Shown here piece after piece: positions 1 through 64,000 of a DNA stretch of 64,000 nt. The notes under the pieces were generated by a model. The model was not told the origin of the DNA. It saw only the letters and a program-made list of their open reading frames with translations, and did not search any database. The DNA comes from Microcaldota archaeon (lineage in GTDB: Archaea; Micrarchaeota; Micrarchaeia; Norongarragalinales; Norongarragalinaceae): NCBI GenBank assembly GCA_016207165.1, contig JACQQD010000012.1, positions 1 to 64,000 of the forward strand, in the 5' to 3' direction. How positions within the stretch are numbered: position 1 is the stretch's first letter; every line of letters starts with the position of its first letter. A program made the position numbers and the translations under genes.

Positions 1-247
1 AAGACAAAAGGGCGGCGGAACCCGTGGTCATGAAACGCTTTTTTCCCTCAAGAAACGCCGGAGCCACCAACCCGTTGGACGACAACAAAGAAACGGCGTC
101 GTACACCGTCCGGCGGTGGATGCCGGTGAACTGGGCCAAGCGTTCGGCGGTGGACGGGCCCAGTTCAGCCAGCGCCGCATAAATGCGGGCCTCCAGCTCG
201 CCCAAACCCAGCCGTCGGAGCGCCGAAATGCCCTCTTGAAATTCCAC
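1..247 (-). CDS. TrmB-family transcriptional regulator, N-terminal part (runs off left edge)
   Basis: A GTG-initiated minus-strand frame starts at 247 and continues beyond the window; 82 codons are visible. The reading LGLGELEARIYAALAELG followed by a winged-helix segment (TAERLAQFTGIHRRTVYDAV) is the usual N-terminal DNA-binding domain of TrmB-type archaeal regulators. A run of G lies about 6 nt upstream of the GTG. The TATA-like stretch at 266-279 is about 25 nt upstream, so the mRNA may be nearly leaderless. The gene is divergent from the small membrane protein at 333-638 and probably shares its promoter. The effector-binding domain lies outside the window, so the ligand is unknown. Confidence 0.75.
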   Translation of the reverse strand, partial: MEFQEGISALRRLGLGELEARIYAALAELGPSTAERLAQFTGIHRRTVYDAVSLLSSNGLVAPAFLEGKKRFMTTGSAALLS

Positions 248-265
248 AAAACCCCCAAAGAAGCC

Positions 266-279
266 GATATTTATATTTG
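266..279. promoter_or_regulatory. Shared divergent TATA box
   Basis: GATATTTATATTTG is AT-rich inside GC-rich surroundings and nearly symmetrical. It is positioned about 25 nt from the minus-strand GTG at 247 and about 55 nt from the plus-strand ATG at 333. It could therefore serve both divergent genes. Confidence 0.5.
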
Positions 280-332
280 TGGTGGTTTATCCCCCACAAT
301 CCAAGAAAAGCCGTCCGGACCAGTTTCATGGC

Positions 333-638
333 ATGGACGCCGTCATTTCCGGGAGTGGGTGGGAACACCATGCACTGGTATTTTTCGCGTTGATGCTGAC
401 CGTGGGCTTTGTTTCCGGTGAATCGCTTTCCGAAAACCCGGCGGTAGTGGCCGCTGGGCTTTTCATGGCAGTTCCCTCGGCCCTGCTTGGCGTGATCGGC
501 GCCACGGCGCCTCTGTTGGCCCCCGTGGCCTTCATCATCATGGTAGGGTACCTGTTCAATGGATATCGCGCGGCGTGGGGAGACGCGGGGTTCATGGTCA
601 TTGCCGGAAGCTTTCTTGCACTGGTAGCCGGGGTCTAA
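333..638 (+). CDS. Small three-helix membrane protein (copy A)
   Basis: A 101-aa protein starting at ATG 333, with three strongly hydrophobic segments at about residues 14-30, 37-70 and 80-101. An in-frame GTG at 279 lies almost on the TATA box, so I prefer 333. The segment LLAPVAFIIMVGYL and the glycine/valine-ending last helix resemble the proteins at 2449-2763 and 18829-19128 (LLAPLAALAFLWWL, LLTPLAALAVLAYL). This suggests a paralogous family. It is divergent from a TrmB-type regulator, and its stop overlaps the stop of the convergent HTH-ferritin gene. Function unknown. Confidence 0.65.
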   Translation: MDAVISGSGWEHHALVFFALMLTVGFVSGESLSENPAVVAAGLFMAVPSALLGVIGATAPLLAPVAFIIMVGYLFNGYRAAWGDAGFMVIAGSFLALVAGV

Positions 639-1375
639 GCTTTTTGTTCTTCAATCACGCGTTGCAACCCTTTGAGCAAAAGCACGTGCTTGCGTTCGTC
701 GGCTTCCACGGATTCAATCAAGAGCCTTGCCGCCGGGCCGAGCCGGGCTTTGAGGGGCCCCAGGTCCGCTTCGTCGGCGGCTTCTTCTTGTTGGATCATT
801 TTGTCCACCGCTTCCTTGGACGGCAGTTTCACGTCGAAGAAGGATTCGGGCTCTTCCAAGTGGTGAATCAATACGGACACGGTATCCGCGTGCCGCAGCG
901 AATCCGAAGCGATCTGCCGGAACATGGTCTGAATCAGTTCGTCCTCGCAGGATTGTGCGAATCGCATGCTTTCCGAGGCGGCGTGCTGTTCTTCTTCCAA
1001 CCGGTCACGCAACAACAACAAGTATTTCCGACGCGAACCTTCGTAGGACAAGCTGGATGACGGGGATTTGGGAATTTCGGAAACCTGGATTTTTTCCGCG
1101 GTTTTCAGAAGCAACGTCGCCGCATTCTTGCCGGGTTTTCCACTGGCGCGAAGCAGTTCGTCGGCCAGCTTCTTGACGTGCGCCATGTTTTGCTTGTCGT
1201 GTTCGATGTCCACAGCCAGCTTACCGCCGCGTTTTCCGGACACGTACTGGGAAACGGCGGGGGCCGTCACTCCTAAGACTTTGGCAGCTTTGGCCCTGGA
1301 AAGTCCCTTGCTTAACACCAGTTCCTTGGCTACGCAGGCGCGGACCGATTGAAGAATGGATTCCGTTGACGTCAT
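635..1375 (-). CDS. HTH regulator fused to a ferritin-like domain (candidate iron or redox sensor)
   Basis: 246 aa. Residues about 1-95 are an XRE/COG2522-like helix-turn-helix region (AAKVLGVTAPAVSQYVSGKR). Residues about 115-240 look like a ferritin/rubrerythrin-type helical bundle, with ExxH motifs in RLEEEQHA near the start and in EADERKHV near the end. The middle helix has SDSLRHAD, where one expected carboxylate is replaced. The gene is divergent from the 51-aa ORF and the FTR1 iron permease at 1632, with palindromes in the shared promoter at 1416-1456. Known fact: ferritin-like folds bind di-iron centres. Inference: metal occupancy of the C-terminal domain controls DNA binding. The domain fold is read from motifs only. 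Confidence 0.65.
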   Translation of the reverse strand: MTSTESILQSVRACVAKELVLSKGLSRAKAAKVLGVTAPAVSQYVSGKRGGKLAVDIEHDKQNMAHVKKLADELLRASGKPGKNAATLLLKTAEKIQVSEIPKSPSSSLSYEGSRRKYLLLLRDRLEEEQHAASESMRFAQSCEDELIQTMFRQIASDSLRHADTVSVLIHHLEEPESFFDVKLPSKEAVDKMIQQEEAADEADLGPLKARLGPAARLLIESVEADERKHVLLLKGLQRVIEEQKA

Positions 1376-1415
1376 GAGCGCTTACCTAACAGCGTTTTTG
1401 ATTGGATTCACATTG

Positions 1416-1456
1416 TAACGTCGTTATCCTTTTAAATGTTCTTAACAATGGTTAAG
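1416..1456. promoter_or_regulatory. Iron-module promoter: TATA box flanked by two palindromes
   Basis: TAAC-GTC-GTTA occupies 1416-1426, the TATA-like TTTTAAA 1430-1436, and the perfect palindrome CTTAAC-AATG-GTTAAG 1441-1456. Both palindromes share a TAAC/GTTA core and bracket the TATA box, an arrangement expected for a repressor. A further TAAC half-site lies near 1387, close to the start of the divergent regulator. The likely ligand is the HTH-ferritin protein at 635-1375. Confidence 0.6.
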
Positions 1457-1466
1457 TCCGGTTTTC

Positions 1467-1622
1467 ATGCGCGGGCACTCTGAAGTCATGTACCTGGAAA
1501 TGGTGGCCATGGCCATCGGCGGGTGGCTGATGTACACCGGTGACTTGATCACCGGCGGCATCTTGTTTGTCATCGGAGCCGCCGTACATTTTGGCTTGGG
1601 CGGCTTTGCCACCGGGTTTTGA
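1467..1622 (+). CDS. 51-residue hydrophobic peptide upstream of FTR1
   Basis: ATG 1467 opens a 51-codon frame, with an alternative in-frame ATG at 1488. Most of the product is hydrophobic and glycine-rich (GGILFVIGAAVHFGLGGF) and forms one or two membrane segments. It ends 9 nt before the FTR1 start at 1632 and begins about 30 nt after the TATA box at 1430, so it is the first gene of the iron operon. No family recognised. It may be a small permease partner or simply a coupled leader ORF. Confidence 0.5.
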   Translation: MRGHSEVMYLEMVAMAIGGWLMYTGDLITGGILFVIGAAVHFGLGGFATGF

Positions 1623-1631
1623 GGGAATGAA

Positions 1632-2444
1632 ATGGTTTCCGCGTTCGTCATTCCGTTCCGAGAAACGCTTGAGGCCACGCTGATTGTCGGCGTAGTCTTG
1701 GCGTATTTGCACAAGACGAACAACCAATCCCTATCCAGACACGTGTTTTTTGGGGTGGCCGCCGCCATCGTCGCGAGCGTCTTGACGGCCATCGGGTTCC
1801 AGGTGTTTGCCGGGGGCTTCTCCGGAGCCAACGAGCAAATCTTTGAAGGCGCGACCATGTTTTTGGCTGCCGGCGTCTTGACGTACGTCATCTTCTGGAT
1901 GGCGGCCCAAACCCAATTCTCCAAAAGAATCGAGCAGAAAGTCGATGAGCACCTGACTTCTGGAAAAGTTCTTGGATTGACGGCGTTGTCGTTTTTCGCA
2001 GTATACCGGGAAGGCGTGGAAACGATTTTGTTCATGGGGGCGACGCTTTTTGCCGCCGGCGGACACTTGGACGTGCCATTCGCTTTGGCGGGCGTCTTGA
2101 CCGCGGCGGGCATTGGCTTTTTGGTGTTCAAGTCTGCGCTTCGCTTCCAGCTCAAAACCATCTTCAACGCCACCAGCATTTTGTTGTTGCTGTTTGCCGC
2201 CGGCTTGACCGCGCACGGGGTTCACGAATTTCAGGAAGCCAACGTGTTGCCGACACCGCTTGGAAAAGTGTGGGACACCAACTGGCTTTTGGACGAAAAA
2301 AGCACGGCGGGCACGTTTGCCAAGGCGTTGTTCGGCTACAACGCCGACCCATTTGAATTGGAGGTCGGGGCGTACGCCGCCTACCTGGTGCTAGTCGGCG
2401 TTGCGTACTTGCATTGGGTCCGACCCAAAGCCAAGCCGACTTGA
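1632..2444 (+). CDS. FTR1-family iron permease
   Basis: 270-aa polytopic membrane protein. It carries two copies of the FTR1 R-E-x-x-E signature: RETLE near residue 10, in the first helix, and REGVE near residue 125. Members of this family move iron across the cytoplasmic membrane using these glutamates. About seven hydrophobic segments are visible, which is normal for the family. The start ATG 1632 follows a weak GAGGGAATGAA ribosome site. It is co-directional with the 51-aa ORF and divergent from the HTH-ferritin regulator, which suggests iron-dependent control. No multicopper ferroxidase is visible in the window. Confidence 0.88.
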   Translation: MVSAFVIPFRETLEATLIVGVVLAYLHKTNNQSLSRHVFFGVAAAIVASVLTAIGFQVFAGGFSGANEQIFEGATMFLAAGVLTYVIFWMAAQTQFSKRIEQKVDEHLTSGKVLGLTALSFFAVYREGVETILFMGATLFAAGGHLDVPFALAGVLTAAGIGFLVFKSALRFQLKTIFNATSILLLLFAAGLTAHGVHEFQEANVLPTPLGKVWDTNWLLDEKSTAGTFAKALFGYNADPFELEVGAYAAYLVLVGVAYLHWVRPKAKPT

Positions 2445-2448
2445 GAAC

Positions 2449-2763
2449 CTAGACACCCAAAAACATGATGAGGGCACCCGAAAAAATGCCCCAGTAAATG
2501 GCCTCGCCCAGCGTATCTTTTAGGAAGACCAGCCACCAGAGAAACGCCAGCGCCGCCAAGGGTGCCAAGAGGCCGCCGGAAGCCGTGGTGACCACTTTGA
2601 CCACCATCATGGGAATGGCGGCAAGCATGCCCAGCGACCAAATCCAGAAGCTCTGCGACGCGGAGACGCCGTGGACGTACATGTCGGACGCGACCAGAAT
2701 GAAAATCAGGGACAAAAACGTCCCCAACGGAAATCCGTCCCGCAAATCCACCATTTGTTTCAC
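2449..2763 (-). CDS. Small three-helix membrane protein (copy B)
   Basis: 104 aa from a GTG at 2763; an in-frame ATG at 2754 is an alternative. Three hydrophobic segments are separated by short loops. The C-terminal half (GGLLAPLAALAFLWWLVFLK, then a helix ending FLGV) aligns by eye with the protein at 18829-19128 along its whole length, including W-W-L/M-G-M/F in the middle. It resembles copy A less closely. It is divergent from the TrmB-type regulator at 2852, with a perfect inverted repeat between them. It converges on FTR1 with a 4-nt gap. Function unknown. Confidence 0.65.
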   Translation of the reverse strand: MKQMVDLRDGFPLGTFLSLIFILVASDMYVHGVSASQSFWIWSLGMLAAIPMMVVKVVTTASGGLLAPLAALAFLWWLVFLKDTLGEAIYWGIFSGALIMFLGV

Positions 2764-2799
2764 TTAAAAGTAGTTACATCTGATTTTGATTAAGAGAAT

Positions 2800-2820
2800 T
2801 TGTCCTCCTGAAAAGGACAA
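2800..2820. promoter_or_regulatory. Inverted repeat TTGTCCT-N7-AGGACAA (candidate operator)
   Basis: A perfect 7-bp inverted repeat with 7-nt spacer lies between the divergent genes at 2763(-) and 2852(+). A TATA-like TTTTTATTTAA follows at 2822-2832, about 25 nt before the GTG at 2852. This is a natural target for the neighbouring TrmB-type protein. Confidence 0.55.
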
Positions 2821-2851
2821 CGTTTTTATTTAACTCATCCGTGGGCAGTGG

Positions 2852-3601
2852 GTGGAGAAGCTGGACGCCGACCAATGGCAGACCCTGAAAGGCTTGGGGC
2901 TGACGGACAACGAAGTGCGCACGTATTTGGCGCTTTTGGAGCAAGGCGCCACGACCGTCGGCCCCCTGGTGCCGAAAACGCAGATGCACCGCTCGCGCGT
3001 GTACGCTTCCCTGGAGCGGTTGGTGGAAAAGGGGTTCGTCTCCGTCATCCGGAAAAGCCAGAAACACATCTACCAGGCGTTGGCGCCGGAATCGTTGCTG
3101 GAAATGTTGGAGGAGAAAAAGCGGGGCGTCACGGAACTCTTGCCTGCGCTTTCCGCCATGGCGACGCCCAGCGTCCTGTCGGCGGCCATGTACGAGGGCA
3201 TTCCGGCGATGAAGGCGGTGCGCATGAAGCTCTTGTCGGAAATGAAGGCCGGGGAAACCCTGCTGGTGCAGGGTGCGCCAAGCCTTGGCAACAAGCGCAT
3301 CGAGGCGTGGTACCTGGAGTTTCACCGCCAACGCGAGAGAAAGGGCGTGAACGTCAAGATTTTGTACAACGCGGACGCGCGGCAATACGGCGAAAAACGG
3401 TTGAAGTTGTTCAAGCGCCTGCAGTGCCGGTACATGGAGGAAAAAACGGTGACCCCCGCTTGGGTGGACGTCTTCTCGGACTCCATCATGATCGTTGTGT
3501 TCAAGCCGCCGGTAATTAGCTTCGTGGTCAAAGACCGGGGATTGCGGGATAGTTTTGCCGCCTTTTTTGACGTGCTTTGGAAGAATGCGGCGCGGCGGTA
3601 G
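2852..3601 (+). CDS. TrmB-family transcriptional regulator
   Basis: 249 aa from a GTG at 2852. Residues about 5-75 form the TrmB winged helix (LGLTDNEVRTYLALLEQG, then a recognition helix in MHRSRVYASLERL). After a short coiled linker, the C-terminal half has the PLD-like/effector-domain pattern of these proteins (ending in the VFSDSIMIVVFKPP and FAAFFDVLW regions). Known members sense sugars or metabolites and repress or activate transporter genes. The TATA box at 2822-2832 implies a leaderless transcript. It is divergent from small membrane protein B, its likely target. Confidence 0.8.
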   Translation: MEKLDADQWQTLKGLGLTDNEVRTYLALLEQGATTVGPLVPKTQMHRSRVYASLERLVEKGFVSVIRKSQKHIYQALAPESLLEMLEEKKRGVTELLPALSAMATPSVLSAAMYEGIPAMKAVRMKLLSEMKAGETLLVQGAPSLGNKRIEAWYLEFHRQRERKGVNVKILYNADARQYGEKRLKLFKRLQCRYMEEKTVTPAWVDVFSDSIMIVVFKPPVISFVVKDRGLRDSFAAFFDVLWKNAARR

Positions 3602-3641
3602 TATAAATCCGAGACGCTTAAAACCAAATGGCAACACCTGC

Positions 3642-3992
3642 ATGAATCCCGTGAAATGCCGGCTTTGGAAAGCGGACCTAAAACCCGAAGACCTTCGACT
3701 CAAGGAACGCTTTGAATTGGTTACCACGTACTTCAAAGACGATGACTGGTGGCGGTATTTGCTGAAGTGCCGGGAATGCGGGCAATTGTACTTTTTTGAA
3801 TTCTATGAGGAACGGGATTGGGAGAAAGGCAACGATCCCCAGTATAGCGTCTGGATTCCCGTGGCATCCGGGGAAGAAGGCAAGGAAATGGCGCACAAGT
3901 CCAAAGCCGAACTGCGCACCGTCGTGCCGCGCATTCAAAGCGATTGGCCGGCAGACCAAGAAAAAAAGGACGTTCGGTGGATCAGGGAATGA
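3642..3992 (+). CDS. Conserved-looking 116-aa protein with CxxC motif
   Basis: 116 aa from ATG 3642, with a TATA box (GTATAAAT) at 3601-3608. The protein is charged and aromatic-rich, with VKCRLW near the N-terminus and a CRECG knuckle in the middle followed by LYFFEFYEE. Two further ligands for a full zinc ribbon are not obvious. Its stop overlaps the next start as ATGA, so it is translationally coupled to the HD hydrolase. I do not recognise the family. Its role could be linked to nucleotide or stress signalling through its partner. Confidence 0.55.
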   Translation: MNPVKCRLWKADLKPEDLRLKERFELVTTYFKDDDWWRYLLKCRECGQLYFFEFYEERDWEKGNDPQYSVWIPVASGEEGKEMAHKSKAELRTVVPRIQSDWPADQEKKDVRWIRE

Positions 3993-4543
3993 AAAAAACT
4001 CCCAAGGACATCGTCGAGAAAGCCGCCCGAATTGCCGTGGTCGCGCACGCGAAGCAAAAACGCAAAGGCGACGGCTCGCCCTACATCGTGCACCCCTTCA
4101 GGGTGGCGTTAAAGCTTGCTCAGAACGGGTTTAGCGACGAAGTCATCGCCGCGGCGCTGGTGCACGACGTGCTGGAGGACACGACGTACCCGGAAAAAAA
4201 GCTCCGGAGAGAACTGGGCGAATCCGTGTACCGCATCGTCAAAGCCGTGACCAACGACGACTCGCTTTCCTGGGAGGAAAAAAAGAGGAAATACGTGCAA
4301 ACCGTGCGCGCCGGGCCCGCGGGCGCCAAAGCCGTATGCGTGGCGGACAAAATCCACAACATGGAAAGCCTGTTAACCGATTACCAAAAACAAGGCCCCG
4401 CCATTTGGAAGAAGTTCAACCGGGGCAAGAAACAGAAAAAGTGGTTTGAACGCATGGTGCTTGAAATGCTTCGGGAAACATTCAAGCACCCGCTGGTGGA
4501 TGAATACGCACAACTCATTGAAAGGGAAGAAAAACTCAAGTAA
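3989..4543 (+). CDS. RelA/SpoT-type HD-domain hydrolase (MESH1-like)
   Basis: 184 aa from ATG 3989, overlapping the previous stop. The HD metal-site residues typical of (p)ppGpp hydrolases are in order: YIVHPFRVA (first His), ALVHDVLEDT (His-Asp plus Glu-Asp), and VADKIHNM (last Asp). Length fits a stand-alone hydrolase (small alarmone hydrolase/MESH1) without synthetase or TGS domains. Known members remove the 3'-pyrophosphate of (p)ppGpp or act on NADPH. The archaeal substrate is uncertain. Confidence 0.75.
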   Translation: MKKTPKDIVEKAARIAVVAHAKQKRKGDGSPYIVHPFRVALKLAQNGFSDEVIAAALVHDVLEDTTYPEKKLRRELGESVYRIVKAVTNDDSLSWEEKKRKYVQTVRAGPAGAKAVCVADKIHNMESLLTDYQKQGPAIWKKFNRGKKQKKWFERMVLEMLRETFKHPLVDEYAQLIEREEKLK

Positions 4544-4657
4544 AAGGGGCTCCCGAAATTCAGTGCGGACAAAGGGGACCCGAAACCCTAAATAAACGCG
4601 GACGCCTAGAACGTATTCGGAAACGTTTTTTGTTGGCTTGAAGGGTTAGTGAAGGAC

Positions 4658-7402
4658 ATGGCGGAAAAATCAAAGGCCTTGTACGAGTTTAGAAAACAAG
4701 TCAAGGCCCTCAAAGAGTACCGCGGACGCGGGACGGAACTGGTCACCGTGTACATCACTCCGGGGTACCCCATCCACGAAATCGCGTCCAAACTCCGCGA
4801 CGAATACGGGCAGGCCGGCAACATCAAATCCAAGACCACCCAGAAAAACGTGCAAGGAGCGCTGGAACGCATCCTGAATCATTTGAAGACGTTCAAGAAA
4901 ACGCCGGAAAACGGGGTGGCCTTGTTCGCCGGCAACATTTCGGAGAAAGAGGGCCGCACCGACATCCAACTGTTCACCATCGAGCCGCCCATGCCGCTTC
5001 ACACGCAATTCTACCGGTGCGAAAGCATCTTCGTGACTGAACCGCTGGAGGAGCTCTCCGAGAAAACAGATTCATACGGGTTGGTGGTTTTGGATGGAAA
5101 GGAAGCCACCATCGCGGTTCTGGCAGGAAAGAAAATCAACGTGATCAAGCACGTGCACACCACGGCCCACCAAAAAGTGGCAAAGGGGGGGCAATGCATC
5201 CATGAAAGCGAGTTGGTGACGCTTGCGGATGGGTCCATCGTCCCCATTCTGGAAGCCACCGAAAAATGTGACTTGGCAAGCCTTGACTTTGCCTCTCAAA
5301 AAACGCTAATGGCCAACTGCGACGCCGTATTCAGGCGTCAAGCACAAAAAGCGTACATTTTGACGACCAAAAACCCGAAGACAACGATTCAAACAACGCC
5401 GGAACACGTTTTCTTCGTCATCGGGTCAGAAGGCATTGCGGAGAAACACGTAGAAAACCTCAAAGTCGGCGACCGACTGGTAAGCGTACGGGAAATTGCA
5501 GCACCGCTTGCAAGCTACGTACGCCTGGAAGCCTGCATCCCGCTGAGCACCCCCACGTTAAACGCCGCCGGATGCAACACGCTAACTATGATTCGGCAGC
5601 AACGGGGATTGCGTCAAAAAGACGTGGCCCGGTCAATCCAAACTGACCAAATGTCCGTTTCAGAACTTGAACGTGGAACGGCTAACTTCAAGAAAGAACG
5701 GCTAGCCCGAATCCTTTTATTCTACGGTTTGGACGAAGGGAAATTTTATTCAAAGTACGTTGTACAAAAGCCGTTAATCCAATTCCCGGAAACACTTAAC
5801 CCGCCTTTGGCGCAAATGCTCGGCTACCTCATCGGCGATGGGACACACGACGGAAACCGGTTCATTTTTTACGAACCGGATCGGCAATGCGTCCTGCACT
5901 ACAAGCAATTAATTGAGAACACATTTGGCGTCAAGTGTAAAGTTAAGCCAAAGCCGCACCGCGGGTACCATGAGTTGCGGGCCTACAGCAAGTATCTGGT
6001 TGAAGCCATTGAAACGCTCTTTCCGGAAGCCCTCGATAAAAAAGTACCCCGTAAAGTCATGCAGTCCCCCAGCGACGTCACCGCCGCTTTTGCAAAAGGC
6101 CTGTTTGATGCCGAGGGAAGCGTCGGCAGCGGACGCGTGGCCATTGCCATGGCCAACAAGCAAGTCATCCACGTCTTGCACGCCTTGTTGCTCCGCCAAG
6201 GCATCATTTCAAGCGTCGGACCCAAAAAAGCCAAACACCAGCCTCAATACCAGCTGGAAGTCAACGACTACACTTCCCTAAAGCGATTCGCGGAAGTGAT
6301 TGGCTTTTCTCACGATAGAAAACAACGCGCGTTGTACGCCGTTTTGGCCCGAAAAACGAATAGGAACTATACCGACCAGATTCCATTGAATGGCCGCCTC
6401 GTTTCCAGATTGGCAAAACAAATGGGACTGCGTCACGCCCGATTCAAGGGGTTGCCGGGTTTCCTTAATGGACAGCGAAACATCAGTCGCGAGATTTTCG
6501 CAAACCGCGTGCTCCCCGTTTTCAAGACTCAACTCCAGCGTTTAAGCGAAACACAAGACCTGGAAGACCCAAAGACCCAAGAAGCCCAGCGCATCCTCGA
6601 ATTCCTGGAAAAAACAGCCTCTGGAACCGTCATTCCAGCTATCCTGGCCAAAAAAACCAGCGTCAAACCCACCGGACAATTCATTGACTTGACGATACCT
6701 CAAACCCAAAACTTCATCGTTAACGGGCTGGTCGTCCACAACAGCGCCGCGCGGTACGACCGCCTGCACACCGAAGCCGTGGAATACTATTACAAGCGAA
6801 TCGGAGAAGCCATGGACGCGTTCTTGAACGTGAAAAACTTCAAGGGCGTCATCGTCGGCGGACCGGGGCCCACGAAAGAGAATTTCCTGAAAGCCAACGC
6901 ATTCAATTACCAACTCAACGTCTTGGGCACCGTGGACACAGGGTACACGGACGAATACGGCTTGCGCGAGTTGCTGGAGAAAGGCCAGGATTTAATTGCC
7001 CAACAGGAATCCGTCAAGGAAAAACAACTCATCGACCGCTTCATGAAGGAAGTCTCCACCAACGGTTTGGCGGCGTACGGCTATACGGACATCAAGCAAA
7101 AACTGGAGAACCACCAATTGGAGGCGTTGCTGGTCTCCGAGGATCTGGACTTGATGCAATTTGACGCGGTTTGCTCGCAATGCGGGAAAGTGCGGACGGT
7201 GTTCGGCGAAAAATTCGAGGAAAGCGAGTGCTCCTGCGGCGGCAAGTACAGACTGAAAAGCGATACGCACGCCTCCAACGCCCTGATCGAGGAAGCCGAA
7301 CGCCAAAACGTTCCCGTGGAACTCATTTCGCGGGACACGGCGGAAGGCGCCACGTTCTACGCCACCTTCAAGGGATTGGGCGCGTTTTTGCGATACCGGT
7401 AG
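4658..7402 (+). CDS. prf1: Peptide chain release factor aRF1, interrupted by an intein
   Basis: 914-aa precursor; removing the 516-residue intein leaves 398 aa, normal for aRF1. The N-domain has NIKS at residues 55-58 (stop-codon recognition). The M-domain has the catalytic GGQ at 177-179, which triggers peptidyl-tRNA hydrolysis. The intein starts directly after that glutamine, and the extein resumes with SAARYDRLHTEAVEYYYKR. The C-domain has two cysteine pairs (CSQC and CSCG) in a zinc ribbon. Start: ATG 4658; a GTG at 4649 would add three residues. Release activity should depend on splicing, since the GGQ loop is broken in the precursor. Upstream AT-rich CCTAAATAAACG near 4588 may be the promoter. 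Confidence 0.93.
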   Translation: MAEKSKALYEFRKQVKALKEYRGRGTELVTVYITPGYPIHEIASKLRDEYGQAGNIKSKTTQKNVQGALERILNHLKTFKKTPENGVALFAGNISEKEGRTDIQLFTIEPPMPLHTQFYRCESIFVTEPLEELSEKTDSYGLVVLDGKEATIAVLAGKKINVIKHVHTTAHQKVAKGGQCIHESELVTLADGSIVPILEATEKCDLASLDFASQKTLMANCDAVFRRQAQKAYILTTKNPKTTIQTTPEHVFFVIGSEGIAEKHVENLKVGDRLVSVREIAAPLASYVRLEACIPLSTPTLNAAGCNTLTMIRQQRGLRQKDVARSIQTDQMSVSELERGTANFKKERLARILLFYGLDEGKFYSKYVVQKPLIQFPETLNPPLAQMLGYLIGDGTHDGNRFIFYEPDRQCVLHYKQLIENTFGVKCKVKPKPHRGYHELRAYSKYLVEAIETLFPEALDKKVPRKVMQSPSDVTAAFAKGLFDAEGSVGSGRVAIAMANKQVIHVLHALLLRQGIISSVGPKKAKHQPQYQLEVNDYTSLKRFAEVIGFSHDRKQRALYAVLARKTNRNYTDQIPLNGRLVSRLAKQMGLRHARFKGLPGFLNGQRNISREIFANRVLPVFKTQLQRLSETQDLEDPKTQEAQRILEFLEKTASGTVIPAILAKKTSVKPTGQFIDLTIPQTQNFIVNGLVVHNSAARYDRLHTEAVEYYYKRIGEAMDAFLNVKNFKGVIVGGPGPTKENFLKANAFNYQLNVLGTVDTGYTDEYGLRELLEKGQDLIAQQESVKEKQLIDRFMKEVSTNGLAAYGYTDIKQKLENHQLEALLVSEDLDLMQFDAVCSQCGKVRTVFGEKFEESECSCGGKYRLKSDTHASNALIEEAERQNVPVELISRDTAEGATFYATFKGLGAFLRYR
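5195..6742 (+). mobile_element. Intein with LAGLIDADG endonuclease and internal HTH, inserted after GGQ
   Basis: 516 codons in frame. It begins with Cys (CIHESELVTLADGSIVPI, a splicing block A) and ends FIVNGLVVHN, followed by Ser +1 of the host, the residues needed for protein splicing. Two dodecapeptide motifs, LGYLIGDGT (about 5815) and GLFDAEGSV (about 6097), mark a LAGLIDADG homing endonuclease. Between splicing block B and the first dodecapeptide lies an XRE-like helix-turn-helix (about 5576-5740; IRQQRGLRQKDVARSI, then MSVSELERG). Codon choice looks less GC-biased than in the flanking exteins. Homing activity is inferred, not shown. Confidence 0.9.
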
Positions 7403-7416
7403 TCGAGTTAACCTCC

Positions 7417-8604
7417 ATGTTCCGAGCTCAAAACCCAAGCGAGTTCATCGTCGAGGAAATCCTTTCCGACGGCACCGTTTTGGAAATAGACAAGCCCATC
7501 GACTTGGGAAAGCCGGAAGACCAAGGCCTTGAACGCGACTACTTTACTCATTTCGTATTGCAGAAAACGGATTGGAACACCATGCAGGCCTTGGGGTCGC
7601 TGGCTCACCGCTTGAACGTTAAACCTGGCCGACTGAATTTTGCGGGCACCAAAGACAAAAAGGCGGTGACGGTCCAGCGGTGCTCCGCGTTTGCCGTGGA
7701 GCCTCAACGCATTTTGTCGGCGAACGTCAAGGACGTGGTGGTGTTGGGGGCGTGGAAGGCCAAGGAAAAAATGCGTTTGGGCGACTTGGGCGGCAACCGG
7801 TTCACCATTACGCTTACAAAGGAAAACACGGGGGCAACGGTTGACGCCGAACGCGTCCAGGAAAACGTGGAAGCATCCAAGTACACGATGAAGAACTTGT
7901 TTGGCGCGCAACGCTTCGGTTCCCTTCGCCAGAACACCGCCACCGTGGGAAAACACGTCGTCGCCGGAAACTTGGAGTCTGCCGCCTGGGAGTATTTGGC
8001 GGGTGAAGGCCCGGAACCGGAAAACTTCGCTTCCGTGCGAAAAAAGTTGCGCGAGGAAAAGGATTTTGCGGCGGCGCAAACGTATTTCCCGCATCCGTTG
8101 CGGTACGAAAAACAGATGCTGGCGCATTTGGCGGTAACATCCACGGATTTCGGTGGGTCTCTCCGCAGGCTTCCGCGGAACCTTCAGCTCATGTTCGTGC
8201 ATGCCTTCCAGGCCGAACTCTTCAACGAATACGTTGCAGAGAACGAAGGCGACTACTCGTGTCCGTCCAACCCGCTGGGTTTCCCGGACGTTCAAAAAGC
8301 CGTGCCTGGAAGCGAGTTGGAGTGGCCGTGCGCGCATGTCATCGGCTACGACGTGGAATTGTCGGAAAGCGAAGGAGCGTTTTTGGAGGAAAAGGGCGTG
8401 GACGCGTCGGCGTTCAAGCTCAAATCCATGCCGGAACTCAGCGCGAAGGGCGTTTTGCGTCCGACGCGCGTGCCGTTGAAAGACTTTCAAATCGTGTCGG
8501 AAGAGCCGTTGGTCGTCCGGTTTTCGTTGCCGTCGGGAAGTTATGCGACGACGGCGTTGGACGTGCTGCTCCAACAGGAAAACCTTAATAGCCAGGCATC
8601 ATGA
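7417..8604 (+). CDS. truD: tRNA pseudouridine synthase D
   Basis: 395 aa from ATG 7417. The TruD signature NFAGTKDKKAVTVQ is present, with catalytic Asp at residue 80. The central RFG(S) and NLQLMFVHAFQAELFNEYV segments are also family-typical. The enzyme isomerises U13 in the D-arm of certain tRNAs. The start was chosen because FRAQNPSEFIVEEI matches the normal family N-terminus. It lies 14 nt after aRF1 and is probably co-transcribed with it. A DUF998 membrane protein follows 7 nt later. Confidence 0.92.
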   Translation: MFRAQNPSEFIVEEILSDGTVLEIDKPIDLGKPEDQGLERDYFTHFVLQKTDWNTMQALGSLAHRLNVKPGRLNFAGTKDKKAVTVQRCSAFAVEPQRILSANVKDVVVLGAWKAKEKMRLGDLGGNRFTITLTKENTGATVDAERVQENVEASKYTMKNLFGAQRFGSLRQNTATVGKHVVAGNLESAAWEYLAGEGPEPENFASVRKKLREEKDFAAAQTYFPHPLRYEKQMLAHLAVTSTDFGGSLRRLPRNLQLMFVHAFQAELFNEYVAENEGDYSCPSNPLGFPDVQKAVPGSELEWPCAHVIGYDVELSESEGAFLEEKGVDASAFKLKSMPELSAKGVLRPTRVPLKDFQIVSEEPLVVRFSLPSGSYATTALDVLLQQENLNSQAS

Positions 8605-8611
8605 ACGGTTC

Positions 8612-9163
8612 ATGCAACCGCATAAAGCGGCTGGCGTCATGGCCGCCTTGGGGTCCGTGGCCTTCATTTTCCTTGTGATCCTGGCCACTGCCAAGTACCC
8701 CGGCTACTTGTTTTCGGAAAACTATTTGAGCGACTTGGGCGTGCACTCCGAAGCCGGGTTGTTCTTTTTCACGGCTACAATCCTAATGGGTTTGGCGTTG
8801 GCGGCGGTGGGCGCGCTTTGCTGGAAAAACGAGTTGGTGCCGAAGGCCGCGGCGGGGTTGCTGGTCGCGGCGGGCTTGGGGCTAATGGGAGTCGGTTTTT
8901 TTCCGAAGGAAGTGGAGCCGCACCACAGCGTTTCTGCGGGGTTGACGTTTTTAAGCGTGGGGCTGGCGGGACTGAATGTGGCGTGGAATTGGTTTCAAGA
9001 GAAGCAAAGCATGCTTTTGAGTTTGGGGGCCGCGGTGGTGGGCTTGGCCCCGTTGGCGTACGTGGCCTTCTTTCAGGATAGCCCGTTGGCGCAGAAAATC
9101 GCGGTCAGCGTCATGGTGCTGGGTTTTATTGGATTGGGTTTTTGGTTGCTGAAGAAAAAGTAG
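8612..9163 (+). CDS. DUF998-like polytopic membrane protein
   Basis: 183 aa from ATG 8612. Six hydrophobic helices are visible, with the conserved first-loop pattern SENYLSDLG of DUF998 proteins and a basic C-terminal tail (LLKKK). Proteins of this family are six-helix membrane proteins without a settled function. It follows truD by 7 nt in the same direction and converges on the histone-like gene at 9195. Confidence 0.72.
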   Translation: MQPHKAAGVMAALGSVAFIFLVILATAKYPGYLFSENYLSDLGVHSEAGLFFFTATILMGLALAAVGALCWKNELVPKAAAGLLVAAGLGLMGVGFFPKEVEPHHSVSAGLTFLSVGLAGLNVAWNWFQEKQSMLLSLGAAVVGLAPLAYVAFFQDSPLAQKIAVSVMVLGFIGLGFWLLKKK

Positions 9164-9194
9164 AAAAGGGGCAAAGAGCCCCTTCAAACGGATT

Positions 9195-9365
9195 TTACAA
9201 GTCGGCGGGGTACAGGGTTTGGCGCTTGTTGGCCTTGCAGCGCTTGACGGCTTCGCCCAAAAGCCACTCGACTTTCTTGTCCATTTCGTCGTAGAAGTCT
9301 GCCGAAACGCGGACGCCCGCTTTCTTGGCCTTCTCGCCGACCATTGACTTGACTACTAGAGCCAT
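9195..9365 (-). CDS. DUF1931-type histone-fold protein
   Basis: 56 aa from ATG 9365. The residues VSADFYDEMDKKVEWLLGEA and the following KRCKANKRQTLYPADL match the second half of a histone fold as found in the DUF1931 family. A strong ribosome site (AGGTGAT) and a clean TATA box lie upstream. These small proteins are DNA-binding candidates for chromatin organisation. The length is short but normal for single-fold members. An in-frame upstream extension to 9620 crosses the TATA box and is not credible. Confidence 0.8.
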   Translation of the reverse strand: MALVVKSMVGEKAKKAGVRVSADFYDEMDKKVEWLLGEAVKRCKANKRQTLYPADL

Positions 9366-9370
9366 AGAGA

Positions 9371-9408
9371 GATCACCTGCAGTGGATACGCATAACGTGT
9401 TTATAAAC
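9371..9408 (-). promoter_or_regulatory. Promoter and ribosome site of the histone-like gene
   Basis: The palindromic TATA element GTTTATAAAC occupies 9399-9408, about 36-43 nt from the start codon. A Shine-Dalgarno sequence reading AGGTGATC on the minus strand lies at 9371-9378, 5 nt from ATG 9365. Confidence 0.65.
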
Positions 9409-9459
9409 TTTTCAGAATTCGGGGGATTCAAGGCTCTGCGGCGCGTTTTACCCGTGGCT

Positions 9460-9918
9460 TTAAGTAGGCCTGCGGGTCCAGAAAAACGCCGAGAGCGCGA
9501 CAAGCACGACGAAAAGTTCGGGTAATTCAGGGATGGCCGACGCGTTCTCCTGTAAAACGGGGAACGCGCACGGGTTGCTGGTGGAGCCGTTGACTTGGGC
9601 TTGAAGCGAATAGTTGCCAAGCGTTCGCACGTCGACGATGAAGACGTGTTCGCCGGTTTGCGGGTACACGACGGAAGGAGAAAGAGTGACGGATCCGCCT
9701 TCGGATTGGTACCGCAATTGCATGGATTCGTTGGCCACCGGAGCGCCGTTGACGAAGTAAAACGCGGAGGCGCGCGTGGTGTTCACGCCAATTTGTGGCA
9801 GGGGGCAGTCCAAAGACAGTTGCTCGTGTCCACGGGTTGGGGGGTCAAACGATTCGGCGGCGCCGGCGACAAAAAGCAGGAACAGGACAGCGGCAACCGG
9901 CAGGCGATCCACGTGCAT
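9460..9918 (-). CDS. Secreted or surface-anchored protein with PEF-like C-terminal tail
   Basis: 152 aa. The N-terminal hydrophobic stretch (VAAVLFLLFVAGAAES) is a signal peptide. The middle is a beta-rich region with sequons such as NTT, NES and NGS that could be N-glycosylated by AglB. The C-terminus reads PELPEL, one transmembrane helix, then RRPT. This tripartite end resembles archaeosortase sorting signals of the PEF-CTERM type, with Leu in place of Phe. Two cysteines (one near the N-terminus, one in PCAF) may pair. The gene follows the MFS gene in the same direction. Function unknown. Confidence 0.6.
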   Translation of the reverse strand: MHVDRLPVAAVLFLLFVAGAAESFDPPTRGHEQLSLDCPLPQIGVNTTRASAFYFVNGAPVANESMQLRYQSEGGSVTLSPSVVYPQTGEHVFIVDVRTLGNYSLQAQVNGSTSNPCAFPVLQENASAIPELPELFVVLVALSAFFWTRRPT

Positions 9919-9946
9919 ACGGTGTGGGTAAAGGGAAAAACGGCTC

Positions 9947-11440
9947 TTAACGCCTTCGGTGGCGGGGCTTGGCGCGCCGACCCAGTTGCCGAAGTTTGTG
10001 CACGGACCCGCGCAGAGCGTGGGCGTTGAAGTACTCGACGCGGTCCAGGACTTGGTCTTCCCGGCGTTCCAGTACGCGCAAGCCGTGGCCGGTCACGCGT
10101 ACGGTCGAATACGCGTCTTGTTGCAGTACCAAGTACATGTTTTTCAGAGGCAAGTACGTCACGGATTTGAGGTAGTCGTTCAGTTGCCCGGCATTGGGAA
10201 GGGGCCGCGCACGCAATCCCGGCAAAAACAGTATGGCGGTGGCCAGCCGGAGGATGGCGGAGACTAAAAACACCCACAAGAGGCCGTGAATGCCAAAAAC
10301 CGTAAAACCGTTTTCCCGGAAGAAGCCGTACAAGACGGCGCCCGCCAAGGCACCGACGAACGCCGAGGCACTTACGGCGACGTTGTACCAGGCCACGAAT
10401 CGAGGGCGTCGAAGCGCGGGTGATGCCTCAATCAAGCGGTTGAACGCCGCCAATTTTTGGCCGGCCCAGAAAATGCCGCTGAACAACTCGATGACGAAAA
10501 AGTATGCGGCGTCGTGGAAGGGCATCAAAAACGCGAGGGGAATCAATGGGATGGCCAGCGCCGTGTACGTCAATACTTTTTGCGAACCCAAGCGATCCGA
10601 CATCTTGCCCCAGTACGGCATGCTCAAGTAGGAACCAAACGCGATGACCGTCAGCAAGGCGGCGTAGACGGGATACGAAAAACCGAGGTCCTCCAAGTAA
10701 TACACGACGAAAAACGGGGCGGCGACCCAGACTGAAAACGCGTACGCCGATGAATAAAAAACGTAATGGACGAAGTGGGGTGCTTGCTTCAAGTCCAGGC
10801 CCCAACCCGGGAAAACTACGGGGCACGTGGGATGCCGGCGTTCGGAAGAACGGAGGAAAAAATGCAGGCCCACCAACCGAGCCAAAGAGGCGCCGACGAA
10901 CAGAACGCCGAAACCGAAAAGCGCTTGGTTGAACGACTCGAAAACGCCGAGCACCAAGCCGCCCAAAAACGTGGCAAACACCAGCACAAAGCCCGTGAAC
11001 TTGTTTCTAACCGCAAAAAAACGGCCTCGCTGAATTTCGGGCACCCAATCGGAAATCCACGCCGTCCAAAACGGGTTGATGACTCCGGCGACCACCGTCA
11101 ACAACGCGTGAACCAGCAAAAGAAACGCCAGCGACTGGCTGAAACCAAAAAAAGAGATTGCCGCCAAACTCGTCCACAAAACCACTTGCAGAAACACGCC
11201 GGCTCGAATGACGGGCAAACGCGTGGCGGAAACCCTTCCCAACCGGATGGAGACGAACTGCGCCAACGCGTGGAGAAGCTGCGGCAAGGCGGAAAGAAGA
11301 CCGATGAACGCGGCGTCGGCGCCCAAACGCAAGGCAAACGCCGGGACAAAGTCGGTGCCCAAGCCCTGCATGACGGCGGCGGCGTTGCCTTCGGAAATGG
11401 ACTGCTTGAGTTGGCGGCTGCGCGTTTTCTTCAATGACAT
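9947..11440 (-). CDS. Major facilitator superfamily transporter
   Basis: 497 aa from ATG 11440. About twelve hydrophobic segments run to roughly residue 410. The intracellular loop reads MPYWGKMSDRLGSQKVL, a classic MFS G-x-x-x-D-R-x-G motif. An extra hydrophilic C-terminal tail of about 75 aa is rich in Arg and His. This resembles MFS proteins of unknown substrate found in many archaea. A tRNA-Ser gene lies upstream on the same strand. Substrate cannot be inferred from context. Confidence 0.85.
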   Translation of the reverse strand: MSLKKTRSRQLKQSISEGNAAAVMQGLGTDFVPAFALRLGADAAFIGLLSALPQLLHALAQFVSIRLGRVSATRLPVIRAGVFLQVVLWTSLAAISFFGFSQSLAFLLLVHALLTVVAGVINPFWTAWISDWVPEIQRGRFFAVRNKFTGFVLVFATFLGGLVLGVFESFNQALFGFGVLFVGASLARLVGLHFFLRSSERRHPTCPVVFPGWGLDLKQAPHFVHYVFYSSAYAFSVWVAAPFFVVYYLEDLGFSYPVYAALLTVIAFGSYLSMPYWGKMSDRLGSQKVLTYTALAIPLIPLAFLMPFHDAAYFFVIELFSGIFWAGQKLAAFNRLIEASPALRRPRFVAWYNVAVSASAFVGALAGAVLYGFFRENGFTVFGIHGLLWVFLVSAILRLATAILFLPGLRARPLPNAGQLNDYLKSVTYLPLKNMYLVLQQDAYSTVRVTGHGLRVLERREDQVLDRVEYFNAHALRGSVHKLRQLGRRAKPRHRRR

Positions 11441-11512
11441 GGTGGACCCCGAAGGAAGCTGAAGCGGTTAGGAAGCCGCAGAATAAAAAGAGCAATAACC
11501 GGGAGAAAAAAG

Positions 11513-11596
11513 CGCGGGGGGAGGGACTCGAACCCTCGGATCCTTTTGGGAAAACAGGTTAGCAACCTGCCGCCATAGCCACTAGGCGACCCCCGC
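11513..11596 (-). tRNA. tRNA-Ser(GCU)
   Basis: An 84-nt cloverleaf: acceptor GCGGGGG/CCCCCGC, anticodon loop TTGCTAA giving anticodon GCU, and a long class II variable arm. The T-arm is GAGGG-TTCGAGT-CCCTC and the discriminator is G, as expected for tRNA-Ser. CCA is not encoded. A TATA-like TTTAAAAG (minus strand, about 11637-11648) lies roughly 45 nt upstream. Confidence 0.95.
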
Positions 11597-11665
11597 AAAC
11601 GAATTCAAAAGGCGTTAGGCAGATAGTAGCCGCAACAACTTTTAAACCATGCTTGGCGGGTCCAG

Positions 11666-12403
11666 TTACGCTTTCGCAGTCAGGACGTCAAGAAGATGCC
11701 GGAACTGATTGTGCCCTTCAACCCGCTCCTTCAGGTAGGCCTGACCGTGAACGAATTGATCCGCGTACGGCGAGTCGTCGATGACATGAAGCGCTGAAAC
11801 GGGTTGGCCCAACTGGTGTGCCATGTCCACGCCATGGATGCCTCCGACGACCACGGCATCCAGACGGTCCGCCGCCGCATTGGAGAGCATGAGCGTGGAG
11901 TGGTGGTACGTCAGAGCAAGGTACAAATCCGTCAATTGCTGGTGCGTCAAATTAGGACAGTGTTCGGTAATCGTGTCCCATAAAGCCGGTAAACGTTCCG
12001 CCCGTTTTACGTGGTCTTTAAACTCGGGCAGCTTGTCCTTCATTCGTTTGACAAACAAGTTCCATGAAATCGCATCGCGAACGGGGAAGTTTCGGGCAAT
12101 GGAAAGCGAAGCGTTCAGGCTCTGCAAGGCTTCTTCTTTGGGGCCTTCAAGAGGCACTACGTCAACGCCTTCTTTCTTCGCACGCAAAAAAACGTGGCGC
12201 CAGTACAGGTTTTCCGGGTCCCGTTCTTGTTCGGGAGTAAGCGGCTTGTCGGAATAGTACTCAACCCCGATGCGCGTGATGCGGTGCTGTTTGAGTTGCT
12301 CAAACAAGCGGTCAACGTAGTTTGTGGGAGGATGATGGATTGAATACGCGTCATTTATCATCTTGTGGGTGCTGTGCTCGACCGCAAAAATGTGTTCAAC
12401 CAT
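11666..12403 (-). CDS. Uncharacterised 245-aa protein, possibly TraB/ChaN-like
   Basis: Starts at ATG 12403. Notable segments are AVEHSTHKM at the N-terminus, RIGVEYYSD near residue 50, and VVGGIHGVDMAHQLGQPV near residue 190. The spacing of an early histidine, a GVE strand and a late G-x-H is reminiscent of the TraB/TIKI/ChaN superfamily of metal-dependent membrane or secreted proteins. No transmembrane helix is visible, and the resemblance is weak. The rest is helical and charged. It sits alone between tRNA-Ser and a Lon-like protease. Confidence 0.5.
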   Translation of the reverse strand: MVEHIFAVEHSTHKMINDAYSIHHPPTNYVDRLFEQLKQHRITRIGVEYYSDKPLTPEQERDPENLYWRHVFLRAKKEGVDVVPLEGPKEEALQSLNASLSIARNFPVRDAISWNLFVKRMKDKLPEFKDHVKRAERLPALWDTITEHCPNLTHQQLTDLYLALTYHHSTLMLSNAAADRLDAVVVGGIHGVDMAHQLGQPVSALHVIDDSPYADQFVHGQAYLKERVEGHNQFRHLLDVLTAKA

Positions 12404-12438
12404 AGAAAACAGTTGGGAGTCGCCAGCAGATATAAGCC

Positions 12439-13212
12439 CTAGGAGACTTTCATGAGGTTGTAGGCGTCCAAAACGTTTTCCACTTCAAGAATAGTTAGGC
12501 CAGGTACTTGGGAGGAAACGTCGACTTTTTTTGTCGTGGACGAGCATTCGCGAACGAACGTATTGCCGACGCGGCGGTCGCGGCATTCTTCAACCACGAC
12601 GTTCTGCGTGGATTCGCCGACGGGTACCAGCAACGTCGGGTAACCGGCTTGCCGGACTGCCTGCGCTTTTTCCAAAATCTTGCCTACGGGTCCGATGCGT
12701 CCGTCCGCCTCCACGGTGCCGGTAAACAAGACGTCGGAGCGGAGTTTTTCGCCGCGAAGCGCCGCCATGGTGGCCACCGTCGCCGCGGCGCCGGCGGAGC
12801 GGCCTCCGACGACGTCGGATTCCGTGGAAAACGAGTAAAACACGTCCAGGTTGCGGGTGGAACCGGAGGCGGCGTTCTTCGCGACGTCCAACGCGATGCG
12901 GAGGCTGGACTGCGTGTCGGCGTTCACCAATGGGCTGTCGTTGACGCCGATGTAGACTTTACCGGAACCGGTTTTGACTTCCACGGAAAACGACGCCAAC
13001 GCCCCGGAGCCTTGGCGGTCAACGGCCGGCAATTCCAACGTCACTTTGCGGGAGATTTCAGGCGGCGAGACGAATTCCTGGGCGGCGGGAGCGGGAAGAG
13101 GCTGGAATTCGGGTTGGGCTTGAAGGGAGACGTTGGAGGCGTAACCCAGGAAAAACGCCATCAAAACCGAGATGACGAGCAATCCAATGAAAATGGTGCG
13201 CATGCAATCCAA
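12439..13212 (-). CDS. Membrane-anchored Lon-like (S16) serine protease
   Basis: 257 aa. One N-terminal transmembrane helix (residues about 5-24) is followed by a Pro-rich linker and a Lon proteolytic domain. The catalytic Ser lies in GGRSAGAAAT (Ser139) and the Lys in PVGKILEKAQAV (Lys182). This is a Ser-Lys dyad without an AAA ATPase domain. The hydrophobic N-terminus suggests the protease faces outward or is membrane-tethered. Start: ATG 13212; ATG 13203 is an alternative. A cysteine pair near residues 209 and 223 could stabilise an insert. Confidence 0.8.
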   Translation of the reverse strand: MDCMRTIFIGLLVISVLMAFFLGYASNVSLQAQPEFQPLPAPAAQEFVSPPEISRKVTLELPAVDRQGSGALASFSVEVKTGSGKVYIGVNDSPLVNADTQSSLRIALDVAKNAASGSTRNLDVFYSFSTESDVVGGRSAGAAATVATMAALRGEKLRSDVLFTGTVEADGRIGPVGKILEKAQAVRQAGYPTLLVPVGESTQNVVVEECRDRRVGNTFVRECSSTTKKVDVSSQVPGLTILEVENVLDAYNLMKVS

Positions 13213-13254
13213 TAATCAAGCCGCAAAGCCAATAAAAACGTGCGTCCTTGAAGC

Positions 13255-13794
13255 GTGTACCAAATGGATCAATTCATTGCCGATTTGGGGCGGCTGCATG
13301 GATGGCAGTACATGGGTTCCGAGGGAAGTAAAACCGGCCGTGTGGAAAACCCGTCCCGCCAAGCGCCGCTGATGTACTTCCAAGCTCCCTTGAAAAAACT
13401 TTTGAAACAGGTGGAAGCTAACTGCTGGAAGTTACGCGATTCGGCCCTCAAGGGCGACAAGCCGCAGAAAGCGCGGAAGTGGGCTGAACGGGCCGCTTAC
13501 TATGGAGCGTGCGGTGCCGGCCTACCCGACAGCGCCCAAGAGAAGGAATTGCTTGCCCAACTGAACGCCGATGTCCGGGCGCACCTGGCACCGGCAATTC
13601 TGAACTTGTTTAACCGGAAAGGGTTGCCAGGCAATGCCTCGTTCGTCACGGTTTTTGCCATGGTGCACAAAGAGAAACAAAAAACATGGGTCCACTTGGC
13701 GCTGCTTGCCTTCGCTCGCGCTTTAAATGGAAAAGTGCAACGGGCGTTCCCAGCCGTGGAGCGCGGTTTTGCACGCAAGAGAGTCCAGGTTTAA
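13255..13794 (+). CDS. Uncharacterised 179-aa helical protein
   Basis: GTG 13255 or ATG 13264 (MDQFIADLGRLHG). The protein is soluble, Ala/Lys-rich and mainly helical, with aromatic patches (RKWAERAAYYGACGAG) and a basic C-terminal end (ARKRVQV). A TATA-like CAATAAAAACG lies about 25 nt upstream. It is divergent from the Lon-like gene and converges on the candidate SRP RNA. I do not recognise a family. Confidence 0.5.
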   Translation: MYQMDQFIADLGRLHGWQYMGSEGSKTGRVENPSRQAPLMYFQAPLKKLLKQVEANCWKLRDSALKGDKPQKARKWAERAAYYGACGAGLPDSAQEKELLAQLNADVRAHLAPAILNLFNRKGLPGNASFVTVFAMVHKEKQKTWVHLALLAFARALNGKVQRAFPAVERGFARKRVQV

Positions 13795-13804
13795 GCTCAG
13801 TCTT

Positions 13805-14010
13805 GGATCTTGCAAGCACGCGTTTCAATGCTTAGAGTTGCTCCTTCCGGCCTGGCTCGGTTCGCGTTGGACCGCGTAACGCAAGGCAAAACGTCGACGC
13901 CGCCACCCGGGCCTGCGCGCAAGCGCCACGCCCGCCGACCGGGATTCGTCCACCTCAAAGGAGTTGGTGCGGGAGAGGATCCTTAGCCCTCCGACTAGCC
14001 CGTTGCAAGG
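13805..14010 (-). ncRNA. Signal recognition particle RNA (7S), candidate, compact
   Basis: On the minus strand the sequence CCAGGCCGGAAGGAGCAA is the near-invariant helix 8 of SRP RNA: GGAA tetraloop, symmetric CAGG/AGCA internal loop, and a GAG/CTC closing stem. The 5' CTTGCA and 3' TGCAAG ends pair as a terminal helix (14004-14009 with 13809-13814). A TATA-like CTTTTAATT at 14031-14039 (minus strand) places transcription start near 14010. Upstream GGGCTAGTCGGAGG and CTCTCC pairings look like an Alu-type domain. The ends are approximate. About 206 nt is short for an archaeal SRP RNA. Confidence 0.72.
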
Positions 14011-14060
14011 AAAAACAATGTCGTTGATACAATTAAAAGCCGTGCGTTCGCGGTCGCCTA

Positions 14061-14459
14061 CTACAGGGTTTTCAGCCGGTCGCGGACGTTCCGCATGGGG
14101 GGCAACAACGAAGTGGGCGGGCCGTGCGCGGAAAAGCGTACCACCGTGCGCGAGGGCACGTGATCCTCTTCGTACTTGTGGAGCCACGGACTGGAGTGGT
14201 TTTGGAAGTGCCGGTCCAAAATGGCGTCAAGTTGTCTCTCGAATTCCTCTGCGGTGGCGGGATTGGGGTGTTGAATTTCGACGGAGAGCGTGTTTTGGTG
14301 TTCGGCCACGTTCCGTACCGGGCCGCTTGGGGACCGGACATAGCCATGGATGCGGGAATCCACTGTGACGTTCAGGATGCGGCTTCCCTTTTCTCGGACG
14401 AAGCGTTGGAAGTGGCCGAACAAGTCACCGTGAAACTCCGACCAAGCGCCAAGGCCCAT
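14061..14459 (-). CDS. Uncharacterised 132-aa protein
   Basis: ATG 14459; the stop is 50 nt upstream of the SRP RNA start. It is a small soluble alpha/beta protein with alternating strands (RILNVTVDSRIHGYV, NTLSVEIQHPNP) and a central helix (EEFERQLDAILDRHF). No catalytic motif or family is recognised. It is divergent from ftsZ. Confidence 0.5.
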   Translation of the reverse strand: MGLGAWSEFHGDLFGHFQRFVREKGSRILNVTVDSRIHGYVRSPSGPVRNVAEHQNTLSVEIQHPNPATAEEFERQLDAILDRHFQNHSSPWLHKYEEDHVPSRTVVRFSAHGPPTSLLPPMRNVRDRLKTL

Positions 14460-14558
14460 GTCCTGTAATCGGGGAAGAAACCTTTATTAAAACGCCTGGA
14501 AACTAGAGTTGCAACGTTGAATTCAACGCGTTTTCTTTTTTCAAAAGGGGGTTTTCGA

Positions 14559-15638
14559 ATGGAGGACTTGGTCAAGGAAGCAATGGACAAGAAGATGGCT
14601 TTGGATGTCCGCGGAAGCGACGACATTTTTGAAACTCCCCGCATCATGGTCGTTGGAACGGGGGGAGCGGGCTGCAATTCCGTGAACCGGCTGGCCAAAG
14701 CAGGCATCAAGGGCGCGGAACTCATTGCCATTAACACCGACAAAATGCATTTGCTGACTATTTCCGACTCCGTCAAGAAGCTCTTGATTGGCGCGTCGCT
14801 CACGCGGGGCCTTGGGGCAGGAGGGTATCCTGAAATGGGGGCCAAGTGCGCCGACGTCTCGCGGGAAGCGTTGGAAAAGACGTTTGACAAGGCGGACATG
14901 GTGTTTCTCACGTGCGGTATGGGCGGCGGGACCGGTACGGGTTCGGCTCCGGTGCTGGCGGAAATCGGGAAATCCAAGGGGGCCATCGTCATCTCGATTG
15001 TCACGTATCCTTTTGCGTTGGAGCGCGCGCGGCTGGCGAAAGCCGACCAAGGCATTGACAACCTCAAAAGCCAATCCGACACGCTGATTGTCATCGACAA
15101 CAACCGCTTGGTGCAGTTGGTGCCGAATTTGCCCATTGACCAGGCTTTTAACGTGGCCGACGAAATCATTGCGCGCGCAGTCCGCGGCATCACGGAAACC
15201 ATCACGACTCCAAGTTTAATCAACTTGGATTTTGCCGACGTGCGGGCCGTCATGTCCAACGGCGGCGTGTCCATGATTGCCGTTGGCGAATCCAAGGGAA
15301 ACAATCGCGTGGACGACGTCGTGAAAAACACGTTGCACAACGTGCTGTTGGATGTTGACTACGCTGGCGCGCGAGGCGTTTTGCTGCATGTGACGGGCGG
15401 TCCGGACATGACGTTGGGTGAATGCAACCAGATTGGCGAGATGTTGACGGAGAAAGTGGATCCGAACGCCACCGTGATTTGGGGGGCGCGCATTGACCCC
15501 ACCATGGAAGGCAAAATCGAGGTCATCGCGATTTTCACCGGCATCCAGTCGCCGTATGTCTTGGGCAAGAAAGTCGTGGCCCAGGAAACCGGTCGCAAAG
15601 CCATGGCTGGCCACGTGGACGACATCGAGTTTCTGTAG
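14559..15638 (+). CDS. ftsZ: Cell division GTPase FtsZ
   Basis: 359 aa from ATG 14559, preceded by AGGGGG; a TATA box CTTTATTAAAA lies near 14480. The N-terminal nucleotide motif VVGTGGAGCNSV and the tubulin signature GGGTGTGS (residues 122-129) are present. The T7/catalytic region contains NLDFADVRAVMSNGG. The C-terminal tail is short. It polymerises with GTP into the cytokinetic ring. Archaea often have two FtsZ paralogues; only one is in this window. It is divergent from a small unknown gene and followed by a long structured non-coding stretch. Confidence 0.96.
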   Translation: MEDLVKEAMDKKMALDVRGSDDIFETPRIMVVGTGGAGCNSVNRLAKAGIKGAELIAINTDKMHLLTISDSVKKLLIGASLTRGLGAGGYPEMGAKCADVSREALEKTFDKADMVFLTCGMGGGTGTGSAPVLAEIGKSKGAIVISIVTYPFALERARLAKADQGIDNLKSQSDTLIVIDNNRLVQLVPNLPIDQAFNVADEIIARAVRGITETITTPSLINLDFADVRAVMSNGGVSMIAVGESKGNNRVDDVVKNTLHNVLLDVDYAGARGVLLHVTGGPDMTLGECNQIGEMLTEKVDPNATVIWGARIDPTMEGKIEVIAIFTGIQSPYVLGKKVVAQETGRKAMAGHVDDIEFL

Positions 15639-15935
15639 ACCAAATCAAAAGAGATTTAGGGCATCAGACTCTCAAGGCAAAACGGCTGACTCCAACTGGA
15701 TTTAGGGCTTCAGCGCGTCGTGGGCCATACGCGCCGAGTCATCAAAAAGTATACGGCAAACGCCTAAACGACGAACAAGTGGGAGAGGGCCCGGGTGCAT
15801 CGATCTTCTCGGTGGGGAGAGAATCAGAAAAGCGCACCCGGAACCCAAATTTTTCTGTTGGTGGGGTTAAACCAGTTTTCCTGCCTGCAAAGGCCGGTTA
15901 AACCGGTTTAAATGTGATTCTTGGCCTGCATCCAT
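15639..15935. other. Non-coding region between convergent genes, with hairpins and repeats
   Basis: This 297-nt stretch separates the 3' ends of ftsZ and the gene at 15936. It contains a direct repeat GATTTAGGGC (15653-15662 and 15699-15708). It has a strong hairpin GGG-c-CCGGGTGC ... GCACCCGG-aa-CCC spanning 15787-15846. Short palindromes with the core GGTT-A-AACC follow (around 15865 and 15895), then AAACCGGTTT just before 15911. No ORF is convincing. It could terminate both transcripts or encode a small RNA. The 34-nt interior of the hairpin and the AAA after the stem would fit a box H/ACA guide, but this is speculative. Confidence 0.45.
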
Positions 15936-16337
15936 CTACTTCGTCGTGAAGTAGACTTTCTTTCCCGCCTGGTGCTTGACTAGCAAACCCAAACGGAAAA
16001 GCGCGTTGAGCCGCGCGGAGGCGGCATTGCTTCCTTTGTAATTGAATTTCTCTTGGACGTCCTGCGCCGTCACCTTCGACGCTGTGGAAACGAAATCCAT
16101 GATGTCCTGGTCCACGTCGGCAATGATGGGTTGAGCGTTGGAAGGCGTTAACGCGGAGTTCGCGGCGGAAAGCCGGGATTCGATGCGGTCCAGTTTCGCG
16201 TTGATTTCCTTGAGGACCAAGTTCGTCGAAGTCCGCTCCTCGTGCAATGCTTGAAGCAGGGCGCCGACGACCAAGGGGTCTTTCATGTCGGCCTGGAACT
16301 TGTGAAAGTCCTTTGCGATTTCCTCAAACCCAGCCAT
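15936..16337 (-). CDS. Coiled-coil plus winged-helix DNA-binding protein
   Basis: 133 aa from ATG 16337. Residues about 1-70 are helical with heptad-like character (VLKEINAKLDRIESRL). The C-terminal half is a winged helix (KVTAQDVQEKFNYKGSNAAS, then LNALFRLGLLVKHQAGKKVYFTTK). This fits a dimeric transcription regulator. The upstream region 16379-16455 has three palindromes and a TATA element, which suggests autoregulation. Confidence 0.65.
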   Translation of the reverse strand: MAGFEEIAKDFHKFQADMKDPLVVGALLQALHEERTSTNLVLKEINAKLDRIESRLSAANSALTPSNAQPIIADVDQDIMDFVSTASKVTAQDVQEKFNYKGSNAASARLNALFRLGLLVKHQAGKKVYFTTK

Positions 16338-16378
16338 TGGAAAACCCTTTTATTTCCCGCCGCAGTAAGGGGGAGAGT

Positions 16379-16455
16379 GTTCGTGAAATGCGTCAAGACG
16401 TTGTCTTGAAACAATCACGAACAAGTCATGATATCATCATGACACATATTTAAAC
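16379..16455 (-). promoter_or_regulatory. Promoter with stacked palindromes upstream of the winged-helix gene
   Basis: Nested, nearly concentric inverted repeats: GTTCGTGA/TCACGAAC (16379-16386, 16415-16422) around TCAAGAC-GTT-GTCTTGA (16393-16409). Next to them lies GTCATGAT-ATC-ATCATGAC (16425-16443), and the TATA-like TTTAAATAT occupies about 16445-16453. On the minus strand the last palindrome is just downstream of the TATA box and the nested pair would fall in the 5' leader. The first gene on the other side (16554) has its own TATA box near 16523. Confidence 0.6.
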
Positions 16456-16553
16456 CTTTTGCTTGCCTTTCATTTGGTATTCAGGCCTATTACCAGGCGG
16501 TTTGCGGGCATGGGGGCGGCGGTTTTAAATGGGTTCGCCGCGTAGGTGGGGTC

Positions 16554-17081
16554 ATGGGGTTGGCGGATGACTACGTGCTGCGGCTTTTGGAAGCCTTCAA
16601 ACAGGGCCGCATGAATGACGTGAAGACGTTTAGCGGGGACGCGGCGCGCGAGGCGTTCGTGCATGAAGACGTCGACTTAGTCAATGTTTCCCTGATTGCC
16701 TACGCGTTGTACAAGTTGGACCAGAAAAGCTACATCCGCGACAGCAAAGCCTGGAAAAAGTTCCGCCAAAAGGCGTTGGATGTCTTGGAAGCCTGCAAGA
16801 AAAAGGAGTCCGACAACCACCAAATCCACGACTTGCTTCACGGCGTGCACGAGTTAAGCCTCAAGTTCGGGCGTTTTGCGCAAAGCGTGGTGGAAAAGGG
16901 AAGGCTGAAAGCCGCGGCGCAAATGTACGCACACGGCGCTTCCCTGGGAAAAGCCGTGGAGCTTTCCGGCGCGCCCATTCAAGAAGTCGCCTCCTACATT
17001 GGGGCCACGAACATTGCGGAAAAGTATGAGACGCAGCCCATTGCCAAGCGCCTCAAGACCGTCCGGAGCTTGTTTTCATGA
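16554..17081 (+). CDS. Helical partner protein of a PIN-domain gene
   Basis: 175 aa from ATG 16554. GGTTTTAAATGGG at 16520-16532 is a TATA box about 26 nt upstream, so the mRNA is probably leaderless. The protein is all-helical. A C-terminal segment (GKAVELSGAPIQEVASYIGA) looks like a helix-turn-helix. Its stop overlaps the PIN gene start as ATGA. Such tightly coupled pairs are common with PIN proteins, either as antitoxin/toxin or as RNA-processing partners. Which applies here cannot be decided. Confidence 0.6.
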   Translation: MGLADDYVLRLLEAFKQGRMNDVKTFSGDAAREAFVHEDVDLVNVSLIAYALYKLDQKSYIRDSKAWKKFRQKALDVLEACKKKESDNHQIHDLLHGVHELSLKFGRFAQSVVEKGRLKAAAQMYAHGASLGKAVELSGAPIQEVASYIGATNIAEKYETQPIAKRLKTVRSLFS

Positions 17082-17755
17082 ACTTTGTCTGCGACAGTTC
17101 GACGCTCATCTCGTTGGGCGAAACCTGCACGTTGGGCGCGTTGACGTTTTTGAAGGAGAAGACGGGCGCGCGGTTCTTGGTGCCGCCGGCGGTGGTCTTT
17201 GAAAGCATGCAGCACCCCGAACAAATCAAGCGGTACGCGTTTTCGGGGTACAAAATACAGCATCAACTGGAAGCCGGCGTCCTGGAGGCCACGCCGCCGA
17301 CGAAGAATTTGGAGCAAAATGCCCGTGAAATCCTGGGGCAAGCCAACCGCGTGTTTTCCGTCAACAAGAAACCCCTTAAAGTGCTTCAAATCGGGGAAGC
17401 AGAGTGCCTGGCCGCATACAACGCAGAAGCGGCGAAAGGCGTTCTGGTGGACGAGAAGACGACGCGGCTGTTCATCGAGGACCCCACGCTTCTCAAGGAG
17501 AGTCTGTCCGCGGAGTACCACCGGCCCGTGGAAGTCAACCGGGACGCCTGGGAGGCCGTTCGGAAGTTCACCGGCGGCATGGTGGCGGTTCGGTCCACCG
17601 AGATTTTGGCCATGGCCTACGAATACGGTTTTTTTGACGGGTACCAACAAAACGCCGCCAACGCCTTTCATTCCGCGTTGTACGCCCTGCGCAACGCCGG
17701 GTGCTCCATTACGTCGCACGAACTCTTGGAGTACCAGCGCGTCCAAAAGACCTAG
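17078..17755 (+). CDS. PIN-domain ribonuclease-like protein
   Basis: 225 aa from ATG 17078, coupled to the upstream gene. The N-terminal FVCDSSTLISLGE gives the first PIN aspartate (Asp6). IGEAECLAAYNAE near residue 110 gives the central Glu, and GVLVDEKTTRLF gives the next acidic residue. About 75 residues beyond the PIN core are helical. PIN domains are Mg-dependent RNA nucleases found in toxins and rRNA processing. It overlaps the Lrp-like gene tail to tail by 4 nt. Confidence 0.72.
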   Translation: MNFVCDSSTLISLGETCTLGALTFLKEKTGARFLVPPAVVFESMQHPEQIKRYAFSGYKIQHQLEAGVLEATPPTKNLEQNAREILGQANRVFSVNKKPLKVLQIGEAECLAAYNAEAAKGVLVDEKTTRLFIEDPTLLKESLSAEYHRPVEVNRDAWEAVRKFTGGMVAVRSTEILAMAYEYGFFDGYQQNAANAFHSALYALRNAGCSITSHELLEYQRVQKT

Positions 17756-18744
17756 CGCGGCTTTTTCGTGCGCATCGGATAGAAGTCGAATTTGAAAACG
17801 CGGTAAATGGTGAGCACCGAATAGTCTTTGAGCACGTCGGAAAACAGGCTCTTGAAATCCATGAGGATGCGCCGAAACTCGGCGGCGTTGGACACTTCCA
17901 CATTGAACTCGGCGTCAAAAGGCCCCAGGGCCTGGCTTGAAAAATAGATGCGGGGTTGCGCACGCAAGTACGCGTCCAAGTCGCGTTTCCGTTTTTTGTC
18001 CATGGGGTGCAATCGCAAAAGAAGCTTGTAGTGCGGCTGGCCCAGTGCCTCGTTGTCCAGCACCAATGCATAATGTTGGATCACTCCGGTTTTCTCCATT
18101 TTTTTGATGCGAAGGCGAACCGCGTCCGCGGACACGCCGACGGCTTGAGAAATCCGAACATACGGAAGGCGCGCATCCTGGCATAAAACCCCCAGAATCG
18201 ACAAGTCCACGTCATCCAGTCGGGCCAACGCCTCACGCGAGCCAAACCGAACCGGCTTGAACAATTCCGAGGAAGGCGCGGACACCAGGTAGGCGCGCGT
18301 GTAAAACTGGGCATCAAGCAGCACGACGATTTGGCGTTCGGAAATGTAGGCGCCGAATTCCTGGTTTAGGGCCTGAAGCTGGTCAAAGGCGTCCTCCGAC
18401 GAGCGGGCAAACAGGTTGAAAACGACGTCAAAGGCGCCATCGGTGCCCGCCAGCCACTGCACGCGCGGATGGCGCATCAAGTAGTCGAGGATTTTTTTCT
18501 CGGTGTGCGGATCCGCGTCCTGCAGCCGCAGGAAAACCTTGTAGCCGGTGTAGCCCAGCTTGGCCAGATCCACGATGGCCAAATACTTCTGGATGGCCGT
18601 TTTTTCCAGTCGGGAAAGCCTGTGGAACACGGCTTGTTTGCTTAATGACGCGGCATTCGCCAAGGCGGCCAGGGGCTGGCGGGCGTTTTGGTCCAACGCG
18701 TACAAAATCTTTCGGTCCTTGACGTCAAGAGGCATGATTAACAA
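17752..18744 (-). CDS. Double-Lrp/AsnC-type transcriptional regulator
   Basis: 330 aa; ATG 18744, with ATG 18735 (MPLDVKDRKIL) an equally good start. Two tandem Lrp units are present. The first HTH is at about residues 6-55 (LAALANAASLSKQAVFHRLS) with a following sensor-like region. The second HTH is at about 185-230 (VDLSILGVLCQDARLPYVRI) with its own sensor region ending in VLTIYRVFKFDFY. Lrp proteins bind amino acids or other small ligands. It is divergent from small membrane protein C across a very AT-rich promoter. Confidence 0.75.
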   Translation of the reverse strand: MLIMPLDVKDRKILYALDQNARQPLAALANAASLSKQAVFHRLSRLEKTAIQKYLAIVDLAKLGYTGYKVFLRLQDADPHTEKKILDYLMRHPRVQWLAGTDGAFDVVFNLFARSSEDAFDQLQALNQEFGAYISERQIVVLLDAQFYTRAYLVSAPSSELFKPVRFGSREALARLDDVDLSILGVLCQDARLPYVRISQAVGVSADAVRLRIKKMEKTGVIQHYALVLDNEALGQPHYKLLLRLHPMDKKRKRDLDAYLRAQPRIYFSSQALGPFDAEFNVEVSNAAEFRRILMDFKSLFSDVLKDYSVLTIYRVFKFDFYPMRTKKPR

Positions 18745-18828
18745 AAATGATTTTTTGATATAAATTACTTTGTTTTGTCAAATAATTTAGTAGAATCAAT
18801 TAAATTTATCTGATTTCACGTTCAAGCC
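18745..18828. promoter_or_regulatory. AT-rich divergent promoter
   Basis: 84 nt, mostly A/T. GATATAAATTAC at about 18757-18768 can act as the TATA box for the Lrp-like gene. TTAAATTTA near 18800 can serve the plus-strand gene starting at GTG 18829. The segment TTTG-N6-CAAA lies between them and could be a regulator site. Confidence 0.5.
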
Positions 18829-19128
18829 GTGGCACTCAGCGAATTCCAGACAGGCACCGTGGTCTCCGTGCTCATGGTCATCGCCGTGGGGCACGCCGCG
18901 TTTGTGGGGGGCTCGCCTATGGACAGCGTGTGGATGTGGGGGCTGGGCTTTTTGTCTTACGCGCCCGTCATGCTGCTGAACGCGTTGGCCTCCTCGTCAT
19001 GGGCGTTACTGACTCCGCTGGCCGCGTTGGCGGTACTGGCGTACTTGATGGAATTGCAGAAAGCGGTCGGGGAAGGAATCTACTTGGTTATTTTGGCCGC
19101 CGGCATCTTGATGGGTTGGGGCGTGTAG
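18829..19128 (+). CDS. Small three-helix membrane protein (copy C)
   Basis: 99 aa from a GTG at 18829. Three hydrophobic helices are visible. WMWGLGFLSYAPVML and LLTPLAALAVLAYLMELQKA align by eye with WIWSLGMLAAIPMMV and LLAPLAALAFLWWLVFLKDT of copy B, and more loosely with copy A. It ends GWGV where B ends FLGV and A ends VAGV. It is divergent from the double-Lrp regulator. A GAAGCC-N7-GGCTTC hairpin at about 19135-19153 follows the stop and may terminate the transcript. Confidence 0.65.
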   Translation: MALSEFQTGTVVSVLMVIAVGHAAFVGGSPMDSVWMWGLGFLSYAPVMLLNALASSSWALLTPLAALAVLAYLMELQKAVGEGIYLVILAAGILMGWGV

Positions 19129-19254
19129 CGTCCAGAAGCCTTAAAACGGCTTCACCTCCATATACCCTTTTTCTCCGGGGCCCAAAGCAAAGACCGTAAT
19201 GTTCCTCGGTTAGTTTGCCATCGCGCCCGGCAGGGCCGATGGGTTCGCTCAAAA

Positions 19255-19326
19255 GGGCTCGTAGTCGAGTGGTAAGACGCCGCCTTCGCAAGGCGGAGAC
19301 CGCGGGTTCAATTCCCGCCGAGTCCA
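19255..19326 (+). tRNA. tRNA-Ala(CGC)
   Basis: A 72-nt cloverleaf: acceptor GGGCTCG/CGAGTCC with the G3-U70 wobble that identifies tRNA-Ala. The anticodon arm CCGCC-TTCGCAA-GGCGG gives anticodon CGC. The T-arm is GCGGG-TTCAATT-CCCGC and the discriminator is A. No CCA is encoded. The last 22 nt are repeated at 19473-19494. Confidence 0.95.
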
Positions 19327-19472
19327 TAGTAGTTTGAGTAACCGCAAGTCTTTCAGTTCTGCGGCTGCTCGGACACGGGCCTTACGTGCGGTCGCTTCCC
19401 TGCAAAAAAGAGGGAGGGGATCGGGGTAACGTAGGACTAAGGGGAACCGTAGGTGCCCCTTAGTCCCGGCGT
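19327..19472 (+). other. Structured spacer between tRNA-Ala and its duplicated 3' end
   Basis: No ORF. Several stems are visible: CCGCA/TGCGG (about 19341-19363), TCCCT/AGGGA (about 19397-19415), and a perfect 11-bp hairpin GGACTAAGGGG ... CCCCTTAGTCC around 19434-19466. It directly precedes the duplicated tRNA 3' end. It may be a remnant of an integrated element or a small structured RNA. Confidence 0.4.
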
Positions 19473-19494
19473 GGTTCAATTCCCGCCGAGTCCA
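19473..19494 (+). repeat. Duplicated 3' end of tRNA-Ala (att-like direct repeat)
   Basis: A 22-bp segment beginning GGTTCAATTCCCGCC is identical to positions 19305-19326 of the tRNA-Ala gene, 168 nt away. It covers the T-loop, T-stem 3' strand, acceptor 3' strand and discriminator. The upstream half of a tRNA is missing here, so it is not a functional gene. Such partial tRNA copies typically mark integration sites. Confidence 0.7.
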
Positions 19495-19499
19495 TTTTC

Positions 19500-20612
19500 A
19501 TGGAGAGTCGGCCGAAACGCATCGCGATTGCCGCCATGGGTACCGGCGGCCACATTTATCCAGGAATCGAGATCGCGCGCAAGCTTCGGGAACAGGGTCA
19601 CGAGGTGCTGTTCGTGGGCACCACGGACCGCATGGAAAAAGAGTTGGTGCCTGCGCAGGGGTTTCCGATTGAGTTGATTCGGGCCGAGCCGTTTGCCGGC
19701 GAAGGGGTTCTGGGAAAAATCCGGGCGCTGGTGAACTTGGTTCCGGCGACGGCGAAAAGTTTTCGGATTTTGAGGGACTTCAAGGCGGATGGCGTAGTGG
19801 GCACTGGGGCGTACGGCTCGGTGCCAGTGGCTTTGGCGGCCAAGCTTCGGGGCTTGCCGTTGGTAGTGTATGAACCCAATGGGCATCCGGGGTTGGCGAA
19901 CCGCGTTTTGTCGTGGCTGGCGGACTCGGTGTTCACTCCTTTTTCGGCGTTTGTGGACCGGTTTCCGAAGTCCAAGGTGAAAGTAGGGGCCGTGGTCAAG
20001 AAAGAGGCTTTATCCGCGGAAAGGAACCTGGGGCGGAACGGGTTTACGGTTTGGGTGTTTGGGGGAAGCCAGGGGTCGCGGGTGTTGAATCAGGCGGTGG
20101 TGGAGGCGTTGCCGCATTTGGAAGAAGGAATCAGGGTATCTCACATGACGGGGCGCAACGAGTTTGACGCGGTGCGGCGGCAGTACCCGGTGGATGGGGG
20201 GCATCGCGTGGTGCCGTACGTGGATGACGTTGGGAATGCGTACGGGGAAGCCGACGTGATCGTGATGCGGGGAGGCGCTACCAGCCTCACGGAAATCTCG
20301 GTTTTTCGGGACCCGCATGGAAAATCCAGGCCGGTCATCGCGGTTCCGTTCGAGGGACAAGGCGGCCAACAGACCACGCCCAACGTGTTGGCCGAAAAGG
20401 GGGCCCTTTTGGTCATTCCGCAAAGCAGGCTTTCCGGTCCCGCGTTGGCGCAAGCCGTCAACGGGTTGTATCGGGATGGAAAGACTCGGAAAGCGTTGGC
20501 GGACGCGTTGGCAGGGCAAGTCACGTCAAGCGAGGGCGCGCACGCTATTGCCGGCGAAATCGTTTCGCTGGCAGAGCGGCGGAACGGCGAGAAAATCCGG
20601 CAGCCGCGTTGA
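19500..20612 (+). CDS. MurG-like GT28 glycosyltransferase
   Basis: 370 aa from ATG 19500, five nt after the tRNA-end repeat. The N-terminal glycine loop IAAMGTGGHIYPGIEIA corresponds to the MurG G-loop. The C-domain has VWVFGGSQGSRVLN (second G-loop) and MRGGATSLTEISVF (sugar-nucleotide site). Bacterial MurG adds GlcNAc to lipid I at the inner membrane face. No other murein genes are in the window, so here it more likely acts on an isoprenoid-linked intermediate of the surface glycan. It opens the glycan island. Confidence 0.85.
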   Translation: MESRPKRIAIAAMGTGGHIYPGIEIARKLREQGHEVLFVGTTDRMEKELVPAQGFPIELIRAEPFAGEGVLGKIRALVNLVPATAKSFRILRDFKADGVVGTGAYGSVPVALAAKLRGLPLVVYEPNGHPGLANRVLSWLADSVFTPFSAFVDRFPKSKVKVGAVVKKEALSAERNLGRNGFTVWVFGGSQGSRVLNQAVVEALPHLEEGIRVSHMTGRNEFDAVRRQYPVDGGHRVVPYVDDVGNAYGEADVIVMRGGATSLTEISVFRDPHGKSRPVIAVPFEGQGGQQTTPNVLAEKGALLVIPQSRLSGPALAQAVNGLYRDGKTRKALADALAGQVTSSEGAHAIAGEIVSLAERRNGEKIRQPR

Positions 20613-20664
20613 CGGTCTTCGGAATTCTGGAAAGGTTTTAACGGGGCGCCGCCCTTTTTTTGTG

Positions 20665-21594
20665 ATGAAGAAGCAATTGCTTTTGTTGGCCAACGTGTTG
20701 GTGGCGTTGGCGCTGGCTTATTTTTTCCTTCAGTCCGCGGGCTTGGAGCGGGTGGGCGACTTTCTGTCGCGGGCGCGGCTTGAATTCGTGGTGTTGGGCG
20801 CGTTGTTTTACTCGGGCATGAATCTAGTGAACTCGTTTCGCATTGCGTGGGGGGCGAAAAGGCCGTGGCAACCGGCGTTGTTTTTCAAGCACATGACGTC
20901 CATGCTGGTGTCCGATTTCACGCCGGGGCGGGCGGGTTACTCCACCATCATCTTAAAGCTTCGGGCCGTTGGCGTGGAAAGCGGGTTGGCTATCAAGGCG
21001 TTGGGCATGGTGTTTGCCTCCGATTTTTTCAGCCGGGCCGTTTTGGCGGCCGCGGCGGTGCTGTATTTTGCGGGGCGCGTGGATGGCGCCGTGTTGTGGG
21101 TTACCGTTGGAGTCATGCTGGGTTTGGGCGTGGCGGTGTTGGGCGTTCTGGTGTTCCGCGTCAAGCTCGTGGAAAAGTTGTTGGCGTGGTTGCCGGGAAT
21201 CGGCGTGCGGCTGCAAGGGGCGTACCGGCACGTGATTTCCGCGCGATCCAGTCCGCGTTTTTTGGCGGGAAACGTCGCATTGAGCCTTTTTGGGGCGCTG
21301 CTGCGGGGAACGGCGTGGATGCTGGTTTTTTGGGCGATTGGGGGTTTTGGGCTGGAAGTCTGGGTGCCAGCGATTCTGGTGAGCGCGTTGGTGACGGCGT
21401 TAAGCTTTGTGCCGGTGTCGTTGGCTGGCCTTGGGTTGCAGGAGGGCGCGGGCGCGTATCTTTTTTCGGTGGCGTTGGGCGCGTCCTTGGAGCTTTGCGC
21501 GGCGGCCATGGTTCTTATTCGCGTCATGGAATTTGGTTCGAACGCGTTTTGGGGTTGGCGGGAGTTGTTGACGAACTGGCGGAAAAAGCGGTAA
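20665..21594 (+). CDS. YbhN/LPG-synthase-TM-like membrane protein
   Basis: 309 aa from ATG 20665 (the GTG 3 nt earlier, at 20662, is an alternative). About eight hydrophobic helices are present. FVVLGALFYSGMNLVNSFRI and SFVPVSLAGLGLQEGAGAYL are the typical UPF0104/lysylphosphatidylglycerol-synthase-TM motifs. Proteins of this type (including archaeal AglD relatives fused to GT2) are linked to lipid or lipid-linked glycan handling. It is 52 nt after the MurG homologue and co-directional. Confidence 0.75.
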   Translation: MKKQLLLLANVLVALALAYFFLQSAGLERVGDFLSRARLEFVVLGALFYSGMNLVNSFRIAWGAKRPWQPALFFKHMTSMLVSDFTPGRAGYSTIILKLRAVGVESGLAIKALGMVFASDFFSRAVLAAAAVLYFAGRVDGAVLWVTVGVMLGLGVAVLGVLVFRVKLVEKLLAWLPGIGVRLQGAYRHVISARSSPRFLAGNVALSLFGALLRGTAWMLVFWAIGGFGLEVWVPAILVSALVTALSFVPVSLAGLGLQEGAGAYLFSVALGASLELCAAAMVLIRVMEFGSNAFWGWRELLTNWRKKR

Positions 21595-21610
21595 AGCGAT
21601 TTGACGGCGT

Positions 21611-22678
21611 TTAGCGGTAAAACGATTTGACGGCTTCCGCGATTTCCTGGATTTGGGCTTCGGTGACGGACGGGTGGACGGGCAAGCTCAACACGGTTTG
21701 ACAGAGTTTTTCCGTGATCGGGGTTTGCGCGTTCGCGTTGAAGGTTGCCAGCGAGTGAAGCGGGTGCGGGTAGTAGACGTTGGCCCCAATTTCCTTCTTT
21801 TTTAGGTGTTCCCAGAGCGCGTCGCGGTTTTCGGCTTTGACGGTGTACTGGTTAAAGACGTGGAACGCGTGCTCGCGTTCGGTTGGCGTTTGGATTTGGG
21901 GGACGCTGGAGAGCAAATCGTTGAGTATCCGAGCGTTCTTGCGGCGGGCCTCCGTGAATTTCGGAAGTTTTTGGAGTTGCGCGGAGCCCATGGCGCAGTT
22001 CACAGCCGGCAGGCGGTAGTTGTAGCCGGCGCAGGCGTAGTCGTAGGGCTTGCGTTGGCCGATGTTGCGCCACAGCCGGCATTTTTCCGCCAAATCGCTG
22101 GAGTCAGTCAATATCGCGCCGCCTTCGCCGGTCGTCATGTTCTTGGTGGGGTAAAAGGATTGGATTTGGGCGGCGTCGCCGAGGTTGGCGTTGGACTTCC
22201 ATTTCGCGCCGATGCTTTGGGCGTTGTCGCTTATCACGAGAAGGTCGTGTTCTTTGGCGATTTTGGAGATTTCATCCACGTCGTAGGCTTGGCCGTACAG
22301 GGAAACGGGGACAATGGCTTTGGTCTGGGAAGTGATGGCGGCCTCCAACGCGTGCGGGTCCATGGTGAAAAAGTCCGGGTCCACGTCCACGAACACGTTG
22401 TTCGCGCCGACGTAGCGGGCGGCGTTGGCGGTGGCGATGAAGGTGAAATCCGGGACGATGACCTGGTCGCCGGGACCGATGCCCAAGGCGTGGAAGATGA
22501 CGTGGAGGGCGGCTGTTCCACTGGACACGGCCACCGCATGCGGGTAACTGCAGTAATGGGCGAGTTCTTTTTCGAATTGTTCGACGAAGGGGCCAGCCGT
22601 GAGTTTGCCGCTTTCCAAGACTTTTTGCATGGCGGAAAGCTCTTCAGAACCAACCAATGGTTTGGCAATGGGAATAAT
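21611..22678 (-). CDS. DegT/DnrJ/EryC1/StrS sugar aminotransferase (probable ATT start)
   Basis: 355 aa if read from ATT at 22678. The PLP lysine lies in SFYPTKNMTTGEGG, and the aspartate site in VISDNAQSIGAKW. These enzymes put an amino group on a keto-sugar nucleotide. The family N-terminus IPIAKPLVGSEEL is encoded only upstream of the first conventional start (TTG 22657). A stop lies directly before ATT-ATT at 22678, leaving ATT as the likely initiator. The sequence GGAAGTGA of the previous gene's end serves as ribosome site 6 nt upstream. It follows the acetyltransferase, a WlbB/WbpD-type pairing. Confidence 0.88.
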   Translation of the reverse strand: MIPIAKPLVGSEELSAMQKVLESGKLTAGPFVEQFEKELAHYCSYPHAVAVSSGTAALHVIFHALGIGPGDQVIVPDFTFIATANAARYVGANNVFVDVDPDFFTMDPHALEAAITSQTKAIVPVSLYGQAYDVDEISKIAKEHDLLVISDNAQSIGAKWKSNANLGDAAQIQSFYPTKNMTTGEGGAILTDSSDLAEKCRLWRNIGQRKPYDYACAGYNYRLPAVNCAMGSAQLQKLPKFTEARRKNARILNDLLSSVPQIQTPTEREHAFHVFNQYTVKAENRDALWEHLKKKEIGANVYYPHPLHSLATFNANAQTPITEKLCQTVLSLPVHPSVTEAQIQEIAEAVKSFYR

Positions 22679-22684
22679 TCAACG

Positions 22685-23293
22685 TCACTTCCGGAGTTTC
22701 TCGTAGTCGGAAAGGGGAATAAAGTGAGGGGATGCGCAGGCGGTGCAAGACATTTCCGCGTTTTTTTCGTTTTTCTTGTCGAGTTTTAGTTTGTGGCCGC
22801 AGGCGCAGACAAAACCCATGACGCGCGCGGGGTTGCCTACCACCAAGCCATGGTCGGGGACGTCTTTGGTCACCACGCTCCCGGAGCCAGTCATGGCCCA
22901 TTTTCCGACGGTCACGCCGCAAACCAGGATGGTGCCGGCGCCCAGGGCCGCGCCGTCTTTGATGTGCGTAGTGGACACCTGCCAGTCGGAGCCACTTTTT
23001 AGGGAACCGTCGGGGTTGACCGCTCTGGGGAAGCGGTCGTTGGTGATCACGCAATGCGGGCCGACAAAGACGCCGTTTCCCAGGGAGGCGCCGTGGTAGA
23101 TGGAGCAATTGTTTTGGATTTTGCAAAAGTCGCCTATTTTCACGTCAAAGTCGATGTACACGTTTTTTCCGACGATGCAATTTTTTCCAAGGGAGGCGTT
23201 TTCGCGGATTTGGCTTTGGTGCCAGACTTGCGTGCCATCGCCCAGGTTGGCTTTGGGCGAGACGTCGGCAGTGGGGTGGATGCGGACGGTCAT
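22685..23293 (-). CDS. Hexapeptide-repeat sugar N-acetyltransferase (WlbB/WbpD-like)
   Basis: 202 aa from ATG 23293, overlapping the stop of the epimerase upstream. Repeated LbH hexapeptides fill the first 160 residues (IGDFCKIQNNCSIYHGASLG; ITNDRFPRA; VGNPARVMG). These build a left-handed beta-helix trimer that N-acetylates 3-amino sugar nucleotides. The C-terminal tail carries two cysteine pairs (CACG and CTAC) forming a zinc-ribbon-like end often seen in this subfamily. It precedes the DegT aminotransferase that would supply its substrate. Confidence 0.85.
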   Translation of the reverse strand: MTVRIHPTADVSPKANLGDGTQVWHQSQIRENASLGKNCIVGKNVYIDFDVKIGDFCKIQNNCSIYHGASLGNGVFVGPHCVITNDRFPRAVNPDGSLKSGSDWQVSTTHIKDGAALGAGTILVCGVTVGKWAMTGSGSVVTKDVPDHGLVVGNPARVMGFVCACGHKLKLDKKNEKNAEMSCTACASPHFIPLSDYEKLRK

Positions 23294-24201
23294 GTCACCA
23301 CGGTTTTCAGCCAGGCATGCGTTTTTTCCAGGCCTTCGTCCAGACTGGTTTGAGGCTCAAAGCCCAGGGCGGAAAGCGAGGAGACGTCGGCGAGTCGGTG
23401 GGCGATGTGGTCCCAGTCGCGGCGCGGTGTGAATTCAATGGGAGCAGGGTTGCCGGTGAGATCGTTGATTTTCTCGGCTAGAACTTTGATGGGAGTGGGT
23501 TGTCCGTTGCCGATGTTGGTGACTTTACCCGAGGTTTTCTCCGAACACAACAGCGTGGCTTTGACGGCGTCATCCACGTACGTGAAGTCGCGGGACTCGT
23601 CTCCGGTGCCGGTGATGGTCAGCGGTTTTTTTTTCATGGCGGCTTGAAAGAATTTGGGGATGACGTTGCGGTACGGTCCCGGATGCTCGCCGGGTCCGTA
23701 GACGTTGAAGTACCGAACCGACGTGGCCTTCAACCCGTAGTAGTCGTGGAAGTATTGCGAATAGTATTCACCCAAGAGCTTGGTGATGCCGTAAGGGGTT
23801 TCGGGTTGGGGCCGCAGGTCCTCGCGCATCGGCGGCTTCGCGGCCCCGTAGACGCAGGAGGAAGAAGAGTAGAGAAACCGTTCGACGTCGTATTTTCGGG
23901 AAAGTTCAAGCAATCGGAGGGTGACTTCGCCGTTGACTTCCAAGTCCATGAAGGGGTCCTCCACGGATTTCTGGTTGGCGAAATGCGCGGCGAGGTGGTA
24001 AACGTGCGTGAACTCGTTTTTTTTGAAGAGGTTTTCCACGAACGCGGCGTCGCGCAAGTCATGCGGAATGAAGGACGCGTTTGGGGGGACGTTTTCGCGG
24101 TGGCCTTCGGAGAGGTTGTCCACCACCACGACGTCGCCTTCCAGCGCGGCGGCCAGGCGGGATGCAATGAAGCCGGCGCCACCGGTAACCAGGGAAACCA
24201 T
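23290..24201 (-). CDS. NAD-dependent sugar-nucleotide epimerase/dehydratase (SDR)
   Basis: 303 aa from ATG 24201. An extended-SDR Rossmann start LVTGGAGFIASRL, catalytic Ser in YSSSSCVYG, and YGITKLLGE for the Tyr-Lys pair. The C-terminal substrate region contains DFTYVDDAVKA. Likely acts on UDP-hexoses or UDP-HexNAc; exact specificity cannot be read from sequence. First gene of a minus-strand operon with the acetyltransferase and DegT genes, under a TGTAAAG palindrome at 24211-24232. Confidence 0.85.
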   Translation of the reverse strand: MVSLVTGGAGFIASRLAAALEGDVVVVDNLSEGHRENVPPNASFIPHDLRDAAFVENLFKKNEFTHVYHLAAHFANQKSVEDPFMDLEVNGEVTLRLLELSRKYDVERFLYSSSSCVYGAAKPPMREDLRPQPETPYGITKLLGEYYSQYFHDYYGLKATSVRYFNVYGPGEHPGPYRNVIPKFFQAAMKKKPLTITGTGDESRDFTYVDDAVKATLLCSEKTSGKVTNIGNGQPTPIKVLAEKINDLTGNPAPIEFTPRRDWDHIAHRLADVSSLSALGFEPQTSLDEGLEKTHAWLKTVVT

Positions 24202-24210
24202 CCAAAAACC

Positions 24211-24253
24211 AATGTAAAGCTTTATTTACATTAAGTATATATGTCTTTACATC
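24211..24253. promoter_or_regulatory. Divergent promoter with glycan-regulon palindrome (site 1)
   Basis: AATGTAAAG-CTTT-ATTTACATT (24211-24232) is an 8-bp inverted repeat. AAGTATATATG (24234-24243) is the shared TATA region. A half-site CTTTACA (24245-24251) follows on the plus side. For the minus gene the palindrome lies between TATA box and start; for the plus gene the half-site does. This matches the sites at 38154, 42173, 42217, 44375 and 48285. Confidence 0.7.
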
Positions 24254-24293
24254 CGTTCAGCGTCTTTTAAGCCTTTGGAGATGAAAGCGTAGC

Positions 24294-25376
24294 ATGAAAA
24301 TCGTCAGCGTGGTGGGGGCGCGGCCCAACTTCATGAAGATGGCGTCGCTGGATGCGGCATTTCGGAAATCCGGGAAGGTCCAGAACGTCCTGGTGCACAC
24401 CGGCCAGCACTACGACGACGCGATGAGCCAAGTGTTCTTTGACGAACTGCAGTTGCCCAAGCCCGACCAGTACCTCGGCGTGGGTTCCGGGTCGCATGCA
24501 CAACAGACGGCGGAAGTCATGAAACGATTCGAGCCGGTCATGGATCTGGAAAAACCGGATGCCGTGCTGGTAGTGGGAGACGTGAATTCGACGCTGGCGT
24601 GCGCGTTGGCGGCAGCAAAAAAACAGGTGCCGGTGGCGCACGTGGAAGCGGGGTTGCGGTCGTTTGACAAAAACATGCCGGAGGAAGTCAACCGCCTGGT
24701 GACGGACCATTTGTCCACGTGGCTGTTCACGTCGGAGCCCTCCGGAGCAAAAAACCTGGAAAAAGAAGGTATCACGGACGACGTTTTTTTTGCTGGAAAC
24801 ACCATGATTGACACCCTCCGGTTTTTCCATAAAAAAGCCAGAGACTTGAACATGAAGGAGAAGCTGGATTTGGAGGGATACGGATTGGTAACGCTTCACC
24901 GGCCCGAGAATGTGGACGATTCAAAGACATTGGCTAAAATCGTGGCGCTTTTGGAAGTGGCGTCCCGGCATGAAGAATTGGTGTGGCCCGTCCACCCCCG
25001 GACGAAAAAACAGTTGGAGCACACGGGCCTCAACCAACGCATCGCCGACAACAAAAAAATTCGGTTGCTGGAACCCCAAGGATACCTTGAATTCTTGAGT
25101 TTGCAAATGGACGCGCGCTTCGTGCTGACGGATTCCGGCGGAATCCAGGAGGAAACCACGTTTTTGGACGTACCCTGCCTGACTCTCCGCGAGAACACGG
25201 AGCGGCCGGTGACGGTGGAACAAGGATCCAACACCCTGGTCGGGTCCGACAAAGGGAAACTCAGGGCTGCCCTGGAGCAAATCGGCCGGGGCACGTACAA
25301 GCACGCCACGGTTCCAGAGAACTGGGATGGCAAAGCCGGGCAACGCATCGCCGAGTATTTGGAGGCCACGGAATGA
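24294..25376 (+). CDS. wecB: UDP-N-acetylglucosamine 2-epimerase
   Basis: 360 aa from ATG 24294. It has the family N-terminus VVGARPNFMKMA, the VEAGLRS motif in the middle, and the catalytic/UDP site TLHRPENVD and DSGGIQEET in the C-domain. It converts UDP-GlcNAc to UDP-ManNAc, the first step towards mannosaminuronic acids. It heads a long plus-strand operon whose next genes overlap as ATGA. Its partner dehydrogenase is two genes downstream. Confidence 0.93.
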   Translation: MKIVSVVGARPNFMKMASLDAAFRKSGKVQNVLVHTGQHYDDAMSQVFFDELQLPKPDQYLGVGSGSHAQQTAEVMKRFEPVMDLEKPDAVLVVGDVNSTLACALAAAKKQVPVAHVEAGLRSFDKNMPEEVNRLVTDHLSTWLFTSEPSGAKNLEKEGITDDVFFAGNTMIDTLRFFHKKARDLNMKEKLDLEGYGLVTLHRPENVDDSKTLAKIVALLEVASRHEELVWPVHPRTKKQLEHTGLNQRIADNKKIRLLEPQGYLEFLSLQMDARFVLTDSGGIQEETTFLDVPCLTLRENTERPVTVEQGSNTLVGSDKGKLRAALEQIGRGTYKHATVPENWDGKAGQRIAEYLEATE

Positions 25377-26299
25377 AACTGGTGACCGGAGGGGCGGGAT
25401 TCATCGGCAGCCACTTGTGCGAGGCTTTGGCAAAAAAAGACGATGTGCGCGTCCTGGACAACTTCAGCGTGGGCACGCAGAACAAGGCGTGGTTGGAAGA
25501 AAAAGGCGTGGACGTGGTGGAAGGCGACATCCGGGACCTGGAAATCGTGAAGGAAGCCATCGCGGACTGCGACGCGGTGTTTCACCTGGCGGCGATGAAC
25601 CGCGCGGCGCGCAGCATCGAAAACCCGTTGGAGGCCAACGCCGTGAACGTGGACGGGACGCTTAACGTATTGGAGGCGTGCCGGAAAGCGGATGTGGAAA
25701 AACTCGTTTTCGCCTCGTCTTCCTCCGTGTACGGCGGCGGAACGGAATTGAACCGCGAGGACCAAGCCTGCCGGCCGCTTCACCCCTACGCCGTTGGAAA
25801 GTTGGCGGGCGAAGAGTACAGCCGCGTGTACTATTCTCTGTACAATCTCAAGACGGTCGTGTTGCGGTACGTCAGCGTGTACGGGCCCCGCCAGCGCGGC
25901 GACATTTCGTATGCCGCCGTGGTCCCGAAATTCATCGAGCAAATCACGGCCGGGAAAAAAGTGACGGTGTACGGCTCGGGAGACCAGACGCGTCAGTTCA
26001 CGTACGTGGCGGACACCGTGGCGTTGACTTTGGCGGCCGCGAAAAGCCCAAAAGCGGTGGGACACGTCTTCAACGTGGCATCGGAACAACCCAGACGCGT
26101 CAACGAAATCGTTTCCTGCCTCGAAAAAATCACGGGAAAAAAAGCGAAGGTCACCCACGAACAAAAAAAGCCGGGTGACCCCGACGCCAACCCCATTGAC
26201 ACGAAAAAAAGCCGGGAGTTCCTCGGCGTTTCCGCGACCACGGCCTTGGAACAGGGTTTAAGCGAAATGGTGGAATGGTACGAGAAAACGAGGGAATGA
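25373..26299 (+). CDS. UDP-sugar 4-epimerase-like SDR protein
   Basis: 308 aa from ATG 25373, overlapping wecB by 4 nt. LVTGGAGFIGSHLCEAL is the NAD site, FASSSSVYGG and YAVGKLAGEEY carry catalytic Ser, Tyr and Lys, and RQFTYVADTVA the substrate region. GalE/WbpP/Gne-like epimerases interconvert C4 of UDP-hexoses or UDP-HexNAc(A). The position between wecB and wecC suggests a uronic or amino sugar substrate. Confidence 0.87.
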   Translation: MKLVTGGAGFIGSHLCEALAKKDDVRVLDNFSVGTQNKAWLEEKGVDVVEGDIRDLEIVKEAIADCDAVFHLAAMNRAARSIENPLEANAVNVDGTLNVLEACRKADVEKLVFASSSSVYGGGTELNREDQACRPLHPYAVGKLAGEEYSRVYYSLYNLKTVVLRYVSVYGPRQRGDISYAAVVPKFIEQITAGKKVTVYGSGDQTRQFTYVADTVALTLAAAKSPKAVGHVFNVASEQPRRVNEIVSCLEKITGKKAKVTHEQKKPGDPDANPIDTKKSREFLGVSATTALEQGLSEMVEWYEKTRE

Positions 26300-27609
26300 C
26301 GATGAATTTGCTTGAAAAAATTGCTTCCAAGAAAGCCACGGTGTGCGTGGTGGGCGCAGGCTACGTGGGGCTTCCCACCGCGCTTCTATTCACCGAAAAA
26401 GGATTCACCGTGATTGCCGCGGACAAAAACCCGCGCGTAGTGGATCTGACCAACCAGGGAAAAAGCCACATCAATGACTCGGAGTTAAACGAACGCGTGC
26501 CGAAGGCGTTTGAAAGTGGAAGGCTTTCGGCCACGGTGGACGTAACGGAAGCCGTTCGAAAAAGCGACGCGGTGCTGGTCTGCGTGCCCACGCCCGCGGA
26601 GAACGGCGAACCGGACCTCCAATTCGTCATGGCCAGCGGAAAAGACATTGGCGCGGGACTCAAAAAGGATTCCTTGGTCGTGTTGGAAAGCACGGTGTAT
26701 CCAGGGGTAACGGAAAACGTGTTGGGACCCATCTTGGAAAAGCAAACCGGAATGAGGAAGGGAAGCGGCTTTTTCCTGGCGCATTGCCCGGAACGGTTGA
26801 ATCCGGGCGACGCCAAACACAAAATCGACAATACGCCGCGCATCGTCGGCGGCGTCAACGCGAAATCCCTTCAAGCGGCCAAGGCGTTGTATGAATCCGT
26901 GGGTTTGAACATGCACGCCGTGCCGGATCTGCACACGGCGGAATTGGTCAAGCTCGTGGAGAACACGCAACGGGACGTGAACATCGCGTTCATCAACGAG
27001 ATGGCGCTTCTGTGCGAAAAAATCGGGGTGGACGCCAAGGCGTTGGTGGAGGCGTGCGGCACCAAGTGGAACTTTTACAAACTCTTGCCGGGCCCGGGAG
27101 TGGGGGGACATTGTTTGCCGAACAACCCGTACTACATCGCTAAAAAAGCAAAAGAAGTGGGTTTTGACCCCAAGTTGATGTTGTTGGCGCGAGAGCGCAA
27201 CAACGAAATGCCGTTGCACGTGGTGGATCTTCTGGAAGAAGGACTGAAAAAAGCCGGGAAAAAAATCCAGGGCACGCGCATTGCCCTGGTTGGAGTGGCG
27301 TACAAAGCCAACGTCGACGACGTCCGGCAAGCCCCATCGCGGACCATTGCGGAGGCACTCCGGGAAAAAGGTGCGGACGTCGTCATCACGGATCCGTACG
27401 TGAACGAAAGCAACATGAAAAAAGTCCACGGGCAAACGGTTTCCCTCAATGAGGCGCTTTGCTCCGAGGCCGTGGTGTTCTTGTGTGCGCACGACGCGTA
27501 CAAGAACGTCAAGCCGGCCGACGTCAAGGCGGACGTCGTCGTGGACGCCGCGTTTCTGTTCAATCCCGGCGAATTCAAGGGCGTATACAAACGGGTGGGC
27601 CTCGGATGA
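26296..27609 (+). CDS. wecC: UDP-N-acetyl-D-mannosaminuronate-type dehydrogenase
   Basis: 437 aa from ATG 26296, which overlaps the previous stop (ATG 26302 is also possible). N-terminal Rossmann VCVVGAGYVGLPTALLF; catalytic Cys in GPGVGGHCLPNNPYYI; C-terminal UDP-binding domain. Four-electron oxidation of a UDP-HexNAc to the uronic acid. Together with WecB it would give UDP-ManNAcA. The next start overlaps its stop as ATGA. Confidence 0.87.
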   Translation: MTMNLLEKIASKKATVCVVGAGYVGLPTALLFTEKGFTVIAADKNPRVVDLTNQGKSHINDSELNERVPKAFESGRLSATVDVTEAVRKSDAVLVCVPTPAENGEPDLQFVMASGKDIGAGLKKDSLVVLESTVYPGVTENVLGPILEKQTGMRKGSGFFLAHCPERLNPGDAKHKIDNTPRIVGGVNAKSLQAAKALYESVGLNMHAVPDLHTAELVKLVENTQRDVNIAFINEMALLCEKIGVDAKALVEACGTKWNFYKLLPGPGVGGHCLPNNPYYIAKKAKEVGFDPKLMLLARERNNEMPLHVVDLLEEGLKKAGKKIQGTRIALVGVAYKANVDDVRQAPSRTIAEALREKGADVVITDPYVNESNMKKVHGQTVSLNEALCSEAVVFLCAHDAYKNVKPADVKADVVVDAAFLFNPGEFKGVYKRVGLG

Positions 27610-28694
27610 GAATCCTCGTCTTGAATGCCGGACGGTTCTCGAGCCTGGACGGGGGAGCCGTCCGGTGCCGGGAACTCGTGGTCAAGGCGGGCCACGACGT
27701 GACGTGGGTGGACCCCGTCACGTCCAAAAACTACTACAAAACGGAGGAGGTCGTGCACGGCGTGCCGAAAAACGTGGAATGGGTTCCCGGACGGTACGTA
27801 AAGGCCAATCCATTGGGCGAATGGTGGGCCCGCGAAAAGCACTTTTTGTCCGCGGCCAAAAAATTTGACGGAGACGTGGCGGTGTTCTACAACGCGTGGG
27901 GCACGTGGCGCGCGCGGAGGCACTTGCAGGAAAAGGGCGTTCCGGTGGTGTTTGACTACATCGACTTGATGCACGCCTTCCGAAGCAACGCGGTGGAGCG
28001 AGCGGTTTCCCGAAAAGCCACCGTGCAAGCACTCCGGCAGAGCGATGCCGTGGTGGCCACGGCCACGGATCTGGTGCGAGACGCGAAGCCATTCAACGAC
28101 TGTGTGGCGTTGGTGCCCAATGGCGTGGACACGGCGTTTTACGCCTCGGCCAAGCCCTTTAAAACCAAAAAGCCGTGCGTGGGATTCGTCGGAGGATTCG
28201 GGCCATGGCTGGATGTGGCGGCCGTAGCGTTGGCCGCCAAGGAGAATCCACAAGTTCAATTCCACGTCATCGGCGACGGGTTGCAGCGAAAGACGTTGGA
28301 ATCCGTGGCCAAAAAGCAGTCCAACGTCACGGTGTCGGACGGCTTTGTTGCACCGGGACGGGCCCGTCGGTGGATGGCGTCGTTTGACGTGGGACTGATT
28401 CCCTTCAAGCAAAATGCGTTGACGGACGCCGTGTGCCCGTTGAAGTTGTTTGAGTACTGGGCCACCCAAACCGCGGTGATTGCCGCGCCCAACAAGGAAG
28501 TCAAGCACGTGGCCGGTGACGCGGCGTATTGGGCCAAAACGCCTGGGGAACTTGCCGACGCGGTGCGTAAAGTCACGCACAACGCGTCCAAGCGCAGGGC
28601 ATTGGTGCAAGCCGGAAGCAAAAAAGTGGCGGCGTACGACTGGAAGACGCTCCGCAAAAAGTTTTTGGCGGTGCTGGAGGACGTGGCGGCATGA
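27606..28694 (+). CDS. GT4-type glycosyltransferase
   Basis: 362 aa from ATG 27606. GT-B fold: N-terminal ILVLNAGRFSSLDGGAVRC, middle VALVPNGVDTAFY hinge, and C-domain VGFVGGFGPWLDVAAV. The donor-site region (CPLKLFEYWATQTAVIAAPN) carries the Glu usual for GT4 retaining enzymes. Adds one sugar of the glycan; donor unknown. Overlaps its neighbours on both sides. Confidence 0.8.
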   Translation: MRILVLNAGRFSSLDGGAVRCRELVVKAGHDVTWVDPVTSKNYYKTEEVVHGVPKNVEWVPGRYVKANPLGEWWAREKHFLSAAKKFDGDVAVFYNAWGTWRARRHLQEKGVPVVFDYIDLMHAFRSNAVERAVSRKATVQALRQSDAVVATATDLVRDAKPFNDCVALVPNGVDTAFYASAKPFKTKKPCVGFVGGFGPWLDVAAVALAAKENPQVQFHVIGDGLQRKTLESVAKKQSNVTVSDGFVAPGRARRWMASFDVGLIPFKQNALTDAVCPLKLFEYWATQTAVIAAPNKEVKHVAGDAAYWAKTPGELADAVRKVTHNASKRRALVQAGSKKVAAYDWKTLRKKFLAVLEDVAA

Positions 28695-29587
28695 AAAAAT
28701 TGTTGCGCCGCGGCGCGGCGTGGGCGGCCCCGCTTTTGTGGAGAAAATTCTTCCACGGCGGGACGAAACCGGTTTGGCCGCATGGTAAAAAAGCGGCGGT
28801 GACCGTGAGCTTCGACCCGGATTACCCCGAAGACGTGCAAAGCATTCCACGGCTTTTGGAAATATTCAACGGCGCGGGTTTCAAGTCATCGTTTGCGTGC
28901 ATTGGCCGGTGGATCGAGAAATACCCCCGCGTCCACCACCAAATCCTCGACGAGGGCCACGAGATCATCAACCACACGTACAGCCACCCCAACAATGAGT
29001 TTCTCAACGCCGAACAATTCTTCAACAAAATGCCGGAAAAAGAGCAGGAGCAGGAAATCGCCGGATTTGAAGCCACGGCCAAAACCGTGTTGGACTACAC
29101 GCCTGTGGGTTTTCGGTCCCCGCATTTTGGGGACTTGCATACGCAGAGCGTGTACAACGTGTTGGAACGGCGGGGGTACGCCTACTCCAGTTCCACGAAC
29201 ATGACGGTGACGGACAGTCACGGATTGCCGTATCGGCCGTCCAAGGGAAACTTCCGGAAAAAAGACGAGAACGGGTACAACGTATTGGAGTTGCCGATGG
29301 TGGCGTGCCCGGAGCACTTTTTCCCGGTGTTTGATACGTGGCACTGCTACCGGACCCAGCCTCCGGCGCACCCGGAAGACGGGGAGTTCTCGCGGTTATT
29401 CAAGAAAGCCATCACGCTTGCGGAACGCCATGGCACGTACGCCAACTTCTATTTCGACCCCCGCGACGTGGCGCACCGAAACGAATTTCAGGAGTGCATG
29501 GATTGGTTGAAGGGGCGTTGCGTCTGGGTGGCGTCCAGCCGCGACGTGGCGCACTATTGGAATAAGACGGTGACGTCAAGGACATGA
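28691..29587 (+). CDS. Polysaccharide deacetylase (NodB domain)
   Basis: 298 aa from ATG 28691. The NodB metal site is visible: Asp in VSFDPDYPED, His-x4-His in NHTYSHPN, and the later RSPHFGDL strand. Such enzymes remove N- or O-acetyl groups from sugar chains or nucleotide/lipid-linked sugars. The basic N-terminus with one weak hydrophobic stretch does not look like a clear export signal, so it may act in the cytoplasm on an intermediate. Located inside the wecB operon with 4-nt overlaps. Confidence 0.82.
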   Translation: MKKLLRRGAAWAAPLLWRKFFHGGTKPVWPHGKKAAVTVSFDPDYPEDVQSIPRLLEIFNGAGFKSSFACIGRWIEKYPRVHHQILDEGHEIINHTYSHPNNEFLNAEQFFNKMPEKEQEQEIAGFEATAKTVLDYTPVGFRSPHFGDLHTQSVYNVLERRGYAYSSSTNMTVTDSHGLPYRPSKGNFRKKDENGYNVLELPMVACPEHFFPVFDTWHCYRTQPPAHPEDGEFSRLFKKAITLAERHGTYANFYFDPRDVAHRNEFQECMDWLKGRCVWVASSRDVAHYWNKTVTSRT

Positions 29588-30903
29588 AGCTTTTCGGTTT
29601 GACTCGCGCGGCCGCACAAAAGGCGTTCACGAAAGGCCAAGTCACCGTCAGCGTGTTTGGGTTGGGTAAAATGGGGTTGCCGTTGTCGGCGGTCATGGCT
29701 GACGTCGGCGCGAAAGTCATCGGCGTGGACGTGGATGCGCAACGCGTGCACCAAGTCAACGATGGAAGAAATCCGTTTCCCGAAGAGCCACAGCTTTCGG
29801 AACTCATCGCCGGAAACGTCAGGCAAAAGCGTTTTTCCGCGACGACGAACGCTTCGCACGCCGTGGAAAAAGCCGACGTGCACGTCATCTTGGTGCCCAC
29901 CACCATGCAACATCAAAACGCCAAGAACTCGCCGGTGTTTGCCGCCGCACGCGTCATTGCCAAAAGCCTGCACCCAGGCGACGTCGTCATCACGGAGTGC
30001 ACCCTTCCGCCGGGCACAACCGACGAATTGGCTGAAGTCCTCGAACAAAGCGGTTTGGTTTGCGGGAGGGACTTCGGGGTGGCGCATTGTCCGGAGCGCA
30101 CCATGTCCGGAACCGCGATTCGGGACATCCGGGGCCAGTACCCCAAAATCGTGGGAGCCAACGACGAAAAAACGCGTCAAGCCGTGGCGGGCATGTACGC
30201 CGCGTTCAACCAGAACCAAGTCGTGGTCCTGGAAAGCGTCAAGGAGGCGGAATGCGTCAAAGTGTTTGAAGGCGTGTACCGGTTCGTCAACATTTCGCTG
30301 GCCAACGAGTTGGCGGACGTGGCCGAGCGGATCGGCGTGGACGCTCGACGCGTGTTTGCCGCGGCCAACACGCAGCCGTTCTCCCACATTCATGCTCCTG
30401 GCGCGGGGGCCGGCGGGCACTGCATTCCGGAGTACCCCAAATTCATCGCGTCCAAGCAAACCCGCGTCATCCATGCGGCGACGCAAGTCAATGACGGCCG
30501 ACCCAGGCACGTGGTGGACTTGCTGGAATCCGGATGGGGTGCGGCTGGACTCAAGGCGAAAAGCGTGGCGGTGTTGGGGTTGACGTTTCGGCCCAACGTC
30601 TTGGCGTTTGAGAACACGCCGGCTGGGCCCATCATAGCGGAACTTAAAAAACGCGGAGCCCACGTCTCGGCATTGGACCCGCTCTGCCGCGATGCGCAAT
30701 ACGAAAAGTTCGGCGTGCCGAAGATGAACCGCCTTGCGGACGTGGATGCCGTGGTGATCGTCAACAAGGATGCGGCGTTCTTGGAATTGGATTGGGCGGC
30801 GTTTTCCGGGAAGGCCATGGTTGACGCCGCCGGATTGCTGGACCGGCAAAAAATGGAGGGGTACGGCATCCGATACAAAGCGGTTGGAGGCGGCGGGCCG
30901 TGA
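29584..30903 (+). CDS. Second nucleotide-sugar dehydrogenase (UDP-Glc/GDP-Man DH family)
   Basis: 439 aa from ATG 29584. About 20 residues precede the Rossmann motif VSVFGLGKMGLPLSAVMADVG. The catalytic Cys lies in GAGAGGHCIPEYPKFI. Paralogous to the 26296 gene but divergent from it, so a different substrate is likely (for example a diaminated or 4-epimeric UDP-sugar). In the same operon as wecB, overlapping neighbours by 4 nt. Confidence 0.85.
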   Translation: MKLFGLTRAAAQKAFTKGQVTVSVFGLGKMGLPLSAVMADVGAKVIGVDVDAQRVHQVNDGRNPFPEEPQLSELIAGNVRQKRFSATTNASHAVEKADVHVILVPTTMQHQNAKNSPVFAAARVIAKSLHPGDVVITECTLPPGTTDELAEVLEQSGLVCGRDFGVAHCPERTMSGTAIRDIRGQYPKIVGANDEKTRQAVAGMYAAFNQNQVVVLESVKEAECVKVFEGVYRFVNISLANELADVAERIGVDARRVFAAANTQPFSHIHAPGAGAGGHCIPEYPKFIASKQTRVIHAATQVNDGRPRHVVDLLESGWGAAGLKAKSVAVLGLTFRPNVLAFENTPAGPIIAELKKRGAHVSALDPLCRDAQYEKFGVPKMNRLADVDAVVIVNKDAAFLELDWAAFSGKAMVDAAGLLDRQKMEGYGIRYKAVGGGGP

Positions 30904-32060
30904 AGTTGGCGGTGGTCGCCGGCCAGCCCATGGAGGCGTTCGTCCGGAAAGGCGAAGTCAAGGCGCGGTACTACAACCCTGGAAACGTTTTTGACGAAGT
31001 GCATTTCCTGACCTTCGCAAAAAGCGACGTGGAACCCAAAAAAATCAAGAAAACGGTGGGAAACGCCAAGGCGTTCATCCACGTCTTGGGTCCGTTGAGT
31101 CTGGGCCAAATGCCTGCCGGGGGACGCCGCGTCAAGGAAGCGCTTTTGGAGATTCGGCCGGATGTGGTGCGCAGTTTTACTCCGGGTCCCAAGGGGAGGT
31201 TGGCGGCGGAGGCGGCCTTGGCGGTGGGCGTGCCGTTCGTCTTGTCGCTTCACTCCAATTTTGACGACTTGCGGGACTTGGCTAAAACGCAGGGGCGGTT
31301 GGGCGAGTACGCGCGGCTGTTGTTTTCCAAGGTGTACGCAGAACGCAAGACGGTTTCCAGTGCGGATGCCGTCATCGCCGTGTACCCCTTCATCGTGCCT
31401 TACGCCGAAAAGTTCGGTGCGAAGCATGTGGACGTCATTTACAACAAGGTGTACCCGGAAGACTTTGAAAACGTCCATCCGGTATTGCCGCGGGATGGAC
31501 GAACGGTCATCGGCGTGGGCCGCTTGATTCCGGAAAAAGACCCGACTCCCATCGTTCAGGCCGCGGCGAAAGTGGGGGCGCGGTTGATTTGGGTGGGCGA
31601 CGGCCCGCTGAAAGACAAAGTCCTGGAATCCGCGGCGGAATGCGGCTGCCATTGGGTGCACCGTGCATCCGTTCCCAACGAAAAGCTTCCGGGATACTAC
31701 GCCAGCGCGGACGTATACGCGCAAAACCTTTCCATTGGCGGCGTGTCCATTCCGACCCTTGAAGCCATGGCCGCGGGGTTGCCGGTCGTCGTGTCTGCGC
31801 CCAAAAAATACCCTCGGCCGGATTTGGTGGCAAAAGCCGGCGTCGTGGTGGAGGGTTCACCAGCCGGGTTTGCGCATGCGTTTTCGGAATTGTTCTCCGA
31901 CGCGGCGCGGCGGAAAAAACGGGGCCGGGCGTCGAGAAAAACGTTGCAGGAAATCAACGGCCACCACATGGAGGCTTGTGAAGCCTCGGTGTACCGGCGC
32001 GTTTTGGCGCAACGGGGGATGGGGGTCCGTAAACCGAGAAGAGGCGGCAAACCATTTTAA
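30900..32060 (+). CDS. GT4-type glycosyltransferase
   Basis: 386 aa from GTG 30900, overlapping the previous stop as GTGA. GT-B signs: RTVIGVGRLIPEKDPTPIVQ, LIWVGDGPLKDKV, and GVSIPTLEAMAAGLPVVVSA with the nucleotide-binding Glu. The first half is rather divergent. The basic C-terminal tail (RKPRRGGKPF) may contact the membrane. Donor and acceptor unknown. Confidence 0.8.
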   Translation: MKLAVVAGQPMEAFVRKGEVKARYYNPGNVFDEVHFLTFAKSDVEPKKIKKTVGNAKAFIHVLGPLSLGQMPAGGRRVKEALLEIRPDVVRSFTPGPKGRLAAEAALAVGVPFVLSLHSNFDDLRDLAKTQGRLGEYARLLFSKVYAERKTVSSADAVIAVYPFIVPYAEKFGAKHVDVIYNKVYPEDFENVHPVLPRDGRTVIGVGRLIPEKDPTPIVQAAAKVGARLIWVGDGPLKDKVLESAAECGCHWVHRASVPNEKLPGYYASADVYAQNLSIGGVSIPTLEAMAAGLPVVVSAPKKYPRPDLVAKAGVVVEGSPAGFAHAFSELFSDAARRKKRGRASRKTLQEINGHHMEACEASVYRRVLAQRGMGVRKPRRGGKPF

Positions 32061-32154
32061 ACACGGAAAGGGCCTATGGTAGACAGCGGCCCGCGTTCAA
32101 CATGCACATGGGCCCATGCGCCGTTCAAACAGGCGGCGGCTTCAAGGTAACGAA

Positions 32155-33900
32155 ATGATTATTTTAGGCGTATCCAACACCAAGGACAGCGGGGCGGCGT
32201 TGATCAAGAATGGCGAAATCGTGGCCGCCGCCAACGAAGAACGCTTCACGCGAAAGAAATTGATTCGGGCGTTTCCGCTGCACTCCATCCAATACGTGTT
32301 GGAGGAAGGCGGCGTGAAGTGGGAAGACGTCGACGCGATCACCACCGGCGCCTGGAAGGGCTTGAACCAGGATGAAATCCTGATGGGTTTGGTTGAGGAC
32401 GTGATTTGGAACGCGAAAAATGACCCGGAATCCGGGGCCATCATCATGCAACGGACGAAAGTCGCCGTTCAACGCGACGCCACGTTCAAAAAAGAGCTGG
32501 TGGAGGAACTGGGGAAGCGAAACGTCTTGGACAAACTGCACTACGTCGATCACCACCTGGCGCACGCGGCGTCCGCGCATCACTGTTCGCCTTTCAGCGA
32601 TTCGCTCACCGTGGTCATGGATGGGCGGGGGGACTTCAAGGCCAACAGCGTCTATTGCGTTCGAAACAACGCGTTGGAACTCGTGGATTGCAGCAGTCAC
32701 TTGAATAGCTTGGGATTCGTGTACGCGTTTGTCACCCGCTACCTGGGCTTCACGCCGGACAAACACGAAGGAAAAGTCACGGGGCTGGCGGCGTTTGGCG
32801 ATGCGCAAAAAACCGTCGACATTTTCAGGAAAATGGTTTCCATCGATGAAAACGGCCGGATTCGCGCCCACGTGGGGAAGTATTACTCGCCGTTTTTGAC
32901 CGCCCAAATTCCAGTCATCGAAGAGGAGCTGGCCAAACACAAAAAGGAAGACGTGGCCGCCGGAGTTCAAGCGTGGTTGGAGGAAACGGTCGTGAAATTC
33001 GTGTCCTTTTTCCTCGAAAAGTACCCCATGCGCCACGTTTGCTTGGCGGGCGGCATTTTCGCCAACGTGCGAGTCAACCAGAAAGTCCGGGAAATTCCGG
33101 GCGTGGACAACGTGTACATTCACCCGCACATGGGCGACGGCGGGCTGAGTTTGGGAAGCGCGTTGGCGTATTGGTACGAGCACGGCGGGCGAACCGAAAA
33201 ACCGCTGGAAACCGCGTTTCTGGGGCCTGAATTTTCCGACGATAAAGTCGAAGAGACGCTCCGGAAAAGCTCGGAGGCGCTCGCGTACGTGAAGGTGCAG
33301 GACAAGGCCAAGGCCGTGGCGAAACTGCTTTCAGAAGACCAAATCGTGGGCTGGTTTCAAGGCAGAATGGAGTACGGTCCCCGCGCCTTGGGTCACCGAA
33401 GCATCCTGGCGGCCGCCACGGACAAGAACATCAACCACAACCTCAACCAGCGCCTGCACCGAACCGAATTCATGCCGTTTGCCCCCATGACGCTGGAAGA
33501 ATACGCGTCGTCAAGTTACATCGACTGGAATAAAGACCACATCAGCAGCCGCTTCATGACGATCTGCTATTACTGCCACCCCATCGTCAAAAAGCAGTCC
33601 CCGGCCATCGTCCACGTGGACAACACGGCGCGGCCCCAGATTGTGGGGCCGAAAGACAACCCCGACATTCATGCCCTCATCACGCAATATCATCGGCTCA
33701 CCGGCATCCCGACCATCGTCAACACCAGCTTCAACAACCACGAGGAACCGATTCTGTGCTCGCCGCAGGACGCCGTCGACAGCTTGCTTCGGGACAACGT
33801 CGACGTTCTGTGCATCGGCAACTTCCTGGTGGTTCCCAAGGGCAAGGAGTTCCGAATCGCGTCGGTATCCGATTCAACGGCCACAGACGGCATAAAATAG
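32155..33900 (+). CDS. NodU/TobZ-family O-carbamoyltransferase
   Basis: 581 aa from ATG 32155. Kae1-like N-terminal domain with LGVSNTKDSGAALIKNGEIV, DHHLAHAASAHHCSPF (metal His) and VMDGRGDF. The C-terminal domain contains the hallmark GRMEYGPRALGHRSILA and TSFNNHEEPI. These enzymes transfer a carbamoyl group from carbamoyl phosphate via carbamoyl-AMP to a sugar or antibiotic hydroxyl. Predicted to decorate the glycan. A gap of 94 nt separates it from the preceding GT. Confidence 0.9.
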   Translation: MIILGVSNTKDSGAALIKNGEIVAAANEERFTRKKLIRAFPLHSIQYVLEEGGVKWEDVDAITTGAWKGLNQDEILMGLVEDVIWNAKNDPESGAIIMQRTKVAVQRDATFKKELVEELGKRNVLDKLHYVDHHLAHAASAHHCSPFSDSLTVVMDGRGDFKANSVYCVRNNALELVDCSSHLNSLGFVYAFVTRYLGFTPDKHEGKVTGLAAFGDAQKTVDIFRKMVSIDENGRIRAHVGKYYSPFLTAQIPVIEEELAKHKKEDVAAGVQAWLEETVVKFVSFFLEKYPMRHVCLAGGIFANVRVNQKVREIPGVDNVYIHPHMGDGGLSLGSALAYWYEHGGRTEKPLETAFLGPEFSDDKVEETLRKSSEALAYVKVQDKAKAVAKLLSEDQIVGWFQGRMEYGPRALGHRSILAAATDKNINHNLNQRLHRTEFMPFAPMTLEEYASSSYIDWNKDHISSRFMTICYYCHPIVKKQSPAIVHVDNTARPQIVGPKDNPDIHALITQYHRLTGIPTIVNTSFNNHEEPILCSPQDAVDSLLRDNVDVLCIGNFLVVPKGKEFRIASVSDSTATDGIK

Positions 33901-33951
33901 GACGCCGACTCACAGAAGGTGCCGGCATGGCGATGCGGTGACCCAGGGAAC

Positions 33952-35178
33952 ATGACATCGAACGAATCCACGTGGGAAAAGGCGGTGGCGCTCTCCAGAA
34001 AGTTTTACCGCATTGCGTTTGCGCACGCCGACTTCCGCCACGGGGAACTGGGTAGAGCCGTTGACTTGATCTTGCAAGGTAAAGCCGTGCAAGGGCCGTA
34101 CATCGCCGAAGCCGAACGCGTTTTTTCGCCGTGGACGCAAAAAGAGGCGGCCGGCACCAGCAGCGGCGAAGCCGCCATTCACGCGGCCATCCAAAGCATT
34201 GGAAGAACCGGCGACGTCATTATTCCGTCGTATTGTTGTGGAAACGTTTACTTTGCCGTCACGAAGGCCGGAGGCCGGCCGCGTTACGTGGACGTAAACG
34301 ATTCCTACAACGTGGACGCCTCAGACTTGGAAGACAAGATTACGTCCAAGACCATCGCGGTGGTGGCGCCCAGCCTCTACGGGTTGCCCGCGGAATTGGA
34401 GAAAATCGAGGCGATCTGCCGCCGGCACGACGTGTTCATGGTGGATGACGCGGCCCAGTGCCTGGGGGCGTTTCGTCGGGGCCTGCCCACCGGAAGTTTT
34501 GGCGATGCGGGAGTATACAGTTTCGCCGGAAAGACGATTACGGCCACCGGAGGCGGCATGCTGGTGGGCAAAAAATCAGTGATGCTGGAAGGCGTCCGAA
34601 GCGCCGCGCCTGAATCGGCGTCCAGCGTCGCAAAGGCGTTTTTGGGCATGCTGGCGCATTACCGGTACCGGAGGCACGCGTTGCCGTTTTTGATCCTGAA
34701 AAATTTGGCCCGGCAGGCCGTTGGACGCACCACGCAGCGACGGTATGGCCGGATCTGCAATTTGGACGCCTTTTTGGCGGTCAGTCAGCATGCCGACGTG
34801 GATTGGGTCAACGCGAAGCGTACCCGGAACGCGTCGCTGCTTTGCGAGGCGTTAAACGGCGTCGTGGAATTGCCGCAGAAATCCCGTGGACACGTGTACA
34901 GCAAGTTCGTCGTGCAACTGCCGTTTCGCGCCAAAGCGGAAAGGACGCGGCCGCCGGAGATGGTGCGGTTCGTGCGAGAGATGGCCAAAAAAGGAATCGA
35001 GTGCGAGTGGTGCTACGTGCCCCTGCATTTGCGGTTTGGCGGAGGCAAGAACTTGGAAAACACGGAGCGCGTGGCGGCCACGGCCATGGCCCTTCCCAAC
35101 CACGTTGGCTTGACGGAAGGCCAAGTGCATCAAATCGCCAACGCCGTCAAGGACACGCTGAAATCCATGAACGCGTAG
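33952..35178 (+). CDS. DegT/DnrJ-type PLP aminotransferase (second copy)
   Basis: 408 aa from ATG 33952. The PLP fold is clear: AGTSSGEAAIHAAIQSI phosphate-binding loop, FMVDDAAQCLGAF aspartate, and YSFAGKTITATGGGM with the Schiff-base lysine. It differs from the 21611 protein by an extra basic helical insert in the middle (HYRYRRHALPF). It could aminate a second keto-sugar. Last gene before the hairpin array. Confidence 0.82.
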   Translation: MTSNESTWEKAVALSRKFYRIAFAHADFRHGELGRAVDLILQGKAVQGPYIAEAERVFSPWTQKEAAGTSSGEAAIHAAIQSIGRTGDVIIPSYCCGNVYFAVTKAGGRPRYVDVNDSYNVDASDLEDKITSKTIAVVAPSLYGLPAELEKIEAICRRHDVFMVDDAAQCLGAFRRGLPTGSFGDAGVYSFAGKTITATGGGMLVGKKSVMLEGVRSAAPESASSVAKAFLGMLAHYRYRRHALPFLILKNLARQAVGRTTQRRYGRICNLDAFLAVSQHADVDWVNAKRTRNASLLCEALNGVVELPQKSRGHVYSKFVVQLPFRAKAERTRPPEMVRFVREMAKKGIECEWCYVPLHLRFGGGKNLENTERVAATAMALPNHVGLTEGQVHQIANAVKDTLKSMNA

Positions 35179-35213
35179 CGTGGAAAAACCAAGTCCCTTG
35201 CGCCAGCCGCAGG

Positions 35214-35370
35214 TTATAGCAAACCGCGAAAGTTTCCCGAAACTTTCGCGCCGTGAAGCAAATTCGCAAAGCGAATTTGCTGCATGCAGCAAGTCGCCCG
35301 ACGACTTGCTTCATTTGCTAGATAGCAATCCCCGACTAGTTCGTCGGGTTACTTTCGGGGATTGCTATAA
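35214..35370. repeat. Hairpin-array element with TTATAGCAA/TTGCTATAA termini
   Basis: 157 bp bounded by the inverted repeat TTATAGCAA (35214-35222) and TTGCTATAA (35362-35370). Inside are four successive stems. A 12-bp arm starting CGCGAAAG (35225-35250) comes first. Next is AGCAAATTCGC-AAA-GCGAATTTGCT (35257-35281). Then AGCAAGTCG-N5-CGACTTGCT (35288-35310), and a 13-bp stem beginning TAGCAATCCCC (35323-35367) with a 19-nt loop. Three of the four share the base AGCAA/TTGCT while the inner stem changes. The element lies directly upstream of the methyltransferase, whose TATA box may be the TTGCTATAATAAG at its end. Confidence 0.75.
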
Positions 35371-35422
35371 TAAGCGGTCTTTTCTTTGGATGTAAGAAAA
35401 ACGGAGGAGGCGAGATTTTTTT

Positions 35423-36028
35423 TTGGTGGACATCGTCGGGTACTGGAAGCGTCAAAGCCAGACGACCGAGCGTATCGGCGAGTACACGGAAGAAAAAGTC
35501 GTCGGATTGGTGACGCGCTTGCTTGGGCTTAACCCCAAGAAAACGTTGTTGGACGTGGGGTGCGCCACCGGAAAAATGCTCTCCCGACTTAGGGCCAGAC
35601 GAAAAACGGGCGTGGATTACTCGGAAAAGTACGCCAAGAAGGCGCGGAAAAAAAATCCCTCCGCAAAAATCGTGGTGGCGGAAGCGGCAGAGTTGCCTTT
35701 CAAAAACGCGTCGTTTGACGCGGTGTTGTGCCATTCCCTGATGCACTTGATGGATCCCGCGTACGCGGCCCGCGTGGTGGGCGAGTTGGAACGCGTGTGC
35801 AAGAAAGGCGGCCGCATCGTGATTGGCGACGTGCCGGATCCTCGGACGTACCCCGGAGGAAAATGGGTGTACCGGTTGCGCACGGAGGCGCTCAAGGCAG
35901 TCAACAAACCGCATTACACCATGTTTTCCCCGGCGTTTTTCAAAGAGAAGGGGTACGCGATTGTGGCGGGGCCGGTCAACGACCGGTACTACGCGTACAA
36001 GCAAAAGTACAGCAAACCAAGAAAGTAA
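35423..36028 (+). CDS. Class I SAM-dependent methyltransferase
   Basis: 201 aa from TTG 35423 (GTG 35426 equally possible), with GGAGGAGG upstream. Motif I LLDVGCATGKMLSRL; acidic VDYSEKYAKKA; motif IV-like FDAVLCHSLMHLMDP. It belongs to the UbiE/small-molecule methyltransferase group and may methylate a glycan sugar. The last codons (YSKPRK-stop) lie in the left arm of a downstream hairpin. The gene is bracketed by two related hairpin arrays, like a cassette. Confidence 0.8.
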   Translation: MVDIVGYWKRQSQTTERIGEYTEEKVVGLVTRLLGLNPKKTLLDVGCATGKMLSRLRARRKTGVDYSEKYAKKARKKNPSAKIVVAEAAELPFKNASFDAVLCHSLMHLMDPAYAARVVGELERVCKKGGRIVIGDVPDPRTYPGGKWVYRLRTEALKAVNKPHYTMFSPAFFKEKGYAIVAGPVNDRYYAYKQKYSKPRK

Positions 36029-36103
36029 CCCGACAAAATAGTCTTGGTTTGCTGTCTAGCAAGACCGGCCTATTCGTCGTGAAATTTGCCGGTCTTGCTA
36101 TAA
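36010..36103. repeat. Second hairpin-array element downstream of the methyltransferase
   Basis: Two 13-bp stems. CAGCAAACCAAGA pairs with TCTTGGTTTGCTG (36010-36022, 36042-36054), and TAGCAAGACCGGC with GCCGGTCTTGCTA (36057-36069, 36088-36100). The element ends TTGCTATAA (36095-36103) as at 35362. Loops resemble the one at 35336-35354: the first in inverse orientation (AAGTAACCCGAC), the second direct (CTATTCGTCG). The base AGCAA/TTGCT is constant and the inner base pairs differ between copies. Confidence 0.75.
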
Positions 36104-36128
36104 TGTCAACGCGTTTTTGAACGGGCCG

Positions 36129-36647
36129 CTAACTTTTCTTGAACAGCCAATAGAATTTGGCCAAAATTTTGCTGAACAGTCCGCCGGTGAGGCTGCGTCC
36201 GGCTTTCAGGCTGTTTTGAGCGGGGTGGGGGTTCCACTTGTGCTTCCAAGTGCCTTCGCCGGCCAAGTCCAGGCCGACTTTTCCGCTTTTGAGGCTTAAA
36301 TCCAGGCCGCAGTAAACCAAGTATGAAAACGCGTAGTAAGGACTTTTCTCGTCGATGGAAACGCCTTGTACGACGAGGCGGTCATCCAGGGGGTAAAGCG
36401 CCATGGAGCACAAGTACGTGCCGTCGGGAGTGAACGCGCCGTAGTAGGTGCGCGGGATGTCCAGGTCAAACGGCGGCATCAACAGCCCTTTTCGCTTACG
36501 GTATTGCCGCAAGTGTGTTTCGTGCTCGGAGTCGGGGATGACTCGGACTTGGAGGTTTTCGCGTTGGGCGCGGTTCACTTCGTTGCGGATGTTTTTGGAG
36601 ACGGCACTCAAATCCAAATGGCTTGCGTCCAGCACCAGGGTTTCCAT
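36129..36647 (-). CDS. GNAT/FemAB-like acyltransferase-fold protein
   Basis: 172 aa from ATG 36647. The pattern SKNIRNEVNRAQRENLQVRV, then YRKRKGLLMP, then GTYLCSMALYP and a final FDLDLAGEG-like stretch (VGLDLAGEGTWKHKWNP) resembles a single GNAT/FemAB-type domain as in peptidoglycan-like aminoacyl or acyl transferases. The C-terminus is basic (FYWLFKKS). It lies 6 nt after the flavoprotein gene and is probably co-transcribed with it. Substrate unknown. Confidence 0.55.
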   Translation of the reverse strand: METLVLDASHLDLSAVSKNIRNEVNRAQRENLQVRVIPDSEHETHLRQYRKRKGLLMPPFDLDIPRTYYGAFTPDGTYLCSMALYPLDDRLVVQGVSIDEKSPYYAFSYLVYCGLDLSLKSGKVGLDLAGEGTWKHKWNPHPAQNSLKAGRSLTGGLFSKILAKFYWLFKKS

Positions 36648-36653
36648 GGAAAG

Positions 36654-38087
36654 TCACACGTTGTTGTAGATGTCTTTGGTGCCGTCCAAGACGTCCAAGC
36701 CGCCGACGTCCGTTTTGCGGCCCAAGAGATGGTCGGCGGCCAAAAGCCCGGACTCGACGGCGTGGCCCATGTTGTTGTAGCGGTAGATGGCGGAGCGGCC
36801 GATGGATTGCAGGTTCTTGAATCCGGCGAGGTACTCCGTCACGGTTTGGACGTGGTCTTGGTAGCCGATGAAGTAGACGGGGTACGCGTTTTTCGCCCGA
36901 AGCACCGACGAGCCCACGACGCGTTGGGTTTGAACCAAACCCGATTTCTCAAGTTCATCTTTGGCGAGTTCAATGATTTGAGCGTCGCTTTTCCTCCAGA
37001 AATCGTCGCCGCGGAAGCAGTTGTACTCCACGGAAAGGGGGCACAACGGGCCTCGGCCCATGGCGTCGGAGAGGTTGCGGAAGTTGGTGATGCGGTAGGC
37101 CTGCAAGTCGTCGGAAATGATTTGCAGCCATTGGCCGTCAAACGGGTTGCCGTCCACCACGAAATTGACCATGACGAGGTCACGGAAGTAGAGCTTGGAC
37201 GCGGCGTCAATAACGTCTTGGGGCGGTTTTGGCTTAAGCATTCCGACGAAGTCGTTCAGCGGCAACGTGGAAATAAAGTGTTCACCGGTTACGGCATGGG
37301 TGCCGTCCCGCGTTTGGGTGTCCACGGCGGTGATGCGATCGTGCTGGTGGTGGATGCCGGTTACTTCGGATTGCAGGTGGAATTTCGCGATACCGGTTTT
37401 CTCCGTGATTTCCTTGAGGTGGTCGTACAGGTGTCCGGACCCGTTTTTGTGGTGGAAAAAGACGTGGCCGGCGCCGGTGGGCTCCGCGTCCGCCTTGGCT
37501 TTGGCTTTCTTGGATTGGTTCATCCATGCGTGAATCATCCGCTTCGCCATGGCCAAAAACGAGGGGCGCGAAAGCATGCGGTGCGCCCACTTGCGCTCGA
37601 TGTGTCCGGGGTCGACGCCCCAGAATTTCTTCTGGGGGCCTTCGTGAAATACCGAATACATTTTATCGCCGTAGTCGTTGACCATTTGATCCCGGTAAGA
37701 GGAGGGACGTGGTTTGGGAAGCAGGCTGCGTCGAAGAAAACTGGCGGCAATGGAGGCTTGTTCAGTGACCGGCAGACTCAGGAAAATCTCAGAAAACGAG
37801 CCGAACGCTTTGCCGCGAAAGTACTGCTTCGAGTTTTCGTGCAGGGAAAACATCTGGTTTTCTCCGATGAGCTTCCAGAAGTTGACGATGCGCTCGTTGC
37901 GCCGGATGAAGATGTGGGGGCCCAAGTCAAACTGGCAGCCCAGCAATTCCGTGGTGCGCGAGAGGCCGCCGACCGCCTGGCTTTTCTCGACGACGTCCAC
38001 GGGTTTTCCATGGATGGAAAGTTCATAGGCGGCGGCAAGTCCGGTGGGGCCGGCACCCAAAATCACGGTGTTCAATGGAGAAGTCAT
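36654..38087 (-). CDS. FAD-dependent amine-oxidase-fold protein (UDP-galactopyranose-mutase/PPOX-like)
   Basis: 477 aa from ATG 38087; an in-frame upstream ATG at 38150 would add 21 hydrophobic residues but falls on the TATA region. Dinucleotide motif TVILGAGPTGLAAAYEL, then VVEKSQAVGGLSRT, and the conserved RGPLCPLSVEY region. Related proteins in sugar clusters act on UDP-sugars or isoprenoids. The C-terminal GHAVESGLLAADHLLG is the second FAD-binding end. Under the operator pair at 38132-38169. Confidence 0.78.
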   Translation of the reverse strand: MTSPLNTVILGAGPTGLAAAYELSIHGKPVDVVEKSQAVGGLSRTTELLGCQFDLGPHIFIRRNERIVNFWKLIGENQMFSLHENSKQYFRGKAFGSFSEIFLSLPVTEQASIAASFLRRSLLPKPRPSSYRDQMVNDYGDKMYSVFHEGPQKKFWGVDPGHIERKWAHRMLSRPSFLAMAKRMIHAWMNQSKKAKAKADAEPTGAGHVFFHHKNGSGHLYDHLKEITEKTGIAKFHLQSEVTGIHHQHDRITAVDTQTRDGTHAVTGEHFISTLPLNDFVGMLKPKPPQDVIDAASKLYFRDLVMVNFVVDGNPFDGQWLQIISDDLQAYRITNFRNLSDAMGRGPLCPLSVEYNCFRGDDFWRKSDAQIIELAKDELEKSGLVQTQRVVGSSVLRAKNAYPVYFIGYQDHVQTVTEYLAGFKNLQSIGRSAIYRYNNMGHAVESGLLAADHLLGRKTDVGGLDVLDGTKDIYNNV

Positions 38088-38131
38088 GGACAGTGGATTC
38101 AACCTGGAAAAGACAACACCAACAACAAGAA

Positions 38132-38169
38132 AGTAAAACTTTATATACATTTTGTAAAGTAATCTTTAC
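38132..38169. promoter_or_regulatory. Divergent promoter with glycan-regulon palindromes (site 2)
   Basis: TGTAAAG-TAAT-CTTTACC (38153-38170) lies between the TATA region (TTTATATAC, 38141-38149) and the flippase start at 38214. On the minus side TGTATAT-AAAG-TTTTACT (38132-38149) is a degenerate version that covers the TATA box of the flavoprotein gene. Confidence 0.65.
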
Positions 38170-38213
38170 CTATCGGGCGTAGAGTTTGGAAGGATTTGGG
38201 TTAGTTTCAAGCC

Positions 38214-39632
38214 ATGGCAACGGAGCGAACCACATTTGTCAAGAACACGGCCCTGATTTTGGCGGCCAACGTCTTGGTCTTGGCCATCAGCTTTTTTTTG
38301 CGCCCCCTCATCGCACGATTCATTGGCCCTGACCAGTACGGCGTGTTCGCGTTGATTCTGACCACGTCGATGGTAGTCACTGCGTTCACCGCGTTTTCCA
38401 TGAACAGCGCCGTACTTTACTTCGTATCCAAGCACCACGGCCAGCGACAAAAAGTGGGCCAAACCATGGGCTCGGCTTGTTGGTTCGTCACCGCACTTTT
38501 TGCCGCGTTCTTCGTGCCGCTGTGGCTGCTGATTCCGGCGTTGGTCTCGGAAATCACGTGGTGGCCGTTTGCCACCGCGTACGTCCTTTCGTACGCCAGC
38601 GTCATGCTGTACCTGCTTCAAGCCGGCCAACAGGGCCTCGAAAAATTCAGGGACTACAGCGCCACCCTTTTCCTGTCAACGTTTTTGGCCGGCGTTTTGT
38701 CCGTGGGCGCCGCCTATTTCTTCGGCGACGCATTGGCGGCCGCCGCGCTCCGGGTAGCGGGACTGGCCGCGGTGGTCATCGCCGGATTTTCCATGCTGAA
38801 ACTCGCGTGGGGTTTCAATCGCACACCCCTCAACACGTTACTTCGGTACGCGACGCCCCTGGCCGTCGGCGGGTGGTTTGGATCCTTTTACGCGGTGGTG
38901 GACCGCTACCTCATCGCCCACTTTCACCCGACCGCGGAAGTCGGCTTCTACGACGTGTCGTATGCACTGGTCGTCGCCGTGATCCCGTTTGCGTCCACGT
39001 TTTTCACCGTCATGTCACCCCGCGTCATCAAGAACACGGAATCCTTTCCCACGTATTTCAAGAACATTTCGCGGGCCACGACGTTGGCCGTCACCGGGTT
39101 TGCCTTGGCGGCGTTTTACTTCTCCGACGTCATCGTAACCCTGTTGCTGGGTTCCGAGTACCTGGCGGCGACTCCCATGATCAAAGTATTGGCATTGGCC
39201 GTGCCGTTCATGGCGCTTTACGGATTGAACGCCACGTCGCTTAACGCCTTGGGTAAAACCAAGCTGTCGTCGGGCCTGGCGGTTTTGCTGTTGGCCAGCC
39301 TTCTGGCGCTCAACCTGTTCCTGGTCCAGCCGTTGGGCGGAGTGGGGGCGGCGTGGGCCACCGTGGCCGCGTACGCCCTGGTGACGGGACTGGGAATCGC
39401 GTACGTGCGGGTGAGGCACCGCGTCACCGTGCGGCCGGTGGCGACACAGCTAGCCCTGTTTTACGCGTTCGTGTTGGCGTACGGGTTCCTGGTCGAGCCA
39501 TGGGGTTTCAAAGCCAAGGCCGCGGCTTTCGTGGCGTTTAGTTTGACGACGCTGGCGCTCAACCGCGACCTGATTCAATCCGTGCTCGCCGACGCCCATC
39601 TAAGCCGGTTCATTGAAAAGTGGAAGCGGTAA
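38214..39632 (+). CDS. Wzx/MATE-type polysaccharide flippase
   Basis: 472 aa from ATG 38214. About fourteen hydrophobic helices, with the MOP-superfamily N-terminus KNTALILAANVLVLAISFFL, then FIGPDQYGVFAL and the later NATSLNALGKTKLS segment. Family members flip isoprenoid-linked oligosaccharides to the outside, here most likely the AglB substrate. Single gene, facing the HisF-like gene tail to tail. Confidence 0.87.
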   Translation: MATERTTFVKNTALILAANVLVLAISFFLRPLIARFIGPDQYGVFALILTTSMVVTAFTAFSMNSAVLYFVSKHHGQRQKVGQTMGSACWFVTALFAAFFVPLWLLIPALVSEITWWPFATAYVLSYASVMLYLLQAGQQGLEKFRDYSATLFLSTFLAGVLSVGAAYFFGDALAAAALRVAGLAAVVIAGFSMLKLAWGFNRTPLNTLLRYATPLAVGGWFGSFYAVVDRYLIAHFHPTAEVGFYDVSYALVVAVIPFASTFFTVMSPRVIKNTESFPTYFKNISRATTLAVTGFALAAFYFSDVIVTLLLGSEYLAATPMIKVLALAVPFMALYGLNATSLNALGKTKLSSGLAVLLLASLLALNLFLVQPLGGVGAAWATVAAYALVTGLGIAYVRVRHRVTVRPVATQLALFYAFVLAYGFLVEPWGFKAKAAAFVAFSLTTLALNRDLIQSVLADAHLSRFIEKWKR

Positions 39633-39640
39633 GACCCGTT

Positions 39641-40405
39641 CTATCGTTTTTCGTTCAGCACAACGGAGAGTTCATGGGCGTTGGGAAAATTGATGAGCAC
39701 CGCCCGGTTTCTGCCCATGTATACGGCCATGCTTCCGGCGGCCACCGCCGACGCACCGGCGTCCACGGCTTGCTTGAAATGCATGAGTTCCCAGGCACCG
39801 CCGCAAGCGATGACGGGAATGGAGACGGCGCGGGAAACTTGGCGTATGAGTTCCAAGTCGTAGCCTTGCAGGGTGCCTTCGCGGTCAATGGACGTGAGGA
39901 AAATCTCGCCGGCGCCCCGCTTCTGCACGTTCAACGCATGGGCGGCGGGATCCAGGCCCGTGGGCGTCGTACCGCTGCGAGTAAAGACTTCGTAGCCGGA
40001 ACCGGTTTTTTTGGCGTCGATGGAAACCATTACGGCTTGCGCCCCGAACACCTCGGAGGCCTGCGTGATGAAGGAGGGGTTTTCCACGGCATGGGTGTTG
40101 ACCACGATTTTCTCGACGCCCAAGGCGAAAAGCCGGCGGGCGTCGTCCAAACTCGTTATGCCGCCGCCGTACGTAAGCGGCATGAAGCACTCGTCGGCAA
40201 TCTGCTGGATGGCCTCAAACGCAGGTTTTCGGTTCTCCCGCGTCGCGGAAATGTCTAAAACCACCAACTCGTCCACCTGCTTTTCGTTGTAAATCTTGAT
40301 GGCATTCACCGGGTCGCCGACGTAGTTGGCGTCCTTGAATTGGATGGTCTTGACGAGCCGGTCGTTCTTCAAAAGCAGGCAAGGCATGACGCGGGTTAAC
40401 AACAT
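39641..40405 (-). CDS. HisF-like subunit of a sugar amidotransferase (WbuZ type)
   Basis: 254 aa from ATG 40405. A TIM barrel with HisF motifs (VVLDISATRENRKPAFEAI, LTYGGGI, VSIDAKK, VIACGGAWE). In surface-glycan clusters such proteins work with a HisH-like glutaminase and a WbpG-like protein to convert an N-acetyl group to an acetamidino group. Here it is 4 nt after the HisH-like gene, and the WbpG-like gene is 2.7 kb away. No other histidine genes are present. Confidence 0.85.
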   Translation of the reverse strand: MLLTRVMPCLLLKNDRLVKTIQFKDANYVGDPVNAIKIYNEKQVDELVVLDISATRENRKPAFEAIQQIADECFMPLTYGGGITSLDDARRLFALGVEKIVVNTHAVENPSFITQASEVFGAQAVMVSIDAKKTGSGYEVFTRSGTTPTGLDPAAHALNVQKRGAGEIFLTSIDREGTLQGYDLELIRQVSRAVSIPVIACGGAWELMHFKQAVDAGASAVAAGSMAVYMGRNRAVLINFPNAHELSVVLNEKR

Positions 40406-40409
40406 ACCG

Positions 40410-41036
40410 TCACGCCTTCCTGACGAAGTTTTCCAACAGCTTCATTCCAAACGAGTGGCTTTTTTCGGGGTGGAACTGGACGCCGAAGATGTTGCCTTTG
40501 GCCACCGACGAAGTGAAATCGTAGCCGTAGGGCGTGGTGGCGGCCACGTCCGACGGGTTTTGGCAGACGACGTGGTAGGAGTGCACGAAGTAAAACCGCG
40601 AGTCGTCGGGCATGCCCGAAAACAGGGGGTCTTCTTGCTGGATGGACACGCGGTTCCACCCCATGTGCGGGATTTTCAGTCCCATCTTCGGGTTGAACTT
40701 GAATCGGACGGTCTCTCCTTGAATCCAGCCCAGGCCCGGAAGTTTTCCTTCCTCGCTTTTTTTGCTCAAGAGTTGCATGCCGAGGCAAATGCCCAGCACC
40801 GGGGTCTTGTCTTTGAGGACTTTTTTGTTCAATACCGGGATCAGCCCGCTTTGGTTCAACGCCTGCATGCCGGAGTCAAAAGCGCCCACGCCCGGCAAGA
40901 ATAGTTTTTCCGCGGCCTCGATGACGGCGGGATCCGACGACACGGTGGCCCGGACGCCGATGCGTTTGAGCATGTTCTGAATGGAACCCAAATTGCCGAT
41001 GCCGCAGTCCACGATGACCAGCATGGGCTTACTCAT
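40410..41036 (-). CDS. HisH-like glutamine amidotransferase subunit (WbuY type)
   Basis: 208 aa from ATG 41036. Class I glutaminase triad: Cys in LGICLGMQLL, His-Glu in GVQFHPEKSH. Oxyanion strand VDCGIGNLGS at the N-terminus. It releases ammonia from glutamine and channels it to its HisF-like partner. In the same minus operon as a GT4 gene upstream. Confidence 0.87.
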   Translation of the reverse strand: MSKPMLVIVDCGIGNLGSIQNMLKRIGVRATVSSDPAVIEAAEKLFLPGVGAFDSGMQALNQSGLIPVLNKKVLKDKTPVLGICLGMQLLSKKSEEGKLPGLGWIQGETVRFKFNPKMGLKIPHMGWNRVSIQQEDPLFSGMPDDSRFYFVHSYHVVCQNPSDVAATTPYGYDFTSSVAKGNIFGVQFHPEKSHSFGMKLLENFVRKA

Positions 41037-41089
41037 GGCAAGTACCCCATAAAACCGTCGCCATGGAATCGAAATCCGGTGTCTTCACG

Positions 41090-42136
41090 TCAGGTCAGCC
41101 CCTCATACGCTTGAATGAGTTGGCGGGTAATGGGTTGCCACTGGTGGTGCTTGAGCACGAATTTTCGGGCGCGCTCGCCCATTTTTTCCCGGTAGGCCGG
41201 ATCGGCCAAGGCCAACAGTCCGGCCAGGATTTCCTCCTGCGTGTGGGCGTTGGCAATGGGCGGTTTTTCCCCGTAGAAGCGTTCGCCGAGTTTTTCGTCG
41301 ATGTACCGCAGGACCGGTTTTCCGCAAGACATGGCCTCAAGCGCCACCAACCCAAAGGAGCCGATGTTGAACTCGTCAGCCAAGAAATCGGCTTTTCGGT
41401 ACCACGAAAGCATTTCGGCTTGGCTGAGCCAATTTAGAAACGTGACGTTGCGTCCGATGCCCAATTCGGAAACCAGCGCCTTGCTTCTCTCTTTATGGAT
41501 GTCCCAATCCACGGCAAACAACTGCGCATCGGGATGGGTCTTGAGAAATTCGGCGAAGGCCCTGAAGAACTTGTCGTTGCCTTTCGTCACCCAGGAATGC
41601 CGGGTGGGATAGAAAATGGTCAGCCGCGGGTCGGCTCGCGCGACGGAACGCGGCGAATACGTTTCCGTGTCAATGATTTGGAAGACGAATTCCGCATCCA
41701 GGCCCATCTTTTCGAACAACCCCACCTGATCCGGCTGGGAAAAAAGGAGGTGGTCGCACGACGCATACGCGCGCCGCAACAAGAAACCCAGCAAGGTATT
41801 TTCCTGTGCGAACAACCTCAAATCGCTTCCCACGGGTTGCGCGATGAACGGCTTCCCCAAGAGTTGCGCGTAGACGACGCGGCCCCCATGCGCGTGGATC
41901 ACGTCGTATTTCCGCGTGTTTTTCCAGAGCGTGTACAGCGTCTTTGCCGGGTTCTGGGGCCGCCAGTATTTGACCCAAAAATGCCGCTGGTCTTCCGGTG
42001 GCAGTTCCACATCGCTTGGATCGCTGGAGACCATCAACTCGCAGTCTACGCCAGCCTGCCGCAAGTATTTAGCGTAATTGAACGACAGGTTGCAGACGTT
42101 GCCCAGCTGAAGCACTTTCACGACCCATGCACCCAC
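41090..42136 (-). CDS. GT4-type glycosyltransferase
   Basis: 348 aa from ATG 42136 (an internal GTG start after WV is possible). VIHAHGGRVVYAQLLGKPFI and RLTIFYPTRHSWVTKGND mark the two GT-B halves; the nucleotide-site Glu is in GSFGLVALEAMSCGKPVLRY. First gene of the operon with the HisH-like and HisF-like subunits. It may transfer the acetamidino sugar. Site 3 palindrome lies just upstream. Confidence 0.8.
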   Translation of the reverse strand: MGAWVVKVLQLGNVCNLSFNYAKYLRQAGVDCELMVSSDPSDVELPPEDQRHFWVKYWRPQNPAKTLYTLWKNTRKYDVIHAHGGRVVYAQLLGKPFIAQPVGSDLRLFAQENTLLGFLLRRAYASCDHLLFSQPDQVGLFEKMGLDAEFVFQIIDTETYSPRSVARADPRLTIFYPTRHSWVTKGNDKFFRAFAEFLKTHPDAQLFAVDWDIHKERSKALVSELGIGRNVTFLNWLSQAEMLSWYRKADFLADEFNIGSFGLVALEAMSCGKPVLRYIDEKLGERFYGEKPPIANAHTQEEILAGLLALADPAYREKMGERARKFVLKHHQWQPITRQLIQAYEGLT

Positions 42137-42172
42137 GCCGGCGTCTTGCGGCCGACACCACGCTCAGAGAAA

Positions 42173-42234
42173 TGTAAAGTTTGTTTTACATGCCCCTATT
42201 TAACGGTTTTTAGAGATGTAAAGTTTATTTAACA
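42173..42234. promoter_or_regulatory. Divergent promoter with two glycan-regulon palindromes (sites 3 and 4)
   Basis: TGTAAAG-TTTG-TTTTACA (42173-42190) and TGTAAAG-TTTA-TTTAACA (42217-42234) sit symmetrically around one TATA-like CCTATTTAACG (about 42195-42205). Each lies between that TATA box and the start codon of one divergent gene (42136 minus, 42248 plus), the classic repressor position. Confidence 0.75.
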
Positions 42235-42247
42235 TGGCGTCGCCGGT

Positions 42248-43108
42248 ATGCCCATGGAGAAAGTGCTCATCACCGGCGCCAACGGCTATCTGGGAGCGCG
42301 GCTTGCCGAACAACTGCAATCCGGCTACGACGTCATCGGACTGGTCCGAAGCCAAAAAAAAATGCCGTTTGAAAGCGTCGTTCACGACTTAAGCTCGCCG
42401 GACCAGCTGGAAGTGGACTTTGACGCCGCCATCCACGTGGCCGCCATGGAGCCGGACGCATGCCGAAAAGACCCGGTACAAGCGGAGCGCACCAACGTTT
42501 TCGGAACCATCAAACTCCTGGAAGCCGCCAGGAAAAACAAGGCCGAAAAGTTCATCTACGCATCCACCGGATCCGTATACGGCCCAAACGAAAAGCCCGC
42601 CCGCGAAACCATGGCCGTGAATTGCCAGGACGCGTATTGCAGAACCAAATACGGGGGGGAATTGGCCGCGCGACGCTTCAGCCGGTTCTTCCCGGTTTGC
42701 ACGCTGCGTTACTTTTTTCCCTACGGCCCCGGAACACACCCCAGCCGGCTAGTGCAACGAATGGTCAAACACATCCAAACAGGGCAACCCGTTGAACTAA
42801 ACAACGGGAATCGCCCGCAACTCAATCCCCTGTACATCGATGACGTGGTGGCCGCCACCCGCCTTGCGTTGGAACAGGACACCGGCGCGCATGCCGTTCT
42901 GAACGTGGCCGGCGAGGAAAAAACGGACATCCGGGACTTGGCGGAAAAAATCGGCCGCGCCCTCGGCGGGAAGAAACCGGTTTTCAAAAGAACCGGGAAA
43001 ACGTGCTCCAATTACTTGGCGGACATCACCGAGCTAAAAAAAACAGGCTTCCGGCAACGATACTCGCTGGAAGAAGGAATCCTCAAGACGGTTCAAGCCA
43101 CGGCGTAG
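42248..43108 (+). CDS. NAD-dependent epimerase/dehydratase (SDR)
   Basis: 286 aa from ATG 42248. VLITGANGYLGARLAEQL, YASTGSVYGP and AYCRTKYGGELAARRF give the cofactor loop, catalytic Ser and the Tyr-x3-Lys pair. Shorter than GalE; closer to dTDP-sugar or UDP-sugar reductase/epimerase types. Monocistronic, converging on the WbpG-like gene. Confidence 0.82.
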   Translation: MPMEKVLITGANGYLGARLAEQLQSGYDVIGLVRSQKKMPFESVVHDLSSPDQLEVDFDAAIHVAAMEPDACRKDPVQAERTNVFGTIKLLEAARKNKAEKFIYASTGSVYGPNEKPARETMAVNCQDAYCRTKYGGELAARRFSRFFPVCTLRYFFPYGPGTHPSRLVQRMVKHIQTGQPVELNNGNRPQLNPLYIDDVVAATRLALEQDTGAHAVLNVAGEEKTDIRDLAEKIGRALGGKKPVFKRTGKTCSNYLADITELKKTGFRQRYSLEEGILKTVQATA

Positions 43109-43112
43109 GCCA

Positions 43113-44282
43113 TCACGTGGCCGGCCGCGTGTACTTGATGTAGAAACTCTTGGGAACCAGTTCCGTTTTGTACATGAGCCAGAAAAGCGGCCGCAGCATG
43201 CGGAACGTGGGGTGATACGTCTCAAAGTCCTTGTGCGTCCGATGCGGCGCACGCAGTATCTCTTCAAACTCCTCGTCGCTTAAGTTCAACCGTTTCTTGA
43301 CTTCCTCCGTGACTTCGTCGTCGTAGGGCACCGGAGTCTTGAGTTCTTCCAGGGCCGCCTCGCGGCTTAACTGCCCGGAGCGGACCATGGCGGCCAATTC
43401 CGTGTAACGCAGGTCCCGGCCGAATTTGCCGGCGAGAATCAAGTTATCCCCAAAAATCGTGTAGCGGTTTTCCATGTGGTGGCCGCCGTACCACTGCCAA
43501 CCAAATTCTTTCGACAGAAACGTCTTGGTTTCCTCCTTCTGGTAGTCCACGTAGTACAAAGGCCGGGCCCGCTTGATGCCTTTCAACAGCCACTTCATCC
43601 ACTTGGACAGCCACAAGTTCGGGTAATGCTTGATTTTCATCGTACCGTAGCGTTTGTGCACGCTTTCCACGTACTTGCCGTCAAAATAGAACCACCCCAA
43701 CGGCGCAAAGCCCTCGGTGCGAAACGAGTGCCCGTCCAGAATGTACTTGACGTGGTGCTTGTCCGCCGCCTCGTACAACGTGGTAATCAAGCCGATGTCG
43801 GTGACGCAATCCGCTTCCGGCACCGAAGCCTTGAGAAAGGCCCGAACCAAGTCATTGAATTCGTCGTTGTCCATGACATACGTGTACAAGTCAATGTCCA
43901 GCTTCCGAAGCACGCGGTGGATGTTCTCCACGGCGATGCGCGAATTCCACGTATTGTCAAAATGAACGGCCAAGGGGCGCAGCCCCAACTTGACTTTCGC
44001 CAGGTACAACAAATACGAGGAATCGCACCCTCCGGAAACGCCGATCACGCAATCATACTTGTTGTTCTTGCCGGAAGCCTTGATACGCTCGGCCAACTCC
44101 ACCAACTTTTTCCAGCCAGCCTCGCCCGTGGGGTACTCGCGATCCATTTGGTCGTGCATGGCGCAGTAATTGCACACGCCCCGATCGTCAAACGTGGTGC
44201 GGGGAATGGTCGTGTCATACACGCACCTCACGCAGGTTTGCCGGGGGCCGGAGCCTCGTTTTTCGTCCATCACAAAAGTCAC
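43113..44282 (-). CDS. WbpG/WbuX-type N-acetyl sugar amidotransferase
   Basis: 389 aa from ATG 44282 (ATG 44270 possible). N-terminal zinc-like cysteines (CVRCVYDTTIP, CNYCAMHD). PP-loop ATPase motif CVIGVSGGCDSSYLLYLAK, and the family segment ILDGHSFRTEGFAPLGW. It activates the acetamido oxygen with ATP so that ammonia from the HisH/HisF-like pair can form an acetamidino group. Together these three genes define an acetamidino-sugar pathway. Confidence 0.88.
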   Translation of the reverse strand: MTFVMDEKRGSGPRQTCVRCVYDTTIPRTTFDDRGVCNYCAMHDQMDREYPTGEAGWKKLVELAERIKASGKNNKYDCVIGVSGGCDSSYLLYLAKVKLGLRPLAVHFDNTWNSRIAVENIHRVLRKLDIDLYTYVMDNDEFNDLVRAFLKASVPEADCVTDIGLITTLYEAADKHHVKYILDGHSFRTEGFAPLGWFYFDGKYVESVHKRYGTMKIKHYPNLWLSKWMKWLLKGIKRARPLYYVDYQKEETKTFLSKEFGWQWYGGHHMENRYTIFGDNLILAGKFGRDLRYTELAAMVRSGQLSREAALEELKTPVPYDDEVTEEVKKRLNLSDEEFEEILRAPHRTHKDFETYHPTFRMLRPLFWLMYKTELVPKSFYIKYTRPAT

Positions 44283-44374
44283 ACTATAGGGTCAAGCCAA
44301 TCCAAACCAAGCGGCGGACCATCGAGTCGAAGCCACGATGCCACCCCGCCTTTTGAAGCAAACCTAGGAACGAA

Positions 44375-44392
44375 TGTATATAAAACTTTACA
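44375..44392. promoter_or_regulatory. Glycan-regulon palindrome overlapping TATA (site 5)
   Basis: TGTATAT-AAAA-CTTTACA keeps a perfect right half and a degenerate left half that doubles as a TATA box (TATATAAAA). It lies between the divergent genes starting at 44282 (minus) and 44472 (plus) and resembles the minus-side element at 38132-38149. Confidence 0.6.
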
Positions 44393-44471
44393 TCCTCACG
44401 TACCATGGGAAATCGGAAAAAAAGAAAAGCGATCAAAAAGATTCGAACACGAAAAACCGTGGACAAACGAT

Positions 44472-45446
44472 ATGGCGAAAAACCAGGTGTTGGTAACCGG
44501 CGGCGCCGGATTCATTGGCAGCTTCGTGGTCGAACAACTCGTGCGACGAGGCAAAGACGTCGTGGTATTGGACAATTTCCGCTCCGGAAAACGCGGGAAC
44601 CTCTCGGCGGTGGCCAACCAAGTCAAAATCGTGGAAGGCGACATCCGGAGTCTGGACACCTTGGACCGCGTCATGCGGGGAATTCAAACCGTGTACCACA
44701 TGGCCGTCGAGCCCTTGACCATTGGATTGATTGACCCGTTCCTGATGGATTCCGTCAACAGCACCGGAACGCTCAACGTGTTGTACGCCGCCAAAAAACA
44801 CAAAGTCGTGCGCTTCAACTACGTGTCGTCATCCGAAGTATATGGCACGGCGAAGCATGTGCCCATGGACGAAGGCCACCCCTTGGATCCGTACACCACG
44901 TACGCGGCGTCCAAAGCCGCCGGCGAAGCGTACACGCGGGCCTACCACAACTGCTACGGCATGGACTACACCCTGATTCGGCCGTTCAACGCCTTTGGAC
45001 CCAGGCACCGCATGGACAGCTACAGCGCCGTGATCTTCCGGTTTTTGGAGCGCTTTTTGGCCGACAAACCGCCCATCGTCTACGGAACTGGAGAGCAGAC
45101 GCGGGACTTGAGCTTCGTCAAGGACTCCGCGCGCGGCATCGTGTTGGCGGGAGAATCGCCGGCCACCATCAACGACGCCATCAACATCGGCACCGGAACC
45201 GAGGTCAGCGTCAACGAAATCGCGCGCGTCATGGGGAAAGTGATGGGAAAAGACTTCGCGCCCCGGTACGAAAAAGAGCGGCCAGGCGACGTCATGCGCC
45301 ACTTGGCCGACGTGTCCAAAGCCAAGAAAGTCTTGGGCTTCAAGCCGGAACACACCTTTGAACAGGGCATCCGGGAAACGGTGGCTTGGTACAAAAACGC
45401 CCACGAGAACCACAGGCCGATTTCCGTCGGGGAAAAGAAAACGTGA
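44472..45446 (+). CDS. NAD-dependent epimerase/dehydratase (SDR)
   Basis: 324 aa from ATG 44472. The frame is open far upstream, antisense to the WbpG-like gene, but the conserved N-terminus VLVTGGAGFIGSFVVEQL begins here. NYVSSSEVYGT and TTYAASKAAGEAYTRAY carry the catalytic residues. Likely a UDP-HexNAc(A) epimerase or 4,6-dehydratase of the glycan pathway. Followed after 60 nt by aglB. Confidence 0.85.
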   Translation: MAKNQVLVTGGAGFIGSFVVEQLVRRGKDVVVLDNFRSGKRGNLSAVANQVKIVEGDIRSLDTLDRVMRGIQTVYHMAVEPLTIGLIDPFLMDSVNSTGTLNVLYAAKKHKVVRFNYVSSSEVYGTAKHVPMDEGHPLDPYTTYAASKAAGEAYTRAYHNCYGMDYTLIRPFNAFGPRHRMDSYSAVIFRFLERFLADKPPIVYGTGEQTRDLSFVKDSARGIVLAGESPATINDAINIGTGTEVSVNEIARVMGKVMGKDFAPRYEKERPGDVMRHLADVSKAKKVLGFKPEHTFEQGIRETVAWYKNAHENHRPISVGEKKT

Positions 45447-45506
45447 GCAAACCAAAGGGTTTTAACTCATTGACGGAAACAGTCCCTTTCAGCGTGTGAC
45501 CATCCA

Positions 45507-48254
45507 ATGCCTGTCGAGTTCTTGCCTTTGTTGTTGGCCTTTACCGTCTTGACGGTGCCCGGCATCGCGATGAGCTTCGCGCTCTTGCGAGGCACGTCAC
45601 TGAACCGGGCGGACAAGGCGCTCTTGGGCGCGGTTTTGGGTTTTGTCGCGGTGCCGCTTCTTTCATTCGTTGAATACTTGTTTCTGGGCATCGGCTTTAG
45701 CGCGCAACTGGTTTTGGCCAATTCGCTTTTGGTGTTGTTGGCGTCGCTTTTCGCCATGCACCTGCAGGGCGCGAAAATAAAAAAGCCCTCCCTGGGCGTG
45801 GATCTTTCAGGGGGTGCCCTGGACGTCCTCAAACGACACAAGAAACCCGCCATCTACCTCGCGCTTCTGGCCATCATGGCCCTGACGTTCTACGTGCGTT
45901 TTGCGCCTGCCTTTGACGCCACGTTTTTCGAGTTTGACCCGTATTACTACGAAAAACTCACGGAGCGGCTCGTCACCGCGGGGCACATCGACGCGTTTAG
46001 CGGCGACGCGTACTACCCGGAAAAGGCGTTCCAAGCCTGGCCGCCTTTGACGCAGTACCTCACCGGATCCTGGTACCTCTTGCACCAGTTCTTCGCCGGC
46101 CAATCCTACGACAAGACCACACTGATTTTGGTTTCCCAACTTTATCCCCCGGTGGTGGCCGCGTTCATGGGCTTTGTCGCGTTTTTGCTGGTGCGCACGG
46201 AATACAACGCGTACTACGGCCTAGTTGCCGCCGGCCTCATGGCGTTCACGCCGCAATTGGTCAAAAAATTCGGGGCCGGCGTGGCCGAGACGCAGCCGTG
46301 GGCGCTTTTTGCCGCCGTGCTTTTGTTTGCGCTGGTGCTTTTGATGCTCAAGGAAAAAAGCTACCGACTCGGCGCCCTGGCCGGCATCGCCGCACTTTCC
46401 AACCTGCTGGGCAGCCAGCAATACATTTGGCCCATCATCGTGCTGGGCGTGTTCATCGGCATCCAAGGCGTCCTGTACTTCTTGTCCAACTCGTTTGACG
46501 CCAAAAAATGGCAGCTCTTGGGCCTGGTGACCGCCGGCGTGCTTTTGGGCAACACGATTTTGGCCCTGTATCAAGGCCAGTACATCATCACGTTTACCGA
46601 CCCCATTCCCATGACGCTGTTGGCGGCCTACGTTTTTGGCACCATCCTTTTTGCCGCCGCCAAGTTCCTGCCATTAAAGACCATGACGCACCGCGTCGGA
46701 GCCCTCGGCGCGATTACCGTTCTTGGAATTGTCGCCTCCAGCTTCACGCCGCTTCTGAACATTTTGGCCAACACCGTGTTAAGCCAGTCCCGCGCCGCGT
46801 TTGCGCGAGGCGCGTTGGGTCAAACCATTGCCGAGGAAGGCCGAACCGTGCCCAGCCTCTTTGAGCCCTCGTTTGGCTCATTGAATCCCCCGCTTTTGCT
46901 GGGATTGGCGGCTCTGGTCACCCTGCTGTTGGCCGTCGTGTGGCTGGCCCGCCGCGACCACGTCAAATCCGCCGGAGTCTTGGCGGTTTTCGGCTTTTCC
47001 TTGATTTTCCTCAACCCCGTGGTGGACTCCGGTCTTTCAGCCCTGGAAAAAGCCATCCAGAACCCCGACGTTTCCGGATTGATCAACCTGTTCATCCAGA
47101 ACGACGTCTTCGGATACCTGCTGATCGCCTTGGTTTCCGTGTCCGCCTTGTACCTGACGTTGCCGGAAAACCAGCGAAGCGAAACCACGCTCTTGATGGC
47201 GCTCATCGTTTTTCCCATCGCGTTTGTGGGCCTGAACAAACTCAAGTTCATCGTGCACTTGTCCGTGGGGTTGACCCTCGCTCTGCCGTACGTCTTGGGC
47301 GAAAGCCAGCGGCTCTTGGAAGCCCTCAACGAATGGTTCAAGGTGTTTGCCAATCCGGCATCGTTCCGCATCGGCGTGCTGGCGTTTTTACTAGCCATCG
47401 GAGCCTTCGGCGTCTTCGCGCAAAGCCAAACCGTGGGGCAGAGCATGACGGAATTGCAGTTCACGCGCATCCCATCGGATTGGGTGCAAGCCTACCAATG
47501 GATGAACGCCAACACCCCCGTGGATTCCCGCATCATGTCGTGGTGGGATTACGGGCACTGGACGAACTTTTTTGGCGACCGGGACTCGGTGCTGGCCCCC
47601 ACGAACTTGTACGGCAAATTCAACCACGGAGTGGCGCGGGCGTTCGTCAACGGCGACGTCGACGAGCTTTACGACCGCATGGATTTTCACCAGGCCACGC
47701 ACGTGCTGGTGGACGCCGACTTGGTCGGCAAATGGGGGGCGCTGGTGTACCTCAGCGGCACCTGCCAGCAATCCGACGTGGCCTTCTGCCCTAAAGCTCC
47801 GGACGTGAACCTCTCCAACAGCCCCGGACAAAGCAAGTACGAAACGGAACACTACTTTGAAACCCTCGCCGTGGTGGGCAACTGCCCGGCATCGCTGACC
47901 GGCGTGCCGGTTCCGGCCATGCAAAGCAGCTTCGGCCTGGTGTACTGCGTAACGCAAAACGAGTTGCTGTTGGTGACCAACGACGGCCAACTCTCCGGCA
48001 CGGCCAGGTCCTACAAACTGGTCGGCCGCGACAACATCACCCAACTCTCCGAAAACGAGTCCTACTTGTTTGCCATCGGCGAAAACCAGTTCATCAACGT
48101 CAACCCCGACCTGGAACCCTTCAACATGAAAAGCAACGTCTTTAACGCGGCATTCACGCGCCTGTACTTCTTCGAATCCCTGCCCGGCTTTGAACTGGCG
48201 TACCGGTCCCCCAACAGCCAAGTCAAAATCTTCAAGTACACCGGCCGGCCTTGA
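45507..48254 (+). CDS. aglB: Oligosaccharyltransferase AglB (STT3 family)
   Basis: 915 aa from ATG 45507. The catalytic-loop acid is in FFEFDPYYYEK (about residue 144). About twelve or more hydrophobic helices follow, then the signature WWDYGHW at residues 679-685 and a soluble C-terminal domain with several cysteines. It transfers the lipid-linked glycan to Asn in N-x-S/T sequons outside the cell. The first ~105 residues form three extra hydrophobic segments before the usual STT3 start. A separate TATA-like GGTTTTAACTC lies near 45460; no TGTAAAG palindrome is present. Confidence 0.95.
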   Translation: MPVEFLPLLLAFTVLTVPGIAMSFALLRGTSLNRADKALLGAVLGFVAVPLLSFVEYLFLGIGFSAQLVLANSLLVLLASLFAMHLQGAKIKKPSLGVDLSGGALDVLKRHKKPAIYLALLAIMALTFYVRFAPAFDATFFEFDPYYYEKLTERLVTAGHIDAFSGDAYYPEKAFQAWPPLTQYLTGSWYLLHQFFAGQSYDKTTLILVSQLYPPVVAAFMGFVAFLLVRTEYNAYYGLVAAGLMAFTPQLVKKFGAGVAETQPWALFAAVLLFALVLLMLKEKSYRLGALAGIAALSNLLGSQQYIWPIIVLGVFIGIQGVLYFLSNSFDAKKWQLLGLVTAGVLLGNTILALYQGQYIITFTDPIPMTLLAAYVFGTILFAAAKFLPLKTMTHRVGALGAITVLGIVASSFTPLLNILANTVLSQSRAAFARGALGQTIAEEGRTVPSLFEPSFGSLNPPLLLGLAALVTLLLAVVWLARRDHVKSAGVLAVFGFSLIFLNPVVDSGLSALEKAIQNPDVSGLINLFIQNDVFGYLLIALVSVSALYLTLPENQRSETTLLMALIVFPIAFVGLNKLKFIVHLSVGLTLALPYVLGESQRLLEALNEWFKVFANPASFRIGVLAFLLAIGAFGVFAQSQTVGQSMTELQFTRIPSDWVQAYQWMNANTPVDSRIMSWWDYGHWTNFFGDRDSVLAPTNLYGKFNHGVARAFVNGDVDELYDRMDFHQATHVLVDADLVGKWGALVYLSGTCQQSDVAFCPKAPDVNLSNSPGQSKYETEHYFETLAVVGNCPASLTGVPVPAMQSSFGLVYCVTQNELLLVTNDGQLSGTARSYKLVGRDNITQLSENESYLFAIGENQFINVNPDLEPFNMKSNVFNAAFTRLYFFESLPGFELAYRSPNSQVKIFKYTGRP

Positions 48255-48269
48255 CGGGCGGCAACGGCA

Positions 48270-48302
48270 CCTATAAAAACACAATGTAAAGTATACTTTA
48301 CA
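48270..48302 (+). promoter_or_regulatory. Promoter with perfect glycan-regulon palindrome (site 6)
   Basis: CTATAAAAAC (48270-48279) is the TATA box. TGTAAAG-TATA-CTTTACA (48285-48302) is a perfect palindrome whose last base is the A of the start codon of the next gene. Transcription should begin at or very near the ATG, so a bound protein would cover the start site. Confidence 0.75.
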
Positions 48303-49414
48303 TGCATTTTTTGGTGTTGGGCTCCAAAGAGTACCCGGTGGGGCAAGGACAAAACGCGGACCCCTTGCCTTCGGGAGGTATGGAACGATACACCCAGGAA
48401 CTAGCCGACGGCCTGAAAAAAGCCGGTCACGACGTGACGGTGGTCACCCGAAGATTCGGACGAAAAAAATACGAGGACCTCCGGGGCATCCGCGTCGAAC
48501 GCGTAGGCTGGATTTCGGGATTTTTCCTGCGCAATCCGTCGTTCAACCTCAACGCCTACCGCCGCGCGCGAAGCCTGGACTACGACGTCTGCATCGCCCA
48601 AGGCGCCCTGGCGACGTTGGCGGCGCTGGCCTTGAAGGCTGAAAAGAAAAAACCCGTCATCGCCCGGCCCGCAGGCGTGGCGTTTCTCCAACCTCAATAC
48701 CCCGCCTGGCTGAAGGCACTGCTTTACCGGTTGGAGCGGTTCGCGTACCGCCACGCCGACGCCGTCGTATTTCCCAACCCGCAAGAGCAAGAAGCGTTCA
48801 AAAAGAAACTCGGCTTCCGCCCGTCCCGCGCCGTGCTCATCCCGACGGGCGTCAACGCAAAGCGGTTCCGTCCCCGCAAAAAGGCCAAGAAACGCCAGCC
48901 CACCGTCGTGTTCGTCGGACGGCTCCAAAAAGTCAAAGGCACGCAATACCTCATTGACGCCATGGCGGGGCTGGACGCGAGACTGGACATCGTGGGAAGC
49001 GGTCCTGAAGAAAAGCACTTGAAGAAACGGGTGGCTGAAAAAGGCCTTGAAAAAAAAATCCGGTTCATGGGAAACCAAACCAATGTTGAACCCCTTCTTT
49101 CCAAAGCCGACGCATTCGTCCTGCCATCGCTGTCCGAAGGCCTGCCCATCGCGCTTCTGGAGGCCTGGGCCGCGAAGGTGCCGGCCGTGGTCACAGACAT
49201 CGGTTTGCCCGCCGAGAATGGAAAAGATGCCTTGGTCGTGAAACCCGGAGACTCCAACGCCCTGCGCCAAGCCATTGGACGCATTCTATCCAATGAGAAA
49301 CTGGCCCGCCGACTTTCAGAGAATGCGTACCGGCGCGTCATGCGGGAATACAACTGGGACCACGCCGTCAAAAAATACGTTGAGGTGGCCAAGCGCCTGT
49401 GTGCGGCATCGTAG
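48302..49414 (+). CDS. GT4-type glycosyltransferase
   Basis: 370 aa from ATG 48302. SGGMERYTQELADGLKKAGH is the GT4 acceptor-side start, VVFVGRLQKVKGTQYLIDAM and PSLSEGLPIALLEAWAAKVP the donor side with the nucleotide-site Glu. Probably leaderless and directly under the site 6 palindrome. First gene of an operon with the asparagine-synthetase-like gene, overlapping it by 16 nt. Confidence 0.85.
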   Translation: MHFLVLGSKEYPVGQGQNADPLPSGGMERYTQELADGLKKAGHDVTVVTRRFGRKKYEDLRGIRVERVGWISGFFLRNPSFNLNAYRRARSLDYDVCIAQGALATLAALALKAEKKKPVIARPAGVAFLQPQYPAWLKALLYRLERFAYRHADAVVFPNPQEQEAFKKKLGFRPSRAVLIPTGVNAKRFRPRKKAKKRQPTVVFVGRLQKVKGTQYLIDAMAGLDARLDIVGSGPEEKHLKKRVAEKGLEKKIRFMGNQTNVEPLLSKADAFVLPSLSEGLPIALLEAWAAKVPAVVTDIGLPAENGKDALVVKPGDSNALRQAIGRILSNEKLARRLSENAYRRVMREYNWDHAVKKYVEVAKRLCAAS

Positions 49415-51225
49415 GCGTGCTGGGTCTTTCGGACCGGCGGCTCATTGAACGCATGAAAAAAGCCGTGGCCCACCGGGGGCCGGACCAGCATGGCACGTAC
49501 ATGGGAAAAAGCGTGATGCTGGGCCACCAGCGCCTCAGCATTCTGGACCTCTCCGAGAAAGGACGCCAACCCATGGCAGACCACGAAGGAAACGTCGTGG
49601 TGTTCAACGGAGAAATCTACAACCACAAAGCCCTGCGAGGCGAACTGGAAAAAAAAGGATACCGATTCGTCAGCCAAAGCGACACGGAAGTCCTGGTACA
49701 CGGCTTTTCCGAATGGAAGAATGCCTTGCCCGAAAAGCTGGACGGCGAATACGCGTTTGCCGCCTGGAACGAAGACCGCCGCGAACTCCTGCTGGCCCGC
49801 GATGCCCTCGGCGTCGTGCCTTTGTACGTGGCGAAAACCCGCGACGCATTCTTCTTCGCTTCCGAACCCAAGGCGTTTTTTGAATTCGAAGGCATTCAAC
49901 CCAAACTCAATTCAAGCGCGCTGGATTCGTACCTCACGTACCGCTACCCCGTGGCCCCGGACACCTTGTTTGAAGGCATCCAAAAAGTCCGGCCCGGACA
50001 CGCCCTGACGGTGAACGCCAAAATCCGTCAACGACGGTTCTACGTTCCCCCCACGCAAGAAACCGCGGTAACGGCCACCGAAGCCCAAGCCCGCATCCAA
50101 GCGCTTTTCGCCGCTTCAGTCAAAAAGCGGCTGCAAAGCGACGTTCCGTTGGGTGCGTACCTCTCCGGGGGACTGGACTCAAGCTTCATCGTCGCCCAAA
50201 TGAGCCAATGGACCAAACCCCGCACCTTCTCCGTGGCATTTGGGGCGGAAGACGACGAGACGCCGTTTGTCGAGGAAATCGTCTCCCACTACGACACGAT
50301 CCACACCCCGCTTCATGTCGAGGCGGACCGCTTCGACTTGTTGCCTCAAATCACGTGGCACCTGGACGCGCCGGCCGCGGACATCGCCGCCCTCCCGACG
50401 TACCTCATGGCGCAAGCCACCAAAAAGTACGCCACCGTGGTGTTGACCGGCGACGGCGGCGACGAAGTGTTCGCCGGCTACAACCGGTACCAGCGGCTGT
50501 TGGCCTTGGAGCGCATCCGAAAAATTCCAGCGACTTGGACGCGTGCCGCCGCCCTCTTTCTGCCGAAAACCACGGCCGCCCGCCTAACGGAAGCCATGCA
50601 CGCGAAAAGCCGCGCCGAACTGGTCGTCGCGTACAGCGCCGCGTACTCGGAAAACGAGAAAACCGCGATGGGCGTAAAACCTTCCGGCATGGCGGTCCGC
50701 TTGGCGGAAGAGTTCTTCAAAACCGACCAGACCTTTCTCAACCAAATGCTGGCCATGGACCAAGCCACGTTGCTGCCGGACGACTACCTCTTGAAAGTCA
50801 ACACGCAAAGCATGGCGCACGGCGTCGAGGCGCGCGTGCCCTTCTTGGACACGGCATTGGTCAATTACGCCGCCACCCTTCCCGCGTCGCTCAAGGCCAC
50901 GTGGAAAACCACGCGCATCATCCAACGCCGCGCCATGAAAGCCATGGGCGTGCCGGAGAAAATCCTGAAACGGAAAAAACACGGCTTCAACGTGCCCACC
51001 GCGTCCTGGCTGAAACAAGGACTGATCGGAGTGGCGGAGCAATGCTTTGAAAGCCTGGACCAAAGAAAACTCATGAAACCCGGTGCAGGCCAACGCGTGC
51101 TGAAACAATTTGACGAAAGCCCGGCGTACTTTACGCGCCAGTTCTGGACGCTGTTGGGCCTGGAACTCTGGTGCCGTGTTTACTTGGATTGCGGAAAGCC
51201 CGTCAAACCAAAGTGGAAACTCTGA
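49399..51225 (+). CDS. asnB: Asparagine synthetase-type glutamine amidotransferase
   Basis: 608 aa from GTG 49399, which places the nucleophile at Cys2 (MCGIVGVLG). N-terminal Ntn glutaminase (HRGPDQHG, FNGEIYNHKALRGEL), C-terminal synthetase with the PP-loop LSGGLDSSFIV and TGDGGDEVFAGYNRY. It could make asparagine, but inside this cluster an amide on a uronic acid of the glycan is more likely, as for related WbpS-like enzymes. The start overlaps the GT4 gene. Confidence 0.87.
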   Translation: MCGIVGVLGLSDRRLIERMKKAVAHRGPDQHGTYMGKSVMLGHQRLSILDLSEKGRQPMADHEGNVVVFNGEIYNHKALRGELEKKGYRFVSQSDTEVLVHGFSEWKNALPEKLDGEYAFAAWNEDRRELLLARDALGVVPLYVAKTRDAFFFASEPKAFFEFEGIQPKLNSSALDSYLTYRYPVAPDTLFEGIQKVRPGHALTVNAKIRQRRFYVPPTQETAVTATEAQARIQALFAASVKKRLQSDVPLGAYLSGGLDSSFIVAQMSQWTKPRTFSVAFGAEDDETPFVEEIVSHYDTIHTPLHVEADRFDLLPQITWHLDAPAADIAALPTYLMAQATKKYATVVLTGDGGDEVFAGYNRYQRLLALERIRKIPATWTRAAALFLPKTTAARLTEAMHAKSRAELVVAYSAAYSENEKTAMGVKPSGMAVRLAEEFFKTDQTFLNQMLAMDQATLLPDDYLLKVNTQSMAHGVEARVPFLDTALVNYAATLPASLKATWKTTRIIQRRAMKAMGVPEKILKRKKHGFNVPTASWLKQGLIGVAEQCFESLDQRKLMKPGAGQRVLKQFDESPAYFTRQFWTLLGLELWCRVYLDCGKPVKPKWKL

Positions 51226-51235
51226 AGGATTAAAA

Positions 51236-51295
51236 ATGCAGGAGACCTACCTGAAGAAAACGCCGCGCGTCCATGAAGTGAAAAAAATCAGATGA
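51236..51295 (+). CDS. 19-codon micro-ORF coupled to the AglH-type gene
   Basis: ATG 51236 follows AAGGA by a suitable distance. The 19-residue product is strongly basic (ends EVKKIR). Its stop overlaps the ATG of the next gene as ATGA, exactly the coupling used elsewhere in the cluster. It may be a translational coupler or leader rather than a functional peptide. Confidence 0.4.
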   Translation: MQETYLKKTPRVHEVKKIR

Positions 51296-52290
51296 ACGAG
51301 TCCATCATCCTGACAGGCCTCCTGGTGGCACTGGTCACCACATGGGCACTGACACCCTTGGTCATCAAGGCCGCCACGCGCCGCGGATTTTTGGAACACG
51401 ACGACAACAAGAAGAAAAGGCCCCTGGTTCCGGGAATGGGCGGATTCGCTATTCTCGCCGGAATGATGGCCGGCATCCTCGTCGGCATCCTGTACGGCGC
51501 CTACGCCGAACCAGACCCCTTGCTGCAACGCACGCTTTTGGCCGGGCTTTCCACCGTGGCCATGGTCGCCATCGTCGGCGCCCTGGACGACTTGTTCAAG
51601 ATCCGTTTGTGGTTCAAAACGTTGCTGCCGGTGTTGGGTTCACTTCCCCTGGTGGCCACCAAAGCCGGTCAAAGCGTGATGAACCTGCCGCTTTTAGGTA
51701 CCGTGAGCCTGGGGCCGCTGTACAACTTCGTCTTGGTGCCCTTGGGCGTCACCGGCGCGGCCAATGCCGCCAATCTGACGGCCGGCTACAACGGCTTGGA
51801 AGCCGGCTTTGGCGTGGTGGCGTTCTCCACGTTGTTGATCATCGCCGTGCAAAGCGGCGCATTTCCAGCCGCCGTTTTGTTGGCTGCTGGCCTGGGCGCG
51901 TGCATCGGTTTCCTGAAGTACAACTGGTTTCCAGCCAGAATATTTCCAGGCGACGTCGGCACGCTTTCCATCGGCGCGCTTCTGGCATCCGCGGCCATCG
52001 TGGGAAACATGGAAAAATACGCCGTCATCCTCGTGCTTCCCGTCCTCTATGAGTTGACCGCCACAGTGTACTATTCCCTCAAAGGCGTTTCCCGCCGAAA
52101 AGCCGTGCACAGCCCCGTCATCGCCATGGACGGAACCCTTTCGCCGCCCCGAGGATCAAAGTACTACAACCTGCCGCATTTCATCCTGTCACGAAAACCC
52201 CTCCGCGAACCGCACCTCGTCCGGGTTTACTTGAGCCTGTTTGCGGCATCCGGCCTTTTGGCGCTGGCGACGTTTTGGCTGGGAATCTGA
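51292..52290 (+). CDS. aglH: UDP-GlcNAc:dolichyl-phosphate GlcNAc-1-phosphate transferase (Alg7/AglH-like)
   Basis: 332 aa from ATG 51292. About ten hydrophobic helices with the family motifs GALDDLFKIRLW, NAANLTAGYNGLEAG and FPARIFPGDVGTLSIGALLA. It starts glycan assembly by placing GlcNAc-1-phosphate on dolichyl phosphate in the membrane. The NLTAGYNGLEAG form is nearer to eukaryotic/archaeal DPAGT1 than to bacterial WecA. Last gene of the operon starting at 48302. Confidence 0.87.
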   Translation: MNESIILTGLLVALVTTWALTPLVIKAATRRGFLEHDDNKKKRPLVPGMGGFAILAGMMAGILVGILYGAYAEPDPLLQRTLLAGLSTVAMVAIVGALDDLFKIRLWFKTLLPVLGSLPLVATKAGQSVMNLPLLGTVSLGPLYNFVLVPLGVTGAANAANLTAGYNGLEAGFGVVAFSTLLIIAVQSGAFPAAVLLAAGLGACIGFLKYNWFPARIFPGDVGTLSIGALLASAAIVGNMEKYAVILVLPVLYELTATVYYSLKGVSRRKAVHSPVIAMDGTLSPPRGSKYYNLPHFILSRKPLREPHLVRVYLSLFAASGLLALATFWLGI

Positions 52291-52347
52291 CGGGTTTTTC
52301 AAAACACGAAACCACATCAATGCAACGAATTCTTGCGAGACGTTTCC

Positions 52348-53433
52348 ATGGGCATCACCGAAAAAATCAAGGAAATCGAAGACCAGATGGCCAAGACCCA
52401 GAAGCACAAGGGCACCGAACACCACTTGGGCATGCTGAAAGCGAAACTCGCCAAACTCAAAAAGGAACAACTCGGGGGGTCGGCAGGAGGAGGCGGAGCC
52501 GCCGGCGGGTTTGCCGTCAAGAAATCCGGGAACGCCACCGTCGCCTTCATTGGTCTGCCTTCCGTGGGAAAATCCACGCTCTTGAGCGCCTTGACGGGCG
52601 CGAAAAGCAAGGCCGCCGCCTACGCCTTCACCACGCTGACGTGCATCCCCGGCATGCTGCAATACAACGGCGCCAACATCCAATTACTGGACTTGCCCGG
52701 CATCATCGCCGGCGCCAAAACCGGCCGGGGGCGCGGACGGGAAGTGCTCGCCGTGGCCCGCTCCGCCGACCTGGTTTTGTTGATCGTCGACGTGTTTGAC
52801 CCCCATTACGCGTCCAAGCTCAAGGAAGAACTTTACGGCATCGGCATCCGGGTGGACGAGAACCCTCCGGACATCGTCGTCGAGACGGCCGTCCGCGGCG
52901 GATTGAACGTCGAGTTCACGAAAAAGCAGTCGGAACTCGACGAAAAAACCGTGACGGGCGTCGTCAACGAGTACGGCATCTTCAACGGCTCCGTCATCAT
53001 CCGTCAAAACGCCACCGTCGACGAACTCATCGACGTCTTGACCGCGAACCGGCGCTACATTCCCTCTTTGACCGTGGTTAACAAAGTGGATTTGGCCAAG
53101 GCATCCGATCTAAAGAAATGGGATAAAGGCTTCGTCGGCGTCTCGGCGCAGAACCGCGAGAACATCGAGCAACTCAAGGAAGCCATCTTCCAAAAACTGC
53201 AGTTAATCCGCGTCTACACCAAGACCCGCTTCAAAGGCCCCGATAAAGACGAGCCCATGATGCTCAAACGGGGCGCCACCATCGCGGATTTTTGCGACCA
53301 AGTGCACCGCGACATGCGTTCCCTCTTGAAGTACGCCCAAGTTTGGGGGGCGTCCGCCAAGCACCCCGGCCAAAAAGTCGGCTTAAGCCACGTCATTGCC
53401 GACGGCGACGTCGTGCAACTACACAAACGCTAG
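52348..53433 (+). CDS. DRG/Obg-family GTPase (Rbg-like)
   Basis: 361 aa from ATG 52348 (a TTG at 52333 is less likely). N-terminal helical basic region, then G1 GLPSVGKSTLLS, G3 DLPGIIAGA and G4 NKVD. Between these lies the S5D2L-like insertion of DRG proteins, and a TGS domain forms the last ~75 residues (ending VIADGDVVQLHKR). Eukaryotic DRG1/2 and archaeal relatives bind ribosomes and support translation. It ends the glycan island. Confidence 0.9.
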   Translation: MGITEKIKEIEDQMAKTQKHKGTEHHLGMLKAKLAKLKKEQLGGSAGGGGAAGGFAVKKSGNATVAFIGLPSVGKSTLLSALTGAKSKAAAYAFTTLTCIPGMLQYNGANIQLLDLPGIIAGAKTGRGRGREVLAVARSADLVLLIVDVFDPHYASKLKEELYGIGIRVDENPPDIVVETAVRGGLNVEFTKKQSELDEKTVTGVVNEYGIFNGSVIIRQNATVDELIDVLTANRRYIPSLTVVNKVDLAKASDLKKWDKGFVGVSAQNRENIEQLKEAIFQKLQLIRVYTKTRFKGPDKDEPMMLKRGATIADFCDQVHRDMRSLLKYAQVWGASAKHPGQKVGLSHVIADGDVVQLHKR

Positions 53434-53775
53434 TCGTTTTTGCCATGACCCACGGCGTCAACAAAAAAGTCAGTTCCCCCCCCCACAAGAAGGATTTCCG
53501 TTGAGGCTTAAGATCGGTCCTTTTTCGACAAATAATACCATAACGCCAATGCGTGTGCCAGCATTTCCTCCCCCCACCTTCTCTGCCGTTTGGCTGCCAA
53601 CAGAACCGTATTAAGTGTTAAAACAATTATCAGCAAAATGATTTCAAAAAAGGAGAGTTCAGGCAAAAATACTTTAAAAAAAATACAAAAAACAGCATGG
53701 TATTTATATTAATGGAAGTGGGGGGTGGGACAAGCAAAGTCCTATTACCCGGCTTGATGAAGGTATTCCAACGGC
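53434..53775 (+). other. AT-rich non-coding stretch with promoter
   Basis: 342 nt without a credible gene. Composition shifts sharply from the GC-rich neighbours: A/T runs from about 53595 to 53712, and C-runs near 53476 and 53570. TATTTATATTAAT (about 53700-53712) is a TATA-like element and could start the transcript of the radical SAM gene with a leader of about 40 nt. No stable hairpin array or repeat is evident. Confidence 0.45.
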
Positions 53776-54513
53776 ATGAAGCTGAAGTTCTCCAGCATTT
53801 TAAGCGAAGTCCGGGACGAGTTCTCGCCTTACTCCGCCGACGTGCTGTACTTGGGCGGCTGCCCCCTTCGGTGTCCGTACTGCTTCGTGCCGGACTTGTT
53901 GGACACGAAAACCTGTGAAGAAAAAGACGTCGAAGAACTGGCCGCCTATTTTTTGAAGAAGAACACGCGGGCGCTCTCCGTCAAAGGAGGCGAACCCTTC
54001 ACGCAAGGCAACGCCCTGCTGCAACTGCTTCGCATGCTGAAAGGACACGGCGTCAAGACCAAAACGGAAACCGCCGGCTACTTCCCCGAAAGCCTGCGGG
54101 CCGCACTGGAGTGGCTGGACCACGCCGCCGTCGACGTCAAGACGCGCTTGGAGCCAAAAGCCTACCATGAAATGACGGGCGTCAAAGGCGACTTGGCGTT
54201 GATGAACCTCCTCAAAACGCTCGCGTTTTTGGAGTCCACGCCCTTTCCGGTTTTCCGGGAAATCCGCTTTACGGTGGTGCCGGGAAAAAACGATGACCCC
54301 AAAACCGTTCAGGACGTGGCGTCCTACGTGCGGAACTACTGCGATTTGTTCGTCCTCCAGCAATTCGACCCAAAACCCCGTTTAGTAGATGAACGCTACC
54401 GCGCCATGGCGGCAACCCCCATCCAAAGCCTAACGGACCTAGCCATGCTGGCGCGCAACCTGGTTCCCAACGTCGCCATTAAAACGGCAAACGGCGTGCA
54501 ATACCTGAAATGA
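53776..54513 (+). CDS. Radical SAM activating-enzyme-like protein
   Basis: 245 aa from ATG 53776. The cluster motif is GGCPLRCPYCFVPD (C-x3-C-x2-C), followed by SVKGGEPFTQGNALLQLL and a GGE-type motif for SAM binding. It resembles NrdG/PflA-type activases and PqqE-less small radical SAM enzymes. It is translationally coupled to a P-loop protein rather than to a glycyl-radical enzyme, so its substrate is open. Separate from NrdG at 63577. Confidence 0.83.
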   Translation: MKLKFSSILSEVRDEFSPYSADVLYLGGCPLRCPYCFVPDLLDTKTCEEKDVEELAAYFLKKNTRALSVKGGEPFTQGNALLQLLRMLKGHGVKTKTETAGYFPESLRAALEWLDHAAVDVKTRLEPKAYHEMTGVKGDLALMNLLKTLAFLESTPFPVFREIRFTVVPGKNDDPKTVQDVASYVRNYCDLFVLQQFDPKPRLVDERYRAMAATPIQSLTDLAMLARNLVPNVAIKTANGVQYLK

Positions 54514-55256
54514 TGCGGAAAATCAAGGAGTGGGGATACCAAGTCTACCACGGCAAGTTCCCGCCCGGCGCGATCCGCTTCCAATACAACGTGTCACTGG
54601 GACAAGAACTCACTGAAGAAAACCGCCGAGAAATCCAGGGAATCAAAGAACGCTTCGACTTGACGGACGTCTACGTCGGCCACGGCACCACCATCCAACG
54701 CAACGGGTCCGCCCACGCAATCTTGGGTCCGCCCGGCATCGGAAAAACCCGGCTATTGAAAAACCTGGAAAAAACCGGTGCCCTCACCGGCTTGGATGAC
54801 GGCCTCATCGTCCTGGGAAAAATGCGGGACGGCCGCATGGTCACCATCACCACCGGAACGCTTCGAACCAACCTGCGCAAAGCGTTCGTCGAACAAAAAC
54901 TCCGCGGCATGGCCGACTACAAAAGCCCGTACTTGGGGGAACCAAGCGGCAGAGAACTCACGACGCGCCTGAAAAAAGACGCCATCATTGCACGCATCGC
55001 CCAACTGGCCAGCTTGTTTCTATGGAAAGACCGAAAACCGTTCGAACCGCAAGCCATTGAACTGGGAAACGGCGTGTACGTCCAACACCCCAAAAACCCC
55101 TTCGCCTTCCGCCACGTCAACGAGTCCGGCCAAACCCGGAAACTAAACCAAGAGGAAATCGAAGAAGTCTTCGGCACCCACCTCCAATCCATCCCAAGCC
55201 AGCCCGGCTGGCACCATGAAGCCGCCGGGAGAATCAATGCGACGCCGGTGACTTGA
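54510..55256 (+). CDS. P-loop ATPase/kinase-like protein (HPr-kinase-like)
   Basis: 248 aa from ATG 54510, ATGA overlap with the radical SAM gene. Walker A AILGPPGIGKTRLLKNL near residue 70 follows a short beta-hairpin (GNGSAH-like), then LDDGLIVLGKMRDGRM, an order similar to the HPr kinase/phosphorylase C-domain. No PTS proteins are in the window. The remainder is basic and helical. Likely a small-molecule or protein kinase with unknown substrate. Confidence 0.6.
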   Translation: MMRKIKEWGYQVYHGKFPPGAIRFQYNVSLGQELTEENRREIQGIKERFDLTDVYVGHGTTIQRNGSAHAILGPPGIGKTRLLKNLEKTGALTGLDDGLIVLGKMRDGRMVTITTGTLRTNLRKAFVEQKLRGMADYKSPYLGEPSGRELTTRLKKDAIIARIAQLASLFLWKDRKPFEPQAIELGNGVYVQHPKNPFAFRHVNESGQTRKLNQEEIEEVFGTHLQSIPSQPGWHHEAAGRINATPVT

Positions 55257-55259
55257 ACC

Positions 55260-55958
55260 ATGCGGAAGCCCGCGGCCGAGACAGCCCAAATCCTGGCTGA
55301 ACTCAAACGCCAAACCAACTTGAAAAACGTCGCCGGCATGAAGCGCTTCGGCATTTCCGGATCAAAAATGCTCGGCATCTCCATGCCCGTCTTGCGCCAA
55401 ATCGCCAAAAAAACCGGGAAAAACCACGCCTTGGCGCTAATGCTTTGGGAGTCCGGCTACCACGAAGCCCGGATTTTGGCCTCCATCGTGGACGAACCCG
55501 GCAAAGTGACCCCCCGACAGATGAACCAATGGATGGAAGAACTTGACTCGTGGGACGTGTGCGACCAAACGTGCGGAAACCTGTTCGATAAAACCCCGTT
55601 TGCGTGGAAAAAGGCCGCCGAGTGGGCCAAACGAGAAAAAGAATTCCAGCGCCGAGCCGGTTTTGCGTTGATGGCGACTTTGGCATGGCACGACAAGCAA
55701 AGCCCGGACAAGCAGTTCGAGGCCTTCTTACCACTCATCGCAAAGTACGCCACGGACGAACGCCGCTTCGTTCGGAAAGCCGTGAATTGGGCCTTGCGGC
55801 AAATCGGCAAACGAAACGAACGGCTTCGAAAAAAAGCCATACAAAACGCGAACCAAATCCTGAAAGTGCATCCGGATTCCACATCCGCAAAATGGATTGC
55901 CAAAGACGCCCTCCGGGAACTTGAAAATCCGGCCACCATCCAACGATTAAAATCCTAG
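55260..55958 (+). CDS. AlkD-like DNA alkylation repair protein
   Basis: 232 aa from ATG 55260. HEAT-like repeats with the family signatures WDVCDQTCGNLF, RRAGFALMATLAWHDK and DERRFVRKAVNWALRQIGKR. AlkD proteins are glycosylases for bulky or positively charged alkylated bases. Runs in the same direction as nucS, 16 nt later, forming a small DNA-maintenance group. Confidence 0.87.
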   Translation: MRKPAAETAQILAELKRQTNLKNVAGMKRFGISGSKMLGISMPVLRQIAKKTGKNHALALMLWESGYHEARILASIVDEPGKVTPRQMNQWMEELDSWDVCDQTCGNLFDKTPFAWKKAAEWAKREKEFQRRAGFALMATLAWHDKQSPDKQFEAFLPLIAKYATDERRFVRKAVNWALRQIGKRNERLRKKAIQNANQILKVHPDSTSAKWIAKDALRELENPATIQRLKS

Positions 55959-55974
55959 CAACCAAAGCCATATC

Positions 55975-56730
55975 ATGCAATTGGAGGAAGGCCAACGCGT
56001 CATCCAGCAGGCGCTTTTGCGCGGAAGGCTGTGCGTGGTGGTTGGGCACTGTCATGTCAAGTACCACGGTCGCGCCGCGTCCAAACTCTCGCAAGGCGAC
56101 CGGCTTTTGGTTGTAAAACCCGACGGCACGTTCTTGGTGCACCAAGGCAAGAAAATGGCGGCGATTAACTACCAGGGCCCCGGCGCCATCGTGTCCGCCG
56201 AATTGAAGGAAGGCGCGCTCTTGGTGAAAGCCGAGCGGTCCAAACCCATGAACGAAGTCATCGAAGTCTCGTTTGATTCCCTGCAGGCCGCGCACAGTTT
56301 TACGTTGAAAGACGACGAGAACCTCCGGCTTTTCGGCTCGGAACGCCAGTTGGCCGATCTTTTGGAACAGGACCTCGCCTTGATTGAACCTGGGCTGAAA
56401 CCCTTGAAAAAGGAGGCGTTCATGCGGAAAGGCCGCATCGACTTGATGGCCCAAGACAAAAAAGGCGCCCTGGTCGCCATCGAACTGAAGCGCCGAAACG
56501 CGGGCTTGGATGCCGTGACGCAATTGAAGCGCTACGTTGACGAACTCTCCAAGCGCCAGAAATTCGAAGTCCGGGGAATTTTGTGCGCCCCCGAAATCAC
56601 GGCAAACGCCTTGAAAATGCTGGAACGCGAGGGACTCGAGTTTTTCAAGTTGGATTACGAGGTATCCAACCCTTCCGCAAAAATTAAAGGGCTGGAAAAG
56701 AAACAGAAGATGCTCAACGAATTCAGGTGA
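55975..56730 (+). CDS. nucS: Endonuclease NucS/EndoMS
   Basis: 251 aa from ATG 55975. The C-terminal RecB-like nuclease has the motifs RKGRIDLMAQDKKGALVAIE and LKRRNAGLDAVTQLKRYVDE, with the Asp, Glu and Lys of the active site. The N-terminal beta-domain is present. NucS cleaves mismatched double-stranded DNA (or branched DNA) and interacts with PCNA. The tail (KKQKMLNEF) resembles a weak PCNA-binding end. Confidence 0.92.
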   Translation: MQLEEGQRVIQQALLRGRLCVVVGHCHVKYHGRAASKLSQGDRLLVVKPDGTFLVHQGKKMAAINYQGPGAIVSAELKEGALLVKAERSKPMNEVIEVSFDSLQAAHSFTLKDDENLRLFGSERQLADLLEQDLALIEPGLKPLKKEAFMRKGRIDLMAQDKKGALVAIELKRRNAGLDAVTQLKRYVDELSKRQKFEVRGILCAPEITANALKMLEREGLEFFKLDYEVSNPSAKIKGLEKKQKMLNEFR

Positions 56731-56734
56731 AAAA

Positions 56735-57202
56735 ATGCCGAACGTGCACTTCACGAAAAAAGACGGAAAATACGCCATCGCGTTGTCGTATTCCCCAAAC
56801 GAAATCAAGGACTTGGCGGAGAAAGGCCTGTTTTTGGAAGCATTTGGCAGGCTGGATAAAATGATGGACCAAGCCTGCTTCGGGTTGATGCACCAGCACT
56901 TCAACGACGAGAAACTCGTTTCCGCATTGGTCGACGACGAATTGTCAGGGTTGGAAGCGTGCAAAGTCCTCTACCGAACCGGCGTCTTGGACAAGAAAAC
57001 CTTTCAGGACATCAAAAACTTCAAGAACGACCGCAACACCGTCACGCACGACATCTACGGCCACTACGCCCTGGCTTTGCGCCAAGCCGGCGAAATCCGA
57101 GACGAAGCGGATTTGAGGAAAAAAGCCGACGCGAAAGCCCAAAGCGCACTGCAAAAAGGGCTGGACGCATTCCATTTCCTCATGGCGTCGCTGAAGCGCT
57201 AA
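56735..57202 (+). CDS. HEPN-like helical protein
   Basis: 155 aa from ATG 56735, 4 nt after nucS. All-helical, with FKNDRNTVTHDIYGHY near residue 105 containing R-N-T-V-T-H, the R-x4-H motif of HEPN ribonucleases. No MNT nucleotidyltransferase partner adjoins it. It could be a solitary RNase-like effector or a structural HEPN domain. Overlaps the 3' end of the convergent gene by 23 nt. Confidence 0.55.
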   Translation: MPNVHFTKKDGKYAIALSYSPNEIKDLAEKGLFLEAFGRLDKMMDQACFGLMHQHFNDEKLVSALVDDELSGLEACKVLYRTGVLDKKTFQDIKNFKNDRNTVTHDIYGHYALALRQAGEIRDEADLRKKADAKAQSALQKGLDAFHFLMASLKR

Positions 57203-57584
57203 GCGCCTCGCAGTACGCACCCAATTGGGGCGCGCCGTCCGGAAAATCCGTGCTCCCCGTAAACGGAAACGCCAGGCAATCAATGAAGCGGTCCTCCAAC
57301 AAATTCGCCAAATCCCGGCACGAGGCTTGCCGGTCCTCGGGATACCACACGCAAATTTGGGGGTCCACGTTCTTGAGGCGCTGGCGGTAGGCACTGCAAA
57401 ACTCTTTCGTGGTTACAGCCCCATACGTGTACGAGCCATTGACATTCTCGCAGAACAAGTCGGTGAGCACCGGCGACGCGGCCTGCCTAAGGCCGGGAGT
57501 CAACAACCACACCCCAACCACCGACGCGCCGACGATGACCAGCGTGGCGGCCAACAAAACCGTTCGTACCGACGACTCATCCAT
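57180..57584 (-). CDS. Membrane-anchored cysteine-rich extracytoplasmic protein
   Basis: 134 aa from ATG 57584. One N-terminal helix (VLLAATLVIVGASVVGVWLL) followed by a soluble domain with six cysteines, spaced as three probable disulphides (FCEN, FCSAY, ICVWY, SCRDL, DCLAF, YCEAL). A sequon NGS is present. Outward orientation is inferred from the cysteines. No family recognised. Divergent from the membrane protein at 57620. Confidence 0.6.
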   Translation of the reverse strand: MDESSVRTVLLAATLVIVGASVVGVWLLTPGLRQAASPVLTDLFCENVNGSYTYGAVTTKEFCSAYRQRLKNVDPQICVWYPEDRQASCRDLANLLEDRFIDCLAFPFTGSTDFPDGAPQLGAYCEALSASATP

Positions 57585-57619
57585 ACCCTTTAAAGGGCTT
57601 CACGCCGTTTTAATGCGTT

Positions 57620-58588
57620 ATGGCTTTCGGAGACGTCATCAAGGCCCCGCTTCGGTGGCTCAAAGAAGACCCCGTCCTGTTTTTGCCGGCGATTCTCACC
57701 TGGATTCCCTTGATTTTGGCCGCCGCCTTGGCGCTGGCCATGTTCGGCCCCTTCATCTCCGGACTGCTATCCAGCGGGGACGCCTCGCAATACTTCCTGA
57801 ACAACGCAGGCCAAATCCTGGGCCTCGTCGTGCAACTCTTCATCCTGATTTTGGTGGTCGGCGTCGCTTCCTTCTTCATCGGCGTCTTTGTCAACCTGGC
57901 CTACGCGTACGCCGCCAAACAAAAACACGACGGACAAAAATTGTCTCTCTCCGATGCCTTCCGCGAAGCGAAAACCAAACTGGCGCACGGAATTTGGAGC
58001 CAGTTCTTGGGGGGCGTCGTCTACGGCGCGGCGTTTTTGGTCTTAATCATTCTGGTGGTGGCCGCCATTTTCTCGGCTTCCATCCCCGCTGTCGGAATCC
58101 TCATTGCCGTCTTGTTGGGGCTGGTGGCCGCCATCGGATTGCTGGCCCTGATTTTCCTGGGCTCCGCGACGTTCTACTACCTCATGCCGCAAATCGCCTT
58201 TTCCGACATGAAAGGCTTTTCCGCGTTCAAGACGTCCTGGAACCTCGTCTGGAAGTACAAACTGCAAAGCGTGGCCCTCGTTTTATTGTTGAGCATCGTC
58301 AGCAACATCTTGTCTCAAATTGCCACGGCCGCGCTTTCCACCATCTGGTTGTTCGTCATCTTGTTCGCCATCGTCTCGCTTTTCATCACGGCGTGGGTGG
58401 CGCTGACGGCCGCGGAATTCTGGCTGGTTTACTCCGGCGGTTCCCTGCCGAAAAGTGCACCCACCCCAAAACAGTCTACCCCCGCTGAAGCCAAGAAACC
58501 CGACTATACCAAAACATCCACGCAAAAACCGGTGCCGAAGCCCGCGGGCCGTACCGTGAAAGTCAAAGTCGTGCCCAAGAAAAAGTAG
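57620..58588 (+). CDS. Polytopic membrane protein, DUF7847/GDPD-membrane-domain-like
   Basis: 322 aa from ATG 57620. Six hydrophobic segments, the first loop starting APLRWLKEDPVLFLPAI. A FSAFKTSWNLVWKYK repeat-like segment is typical of the glycerophosphodiester-phosphodiesterase membrane-domain group. The last 50 residues are a charged Pro/Lys tail (KPVPKPAGRTVKVKVVPKKK). Function unknown; possibly an accessory to membrane transport. Confidence 0.6.
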   Translation: MAFGDVIKAPLRWLKEDPVLFLPAILTWIPLILAAALALAMFGPFISGLLSSGDASQYFLNNAGQILGLVVQLFILILVVGVASFFIGVFVNLAYAYAAKQKHDGQKLSLSDAFREAKTKLAHGIWSQFLGGVVYGAAFLVLIILVVAAIFSASIPAVGILIAVLLGLVAAIGLLALIFLGSATFYYLMPQIAFSDMKGFSAFKTSWNLVWKYKLQSVALVLLLSIVSNILSQIATAALSTIWLFVILFAIVSLFITAWVALTAAEFWLVYSGGSLPKSAPTPKQSTPAEAKKPDYTKTSTQKPVPKPAGRTVKVKVVPKKK

Positions 58589-58618
58589 AATTCCAAAGAA
58601 GGCACTTGGAAAAAACAA

Positions 58619-58754
58619 TGGAGGGGGAGGGATTTGAACCCTCGAACCCACAAAGGGAACAGATTCCCCAACCCGGCCGAAAAGCCGGAACGTTCATGGG
58701 AGTTGGCCTGGGATCTTGAGTCTGTCGCGTTTGACCAGGCTTTGCTACCCCTCC
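58619..58754 (-). tRNA. tRNA-Leu(CAA) with a 50-nt intron
   Basis: Minus strand; exon 1 58754-58715, intron 58714-58665, exon 2 58664-58619. Acceptor GGAGGGG/CCCCTCC, D-arm GC-AAAGCCTGGTCAAAC-GC, anticodon stem ACAGA/TCTGT, loop CTCAAGA giving anticodon CAA. Long class II variable arm and discriminator A as expected for Leu. The intron sits after position 37 and holds a CCGGC...GCCGG hairpin. It would be removed by the archaeal splicing endonuclease at a bulge-helix-bulge. Confidence 0.92.
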
Positions 58755-58765
58755 ATTTGAGCGAA

Positions 58766-58835
58766 GCGATTGGTCTACCTGACCAATCGCGGGCTCCGAT
58801 TAAACGAAGCGATTGAACCCATTTGGCTCAATCGC
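58766..58835. repeat. Pair of related hairpins with GCGATTG/CAATCGC base
   Basis: GCGATTGGTC-N5-GACCAATCGC (58766-58775, 58781-58790) and GCGATTGA-N11-TCAATCGC (58809-58816, 58828-58835). Both are preceded by CGAA and share the stem base GCGATTG while loop and tip differ. They lie immediately upstream of tRNA-Leu (minus strand) and before the SDR gene. The design parallels the AGCAA hairpins near 35.3 kb. Confidence 0.6.
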
Positions 58836-58918
58836 GATCTACACGGAACCGTAGGCGCGACTGGAAACGCTTATGCCGCACCCAGTTATTAAAGCCTTTT
58901 TACCTCGTTTTAAACGAA

Positions 58919-59908
58919 ATGAAAAAAACAAGGAGCGTGTTTGTCACCGGTGCCACGGGAAGGCTGGGCCGAGTGTTTGTGCGTTGGGCCCAGAAAAAGG
59001 GCTGGAAAGTAACGGCGTTGGTGCGCAACCCCGCCAAAGCCAGAAAGGTGTTGCCCCAAGGAGTTCACATCGTGAAAGGCGACTTGGATTCCATGCCGTT
59101 TCTGGAATTGTGCCGGGCGCTTCGGGGCAAAAGCGTGGTGCACATGGCCGGAGTCGTGGATTTCCGCGCGAACGCCGAACGGTTTTTCCGCATCAACGCC
59201 GCGGGAACACTCAAAATGGTGCAGGCCGCGGAACGCGAGCGAACGCCGCGGTTCGTGCACACGTCCAGCACGTCCATCTACCACTACGTCAACCGGCTTC
59301 CCATCACGGAACAGTTTGACCCGTCGCCGGCCAACGCGTACGGCAAAAGCAAGCTGGAAGCGGAAGCCGTCGTGCGCCGAAGCCAACTTAACTACGCCAT
59401 CATCCGGCCCTGCGCCATCTACGGCCCGGGGTTTGACGAGGGATTCAGTCAGGTGATGCAATGGGTAAAGAAAGGCAAAATGCCGATTCTGGGTTCCGGG
59501 AAAAACCACATCCCATTGATTCACGTTGAGGACGCCGCGCAGGCGTTGTGGCTGGCGTTGGAGAACGACGCCTACCAAGAGGACTTTATTGTCAGTAGCG
59601 GCGAACAATTCACGCAGGAAGAAGCGCTTTGCATGCTGGCAGACGCCCTCAAGGCGCCAAGGCCCACGCGTCACGTGATGAGGCCCCTGGCGTACGCGCT
59701 GGCGGGATTGGATGCCTTGAACGGCTTGTTCACCGGAAAAAGAAAGCTGTTGCGCACGCACGTGGACTTTTTGATGGAGGACCGCGTGTTTGACATTTCC
59801 AAAGCCCGGCGAATCCTGGGCTTCAGACCCAAAATCACGTTACAGCAAGGCATCCGGGAACTGGTCCGCGACACGTCACGCCGAACACCGCGTCAGCATG
59901 GGTCTTAA
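58919..59908 (+). CDS. NAD(P)-dependent SDR epimerase/reductase
   Basis: 329 aa from ATG 58919. VFVTGATGRLGRVFVRWA, VHTSSTSIYHYVNR and NAYGKSKLEAEAVVR give the cofactor loop and catalytic Ser/Tyr/Lys. Closest to steroid/hopanoid- or sugar-modifying extended SDRs. A TATA-like CGTTTTAAACG lies about 8-15 nt upstream of the start, suggesting a leaderless or alternative start. Separate from the glycan island. Confidence 0.8.
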   Translation: MKKTRSVFVTGATGRLGRVFVRWAQKKGWKVTALVRNPAKARKVLPQGVHIVKGDLDSMPFLELCRALRGKSVVHMAGVVDFRANAERFFRINAAGTLKMVQAAERERTPRFVHTSSTSIYHYVNRLPITEQFDPSPANAYGKSKLEAEAVVRRSQLNYAIIRPCAIYGPGFDEGFSQVMQWVKKGKMPILGSGKNHIPLIHVEDAAQALWLALENDAYQEDFIVSSGEQFTQEEALCMLADALKAPRPTRHVMRPLAYALAGLDALNGLFTGKRKLLRTHVDFLMEDRVFDISKARRILGFRPKITLQQGIRELVRDTSRRTPRQHGS

Positions 59909-59968
59909 AAAAACCGCCTGCACTAATGCATGAAATGAATAAAGCAAGTCGCACGAGGAGAGCCAATC

Positions 59969-61075
59969 ATGGTTGACGTGTTGGGCGCCGTGTTGCCGGA
60001 TTGGGCGGCGGCCCTTGGAATCTTCATCGGATCCATCGTCTTGGCCGAGGGCGTCATCGTCGTCATCGACAAGCTCATCCGGCCGCTTTTGTCCAAGACC
60101 AAGACCGTCTTGGACGACTACCTCTTTGAAAACCTCCGGGGGCCCCTGAAACTCTTGTTCTCGGTGTTCGGAGCCTACTACGGCATCAAACTGCTGTACA
60201 GCGATTTCCAAGTTTGGGGATACGGACTGGACGCGTTGCTGGGCTTTGCCCTCATTGTTTCCGTGGGGCACGCCGTCGCGCGCGCGCTTTCCGCCGTCCT
60301 GAAGTGGTACGTCCAAGAAATCGGCATCCAGCAAAAAAGCCGGGTCGGCGACGTGTTCCCCATCCTCTCCAAAATCCTCAAGGCCGCCGTCTACTTCGGC
60401 ACCCTCATCGTTCTGTTGAGTGAATTGGGCGTGGAGATTGGGCCCCTCATTGCAGGACTTGGCGTCGCGGGGTTGGCCGTGGCCTTGGCCCTGCAAGATT
60501 CGCTGAAAAACTTTTTCGCCGGCGTGTACCTGTTGGCCGACAAACCCATTCGGCAAGGCGACATCATCGCCTTGGATAGCGATAAATCGGAAATCAAGGG
60601 AACCGTCGAGGAAATCGGTTGGCGGGCCACCCGCATCCGGGGGGTTGCCAACGCCATCCACATCATTCCCAACGAAAAACTCGCGCAAAGCGTGATCGTC
60701 AACTACAGCAAAGGACGAGATACGCGGACGCTCATGGTGAAAGTCGGCGTGCCATACGGCGAAGACCCCCAGAAAGCCCTGGACGCCCTGAAGAAAGCGG
60801 CGGAAGAGGCTATTGCGTCCTCGCCGGCTACCGACCAAAGCGTCCCCGCCGAAGTGCGAATCAACGAGTTCCTGGATTCCTCCGTGGAACTGGCGGCGTT
60901 GGTACGCGTCAAAGACTACGGCGAACGCTTCAAAGTGGCCACGGAACTTCGAAAAAACATCTTGCGCATCTTCAAAAAGCAACGCATCGAGATACCGTTT
61001 CCCATCCGGACCATTCATTTGAACGACGGGCGCGCCACCCCAAAGCAAAAGCACACGGCCAAAAAAACCCAGTAA
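59969..61075 (+). CDS. mscS: MscS-family mechanosensitive channel
   Basis: 368 aa from ATG 59969, preceded by GAGGAGA. Several N-terminal helices, then the pore helix GLGVAGLAVALALQDSLKNF and the beta-domain DKPIRQGDIIALDSDKSEIK, VEEIGWRATRIRGVANAIHI, IPNEKL typical of MscS. It opens under membrane tension to release solutes. Basic C-terminal tail. A separate transcription unit. Confidence 0.92.
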   Translation: MVDVLGAVLPDWAAALGIFIGSIVLAEGVIVVIDKLIRPLLSKTKTVLDDYLFENLRGPLKLLFSVFGAYYGIKLLYSDFQVWGYGLDALLGFALIVSVGHAVARALSAVLKWYVQEIGIQQKSRVGDVFPILSKILKAAVYFGTLIVLLSELGVEIGPLIAGLGVAGLAVALALQDSLKNFFAGVYLLADKPIRQGDIIALDSDKSEIKGTVEEIGWRATRIRGVANAIHIIPNEKLAQSVIVNYSKGRDTRTLMVKVGVPYGEDPQKALDALKKAAEEAIASSPATDQSVPAEVRINEFLDSSVELAALVRVKDYGERFKVATELRKNILRIFKKQRIEIPFPIRTIHLNDGRATPKQKHTAKKTQ

Positions 61076-61170
61076 CGCGGCACCAAAACCCCAAGACAGA
61101 CCACAGAACCCCCGCATCAAAAGGACGCGGCAAAGCATAACGCCGTTATTTTTATTGTCGAAGACATAAC

Positions 61171-61227
61171 GCTTATATACCTACATATGGTATCTGATCA
61201 TACAAAAAACACAAGATATTGTGTTTT
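61171..61227 (+). promoter_or_regulatory. nrd promoter: TATA box and NrdR-box-like palindrome
   Basis: CTTATATAC (61172-61180) is the TATA box, putting transcription start near 61200. ACACAAGATATTGTGT (61209-61224) closely matches the bacterial NrdR-box consensus ACACWATATATWGTGT, and the flanks extend the palindrome to 9-bp arms (61206-61227). It lies in the leader of nrdD, 14 nt before the start codon. Confidence 0.65.
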
Positions 61228-61240
61228 CGGGGGAGTGGGC

Positions 61241-63295
61241 ATGGTCATCCGGAAAATCAGGAAACGCGACGGCCGGTTGGAGGACTTTGACCACAAGCGC
61301 ATTTCCACCGCGATTTTCAAGGCCGCCAAATCCGTGGGGGGCCAGGACTGGTCGCTGGCGGAAAAACTGACGGACGACGTGGTCCGGCAACTGGAAGCCC
61401 AATTCGCGGGCCAGACGCCGACCGTAGAGCAAGTCCAGGACCTCGTGGAAAAGACGCTCATTGAATCCGGGCACGCCAAGACCGCGAAAACCTACATTTT
61501 GTACCGCAAACAGCGCGCCGACATCCGCGACGTGCGGAAACTCATGGACTCCGACGAACTGGTGGACGGGTACCTGGGGGAAATGGATTGGCGCGTCAAG
61601 GAAAACGCGAACATGAGCTACAGCCTTCAGGGTCTTAACTTCCACATCTCTTCGGCCGTGATTTCCAGGTACTGGCTGAACAAGTTGTACCCGGAAAAAA
61701 TCGCTTCCGCCCATTCGTCCGGGGACTTCCACATCCACGACCTCGGCATTCTGGGGCCGTACTGCGTGGGCTGGGACCTCAAGGACCTTTTGTTGAACGG
61801 GTTTGGCCACGTGTCCGGAAAAATTTCAAGCAAGCCCGCCAGGCACTTCCGCACGGCTCTGGGCCAAGTCGTCAATTTCTTCTATACCTTGCAAGGCGAG
61901 GCCGCCGGAGCGCAGGCGTTTTCCAGCTTCGACTCGTATTTGGCGCCGTTCATCCGCTACGACGGACTGGACGAAAAGCAAGTCAAACAAGCCCTCCAGG
62001 AATTTGTTTTCAACATCAACGTGCCCACCCGCGTGGGCTTCCAGACGCCGTTTACCAACATCACCATGGACTTAAACGTGCCGAACATGATGAAAGGCGA
62101 GCCCGTCATTGCGGGCGGAACATTCCAGAACGAGGTATACGGCGACTTTCAGCCGGAACTGGACGTCTTGAATCAGGCGTTTGCCGAAGTCATGATGGAA
62201 GGCGACGCGCAAGAAAGGGTGTTCACGTTTCCCATTCCCACGTACAACATCACGAAAAACTTCAATTGGGACGCGCCGGTCGTGAAAAACGTGTTCGAAA
62301 TGACGGCCAAGTACGGCGTGCCATACTTTTCCAACTTTGTCAACTCCGACATGTCGCCGGAAGACGCCAGGAGTATGTGTTGTCGATTGAGGCTCGACAA
62401 CCGGGAACTGCGCAAACGCGGCGGAGGACTCTTTGGAGCCAATCCGCTTACCGGAAGCGTGGGGGTCGTCACCATCAACTTACCCCGCATTGGCTTTACG
62501 TGCAAGACCGAAGACGCGTACTTTGAAAAACTCGACGCCTTAATGGACTTGGCCAAAGAAAGCCTGGAAACCAAGCGCCACGTATTGGAAGGCTTCACGG
62601 AAAAAGGGCTGTACCCGTATTCACGGTACTACCTGCGCGACATCAAAAGCCAGTTCGGCCAATACTGGAAAAACCACTTCGCCACCATCGGCCTCATTGG
62701 AATGAACGAGTCCGTCCAGAACTTTTTGGGCGTGTCCATCGCCGACATCCAAGGCAAAGCCTTTGCACTCAAAATCCTCACCCACATGCGCAACCGCTTG
62801 GGCCAGTACCAGGAGGAAACCGGAAACATCTATAACCTGGAGGCCACTCCCGGCGAAGGCACGTCGCACCGCTTGGCGCGGCTGGACGCCGCCATGCACC
62901 CCGGCATCCGCGTGGCCAACCAAAACGCCGTCAACGTCCGCCAGGCCGCGGCATACTACACGAATTCCTCGCACCTACCCGTAGGCCACACGACGGACGT
63001 TTTCGAAGCCTTGGAACACCAAGACGAACTCCAAACCCAGTACACCGGCGGAACGGTGCTCCACGGATTTTTGGGAGAACAAGTCTCGGACTGGCGGACT
63101 GCCCGGGACTTGGTGCGCAAAATCGCGGAAAACTTCCACCTCCCGTACTTCACGTTGACACCCACGTTTTCCGTCTGCCCCAACCACGGGTACCTTGCGG
63201 GCGAGCATTTCTATTGCCCCACGTGCGACGAAGAAATCGGGTACGTTCAAGAAAAGGAGGAGAAAACCCATGGAAGCGCAATGCACCCCACATGA
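61241..63295 (+). CDS. nrdD: Anaerobic ribonucleoside-triphosphate reductase, large part without glycyl-radical end
   Basis: 684 aa from ATG 61241; an in-frame ATG at 61187 lies before the predicted transcription start. N-terminal ATP-cone (VIRKIRKRDGRLEDFDHKRI). The barrel has FSSFDSYLAPF, PTRVGFQTPFTNITMDLN, SMCCRLRLDNRELRKRGGG and GSVGVVTINLPRIGF. The C-terminal zinc site is CPNHGYLAGEHFYCPTC. The family normally ends with a glycyl-radical domain ~60 residues later. Here the frame stops at 63295 and that domain is on a separate small ORF at 63440. Known role: dNTP synthesis in anaerobic conditions, activated by NrdG. Confidence 0.92.
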   Translation: MVIRKIRKRDGRLEDFDHKRISTAIFKAAKSVGGQDWSLAEKLTDDVVRQLEAQFAGQTPTVEQVQDLVEKTLIESGHAKTAKTYILYRKQRADIRDVRKLMDSDELVDGYLGEMDWRVKENANMSYSLQGLNFHISSAVISRYWLNKLYPEKIASAHSSGDFHIHDLGILGPYCVGWDLKDLLLNGFGHVSGKISSKPARHFRTALGQVVNFFYTLQGEAAGAQAFSSFDSYLAPFIRYDGLDEKQVKQALQEFVFNINVPTRVGFQTPFTNITMDLNVPNMMKGEPVIAGGTFQNEVYGDFQPELDVLNQAFAEVMMEGDAQERVFTFPIPTYNITKNFNWDAPVVKNVFEMTAKYGVPYFSNFVNSDMSPEDARSMCCRLRLDNRELRKRGGGLFGANPLTGSVGVVTINLPRIGFTCKTEDAYFEKLDALMDLAKESLETKRHVLEGFTEKGLYPYSRYYLRDIKSQFGQYWKNHFATIGLIGMNESVQNFLGVSIADIQGKAFALKILTHMRNRLGQYQEETGNIYNLEATPGEGTSHRLARLDAAMHPGIRVANQNAVNVRQAAAYYTNSSHLPVGHTTDVFEALEHQDELQTQYTGGTVLHGFLGEQVSDWRTARDLVRKIAENFHLPYFTLTPTFSVCPNHGYLAGEHFYCPTCDEEIGYVQEKEEKTHGSAMHPT

Positions 63296-63437
63296 AAACC
63301 TGGAAAACAAGCGAACGAAATGCGAAGTCTACAGGCCGCGGAACCGCGGGGGACACCTCCGCTTCGCTCCGGTTTCCCCCTCAGTTCTACGTTCCTCCGG
63401 ATCCCCCTTCCCACGAAAAGAGGACCAAGAGGTGTAA
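63270..63437 (+). CDS. Small ORF at the NrdD end: start of the glycyl-radical protein, disrupted
   Basis: ATG 63270 has a strong ribosome site (AAGGAGG, 8 nt upstream) and overlaps nrdD in another frame. It reads MEAQCTPHENLENKRTKCEV, which matches the beginning of the 63440 ORF from ENLEN on. It then diverges into a low-complexity Arg/Pro-rich tail and stops at 63437. Best explained as the original start of a separate glycyl-radical subunit, cut off by the insertion/duplication at 63294-63486. It may be nonfunctional. Confidence 0.5.
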   Translation: MEAQCTPHENLENKRTKCEVYRPRNRGGHLRFAPVSPSVLRSSGSPFPRKEDQEV

Positions 63438-63486
63438 GCATGCAGGAAAACCTGGAAAACAAGCGAACGAAATGCGAAGTCTACAG
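63294..63486 (+). repeat. 41-bp direct duplication flanking a 111-bp insert
   Basis: Positions 63294-63334 and 63446-63486 are identical over 41 bp (begin GAAAACCTGGAAAACAAGCG). The 111 bp between them contain CCGCGG repeats, a GGGGGA/TCCCCC stem, and the GAGGTG ribosome site of the downstream ORF. The offset of 152 bp changes reading frame. Confidence 0.8.
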
Positions 63487-63580
63487 CCGAGTCGTCGGAT
63501 ACCTTCGACCCGTAGACCAATGGAATGAAGGCAAGCAAGCCGAGTTCTCGGAACGCAAAACATACCGGGTCCAACCATGA
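63440..63580 (+). CDS. Detached glycyl-radical domain of NrdD
   Basis: 46 aa from ATG 63440, preceded by GAGGTG at a good distance. After the duplicated N-terminus comes YSRVVGYLRPVDQWNEGKQ, the conserved C-terminal loop of class III ribonucleotide reductases. The glycine of VVGYL is the radical site, and the tail FSERKTY is also conserved. It would act as a separate radical-carrying subunit for NrdD, comparable in principle to autonomous GrcA/YfiD for pyruvate formate-lyase. Its stop overlaps the nrdG start as ATGA. Confidence 0.75.
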   Translation: MQENLENKRTKCEVYSRVVGYLRPVDQWNEGKQAEFSERKTYRVQP

Positions 63581-64000
63581 GAATCGGCGGCTTCCAAAAG
63601 ACGACGCTGGTGGACTATCCCGGAAAAATCGCCTCGATCGTCTTTTTGTCGGGGTGCAACATGCGGTGCGGGTACTGCTACAATGCGCCGTTGGCCACAG
63701 GAAAACTGCCGGATTTAGGCGAGGAAAACGTTTTCCGCGAGATCTCTCAGAGAAAAAAGTACGTGGACGCCGTGGTCATCACCGGAGGCGAGCCCACGAT
63801 TTGGCCCGACCTGCCCCAACGCCTCCAACAACTCAAAAAAGAAGGGTTCCTGGTGAAGTTGGACACCAACGGCTTGAACCCCGAGAAACTCCGGCAAATC
63901 CTTGAATCCGGCGACGTGGACTTTGTCGCCATGGACGTCAAGGCGCCTTGGGCCAAGTACCAAGGCGTGTGCGGGGCCAGGCTTGACGAACGCCGCATCC
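63577..64000 (+). CDS. nrdG: Anaerobic ribonucleotide reductase activating enzyme (runs off right edge)
   Basis: ATG 63577; 141 codons visible. N-terminus GGFQKTTLVDYPGKIASIVF, radical SAM motif SGCNMRCGYCYN (C-x3-C-x2-C), then VVITGGEPTIW. NrdG reduces SAM with its 4Fe-4S cluster and puts the radical on the NrdD glycine. Coupled to the detached glycyl-radical ORF. The C-terminus is outside the window. Confidence 0.9.
   Translation, partial: MRIGGFQKTTLVDYPGKIASIVFLSGCNMRCGYCYNAPLATGKLPDLGEENVFREISQRKKYVDAVVITGGEPTIWPDLPQRLQQLKKEGFLVKLDTNGLNPEKLRQILESGDVDFVAMDVKAPWAKYQGVCGARLDERRI

What the first reader, a model, noticed from the sequence alone, without database searches (positions are those of the whole stretch)
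635..2444. Candidate iron-sensing regulator: HTH fused to a ferritin-like bundle, divergent from FTR1
The 635-1375 protein joins a COG2522-like HTH to a helical domain with ExxH motifs. It faces an FTR1 permease across a promoter with two TAAC...GTTA palindromes around the TATA box. A di-iron centre acting directly as ligand sensor would be a mechanism different from Fur, DtxR or IdeR.
Basis: partly seen in the sequence, partly recalled or inferred. Interest (0 to 1): 0.75.

Follow-up and report, generated by a model that had tools for sequence, protein, structure and literature searches.

The report
Archaeal metal-uptake regulator with ferritin-like sensor
In several groups of archaea, a DNA-binding domain is fused to a domain resembling iron-storage proteins, and this hybrid sits beside metal-uptake genes next to matching DNA operator sites, which points to a previously undescribed family of iron or metal sensing gene switches.

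Summary
The 635-1375(-) protein is an XRE/COG2522-like HTH fused to a divergent ferritin-like domain. I found 28 full-length relatives in Micrarchaeota, Thermoplasmata and one Nitrososphaerales. Twenty-six adjoin a metal transporter: FTR1 (3), NRAMP (5) or ZIP (18).

The palindromes are real. All 22 transporter promoters tested carry a TAAC-N3/4-GTTA or TCAC-N3/4-GTGA palindrome, where shuffles predict at most 0.02 each. The HTH recognition region changes with the operator type. In Thermoplasmata the perfect operator occurs once or not at all per genome. Two genomes carry a second composite site, each before an NRAMP gene.

The predicted structure (pLDDT 89) gives two helical hairpins like rubrerythrin/sulerythrin. 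The hairpins do not close into a bundle in the monomer, so a domain-swapped dimer is likely. Five of six bacterioferritin-type ligands are conserved in FTR1- and ZIP-linked members, but the helix-B Glu is Ser in all 28. NRAMP-linked Micrarchaeota lose three more ligands, and their NRAMP has the DxxG-TxxA motif of Mg2+-type transporters.

Best reading: an autoregulated repressor of metal uptake whose ferritin-like domain senses the metal. DNA targeting is well supported. Direct iron sensing is inferred. I found no published description.

The parts
635..1375 (-). HTH + ferritin-like regulator (246 aa)
1199..1375 (-). N-terminal HTH_3 / COG2522-like DNA-binding region (residues 1-59); recognition region TAPAVSQYVSGKRG
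   Evidence: PF01381 27.2 bits over cut-off 23; AF2 helices 4-22, 27-34, 38-46, 51-59
1043..1198 (-). linker helices (residues 60-111), low confidence at 101-106
641..1042 (-). ferritin-like domain (residues 112-245), helices A 112-142, B 146-174, C 187-201, D 213-245; putative ligands E129, H162, E197, E227, H230; S159 replaces the helix-B Glu
1416..1426 (.). operator 1, palindrome TAACGTCGTTA
   Evidence: conserved in relatives
1430..1437 (.). TATA-like TTTTAAAT core between the operators, shared by the divergent promoters (inferred)
1441..1456 (.). operator 2, palindrome CTTAACAATGGTTAAG
1467..1622 (+). small conserved membrane protein ORF (51 aa) accompanying FTR1
   Evidence: present in all three FTR1 loci; no Pfam family over cut-off
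1632..2444 (+). FTR1/EfeU iron permease (270 aa), RExxE motifs at residues 10 and 126

Best explanation
The protein is a one-component, probably dimeric, metal-responsive transcription regulator that controls its own gene and the divergent metal-uptake gene. Its HTH domains bind paired palindromes (TTAAC-N3/4-GTTAA here, TTCAC-N3-GTGAA in Thermoplasmata) that flank or abut the archaeal TATA box. Bound dimers would block TBP/TFB or polymerase when the cell has enough metal. Its C-terminal ferritin-like domain, formed from A/B and C/D helical hairpins that probably swap between subunits, carries a modified carboxylate/histidine metal site (E129, H162, E197, E227, H230, with Ser-159 in place of one bridging Glu). 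This site most likely binds Fe(II), or a similar divalent metal, reversibly, and its occupancy sets the geometry of the HTH pair. Shown by computation: the fusion, the transporter neighbours, the operators, the co-change of recognition region with operator, and the conserved ligands. Inferred: metal binding, repression as the sign of control, domain swapping, and iron as the ligand of the window protein.
For: 26 of 28 homologues adjoin FTR1, NRAMP or ZIP metal transporters, three unrelated transporter families. All 22 tested transporter promoters carry the palindrome, at most 0.02 expected each. GTTCACN3GTGAAC occurs at one place in each of 8 Thermoplasmata genomes and nowhere in the other 6 genomes searched; seven sites are at the ZIP promoter and one is before an NRAMP. 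The composite site gives ZIP plus NRAMP in G308 and G310. The recognition region changes with the operator: TxxA-SQY...KRG with TTAAC, VPSS-SQY...KRL with TTCAC. The domain profile finds bacterioferritins and designed di-iron bundles in the PDB (E 3.5e-5 to 0.43); NCBIfam EncB 4.5e-4 and Pfam Rubrerythrin 0.0018-0.0035 are sub-threshold hits in several members. The AF2 models have pLDDT 88.9 and 90.6, and fold matches are dominated by sulerythrin, rubrerythrin, Bfr and Dps. E129, D158, S159, R161, H162 and D226 are invariant in 28/28. A TAACGNCGTTA site precedes a cysteine desulfurase gene in two sister species.
Against: No metal binding or DNA binding is measured. The canonical helix-B Glu is Ser in all members. 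No curated cut-off for a ferritin-like family is reached. Z values of 9-10 also go to ESCRT-III and BAR hairpins, so the fold match alone is weak, and the bundle is not closed in the monomer model. NRAMP-linked Micrarchaeota members have lost E197, E227 and H230. A DtxR-family regulator coexists in the window's genome. In Micrarchaeota genomes single TAACN3GTTA sites are common by chance.
Confidence: 0.66

Rival explanations
1. The regulator is a redox switch: a di-iron or di-metal ferritin-like site reacts with O2 or peroxide, as in rubrerythrin and sulerythrin, and adjusts metal uptake to oxidative stress rather than to metal level.
For: Closest folds are rubrerythrin and sulerythrin, whose di-iron sites are oxidised by H2O2 (entry 7o8d title).
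Against: Known targets are metal importers and one cysteine desulfurase, not peroxidases or catalases. One bridging Glu is lost in all members.
Confidence: 0.17
2. The sensed metal is not iron but Mn(II), Zn(II) or, in the NRAMP-linked clade, Mg(II).
For: ZIP and NRAMP transporters carry Zn, Mn or Fe. The Micrarchaeota NRAMP neighbour has the DxxG-TxxA motif described for Mg2+-transporting NRMTs in PMC8806188, and its regulators lost E197, E227 and H230.
Against: FTR1/EfeU is an iron permease family, and the sufS-linked site points to Fe-S metabolism. The window's own member keeps the Glu/His set.
Confidence: 0.2
3. The ferritin-like domain is only a dimerisation scaffold. It does not bind metal, and the signal comes from elsewhere (for example DtxR or a partner protein).
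For: Ligand loss in the NRAMP clade; helix-B Glu replaced; DtxR present in G000-G002.
Against: E129 and H162 are invariant and E197, E227, H230 are kept across three phyla in FTR1- and ZIP-linked members. DtxR-C is not found in G019 and five NRAMP-type genomes.
Confidence: 0.12
4. The protein does not regulate the neighbouring transporter; neighbourhood and palindromes are coincidental.
For: None beyond the lack of an experiment.
Against: 22 of 22 promoters carry the operator, near-unique genome-wide sites lie at transporter promoters, and the HTH changes with the operator.
Confidence: 0.03

Closest known systems
Fur / DtxR-IdeR / MntR metalloregulators
   Same: One-component DNA-binding regulators of metal uptake with palindromic operators over promoters; works like them.
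   Different: Different HTH family and a ferritin-like instead of Fur/DtxR sensor domain. P0001 has no Fur or DtxR Pfam hit. G000 also has a separate DtxR, and no Fur above cut-off was found in the 15 genomes searched.
Hemerythrin-type iron sensors FBXL5 and BRUTUS/BTSL (PMC12022348)
   Same: A four-helix carboxylate/His di-iron domain read out as an iron sensor.
   Different: Those are eukaryotic E3 ligase parts with a hemerythrin-like fold; this is an archaeal transcription factor with a ferritin-like hairpin domain.
Rubrerythrin / sulerythrin / bacterioferritin / EncB encapsulated ferritins
   Same: Helical hairpin folds and Glu...(E)xxH...Glu...ExxH ligand pattern.
   Different: Fused to an HTH; helix-B Glu replaced by Ser in all members; no curated family threshold reached.
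Stand-alone archaeal COG2522-like HTH proteins
   Same: Homologous N-terminal HTH.
   Different: Those are about 105-145 aa, most with a C-terminal CxxC motif in place of the ferritin-like domain.

Membership tests
XRE-type HTH_3 (PF01381) | Pfam gathering score | tested here: met
   27.2 bits against cut-off 23, residues 17-49
Ferritin-like di-iron proteins (rubrerythrin / bacterioferritin) | Curated family score (PF02915, EncB NF058679) | tested here: not met
   Sub-threshold only: 0.038 EncB for P0001; 0.0018-0.11 Rubrerythrin and 0.00045-0.045 EncB for relatives
Ferritin-like di-iron proteins (rubrerythrin / bacterioferritin) | Full ligand set E / ExxH / E / ExxH | tested here: not met
   E129, H162, E197, E227, H230 present, but the helix-B Glu is S159 in 28/28; NRAMP-linked members also lack E197, E227 and H230
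Ferritin-like di-iron proteins (rubrerythrin / bacterioferritin) | Antiparallel four-helix bundle | tested here: inconclusive
   Two hairpins predicted with pLDDT about 90; A/B hairpin matches sulerythrin at rmsd 1.5 over 62 residues, but whole domain 116-127 residues at rmsd about 12-13; no dimer could be modelled
Ferritin-like di-iron proteins (rubrerythrin / bacterioferritin) | Binds two metal ions | not testable with these tools
   needs purified protein
Fur | PF01475 domain | tested here: not met
   no hit of P0001
DtxR/IdeR/MntR | PF02742 domain | tested here: not met
   no hit of P0001; genome has a separate DtxR at C12:126476
FTR1/EfeU iron permease (neighbour) | PF03239 and RExxE motifs | tested here: met
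   E 3.7e-42; RETLE and REGVE
NRMT Mg2+ transporter (neighbour in L034, L039, L044, L050) | DxxG-TxxA/T binding-site motif | tested here: met
   DAGG and TTIA in the four aligned sequences; motif from PMC8806188. Substrate itself not testable here

The most novel reading that the evidence does not exclude
A new class of archaeal metalloregulator in which a ferritin-like carboxylate/His site, altered to release metal reversibly (bridging Glu changed to Ser), directly reads cellular iron. In this family the ligand set of the sensor and the binding-site motif of the neighbouring transporter have changed together: the full set with FTR1 and ZIP, a reduced set with an NRMT-like NRAMP.
Probability: 0.5. 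Interest if true: 0.83.

Novelty: new variant of a known kind. Interest (0 to 1): 0.72.

Why it matters
Iron control in DPANN archaea and uncultured Thermoplasmata is largely unmapped. A transcription factor with a ferritin-like sensor would be the prokaryotic counterpart of the hemerythrin-type iron sensors of animals and plants, and would show that an iron-storage/oxidase fold was reused as a metal gauge. The family comes with predicted operators, targets and ligand residues, so it can be tested directly. Its clades, paired with different transporters, offer a natural series for how sensor and transporter specificity change together.

Tried and rejected
Fur or DtxR membership was rejected. 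The idea of many regulon sites in the window's genome was not supported: single TAACN3GTTA matches there are at chance level, and most sites inspected had no clear metal link. The TAACGCCGTTA before nrdD is left as unproven. A stand-alone ancestor of the ferritin-like domain was sought in 301 genomes of the phylum; every match at E <= 1e-4 was already fused. A viral-contig search gave nothing. ESCRT-III and BAR matches are taken as generic long-hairpin similarity because identity is 3-16% and no ligand or context supports them. Literature searches for a ferritin-like transcription regulator found nothing relevant in the held library, which is not proof of absence.

Full report
Observation. The window lies in a 1.27-Mb archaeal genome of the same genus as Candidatus Micrarchaeota groundwater MAGs. 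The ORF 635-1375(-) encodes 246 aa. Residues 17-49 reach the Pfam HTH_3 cut-off, and the N-terminal region is related to short stand-alone COG2522-like HTH proteins, most of which carry a CxxC motif where this protein has its long C-terminal domain. The divergent gene 1632-2444(+) is an FTR1/EfeU permease with both RExxE motifs. Between them lie two exact palindromes, 1416-1426 and 1441-1456, around TTTTAAAT, far above chance for that region.

Family. A homology search found 28 full-length relatives (the window's protein included) in three archaeal groups: Micrarchaeota, Thermoplasmata and one Nitrososphaerales. In the 301 genomes searched in the window's phylum, nine carry the domain and all nine as the fusion. 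Neighbours: divergent FTR1 in the window, G001 and G019; divergent NRAMP in five Micrarchaeota; ZIP upstream and co-directional in 17 Thermoplasmata, and divergent in the Nitrososphaerales member. The ZIP assignment rests on ZupT E 2.7e-8 and Pfam Zip E 0.001 (both under curated cut-offs) plus ZIP-like xN-TEG repeats. The Nitrososphaerales transporter is seen only as a partial gene at a contig edge, matched by tblastn to the Thermoplasmata ZIP (E 2e-13). Two loci are uninformative or odd: L032/L036 sits at a contig edge, and L047 has only a ZIP fragment beside it while an intact ZIP with an operator lies elsewhere in that genome. In the tree the NRAMP- and ZIP-linked members each form one group; deep placements are unsure because of long branches.

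Operators. All 22 transporter or divergent promoters examined carry a perfect TAAC-N3/4-GTTA (Micrarchaeota, Nitrososphaerales) or TCAC-N3/4-GTGA (Thermoplasmata) palindrome; shuffled sequences give 0 to 0.019 per promoter. Spacing is constant within groups: 27.5 bp in the window and G001, 21 bp in NRAMP loci, and a fixed 15-bp spacer to a second conserved TTCACNGACA element just upstream of the TATA box in Thermoplasmata. In 14 genomes GTTCACN3GTGAAC was found at one place in each of eight and at none in six. Seven of the eight sites are the ZIP promoter, and the eighth lies before an NRAMP gene (Pfam 2e-35) in G310. Allowing mismatches in the composite site shows the same pair, ZIP and NRAMP, in G308 and G310. 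The recognition region is TxxA(V/I/L)SQY...KRG with TTAAC operators and VPSS-VSQY...KRL with TTCAC operators, with L058 intermediate. In two sister species a TAACGNCGTTA palindrome beside a TATA-like sequence precedes a cysteine desulfurase paralogue. This is suggestive only, as single sites are common in these genomes.

Sensor domain. AlphaFold2 gives mean pLDDT 88.9 for the full protein and 90.6 for the domain alone. Foldseek hits are overwhelmingly ferritin-like proteins, none significant (best E 0.13 and 0.045). VIA-align places the A/B hairpin on sulerythrin (1j30) with rmsd 1.5 over 62 residues, and the whole domain on sulerythrin with 116-127 residues aligned but rmsd about 12-13 A, meaning that the C/D hairpin points away. 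From my own knowledge, sulerythrin is a helix-swapped rubrerythrin, so I infer a swapped dimer. Similar Z values go to ESCRT-III and BAR hairpins, so the assignment leans equally on sequence: the domain profile retrieves bacterioferritins (E 0.002, 0.0057, 0.18) and designed di-iron bundles (3.5e-5, 0.43) from the PDB, and EncB and Rubrerythrin models are repeated sub-threshold hits. These alignments put E129 on the helix-A Glu, S159-x-x-H162 on the helix-B ExxH, E197 on the helix-C Glu and E227-x-x-H230 on the helix-D ExxH. E129, D158, S159, R161, H162 and D226 are invariant in 28 of 28. E197, E227 and H230 are kept in FTR1- and ZIP-linked and Nitrososphaerales members but become A/V, D and Q in NRAMP-linked Micrarchaeota. 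In that clade the NRAMP has DAGG and TTIA, the DxxG-TxxA motif that PMC8806188 reports for Mg2+-transporting NRMTs, whereas the Thermoplasmata NRAMP keeps AxxM.

Mechanism. Shown by computation: the fusion, the conserved linkage to metal importers, the operators and their matched HTH, and the ligand pattern. Inferred: the protein is a dimer that binds both palindromes around the TATA box, represses its own gene and the importer when its ferritin-like site holds metal, and releases DNA when metal is scarce. Ser in place of the bridging Glu may weaken the site and make it reversible. For the window's member iron is the most likely metal because of FTR1.

Known systems. It works like Fur or DtxR regulators but belongs to neither. 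Hemerythrin-type iron sensors FBXL5 and BRUTUS (PMC12022348) are the nearest conceptual parallel. Because two tested features of canonical ferritin-like families are not met (score and full ligand set), I describe the domain as a divergent relative rather than file it as a member. DtxR coexists in G000-G002 and most Thermoplasmata tested, but was not found in G019 and the five NRAMP-type genomes; no Fur above cut-off was found in the 15 genomes. Some of these genomes are incomplete.

Noticed in passing
window 1467-1622(+); L031 and L033 just downstream of FTR1: A 51-aa small membrane protein (MRGHSE..MY...M...GAA.HF..GGF.TGF) accompanies FTR1 in all three FTR1 loci: upstream of it in the window, downstream in G001 and G019. 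No Pfam family over cut-off; possibly an FTR1 partner.
   Followed up: partly
window 61138-61148, before 61187-63295(+): TAACGCCGTTA palindrome just upstream of a TATA-like sequence and an anaerobic ribonucleotide reductase gene (NRDD); could be a second target, but single sites are near chance level.
   Followed up: partly
window 4649-7402(+): Archaeal release factor aRF1 interrupted by an intein (splicing domain plus LAGLIDADG), which itself carries an HTH_3 domain.
   Followed up: partly
L034, L039, L044, L050: Divergent NRAMP genes in these Micrarchaeota have a Mg2+-type (NRMT-like) DxxG-TxxA binding motif, beside regulators that lost three putative metal ligands.
   Followed up: partly
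G308 C28:1251 (L188) and G310 C17:5339 (L181): NRAMP genes far from the regulator carry the composite operator; they form the predicted second arm of the regulon in Thermoplasmata.
   Followed up: yes
window 2852-3601(+): TrmB-family regulator close to the FTR1 locus, target unknown.
   Followed up: no

What the first reader, a model, noticed from the sequence alone, without database searches (positions are those of the whole stretch)
5195..6742. Intein inserted exactly behind the catalytic GGQ of the translation release factor
The 516-residue intein starts after Gln of GGQ and the extein resumes with Ser-Ala-Ala-Arg-Tyr. Inteins favour active sites, but I know of no common intein at this site of aRF1. 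Translation termination would require splicing of the factor itself, giving a possible feedback point (for instance redox or metal inhibition of the Cys1 step).
Basis: partly seen in the sequence, partly recalled or inferred. Interest (0 to 1): 0.75.

Follow-up and report, generated by a model that had tools for sequence, protein, structure and literature searches.

The report
Intein inside archaeal release factor's catalytic loop
A self-splicing, self-spreading protein insert sits directly behind the catalytic Gly-Gly-Gln of the only translation release factor of a tiny archaeon, and the same spot turns out to be a recurrent insertion site across several phyla of such small archaea, in some lineages as a shrunken form that has apparently been inherited for a very long time.

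Summary
A 516-residue class 1 intein (window 5195-6742, +) interrupts aRF1 between GGQ and Ser, and the genome (90% complete) has no second aRF1. It is not a one-off. aRF1 genes split at this position were found in 17 of 301 Micrarchaeota genomes (the window's phylum), 51 of 371 in the phylum of a Woesearchaeota genome and 21 of 80 in that of a Diapherotrites genome, but in none of 120, 121 and 99 genomes from three non-DPANN archaeal phyla (one of the 99 could not be judged). Three genomes recorded as complete carry only the interrupted copy. The window's intein has a LAGLIDADG endonuclease, an XRE-type helix-turn-helix, intein-free close relatives and a tree that disagrees with its host gene's: a mobile homing intein. 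A second, endonuclease-free form of about 131 residues makes its own clade and is carried by all 11 sampled members of one host clade, suggesting long vertical retention. Ten searches of the held library found no description of the site. The redox or metal feedback idea has no support: Cys1 is the only cysteine present in all 38 aligned inteins. Splicing itself is inferred, not shown.

The parts
4658..5194 (+). N-extein of aRF1 (prf1), ATG at 4658 (a GTG at 4649 is also in frame); ends in the catalytic Gly-Gly-Gln (5186-5194)
   Evidence: the frame also shows NIKS and YRCESIF (motif names recalled, letters)
5195..6742 (+). intein, 516 aa, class 1 (Cys1, block B T-P-E-H, block F Asp, His-Asn end, Ser+1)
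5195..5524 (+). N-terminal half of the Hint splicing domain (about residues 1-110)
   Evidence: PF14890/TIGR01445, strands 7-98 in the model
5564..5758 (+). XRE-type helix-turn-helix domain (residues 124-188, five helices)
   Evidence: PF01381 31.7 bits against a cut-off of 23; model helices
5786..6364 (+). two-motif LAGLIDADG homing endonuclease domain (residues 198-390; GYLIGDG and LFDAEG keep Asp215 and Asp305)
   Evidence: PF14528 58.4 bits; I-DmoI and I-Tsp061I align to residues 198-390; motif tally
6392..6622 (+). helical accessory region between endonuclease and C-terminal splicing half (residues 400-476)
   Evidence: model; function inferred only
6626..6742 (+). C-terminal half of the Hint domain, ending VVHN
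   Evidence: TIGR01443 21.4 bits against 15.6; model
6743..7402 (+). C-extein of aRF1, beginning at the +1 nucleophile Ser (AGC); stop at 7400-7402

Best explanation
The insert is a full-length, class 1 homing intein at a DPANN-specific insertion site (call it aRF1-a, GGQ|S). Inferred chemistry: the precursor is made as one 914-residue chain; Cys1 attacks the Gln-Cys bond, Ser+1 takes over the N-extein, Asn516 cyclises, and the aRF1 halves are joined into an unbroken GGQ-Ser. Until then the GGQ loop carries 516 extra residues and should be inactive, so every aRF1 molecule must be spliced. Inferred mobility: the LAGLIDADG domain, probably aided by the helix-turn-helix, cuts intein-free prf1 at the conserved GGQ-Ser codons and repair copies the intein in. 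The site suits such an element because GGQ cannot change, which keeps the target, and because only a precise deletion is survivable. Shown here: residues, domains, fold prediction, distribution, empty sites, discordant trees. Inferred: splicing and DNA cleavage. A separate endonuclease-free clade (about 131 aa) at the same site represents a fixed, vertically kept end state.
For: Splice residues C1, T/S68, H71, D498, H515 and N516 in 38 of 38 aligned inteins. Domain hits over curated cut-offs. Fold: TliVMA intein, PI-TkoII and PI-PfuI are among the nearest. Endonuclease Asp: 34 of 36 full-length inteins keep both; nonsynonymous change is far below synonymous in endonuclease and HTH, e.g. L108/L112 dN/dS 0.10 and 0.12, though synonymous sites are near saturation. 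Same-genus G277 has no intein while G278 and G000 do; precise empty sites in five comparisons of four carriers with intein-free relatives. The host tree groups G000, G278 and G277 (99/98*), but the intein of G000 goes with that of G283, and a G000+G278 intein clade is rejected (p-AU 0.0149). No second aRF1 in G000 nor in three genomes recorded as complete.
Against: No splicing or cleavage was measured. The helical accessory region has no tested function. In 2 of 36 full-length inteins an endonuclease Asp is lost, so some copies are probably immobile. Across 36 inteins, intein and host identities correlate (r 0.60), so transfer is mostly local or inheritance mixes with transfer. The AU test assumes that the pair was chosen before the tree was seen; I named the same-genus pair for taxonomic reasons, but after seeing its low intein identity and a first intein tree.
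Confidence: 0.92

Rival explanations
1. Domesticated regulatory intein: splicing is conditional and throttles translation termination, giving a feedback from the state of the cell to aRF1 supply.
For: aRF1 is single copy and presumably essential. Endonuclease-free mini-inteins with all splice residues occur in all 11 sampled members of one host clade (100/97*) with matching subclades, which shows long retention without homing. Regulation of splicing has been reported for other inteins (a passage in PMC5874633 and cited titles in PMC5784728).
Against: The window's copy is the mobile form, with intein-free close relatives. No cysteine besides Cys1 is conserved in all. Retention alone is also expected because only an exact deletion is viable.
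Confidence: 0.06
2. Decaying passenger: a splicing-competent intein whose endonuclease is no longer active, kept only because it cannot be lost cleanly. (A variant of the best explanation as to mobility, so the two confidences overlap.)
For: Two of 36 full-length relatives have lost an endonuclease Asp, and mini forms arose twice inside the Micrarchaeota clade (G098, G295).
Against: The window copy keeps both LAGLIDADG Asp and an intact HTH, and in close pairs of relatives the endonuclease is about as constrained as the splicing domain.
Confidence: 0.2
3. Assembly or binning artefact, or a non-splicing fusion gene.
For: The genome is a multi-contig assembly (12 contigs); some related contigs end at the junction.
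Against: Identical junctions in many genomes, including three recorded as complete; the reading frame runs through both exteins; all splice residues conserved.
Confidence: 0.01

Closest known systems
TliVMA intein (Thermococcus litoralis V-ATPase A, PDB 7qss) and PhoVMA intein (7qst)
   Same: Hint splicing domain with a LAGLIDADG endonuclease and an accessory domain, helix-turn-helix-like in TliVMA; site inside a catalytic motif (P-loop); best structural matches (VIA Z 35.2 over 388 residues, 22% identity; 31.2 for PhoVMA). Accessory-domain and site statements from passages of PMC8966425.
   Different: Different host protein and site. The window intein is larger (516 against 429 and 376 residues), with an XRE-type HTH before the endonuclease and a further helical region after it; that VMA inteins lack the first was not tested residue by residue.
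PI-PfuI (1dq3) and PI-TkoII (2cw7)
   Same: Archaeal Hint-LAGLIDADG inteins with accessory domains.
   Different: Host genes are not aRF1 (from recall: ribonucleotide reductase and DNA polymerase); 21-24% identity over 361-388 residues.
Other inteins of the same genome: SMC P-loop, RtcB, 4Fe-4S ferredoxin
   Same: Inteins at catalytic or cofactor-binding motifs.
   Different: Other exteins; Pfam finds LAGLIDADG_3 in two of the three and no HTH family in any at E 0.001.
Translation-factor inteins (IF2/eIF5B)
   Same: Inteins in a translation factor; eIF5B is listed for eukaryotes in PMC5784728 (passage); an intein-bearing IF-2 model matches part of this insert (NF011418, 53.5 bits, far below its cut-off).
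   Different: Initiation, not termination; not at the GGQ of a class I release factor.

Membership tests
Class 1 intein | Cys/Ser/Thr as first residue | tested here: met
   Cys1 in the window and in 38 of 38 aligned inteins
Class 1 intein | Block B Thr-x-x-His | tested here: met
   T68-P-E-H71; T/S and H in 38 of 38
Class 1 intein | His-Asn end followed by a Cys/Ser/Thr | tested here: met
   VVHN|S; HN in 38 of 38
Class 1 intein | Precise in-frame insertion into a protein with uninterrupted homologues | tested here: met
   Split at TIGR03676 175/174; empty sites in relatives
Class 1 intein | Hint fold | tested here: met
   Predicted model, VIA Z about 20-22 to solved mini-inteins
Class 1 intein | Excision and ligation demonstrated | not testable with these tools
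   needs expression
LAGLIDADG homing endonuclease | Two LAGLIDADG motifs with catalytic acidic residues | tested here: met
   Asp215 and Asp305; PF14528 over cut-off
LAGLIDADG homing endonuclease | Patchy distribution and horizontal spread | tested here: met
   Carrier and empty relatives, discordant trees
LAGLIDADG homing endonuclease | Cuts the intein-free allele | not testable with these tools
   needs purified protein
Archaeal release factor aRF1 | Full-length match above the family cut-off, GGQ next to Ser-Ala-Ala-Arg-Tyr once the insert is left out | tested here: met
   411 bits against 234.7; GGQ|SAARY
Domesticated (regulatory) intein | Endonuclease lost and intein fixed in a lineage | tested here: not met
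   Not met for the window's copy (endonuclease present, empty relatives). Met in part for the separate mini-intein clade
Domesticated (regulatory) intein | Splicing responds to a physiological signal | not testable with these tools
   no conserved second cysteine; no assay

The most novel reading that the evidence does not exclude
The GGQ|S junction of aRF1 is a DPANN-wide intein hotspot where two intein lineages, a mobile HTH-LAGLIDADG form and an old endonuclease-free form, occupy the same peptide bond, and in at least one Woesearchaeota-type clade the latter has become a permanent, possibly regulatory maturation step of translation termination, so that every release factor in those cells is made by protein splicing.
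Probability: 0.15. Interest if true: 0.85.

Novelty: new member of a known kind. Interest (0 to 1): 0.55.

Why it matters
Translation termination in several phyla of reduced, hard-to-culture archaea appears to depend on protein splicing of the only class I release factor. The site gives a natural series on one peptide bond: empty, mobile full-length, endonuclease-dead, and long-kept mini-intein. That makes the homing-cycle question (why endonuclease-free inteins persist, and whether any become useful) testable by comparing close relatives: aRF1 of G422 (empty) and G1105 (full) are 93% identical. The roughly 131-residue mini-inteins with natural GGQ|S junctions may also be useful splicing tools.

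Tried and rejected
Rejected: assembly artefact (recurs in genomes recorded as complete); a second intact aRF1 (none over the cut-off besides the split copy in the 17 carrier genomes; the other weak matches are pelota-like); naturally split intein in G011 (the first contig ends inside the intein); contig ends at the junction in G050, G182, G282 and G998 as proof of mixed carrier and empty populations (G050 and G182 ends read GGQ-S, G282 begins just behind it, the end of G998 was not read; conserved GGQ DNA shared between species may break assemblies just as well); frameshifts near GGQ in G284 and G491 as programmed frameshifting (look like single-base errors, not pursued); an endonuclease gene next to mini-inteins (10 neighbouring frames at 4 of 19 loci, none matches an endonuclease family; the other loci not examined).

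Led nowhere: plasmid search (no match); phage search (5 records, partial matches in the endonuclease and C-terminal region at most 28% identity); viral contigs (54 loci, none with the aRF1 junction by motif script). All ten literature searches listed no paper whose title or abstract start describes an intein in aRF1/eRF1, and none of the passages read does; the library lacks most subscription journals and all bioRxiv preprints, and I could not query intein databases. PMC10643990's table (passage) counts 2 DPANN genomes with 1 intein.

Rows dropped or limits: the mini-intein of G628 was not parsed by my script, so 18 of 19 were read. In one search, 32 genomes whose best match was weak were re-searched, not all 301; those with one strong continuous match were taken as intein-free. 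In one search, 58 of 371 were re-searched: 49 split at the site, 9 were contig ends or frameshifts; G301 and G303 came. Other genomes with only fragments or pelota-level matches were not resolved. The 21 of 80 were read from the match table only (one of them, G1081, has its second piece starting at position 185 on another contig). In one search the 10 intein-free rows were a chosen subset, as were the 7 named full-length hosts.

Full report
What is there. The frame 4649-7402 (+) encodes an archaeal class I release factor, aRF1, interrupted by 516 residues. TIGR03676 scores 411 bits against a cut-off of 234.7 for the whole frame and breaks into positions 2-175 and 174-402. The DNA reads GGG GGG CAA (GGQ, 5186-5194), then TGC (Cys1, 5195), and at the other end AAC (6740-6742) followed by AGC (Ser).

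What it is. The frame matches the intein splicing domain (PF14890 56.8 bits against 35.8; TIGR01445 and TIGR01443 over their cut-offs), LAGLIDADG_3 (58.4 against 22.5) and HTH_3 (31.7 against 23) inside the insert. An AlphaFold model from 30 sequences has mean pLDDT 93.8: Hint strands, five helices at 124-188, a LAGLIDADG domain, a helical region at 400-476, and the closing Hint strands. The nearest solved structures are homing inteins: TliVMA (VIA Z 35.2, 388 residues aligned, 22% identity), PI-TkoII, PhoVMA and PI-PfuI. Passages of PMC8966425 say that the accessory domains of TliVMA and PI-TkoII resemble helix-turn-helix DNA-binding domains and that accessory domains modulate cleavage, so an HTH in a homing intein is a known kind of addition.

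Is it alone? No. Among 301 genomes of the same phylum, re-searching the 32 with weak best matches, plus the window's own genome, gave 17 with aRF1 split at this position; in one, G011, the two halves lie on different contigs. In 15 other genomes and the window both junctions were read from sequence (13 and the window, G295 and G299); in G011 the halves were read separately. A scan of named genomes with the intein alignment identifies the phylum as Micrarchaeota, including Candidatus Fermentimicrarchaeum limneticum (complete genome), and finds the same junction in Woesearchaeota, Nanoarchaeota, Pacearchaeota, Aenigmatarchaeota, Diapherotrites, Candidatus Forterrea multitransposorum and archaeon GW2011_AR20. 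In the phylum of one of the Woesearchaeota, 51 of 371 genomes carry the split; in the phylum of a Diapherotrites genome, 21 of 80. In the phylum of a Halorubrum genome 0 of 120 do, all with a match over the cut-off; in that of a Bathyarchaeota genome 0 of 121, with 115 over the cut-off; in that of a Baldrarchaeota genome none of 99 shows the pair of pieces, with 90 over the cut-off, and one (G998) cannot be judged because its contig ends at the junction. Within these samples the site is confined to DPANN archaea (the grouping name DPANN is recalled).

Is splicing needed? The window's genome has one aRF1 and a pelota-like match (that the third match is pelota is my reading of its position and frame length). 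The records named complete (F. limneticum, GW2011_AR20, Forterrea; titles) have only the split copy plus, where found, pelota-like matches. Every one of 38 aligned inteins keeps Cys1, T/S68, His71, Asp498, His515 and Asn516. That splicing happens follows from the need for aRF1; I did not show it. The statement that the precursor is inactive is inference from the GGQ loop being broken.

Is it mobile? The endonuclease keeps both Asp in 34 of 36 full-length inteins and the HTH is present in 29 of 36. In close pairs the endonuclease and HTH change far less at nonsynonymous than synonymous sites (for example 0.10 and 0.12 for L108/L112), with the caution that synonymous sites are near saturation. 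Close relatives differ by presence: G277 has the empty site and G278, same genus, the intein; precise empty sites are seen for G003/G002, G092 and G094/G090, and G037/G022 too. The host tree puts G000 with G278 and G277 (99/98*), while the intein of G000 joins that of G283 from another genus (93/95 in the tree; 100/99* in the 36-intein tree) and a G000+G278 intein clade is rejected with p-AU 0.0149. Identities say the same: G000 against G278 67% in the extein and 33% in the intein, against G283 61% and 48%. Against wide free transfer, Micrarchaeota inteins form one side of the intein tree (100/100*) and intein and host identities correlate overall (r 0.60).

A second form. Of the 49 confirmed splits, 19 have frames of only 495-535 codons. 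The 18 read are inteins of 130-145 residues without endonuclease or HTH, and the splice residues Cys1, block B His and the His-Asn end are kept in all. In a tree of the splicing domain they are one side of a branch (98/86*), whereas their host genes are scattered among hosts of full-length inteins. In the family of G503, 15 of 18 genomes carry an intein: 13 mini and 2 full-length. Eleven of the mini carriers form a host clade (100/97*) with no empty member sampled, and the mini-intein tree repeats their pairs (G1098+G429, G1101+G1102, G1100+G1103), though its 11-member group has only 82/79 support. In the same family a four-species clade holds two full-length carriers and two empty relatives, with G1105 and G422 93% identical in aRF1. 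One family thus shows both the mobile stage and what looks like long vertical retention without homing. Whether the retained form does anything for the cell is open.

Nothing in the sequence supports it. Cys1 is common to this class; no other cysteine of the window intein is conserved in all (best 11 of 38).

Literature. Ten searches of the held library found no description of an intein in aRF1 or eRF1 (listings only, with passages read in PMC5871332, PMC5784728, PMC5874633, PMC8966425, PMC12386605, PMC10643990 and PMC2814812). PMC2814812 (passages) reports that intein sites lie in the most conserved parts of host proteins, which fits GGQ. Absence from this library is weak evidence of novelty.

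Verdict. A real, well-formed homing intein at a site I could not find described, and a recurrent one across DPANN archaea. It works like, and by the testable features is, a class 1 homing intein; new, as far as I could see, are the host protein, the site, its breadth, and the long-kept mini form.

Noticed in passing
G000:C9:2997-4592 (L246), G000:C9:93927-95198 (L247), G000:C6:62912-63913 (L248): Three more inteins in the window's 1.27 Mb genome: in the SMC P-loop (GPNGSGK|C..HN|S), in RtcB, and in a 4Fe-4S ferredoxin where the junction lies inside the cluster motif (CIG|C..HN|CAACAG).
   Followed up: partly
G050:C8, G182:C22, G282:C47 and G998:C454 (contig ends): Contigs of four genomes end within a few codons of the GGQ|S junction. 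Could be mixed carrier/empty populations or assembly breaks at a conserved stretch; unexplained.
   Followed up: partly
prf1 of G278/G277, G002/G003, G022/G037, G092/G094: The +1 Ser codon switches between AGC and TCN among close relatives, also between two intein-free ones; could reflect co-conversion or escape from cleavage, or ordinary serine codon switching.
   Followed up: no
L113 (Pacearchaeota) and L117 (Diapherotrites): Their inteins are sisters (100/100*) although the host aRF1 genes sit in different groups: a likely transfer between phyla.
   Followed up: no
G423:C66 (L244): aRF1 frame of 1102-1104 codons with a 504-residue intein, so the extein part is unusually long.
   Followed up: no
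G651:C42:12887-13618: A second aRF1-like frame (positions 56-314, 96 bits) besides the split copy and a pelota-like match.
   Followed up: no

What the first reader, a model, noticed from the sequence alone, without database searches (positions are those of the whole stretch)
24211..48302. A dedicated operator TGTAAAG-N4-CTTTACA controls the glycan island
Seen directly: exact or near palindromes at 24211-24232, 38153-38170, 42173-42190, 42217-42234 and 48285-48302, plus TATA-overlapping degenerate versions at 38132-38149 and 44375-44392. They are in five promoter regions, four of them divergent, next to nine transcription units, and I noticed none elsewhere in the window. Most lie between TATA box and start codon, and at 42.2 kb two copies are symmetric around one TATA box. 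Inference: a single repressor, not identified here, switches the whole N-glycan/polysaccharide pathway. aglB itself lacks the site, so glycan building but not transfer would be regulated.
Basis: partly seen in the sequence, partly recalled or inferred. Interest (0 to 1): 0.85.

Follow-up and report, generated by a model that had tools for sequence, protein, structure and literature searches.

The report
XRE repressor regulon for archaeal glycans
In a poorly known archaeon (Micrarchaeota), one repeated DNA switch sits at the promoters of genes that make sugar building blocks, assemble the cell-surface glycan and encode heavily glycosylated surface proteins, and the evidence points to a 62-residue repressor that also sits at its own gene.

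Summary
In detail: the window holds eight copies of ATGTAAAG-N4-CTTTACAT, in five promoter regions and nowhere else; a matrix trained only on related genomes recovers exactly these eight. The single-regulator inference is supported and the regulator can be named by inference: a 62-aa CylR2-like XRE protein 36 kb away (C12:84369-84554), with the operator at or within 20 bp of its start codon in all five genomes that have a close orthologue. Genomes without one lack the operator though they have the target gene glmS. Three bacterial homologues carry the same palindrome upstream of their own xre. The switch is not dedicated to the island: it also covers glmS-glmU, a distant UDP-GlcNAc 3-dehydrogenase-like gene, two sequon-rich surface proteins, and xre with a membrane protein. 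Most operators start 13 bp after the TATA box start, often with a second copy 21 bp away over the TATA box, so promoter occlusion is likely. At surface-protein genes the sites lie upstream of TATA and the sign of control is open. aglB is probably controlled, since it follows an operator-headed epimerase gene by 60 bp. No binding or expression was measured.

The parts
24213..24230 (.). operator TGTAAAGCTTTATTTACA (1 mismatch), between the TATA box and start of the minus-strand epimerase operon
38132..38149 (.). operator overlapping the TATA box (AGTAAAACTTTATATACA), 21 bp from the next
38153..38170 (.). operator TGTAAAGTAATCTTTACC, 13 bp after the TATA box start of the flippase gene
42173..42190 (.). 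operator TGTAAAGTTTGTTTTACA, one of two flanking a shared TATA region
   Evidence: same two-site layout in L143 and L152
42217..42234 (.). operator TGTAAAGTTTATTTAACA, 44 bp from 42173
44375..44392 (.). operator overlapping the TATA box (TGTATATAAAACTTTACA) of the epimerase-aglB unit
48285..48302 (.). perfect operator TGTAAAGTATACTTTACA, between TATA box and ATG; its last base is the A of the start codon
21611..24201 (-). operon: NAD-epimerase (23290-24201), hexapeptide acyltransferase (22685-23293), DegT aminotransferase (21611-22657)
24294..35178 (+). operon run: wecB (24294), epimerase (25373), nucleotide-sugar dehydrogenases (26275, 29584), glycosyltransferases (27459, 30900), deacetylase (28691), carbamoyltransferase (32116), DegT (33919)
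36129..38087 (-). FAD-dependent amine-oxidase-like gene (36654-38087) and unknown ORF (36129-36647)
38214..39632 (+). polysaccharide flippase (Wzx-like)
39641..42136 (-). operon: glycosyltransferase (41090-42136), HisH-like (40410-41036), AglZ/HisF2 acetamidino-modification protein (39641-40405, above NCBIfam cut-off)
42248..43108 (+). NAD-dependent epimerase
43113..44282 (-). WbuX N-acetyl sugar amidotransferase (above NCBIfam cut-off)
44472..45446 (+). NAD-dependent epimerase/dehydratase, the true gene behind the 44375 operator
45507..48254 (+). AglB/STT3 oligosaccharyltransferase, 60 bp behind the epimerase; probably on the same transcript (inferred)
48302..52290 (+). operon: GT4 (48302-49414), AsnB-like amidotransferase (49399-51225), 51292-52290 (GlcNAc-1-P-transferase-like by my own reading of the sequence; not scanned against a library)

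Best explanation
ATGTAAAG-N4-CTTTACAT is the operator of a 62-aa CylR2-like XRE (HTH_3) repressor encoded at C12:84369-84554, outside the window (L019:6870-7055, minus strand), followed by a DUF2178-like membrane protein. Shown by sequence: the operator at xre itself and at about 11 promoter regions; its enrichment only in genomes with a close xre orthologue; and fixed geometry (operator starting 13 bp after the TATA start, and often a second site 21 bp away overlapping TATA). Inferred: one dimer covers about -17 to +1, a second two helical turns away covers TATA, together excluding TBP/TFB and polymerase; the regulator limits its own synthesis; the membrane protein relays a surface signal that releases it. 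The regulon covers UDP-GlcNAc supply (glmS-HAD-glmU), sugar modification, glycosyltransferases, flippase, probably aglB, and two sequon-rich surface proteins. At the surface proteins the tandem sites lie upstream of TATA, so the sign of control there is open.
For: Genome-wide 15 sites vs 1 in the control; 20-bp form 16 vs 2. A matrix from relatives only recovers the eight window sites. The operator touches the xre ATG in G000, G001 and G007, is 2 bp off in G002 and 20 bp upstream in G008. Motif counts of 5-7 (up to 1 mismatch) occur only in G000, G001, G002, G008; genomes without a close orthologue have 0-1, like the control. Eight such genomes have glmS, but their glmS upstreams have at best 4-7 mismatches. 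Orthologous targets keep the operator: glmS, deacetylase/dehydrogenase, epimerase, GT4-AsnB, Gfo/Idh, surface proteins; in G007 xre lies inside the glycan island. Bacterial homologues L092 and L136 have perfect palindromes upstream of xre and L141 one with 1 mismatch, expected about 0, with a membrane protein next and only background matches elsewhere. Offsets of -21 and +21 occur 9 and 7 times in 36, against 0.34 per offset on average. TATA start to operator start is 13 bp in 14 cases, 12-15 in 20 of 33. The AlphaFold model of the G001 orthologue matches CylR2 1utx (TM 0.91) and 9k3w (TM 0.95).
Against: No binding, expression or mutant data. The genome is a draft (90% complete, 12 contigs) and relatives are incomplete. 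On counts alone G001 (7 vs 5 with the 20-bp pattern) and G007 (4 vs 4 with the 18-bp pattern) are near control. Genomes with 42-57% homologues lack the operator, so specificity changed or those genes lie in other operons. The aglB link rests on a 60-bp gap only. The DUF2178 match is just below the Pfam cut-off (22.2 vs 22.8 bits). Repression is deduced from position; the surface-gene sites do not fit it.
Confidence: 0.8

Rival explanations
1. Another DNA-binding protein owns the operator, and xre is just one more of its targets.
For: The genome has other HTH_3 matches (7 in all); association of operator and targets alone does not name the binder.
Against: The palindrome tracks close xre orthologues across relatives, and three bacterial homologues of this protein have the same palindrome upstream of their own genes and hardly elsewhere in their genomes.
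Confidence: 0.1
2. The XRE activates, or both activates and represses, depending on site position.
For: At the large surface-protein gene tandem sites lie about 40 bp upstream of TATA in G000, G001 and G002, a position open to activation.
Against: Most sites lie directly after the TATA box over the initiation region or overlap it, which is hard to reconcile with activation there.
Confidence: 0.3
3. The motif is a basal promoter element or a scattered repeat, not a regulator's operator.
For: It often overlaps or adjoins the TATA box.
Against: Only about 11 promoter regions of the genome carry it; related genomes without the XRE have glmS but not the palindrome; the flanks of the copies differ.
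Confidence: 0.03

Closest known systems
CylR2/CylR1 of Enterococcus faecalis
   Same: Small XRE of similar length (62 vs 66 aa) and fold (PDB 1utx, E 2.4e-12; TM 0.91), encoded beside a small membrane protein; CylR2 represses from a promoter (PMC3709268).
   Different: CylR2 is described as controlling the cytolysin operon; here about 11 promoter regions in an archaeon. Whether the membrane proteins are homologous was not tested, and the CylR2 operator could not be read (paper not held).
Autoregulated XRE-membrane protein pairs of bacteria (L092, L136, L141)
   Same: Same palindrome upstream of xre; a membrane protein with 3-4 predicted TM segments next.
   Different: Only local sites above background in those genomes; no spread to other promoters seen.
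TrmB of Halobacterium salinarum
   Same: An archaeal transcription factor tied to S-layer glycosylation (Todor et al. 2014, as cited in PMC4245038; that it is TrmB is from my own knowledge).
   Different: There the link runs through sugar metabolism; here operators sit at the glycan genes and at the probable acceptor genes themselves.
Methanococcus maripaludis acetamidino N-glycan pathway
   Same: AglZ/HisF2 and WbuX families are present here; in M. maripaludis the WbpG homologue MMP1081 is needed for an acetamidino group on the glycan (PMC2952790).
   Different: The sugar made here is unknown; no regulator of that pathway turned up in the papers searched.

Membership tests
XRE / HTH_3 (PF01381) repressors | HTH_3 domain above the curated cut-off | tested here: met
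   62.5 bits vs cut-off 23
XRE / HTH_3 (PF01381) repressors | Palindromic site at its own gene (usual autoregulation) | tested here: met
   Site present at xre in all five genomes; autoregulation itself is inferred
CylR2-like small XRE | About 62-66 residues with the CylR2 fold | tested here: met
   phmmer E 2.4e-12; model of the G001 orthologue, TM 0.91 to 1utx
CylR2-like small XRE | Dimer on an inverted-repeat operator | not testable with these tools
   A palindromic operator is consistent; only a monomer was modelled
CylR1/CylR2 pair | Adjacent membrane protein needed for induction | tested here: inconclusive
   DUF2178-like protein next to xre in all five genomes, just below the Pfam cut-off; role and homology to CylR1 not tested
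Archaeal AglB N-glycosylation pathway | AglB/STT3 and lipid-linked glycan assembly genes | tested here: met
   STT3 64.2 bits vs 24.5; island genes. The glycan itself was not determined

The most novel reading that the evidence does not exclude
The regulator also controls a short conserved RNA (about 95 nt: hairpin, ACCCCUC linker, terminator-like hairpin) made from the operator pair upstream of xre, and this RNA pairs with the leaders of the surface-glycoprotein mRNAs, so that glycan synthesis and its acceptor proteins are balanced by one membrane-linked switch.
Probability: 0.15. Interest if true: 0.85.

Novelty: new variant of a known kind. Interest (0 to 1): 0.65.

Why it matters
Transcriptional control of archaeal protein glycosylation is little described; in the papers searched I found only an indirect case. 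Here one predicted regulator links sugar-nucleotide supply, glycan assembly and the sequon-rich surface proteins in a DPANN archaeon whose surface is likely to matter for contact with other cells. It names a specific protein and a specific DNA site, so a simple binding test can settle it, and it suggests that a small autoregulated XRE-membrane protein module, local in the bacteria examined, was expanded into a regulon.

Tried and rejected
C5:6399 was dropped as background (matrix score 0.2). Sites in L145, L154, L160 and L152:10432 were treated as likely background. The ORF 44405-44734 and the upstream part of ORF 43476-45446 were rejected as genes. Rfam found no family in the candidate RNA (one chance-level match). 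Pairing of its linker with surface-protein leaders is strongest in G000 (0 and 8 of 153 other gene leaders pair as well) but only in the upper fifth in relatives, so it is kept as a lead only. Paper searches did not find this operator; PMC517608 (CylR2) is not held.

Full report
Observation. A pattern scan with up to 3 mismatches finds 7 sites against 1.4 expected; 38132 (4 mismatches) is the eighth, and 24234 was unlisted. A matrix trained only on sites of four related genomes ranks exactly these eight first, at 20.7-35.5, with the next independent position at 8.2 and random windows peaking at 15.3. An earlier matrix included window sites, so I rely.

Genome-wide. The genome is a 1.27 Mb draft. 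Matches with up to 2 mismatches number 15 against 1 in the reversed control. Outside the window they lie at C1:104969 (glmS-HAD-glmU; divergent inositol-monophosphatase family gene), C8:163672 with a partner 21 bp on (Gfo/Idh gene, best NCBIfam match UDP-GlcNAc 3-dehydrogenase, below cut-off), C12:84554 and 84694/84715 (xre), C9:8010/8031 (1465-aa surface protein), C10:766 (surface protein cut by the contig end), and C5:6399 (background). So the switch is a regulon, not an island-only device.

The regulator. C12:84369-84554 encodes MQNHLRELRAREKMTQDDLARKAGVTRQTILAIENGKYNPSLELAFKLSHIFKEPIEKIFEA, an HTH_3 protein close to CylR2 and to 9k3w in sequence and, for the G001 orthologue, in modelled fold. 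The nearest named relatives are Candidatus Micrarchaeota MAGs. Orthologues at 70-90% identity occur in G001, G002, G007 and G008. In each the operator lies at xre: touching the ATG in G000, G001 and G007, two bases away in G002, and 20 bp away in G008 unless an upstream in-frame ATG is used. A DUF2178-like membrane protein follows.

Co-occurrence and negative control. In 40 relatives and in the whole order, five or more sites with up to 1 mismatch occur only in G000, G001, G002 and G008; G007 has one plus weaker ones. Eight genomes without a close orthologue all have glmS, but their glmS upstream regions have at best 4-7 mismatches.

Targets follow the operator. glmS-HAD-glmU has it in G000, G001, G002 and G008. 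The deacetylase region in G001 and G002 has the same 44-45 bp two-site layout as 42.2 kb in the window. The divergent epimerase and 51292-type gene have a site between them in G001 and G002, and GT4-AsnB has one in G007 and G008. The Gfo/Idh gene has its own site where it lies apart (G000, G008). In G007 xre lies between wecB and an epimerase inside the island.

Independent evidence. Among 76 bacterial homologues fetched, L092 and L136 have a perfect palindrome within 200 bp upstream and L141 one with 1 mismatch, against about zero in shuffles. By eye L141 shows three sites at 21-bp steps; L092 and L136 have two sites 46 bp apart. Their genomes have otherwise only background-level matches. Most other bacterial homologues show no such site, so the specificity is shared by only part of the family.

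Geometry. Second sites at exactly 21 bp occur 16 times in 72 looks, against 0.34 per offset on average. The TATA box starts 13 bp before the operator in 14 cases. With the TATA box at about -30 (general knowledge of archaeal promoters) the operator spans about -17 to +1. This supports promoter occlusion. The large surface-protein promoter differs: the pair lies about 40 bp upstream of TATA in G000, G001 and G002.

Acceptors in the regulon. The C9 protein has 73 N-X-S/T sequons in 1465 residues (shuffle mean 23, none of 500 as high) and the C10 fragment 13 (mean 4.1); other proteins tested are near or below their shuffle means. G001 and G002 counterparts have 4.4-7.5 per 100 residues. That they are N-glycosylated is inferred.

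aglB. The gene behind 44375 is an epimerase (44472-45446); aglB begins 60 bp later. Co-transcription is likely but not shown; a TATA-like TTTTAACT lies in the gap. In G001 and G002 I saw no operator at aglB.

Candidate RNA. The distal operator pair upstream of xre is strongly conserved in four genomes and faces a short putative transcript with two hairpins, not in Rfam. Its linker pairs best with the two surface-protein leaders in G000, only moderately in relatives. This is a lead; the element may simply be a second xre promoter with a leader.

Verdict. Direction of control, inducing signal and glycan structure remain open.

Noticed in passing
L019:7085-7196 (G000 C12, upstream of xre), with counterparts in L147, L150, L064: Candidate small RNA or leader under the distal operator pair: 5' hairpin, conserved ACCCCUC linker, terminator-like hairpin with U run.
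   Followed up: partly
L020:2862-7991: The SMC gene seems to carry an intein-like insert at the Walker A motif (GPNGSGK|CVRGDTRVLLSNGRLIPIRELV), absent from the shorter SMC of G001 and G002.
   Followed up: no
L156 (G008 glmS): glmS appears in two pieces 1.4 kb apart (residues 1-70 and 65-589); an insert or assembly fault.
   Followed up: no
L020 about 8048-8075; L146; L149: A conserved inverted repeat (TCGTTTG...CGACGA) lies between the operators and the TATA box of the large surface protein; meaning unknown.
   Followed up: no
L154:2648: A 1-mismatch palindrome lies about 280 bp upstream of a carbamoyl-phosphate synthase-like gene in G008; possibly chance, but the island has a carbamoyltransferase.
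   Followed up: no
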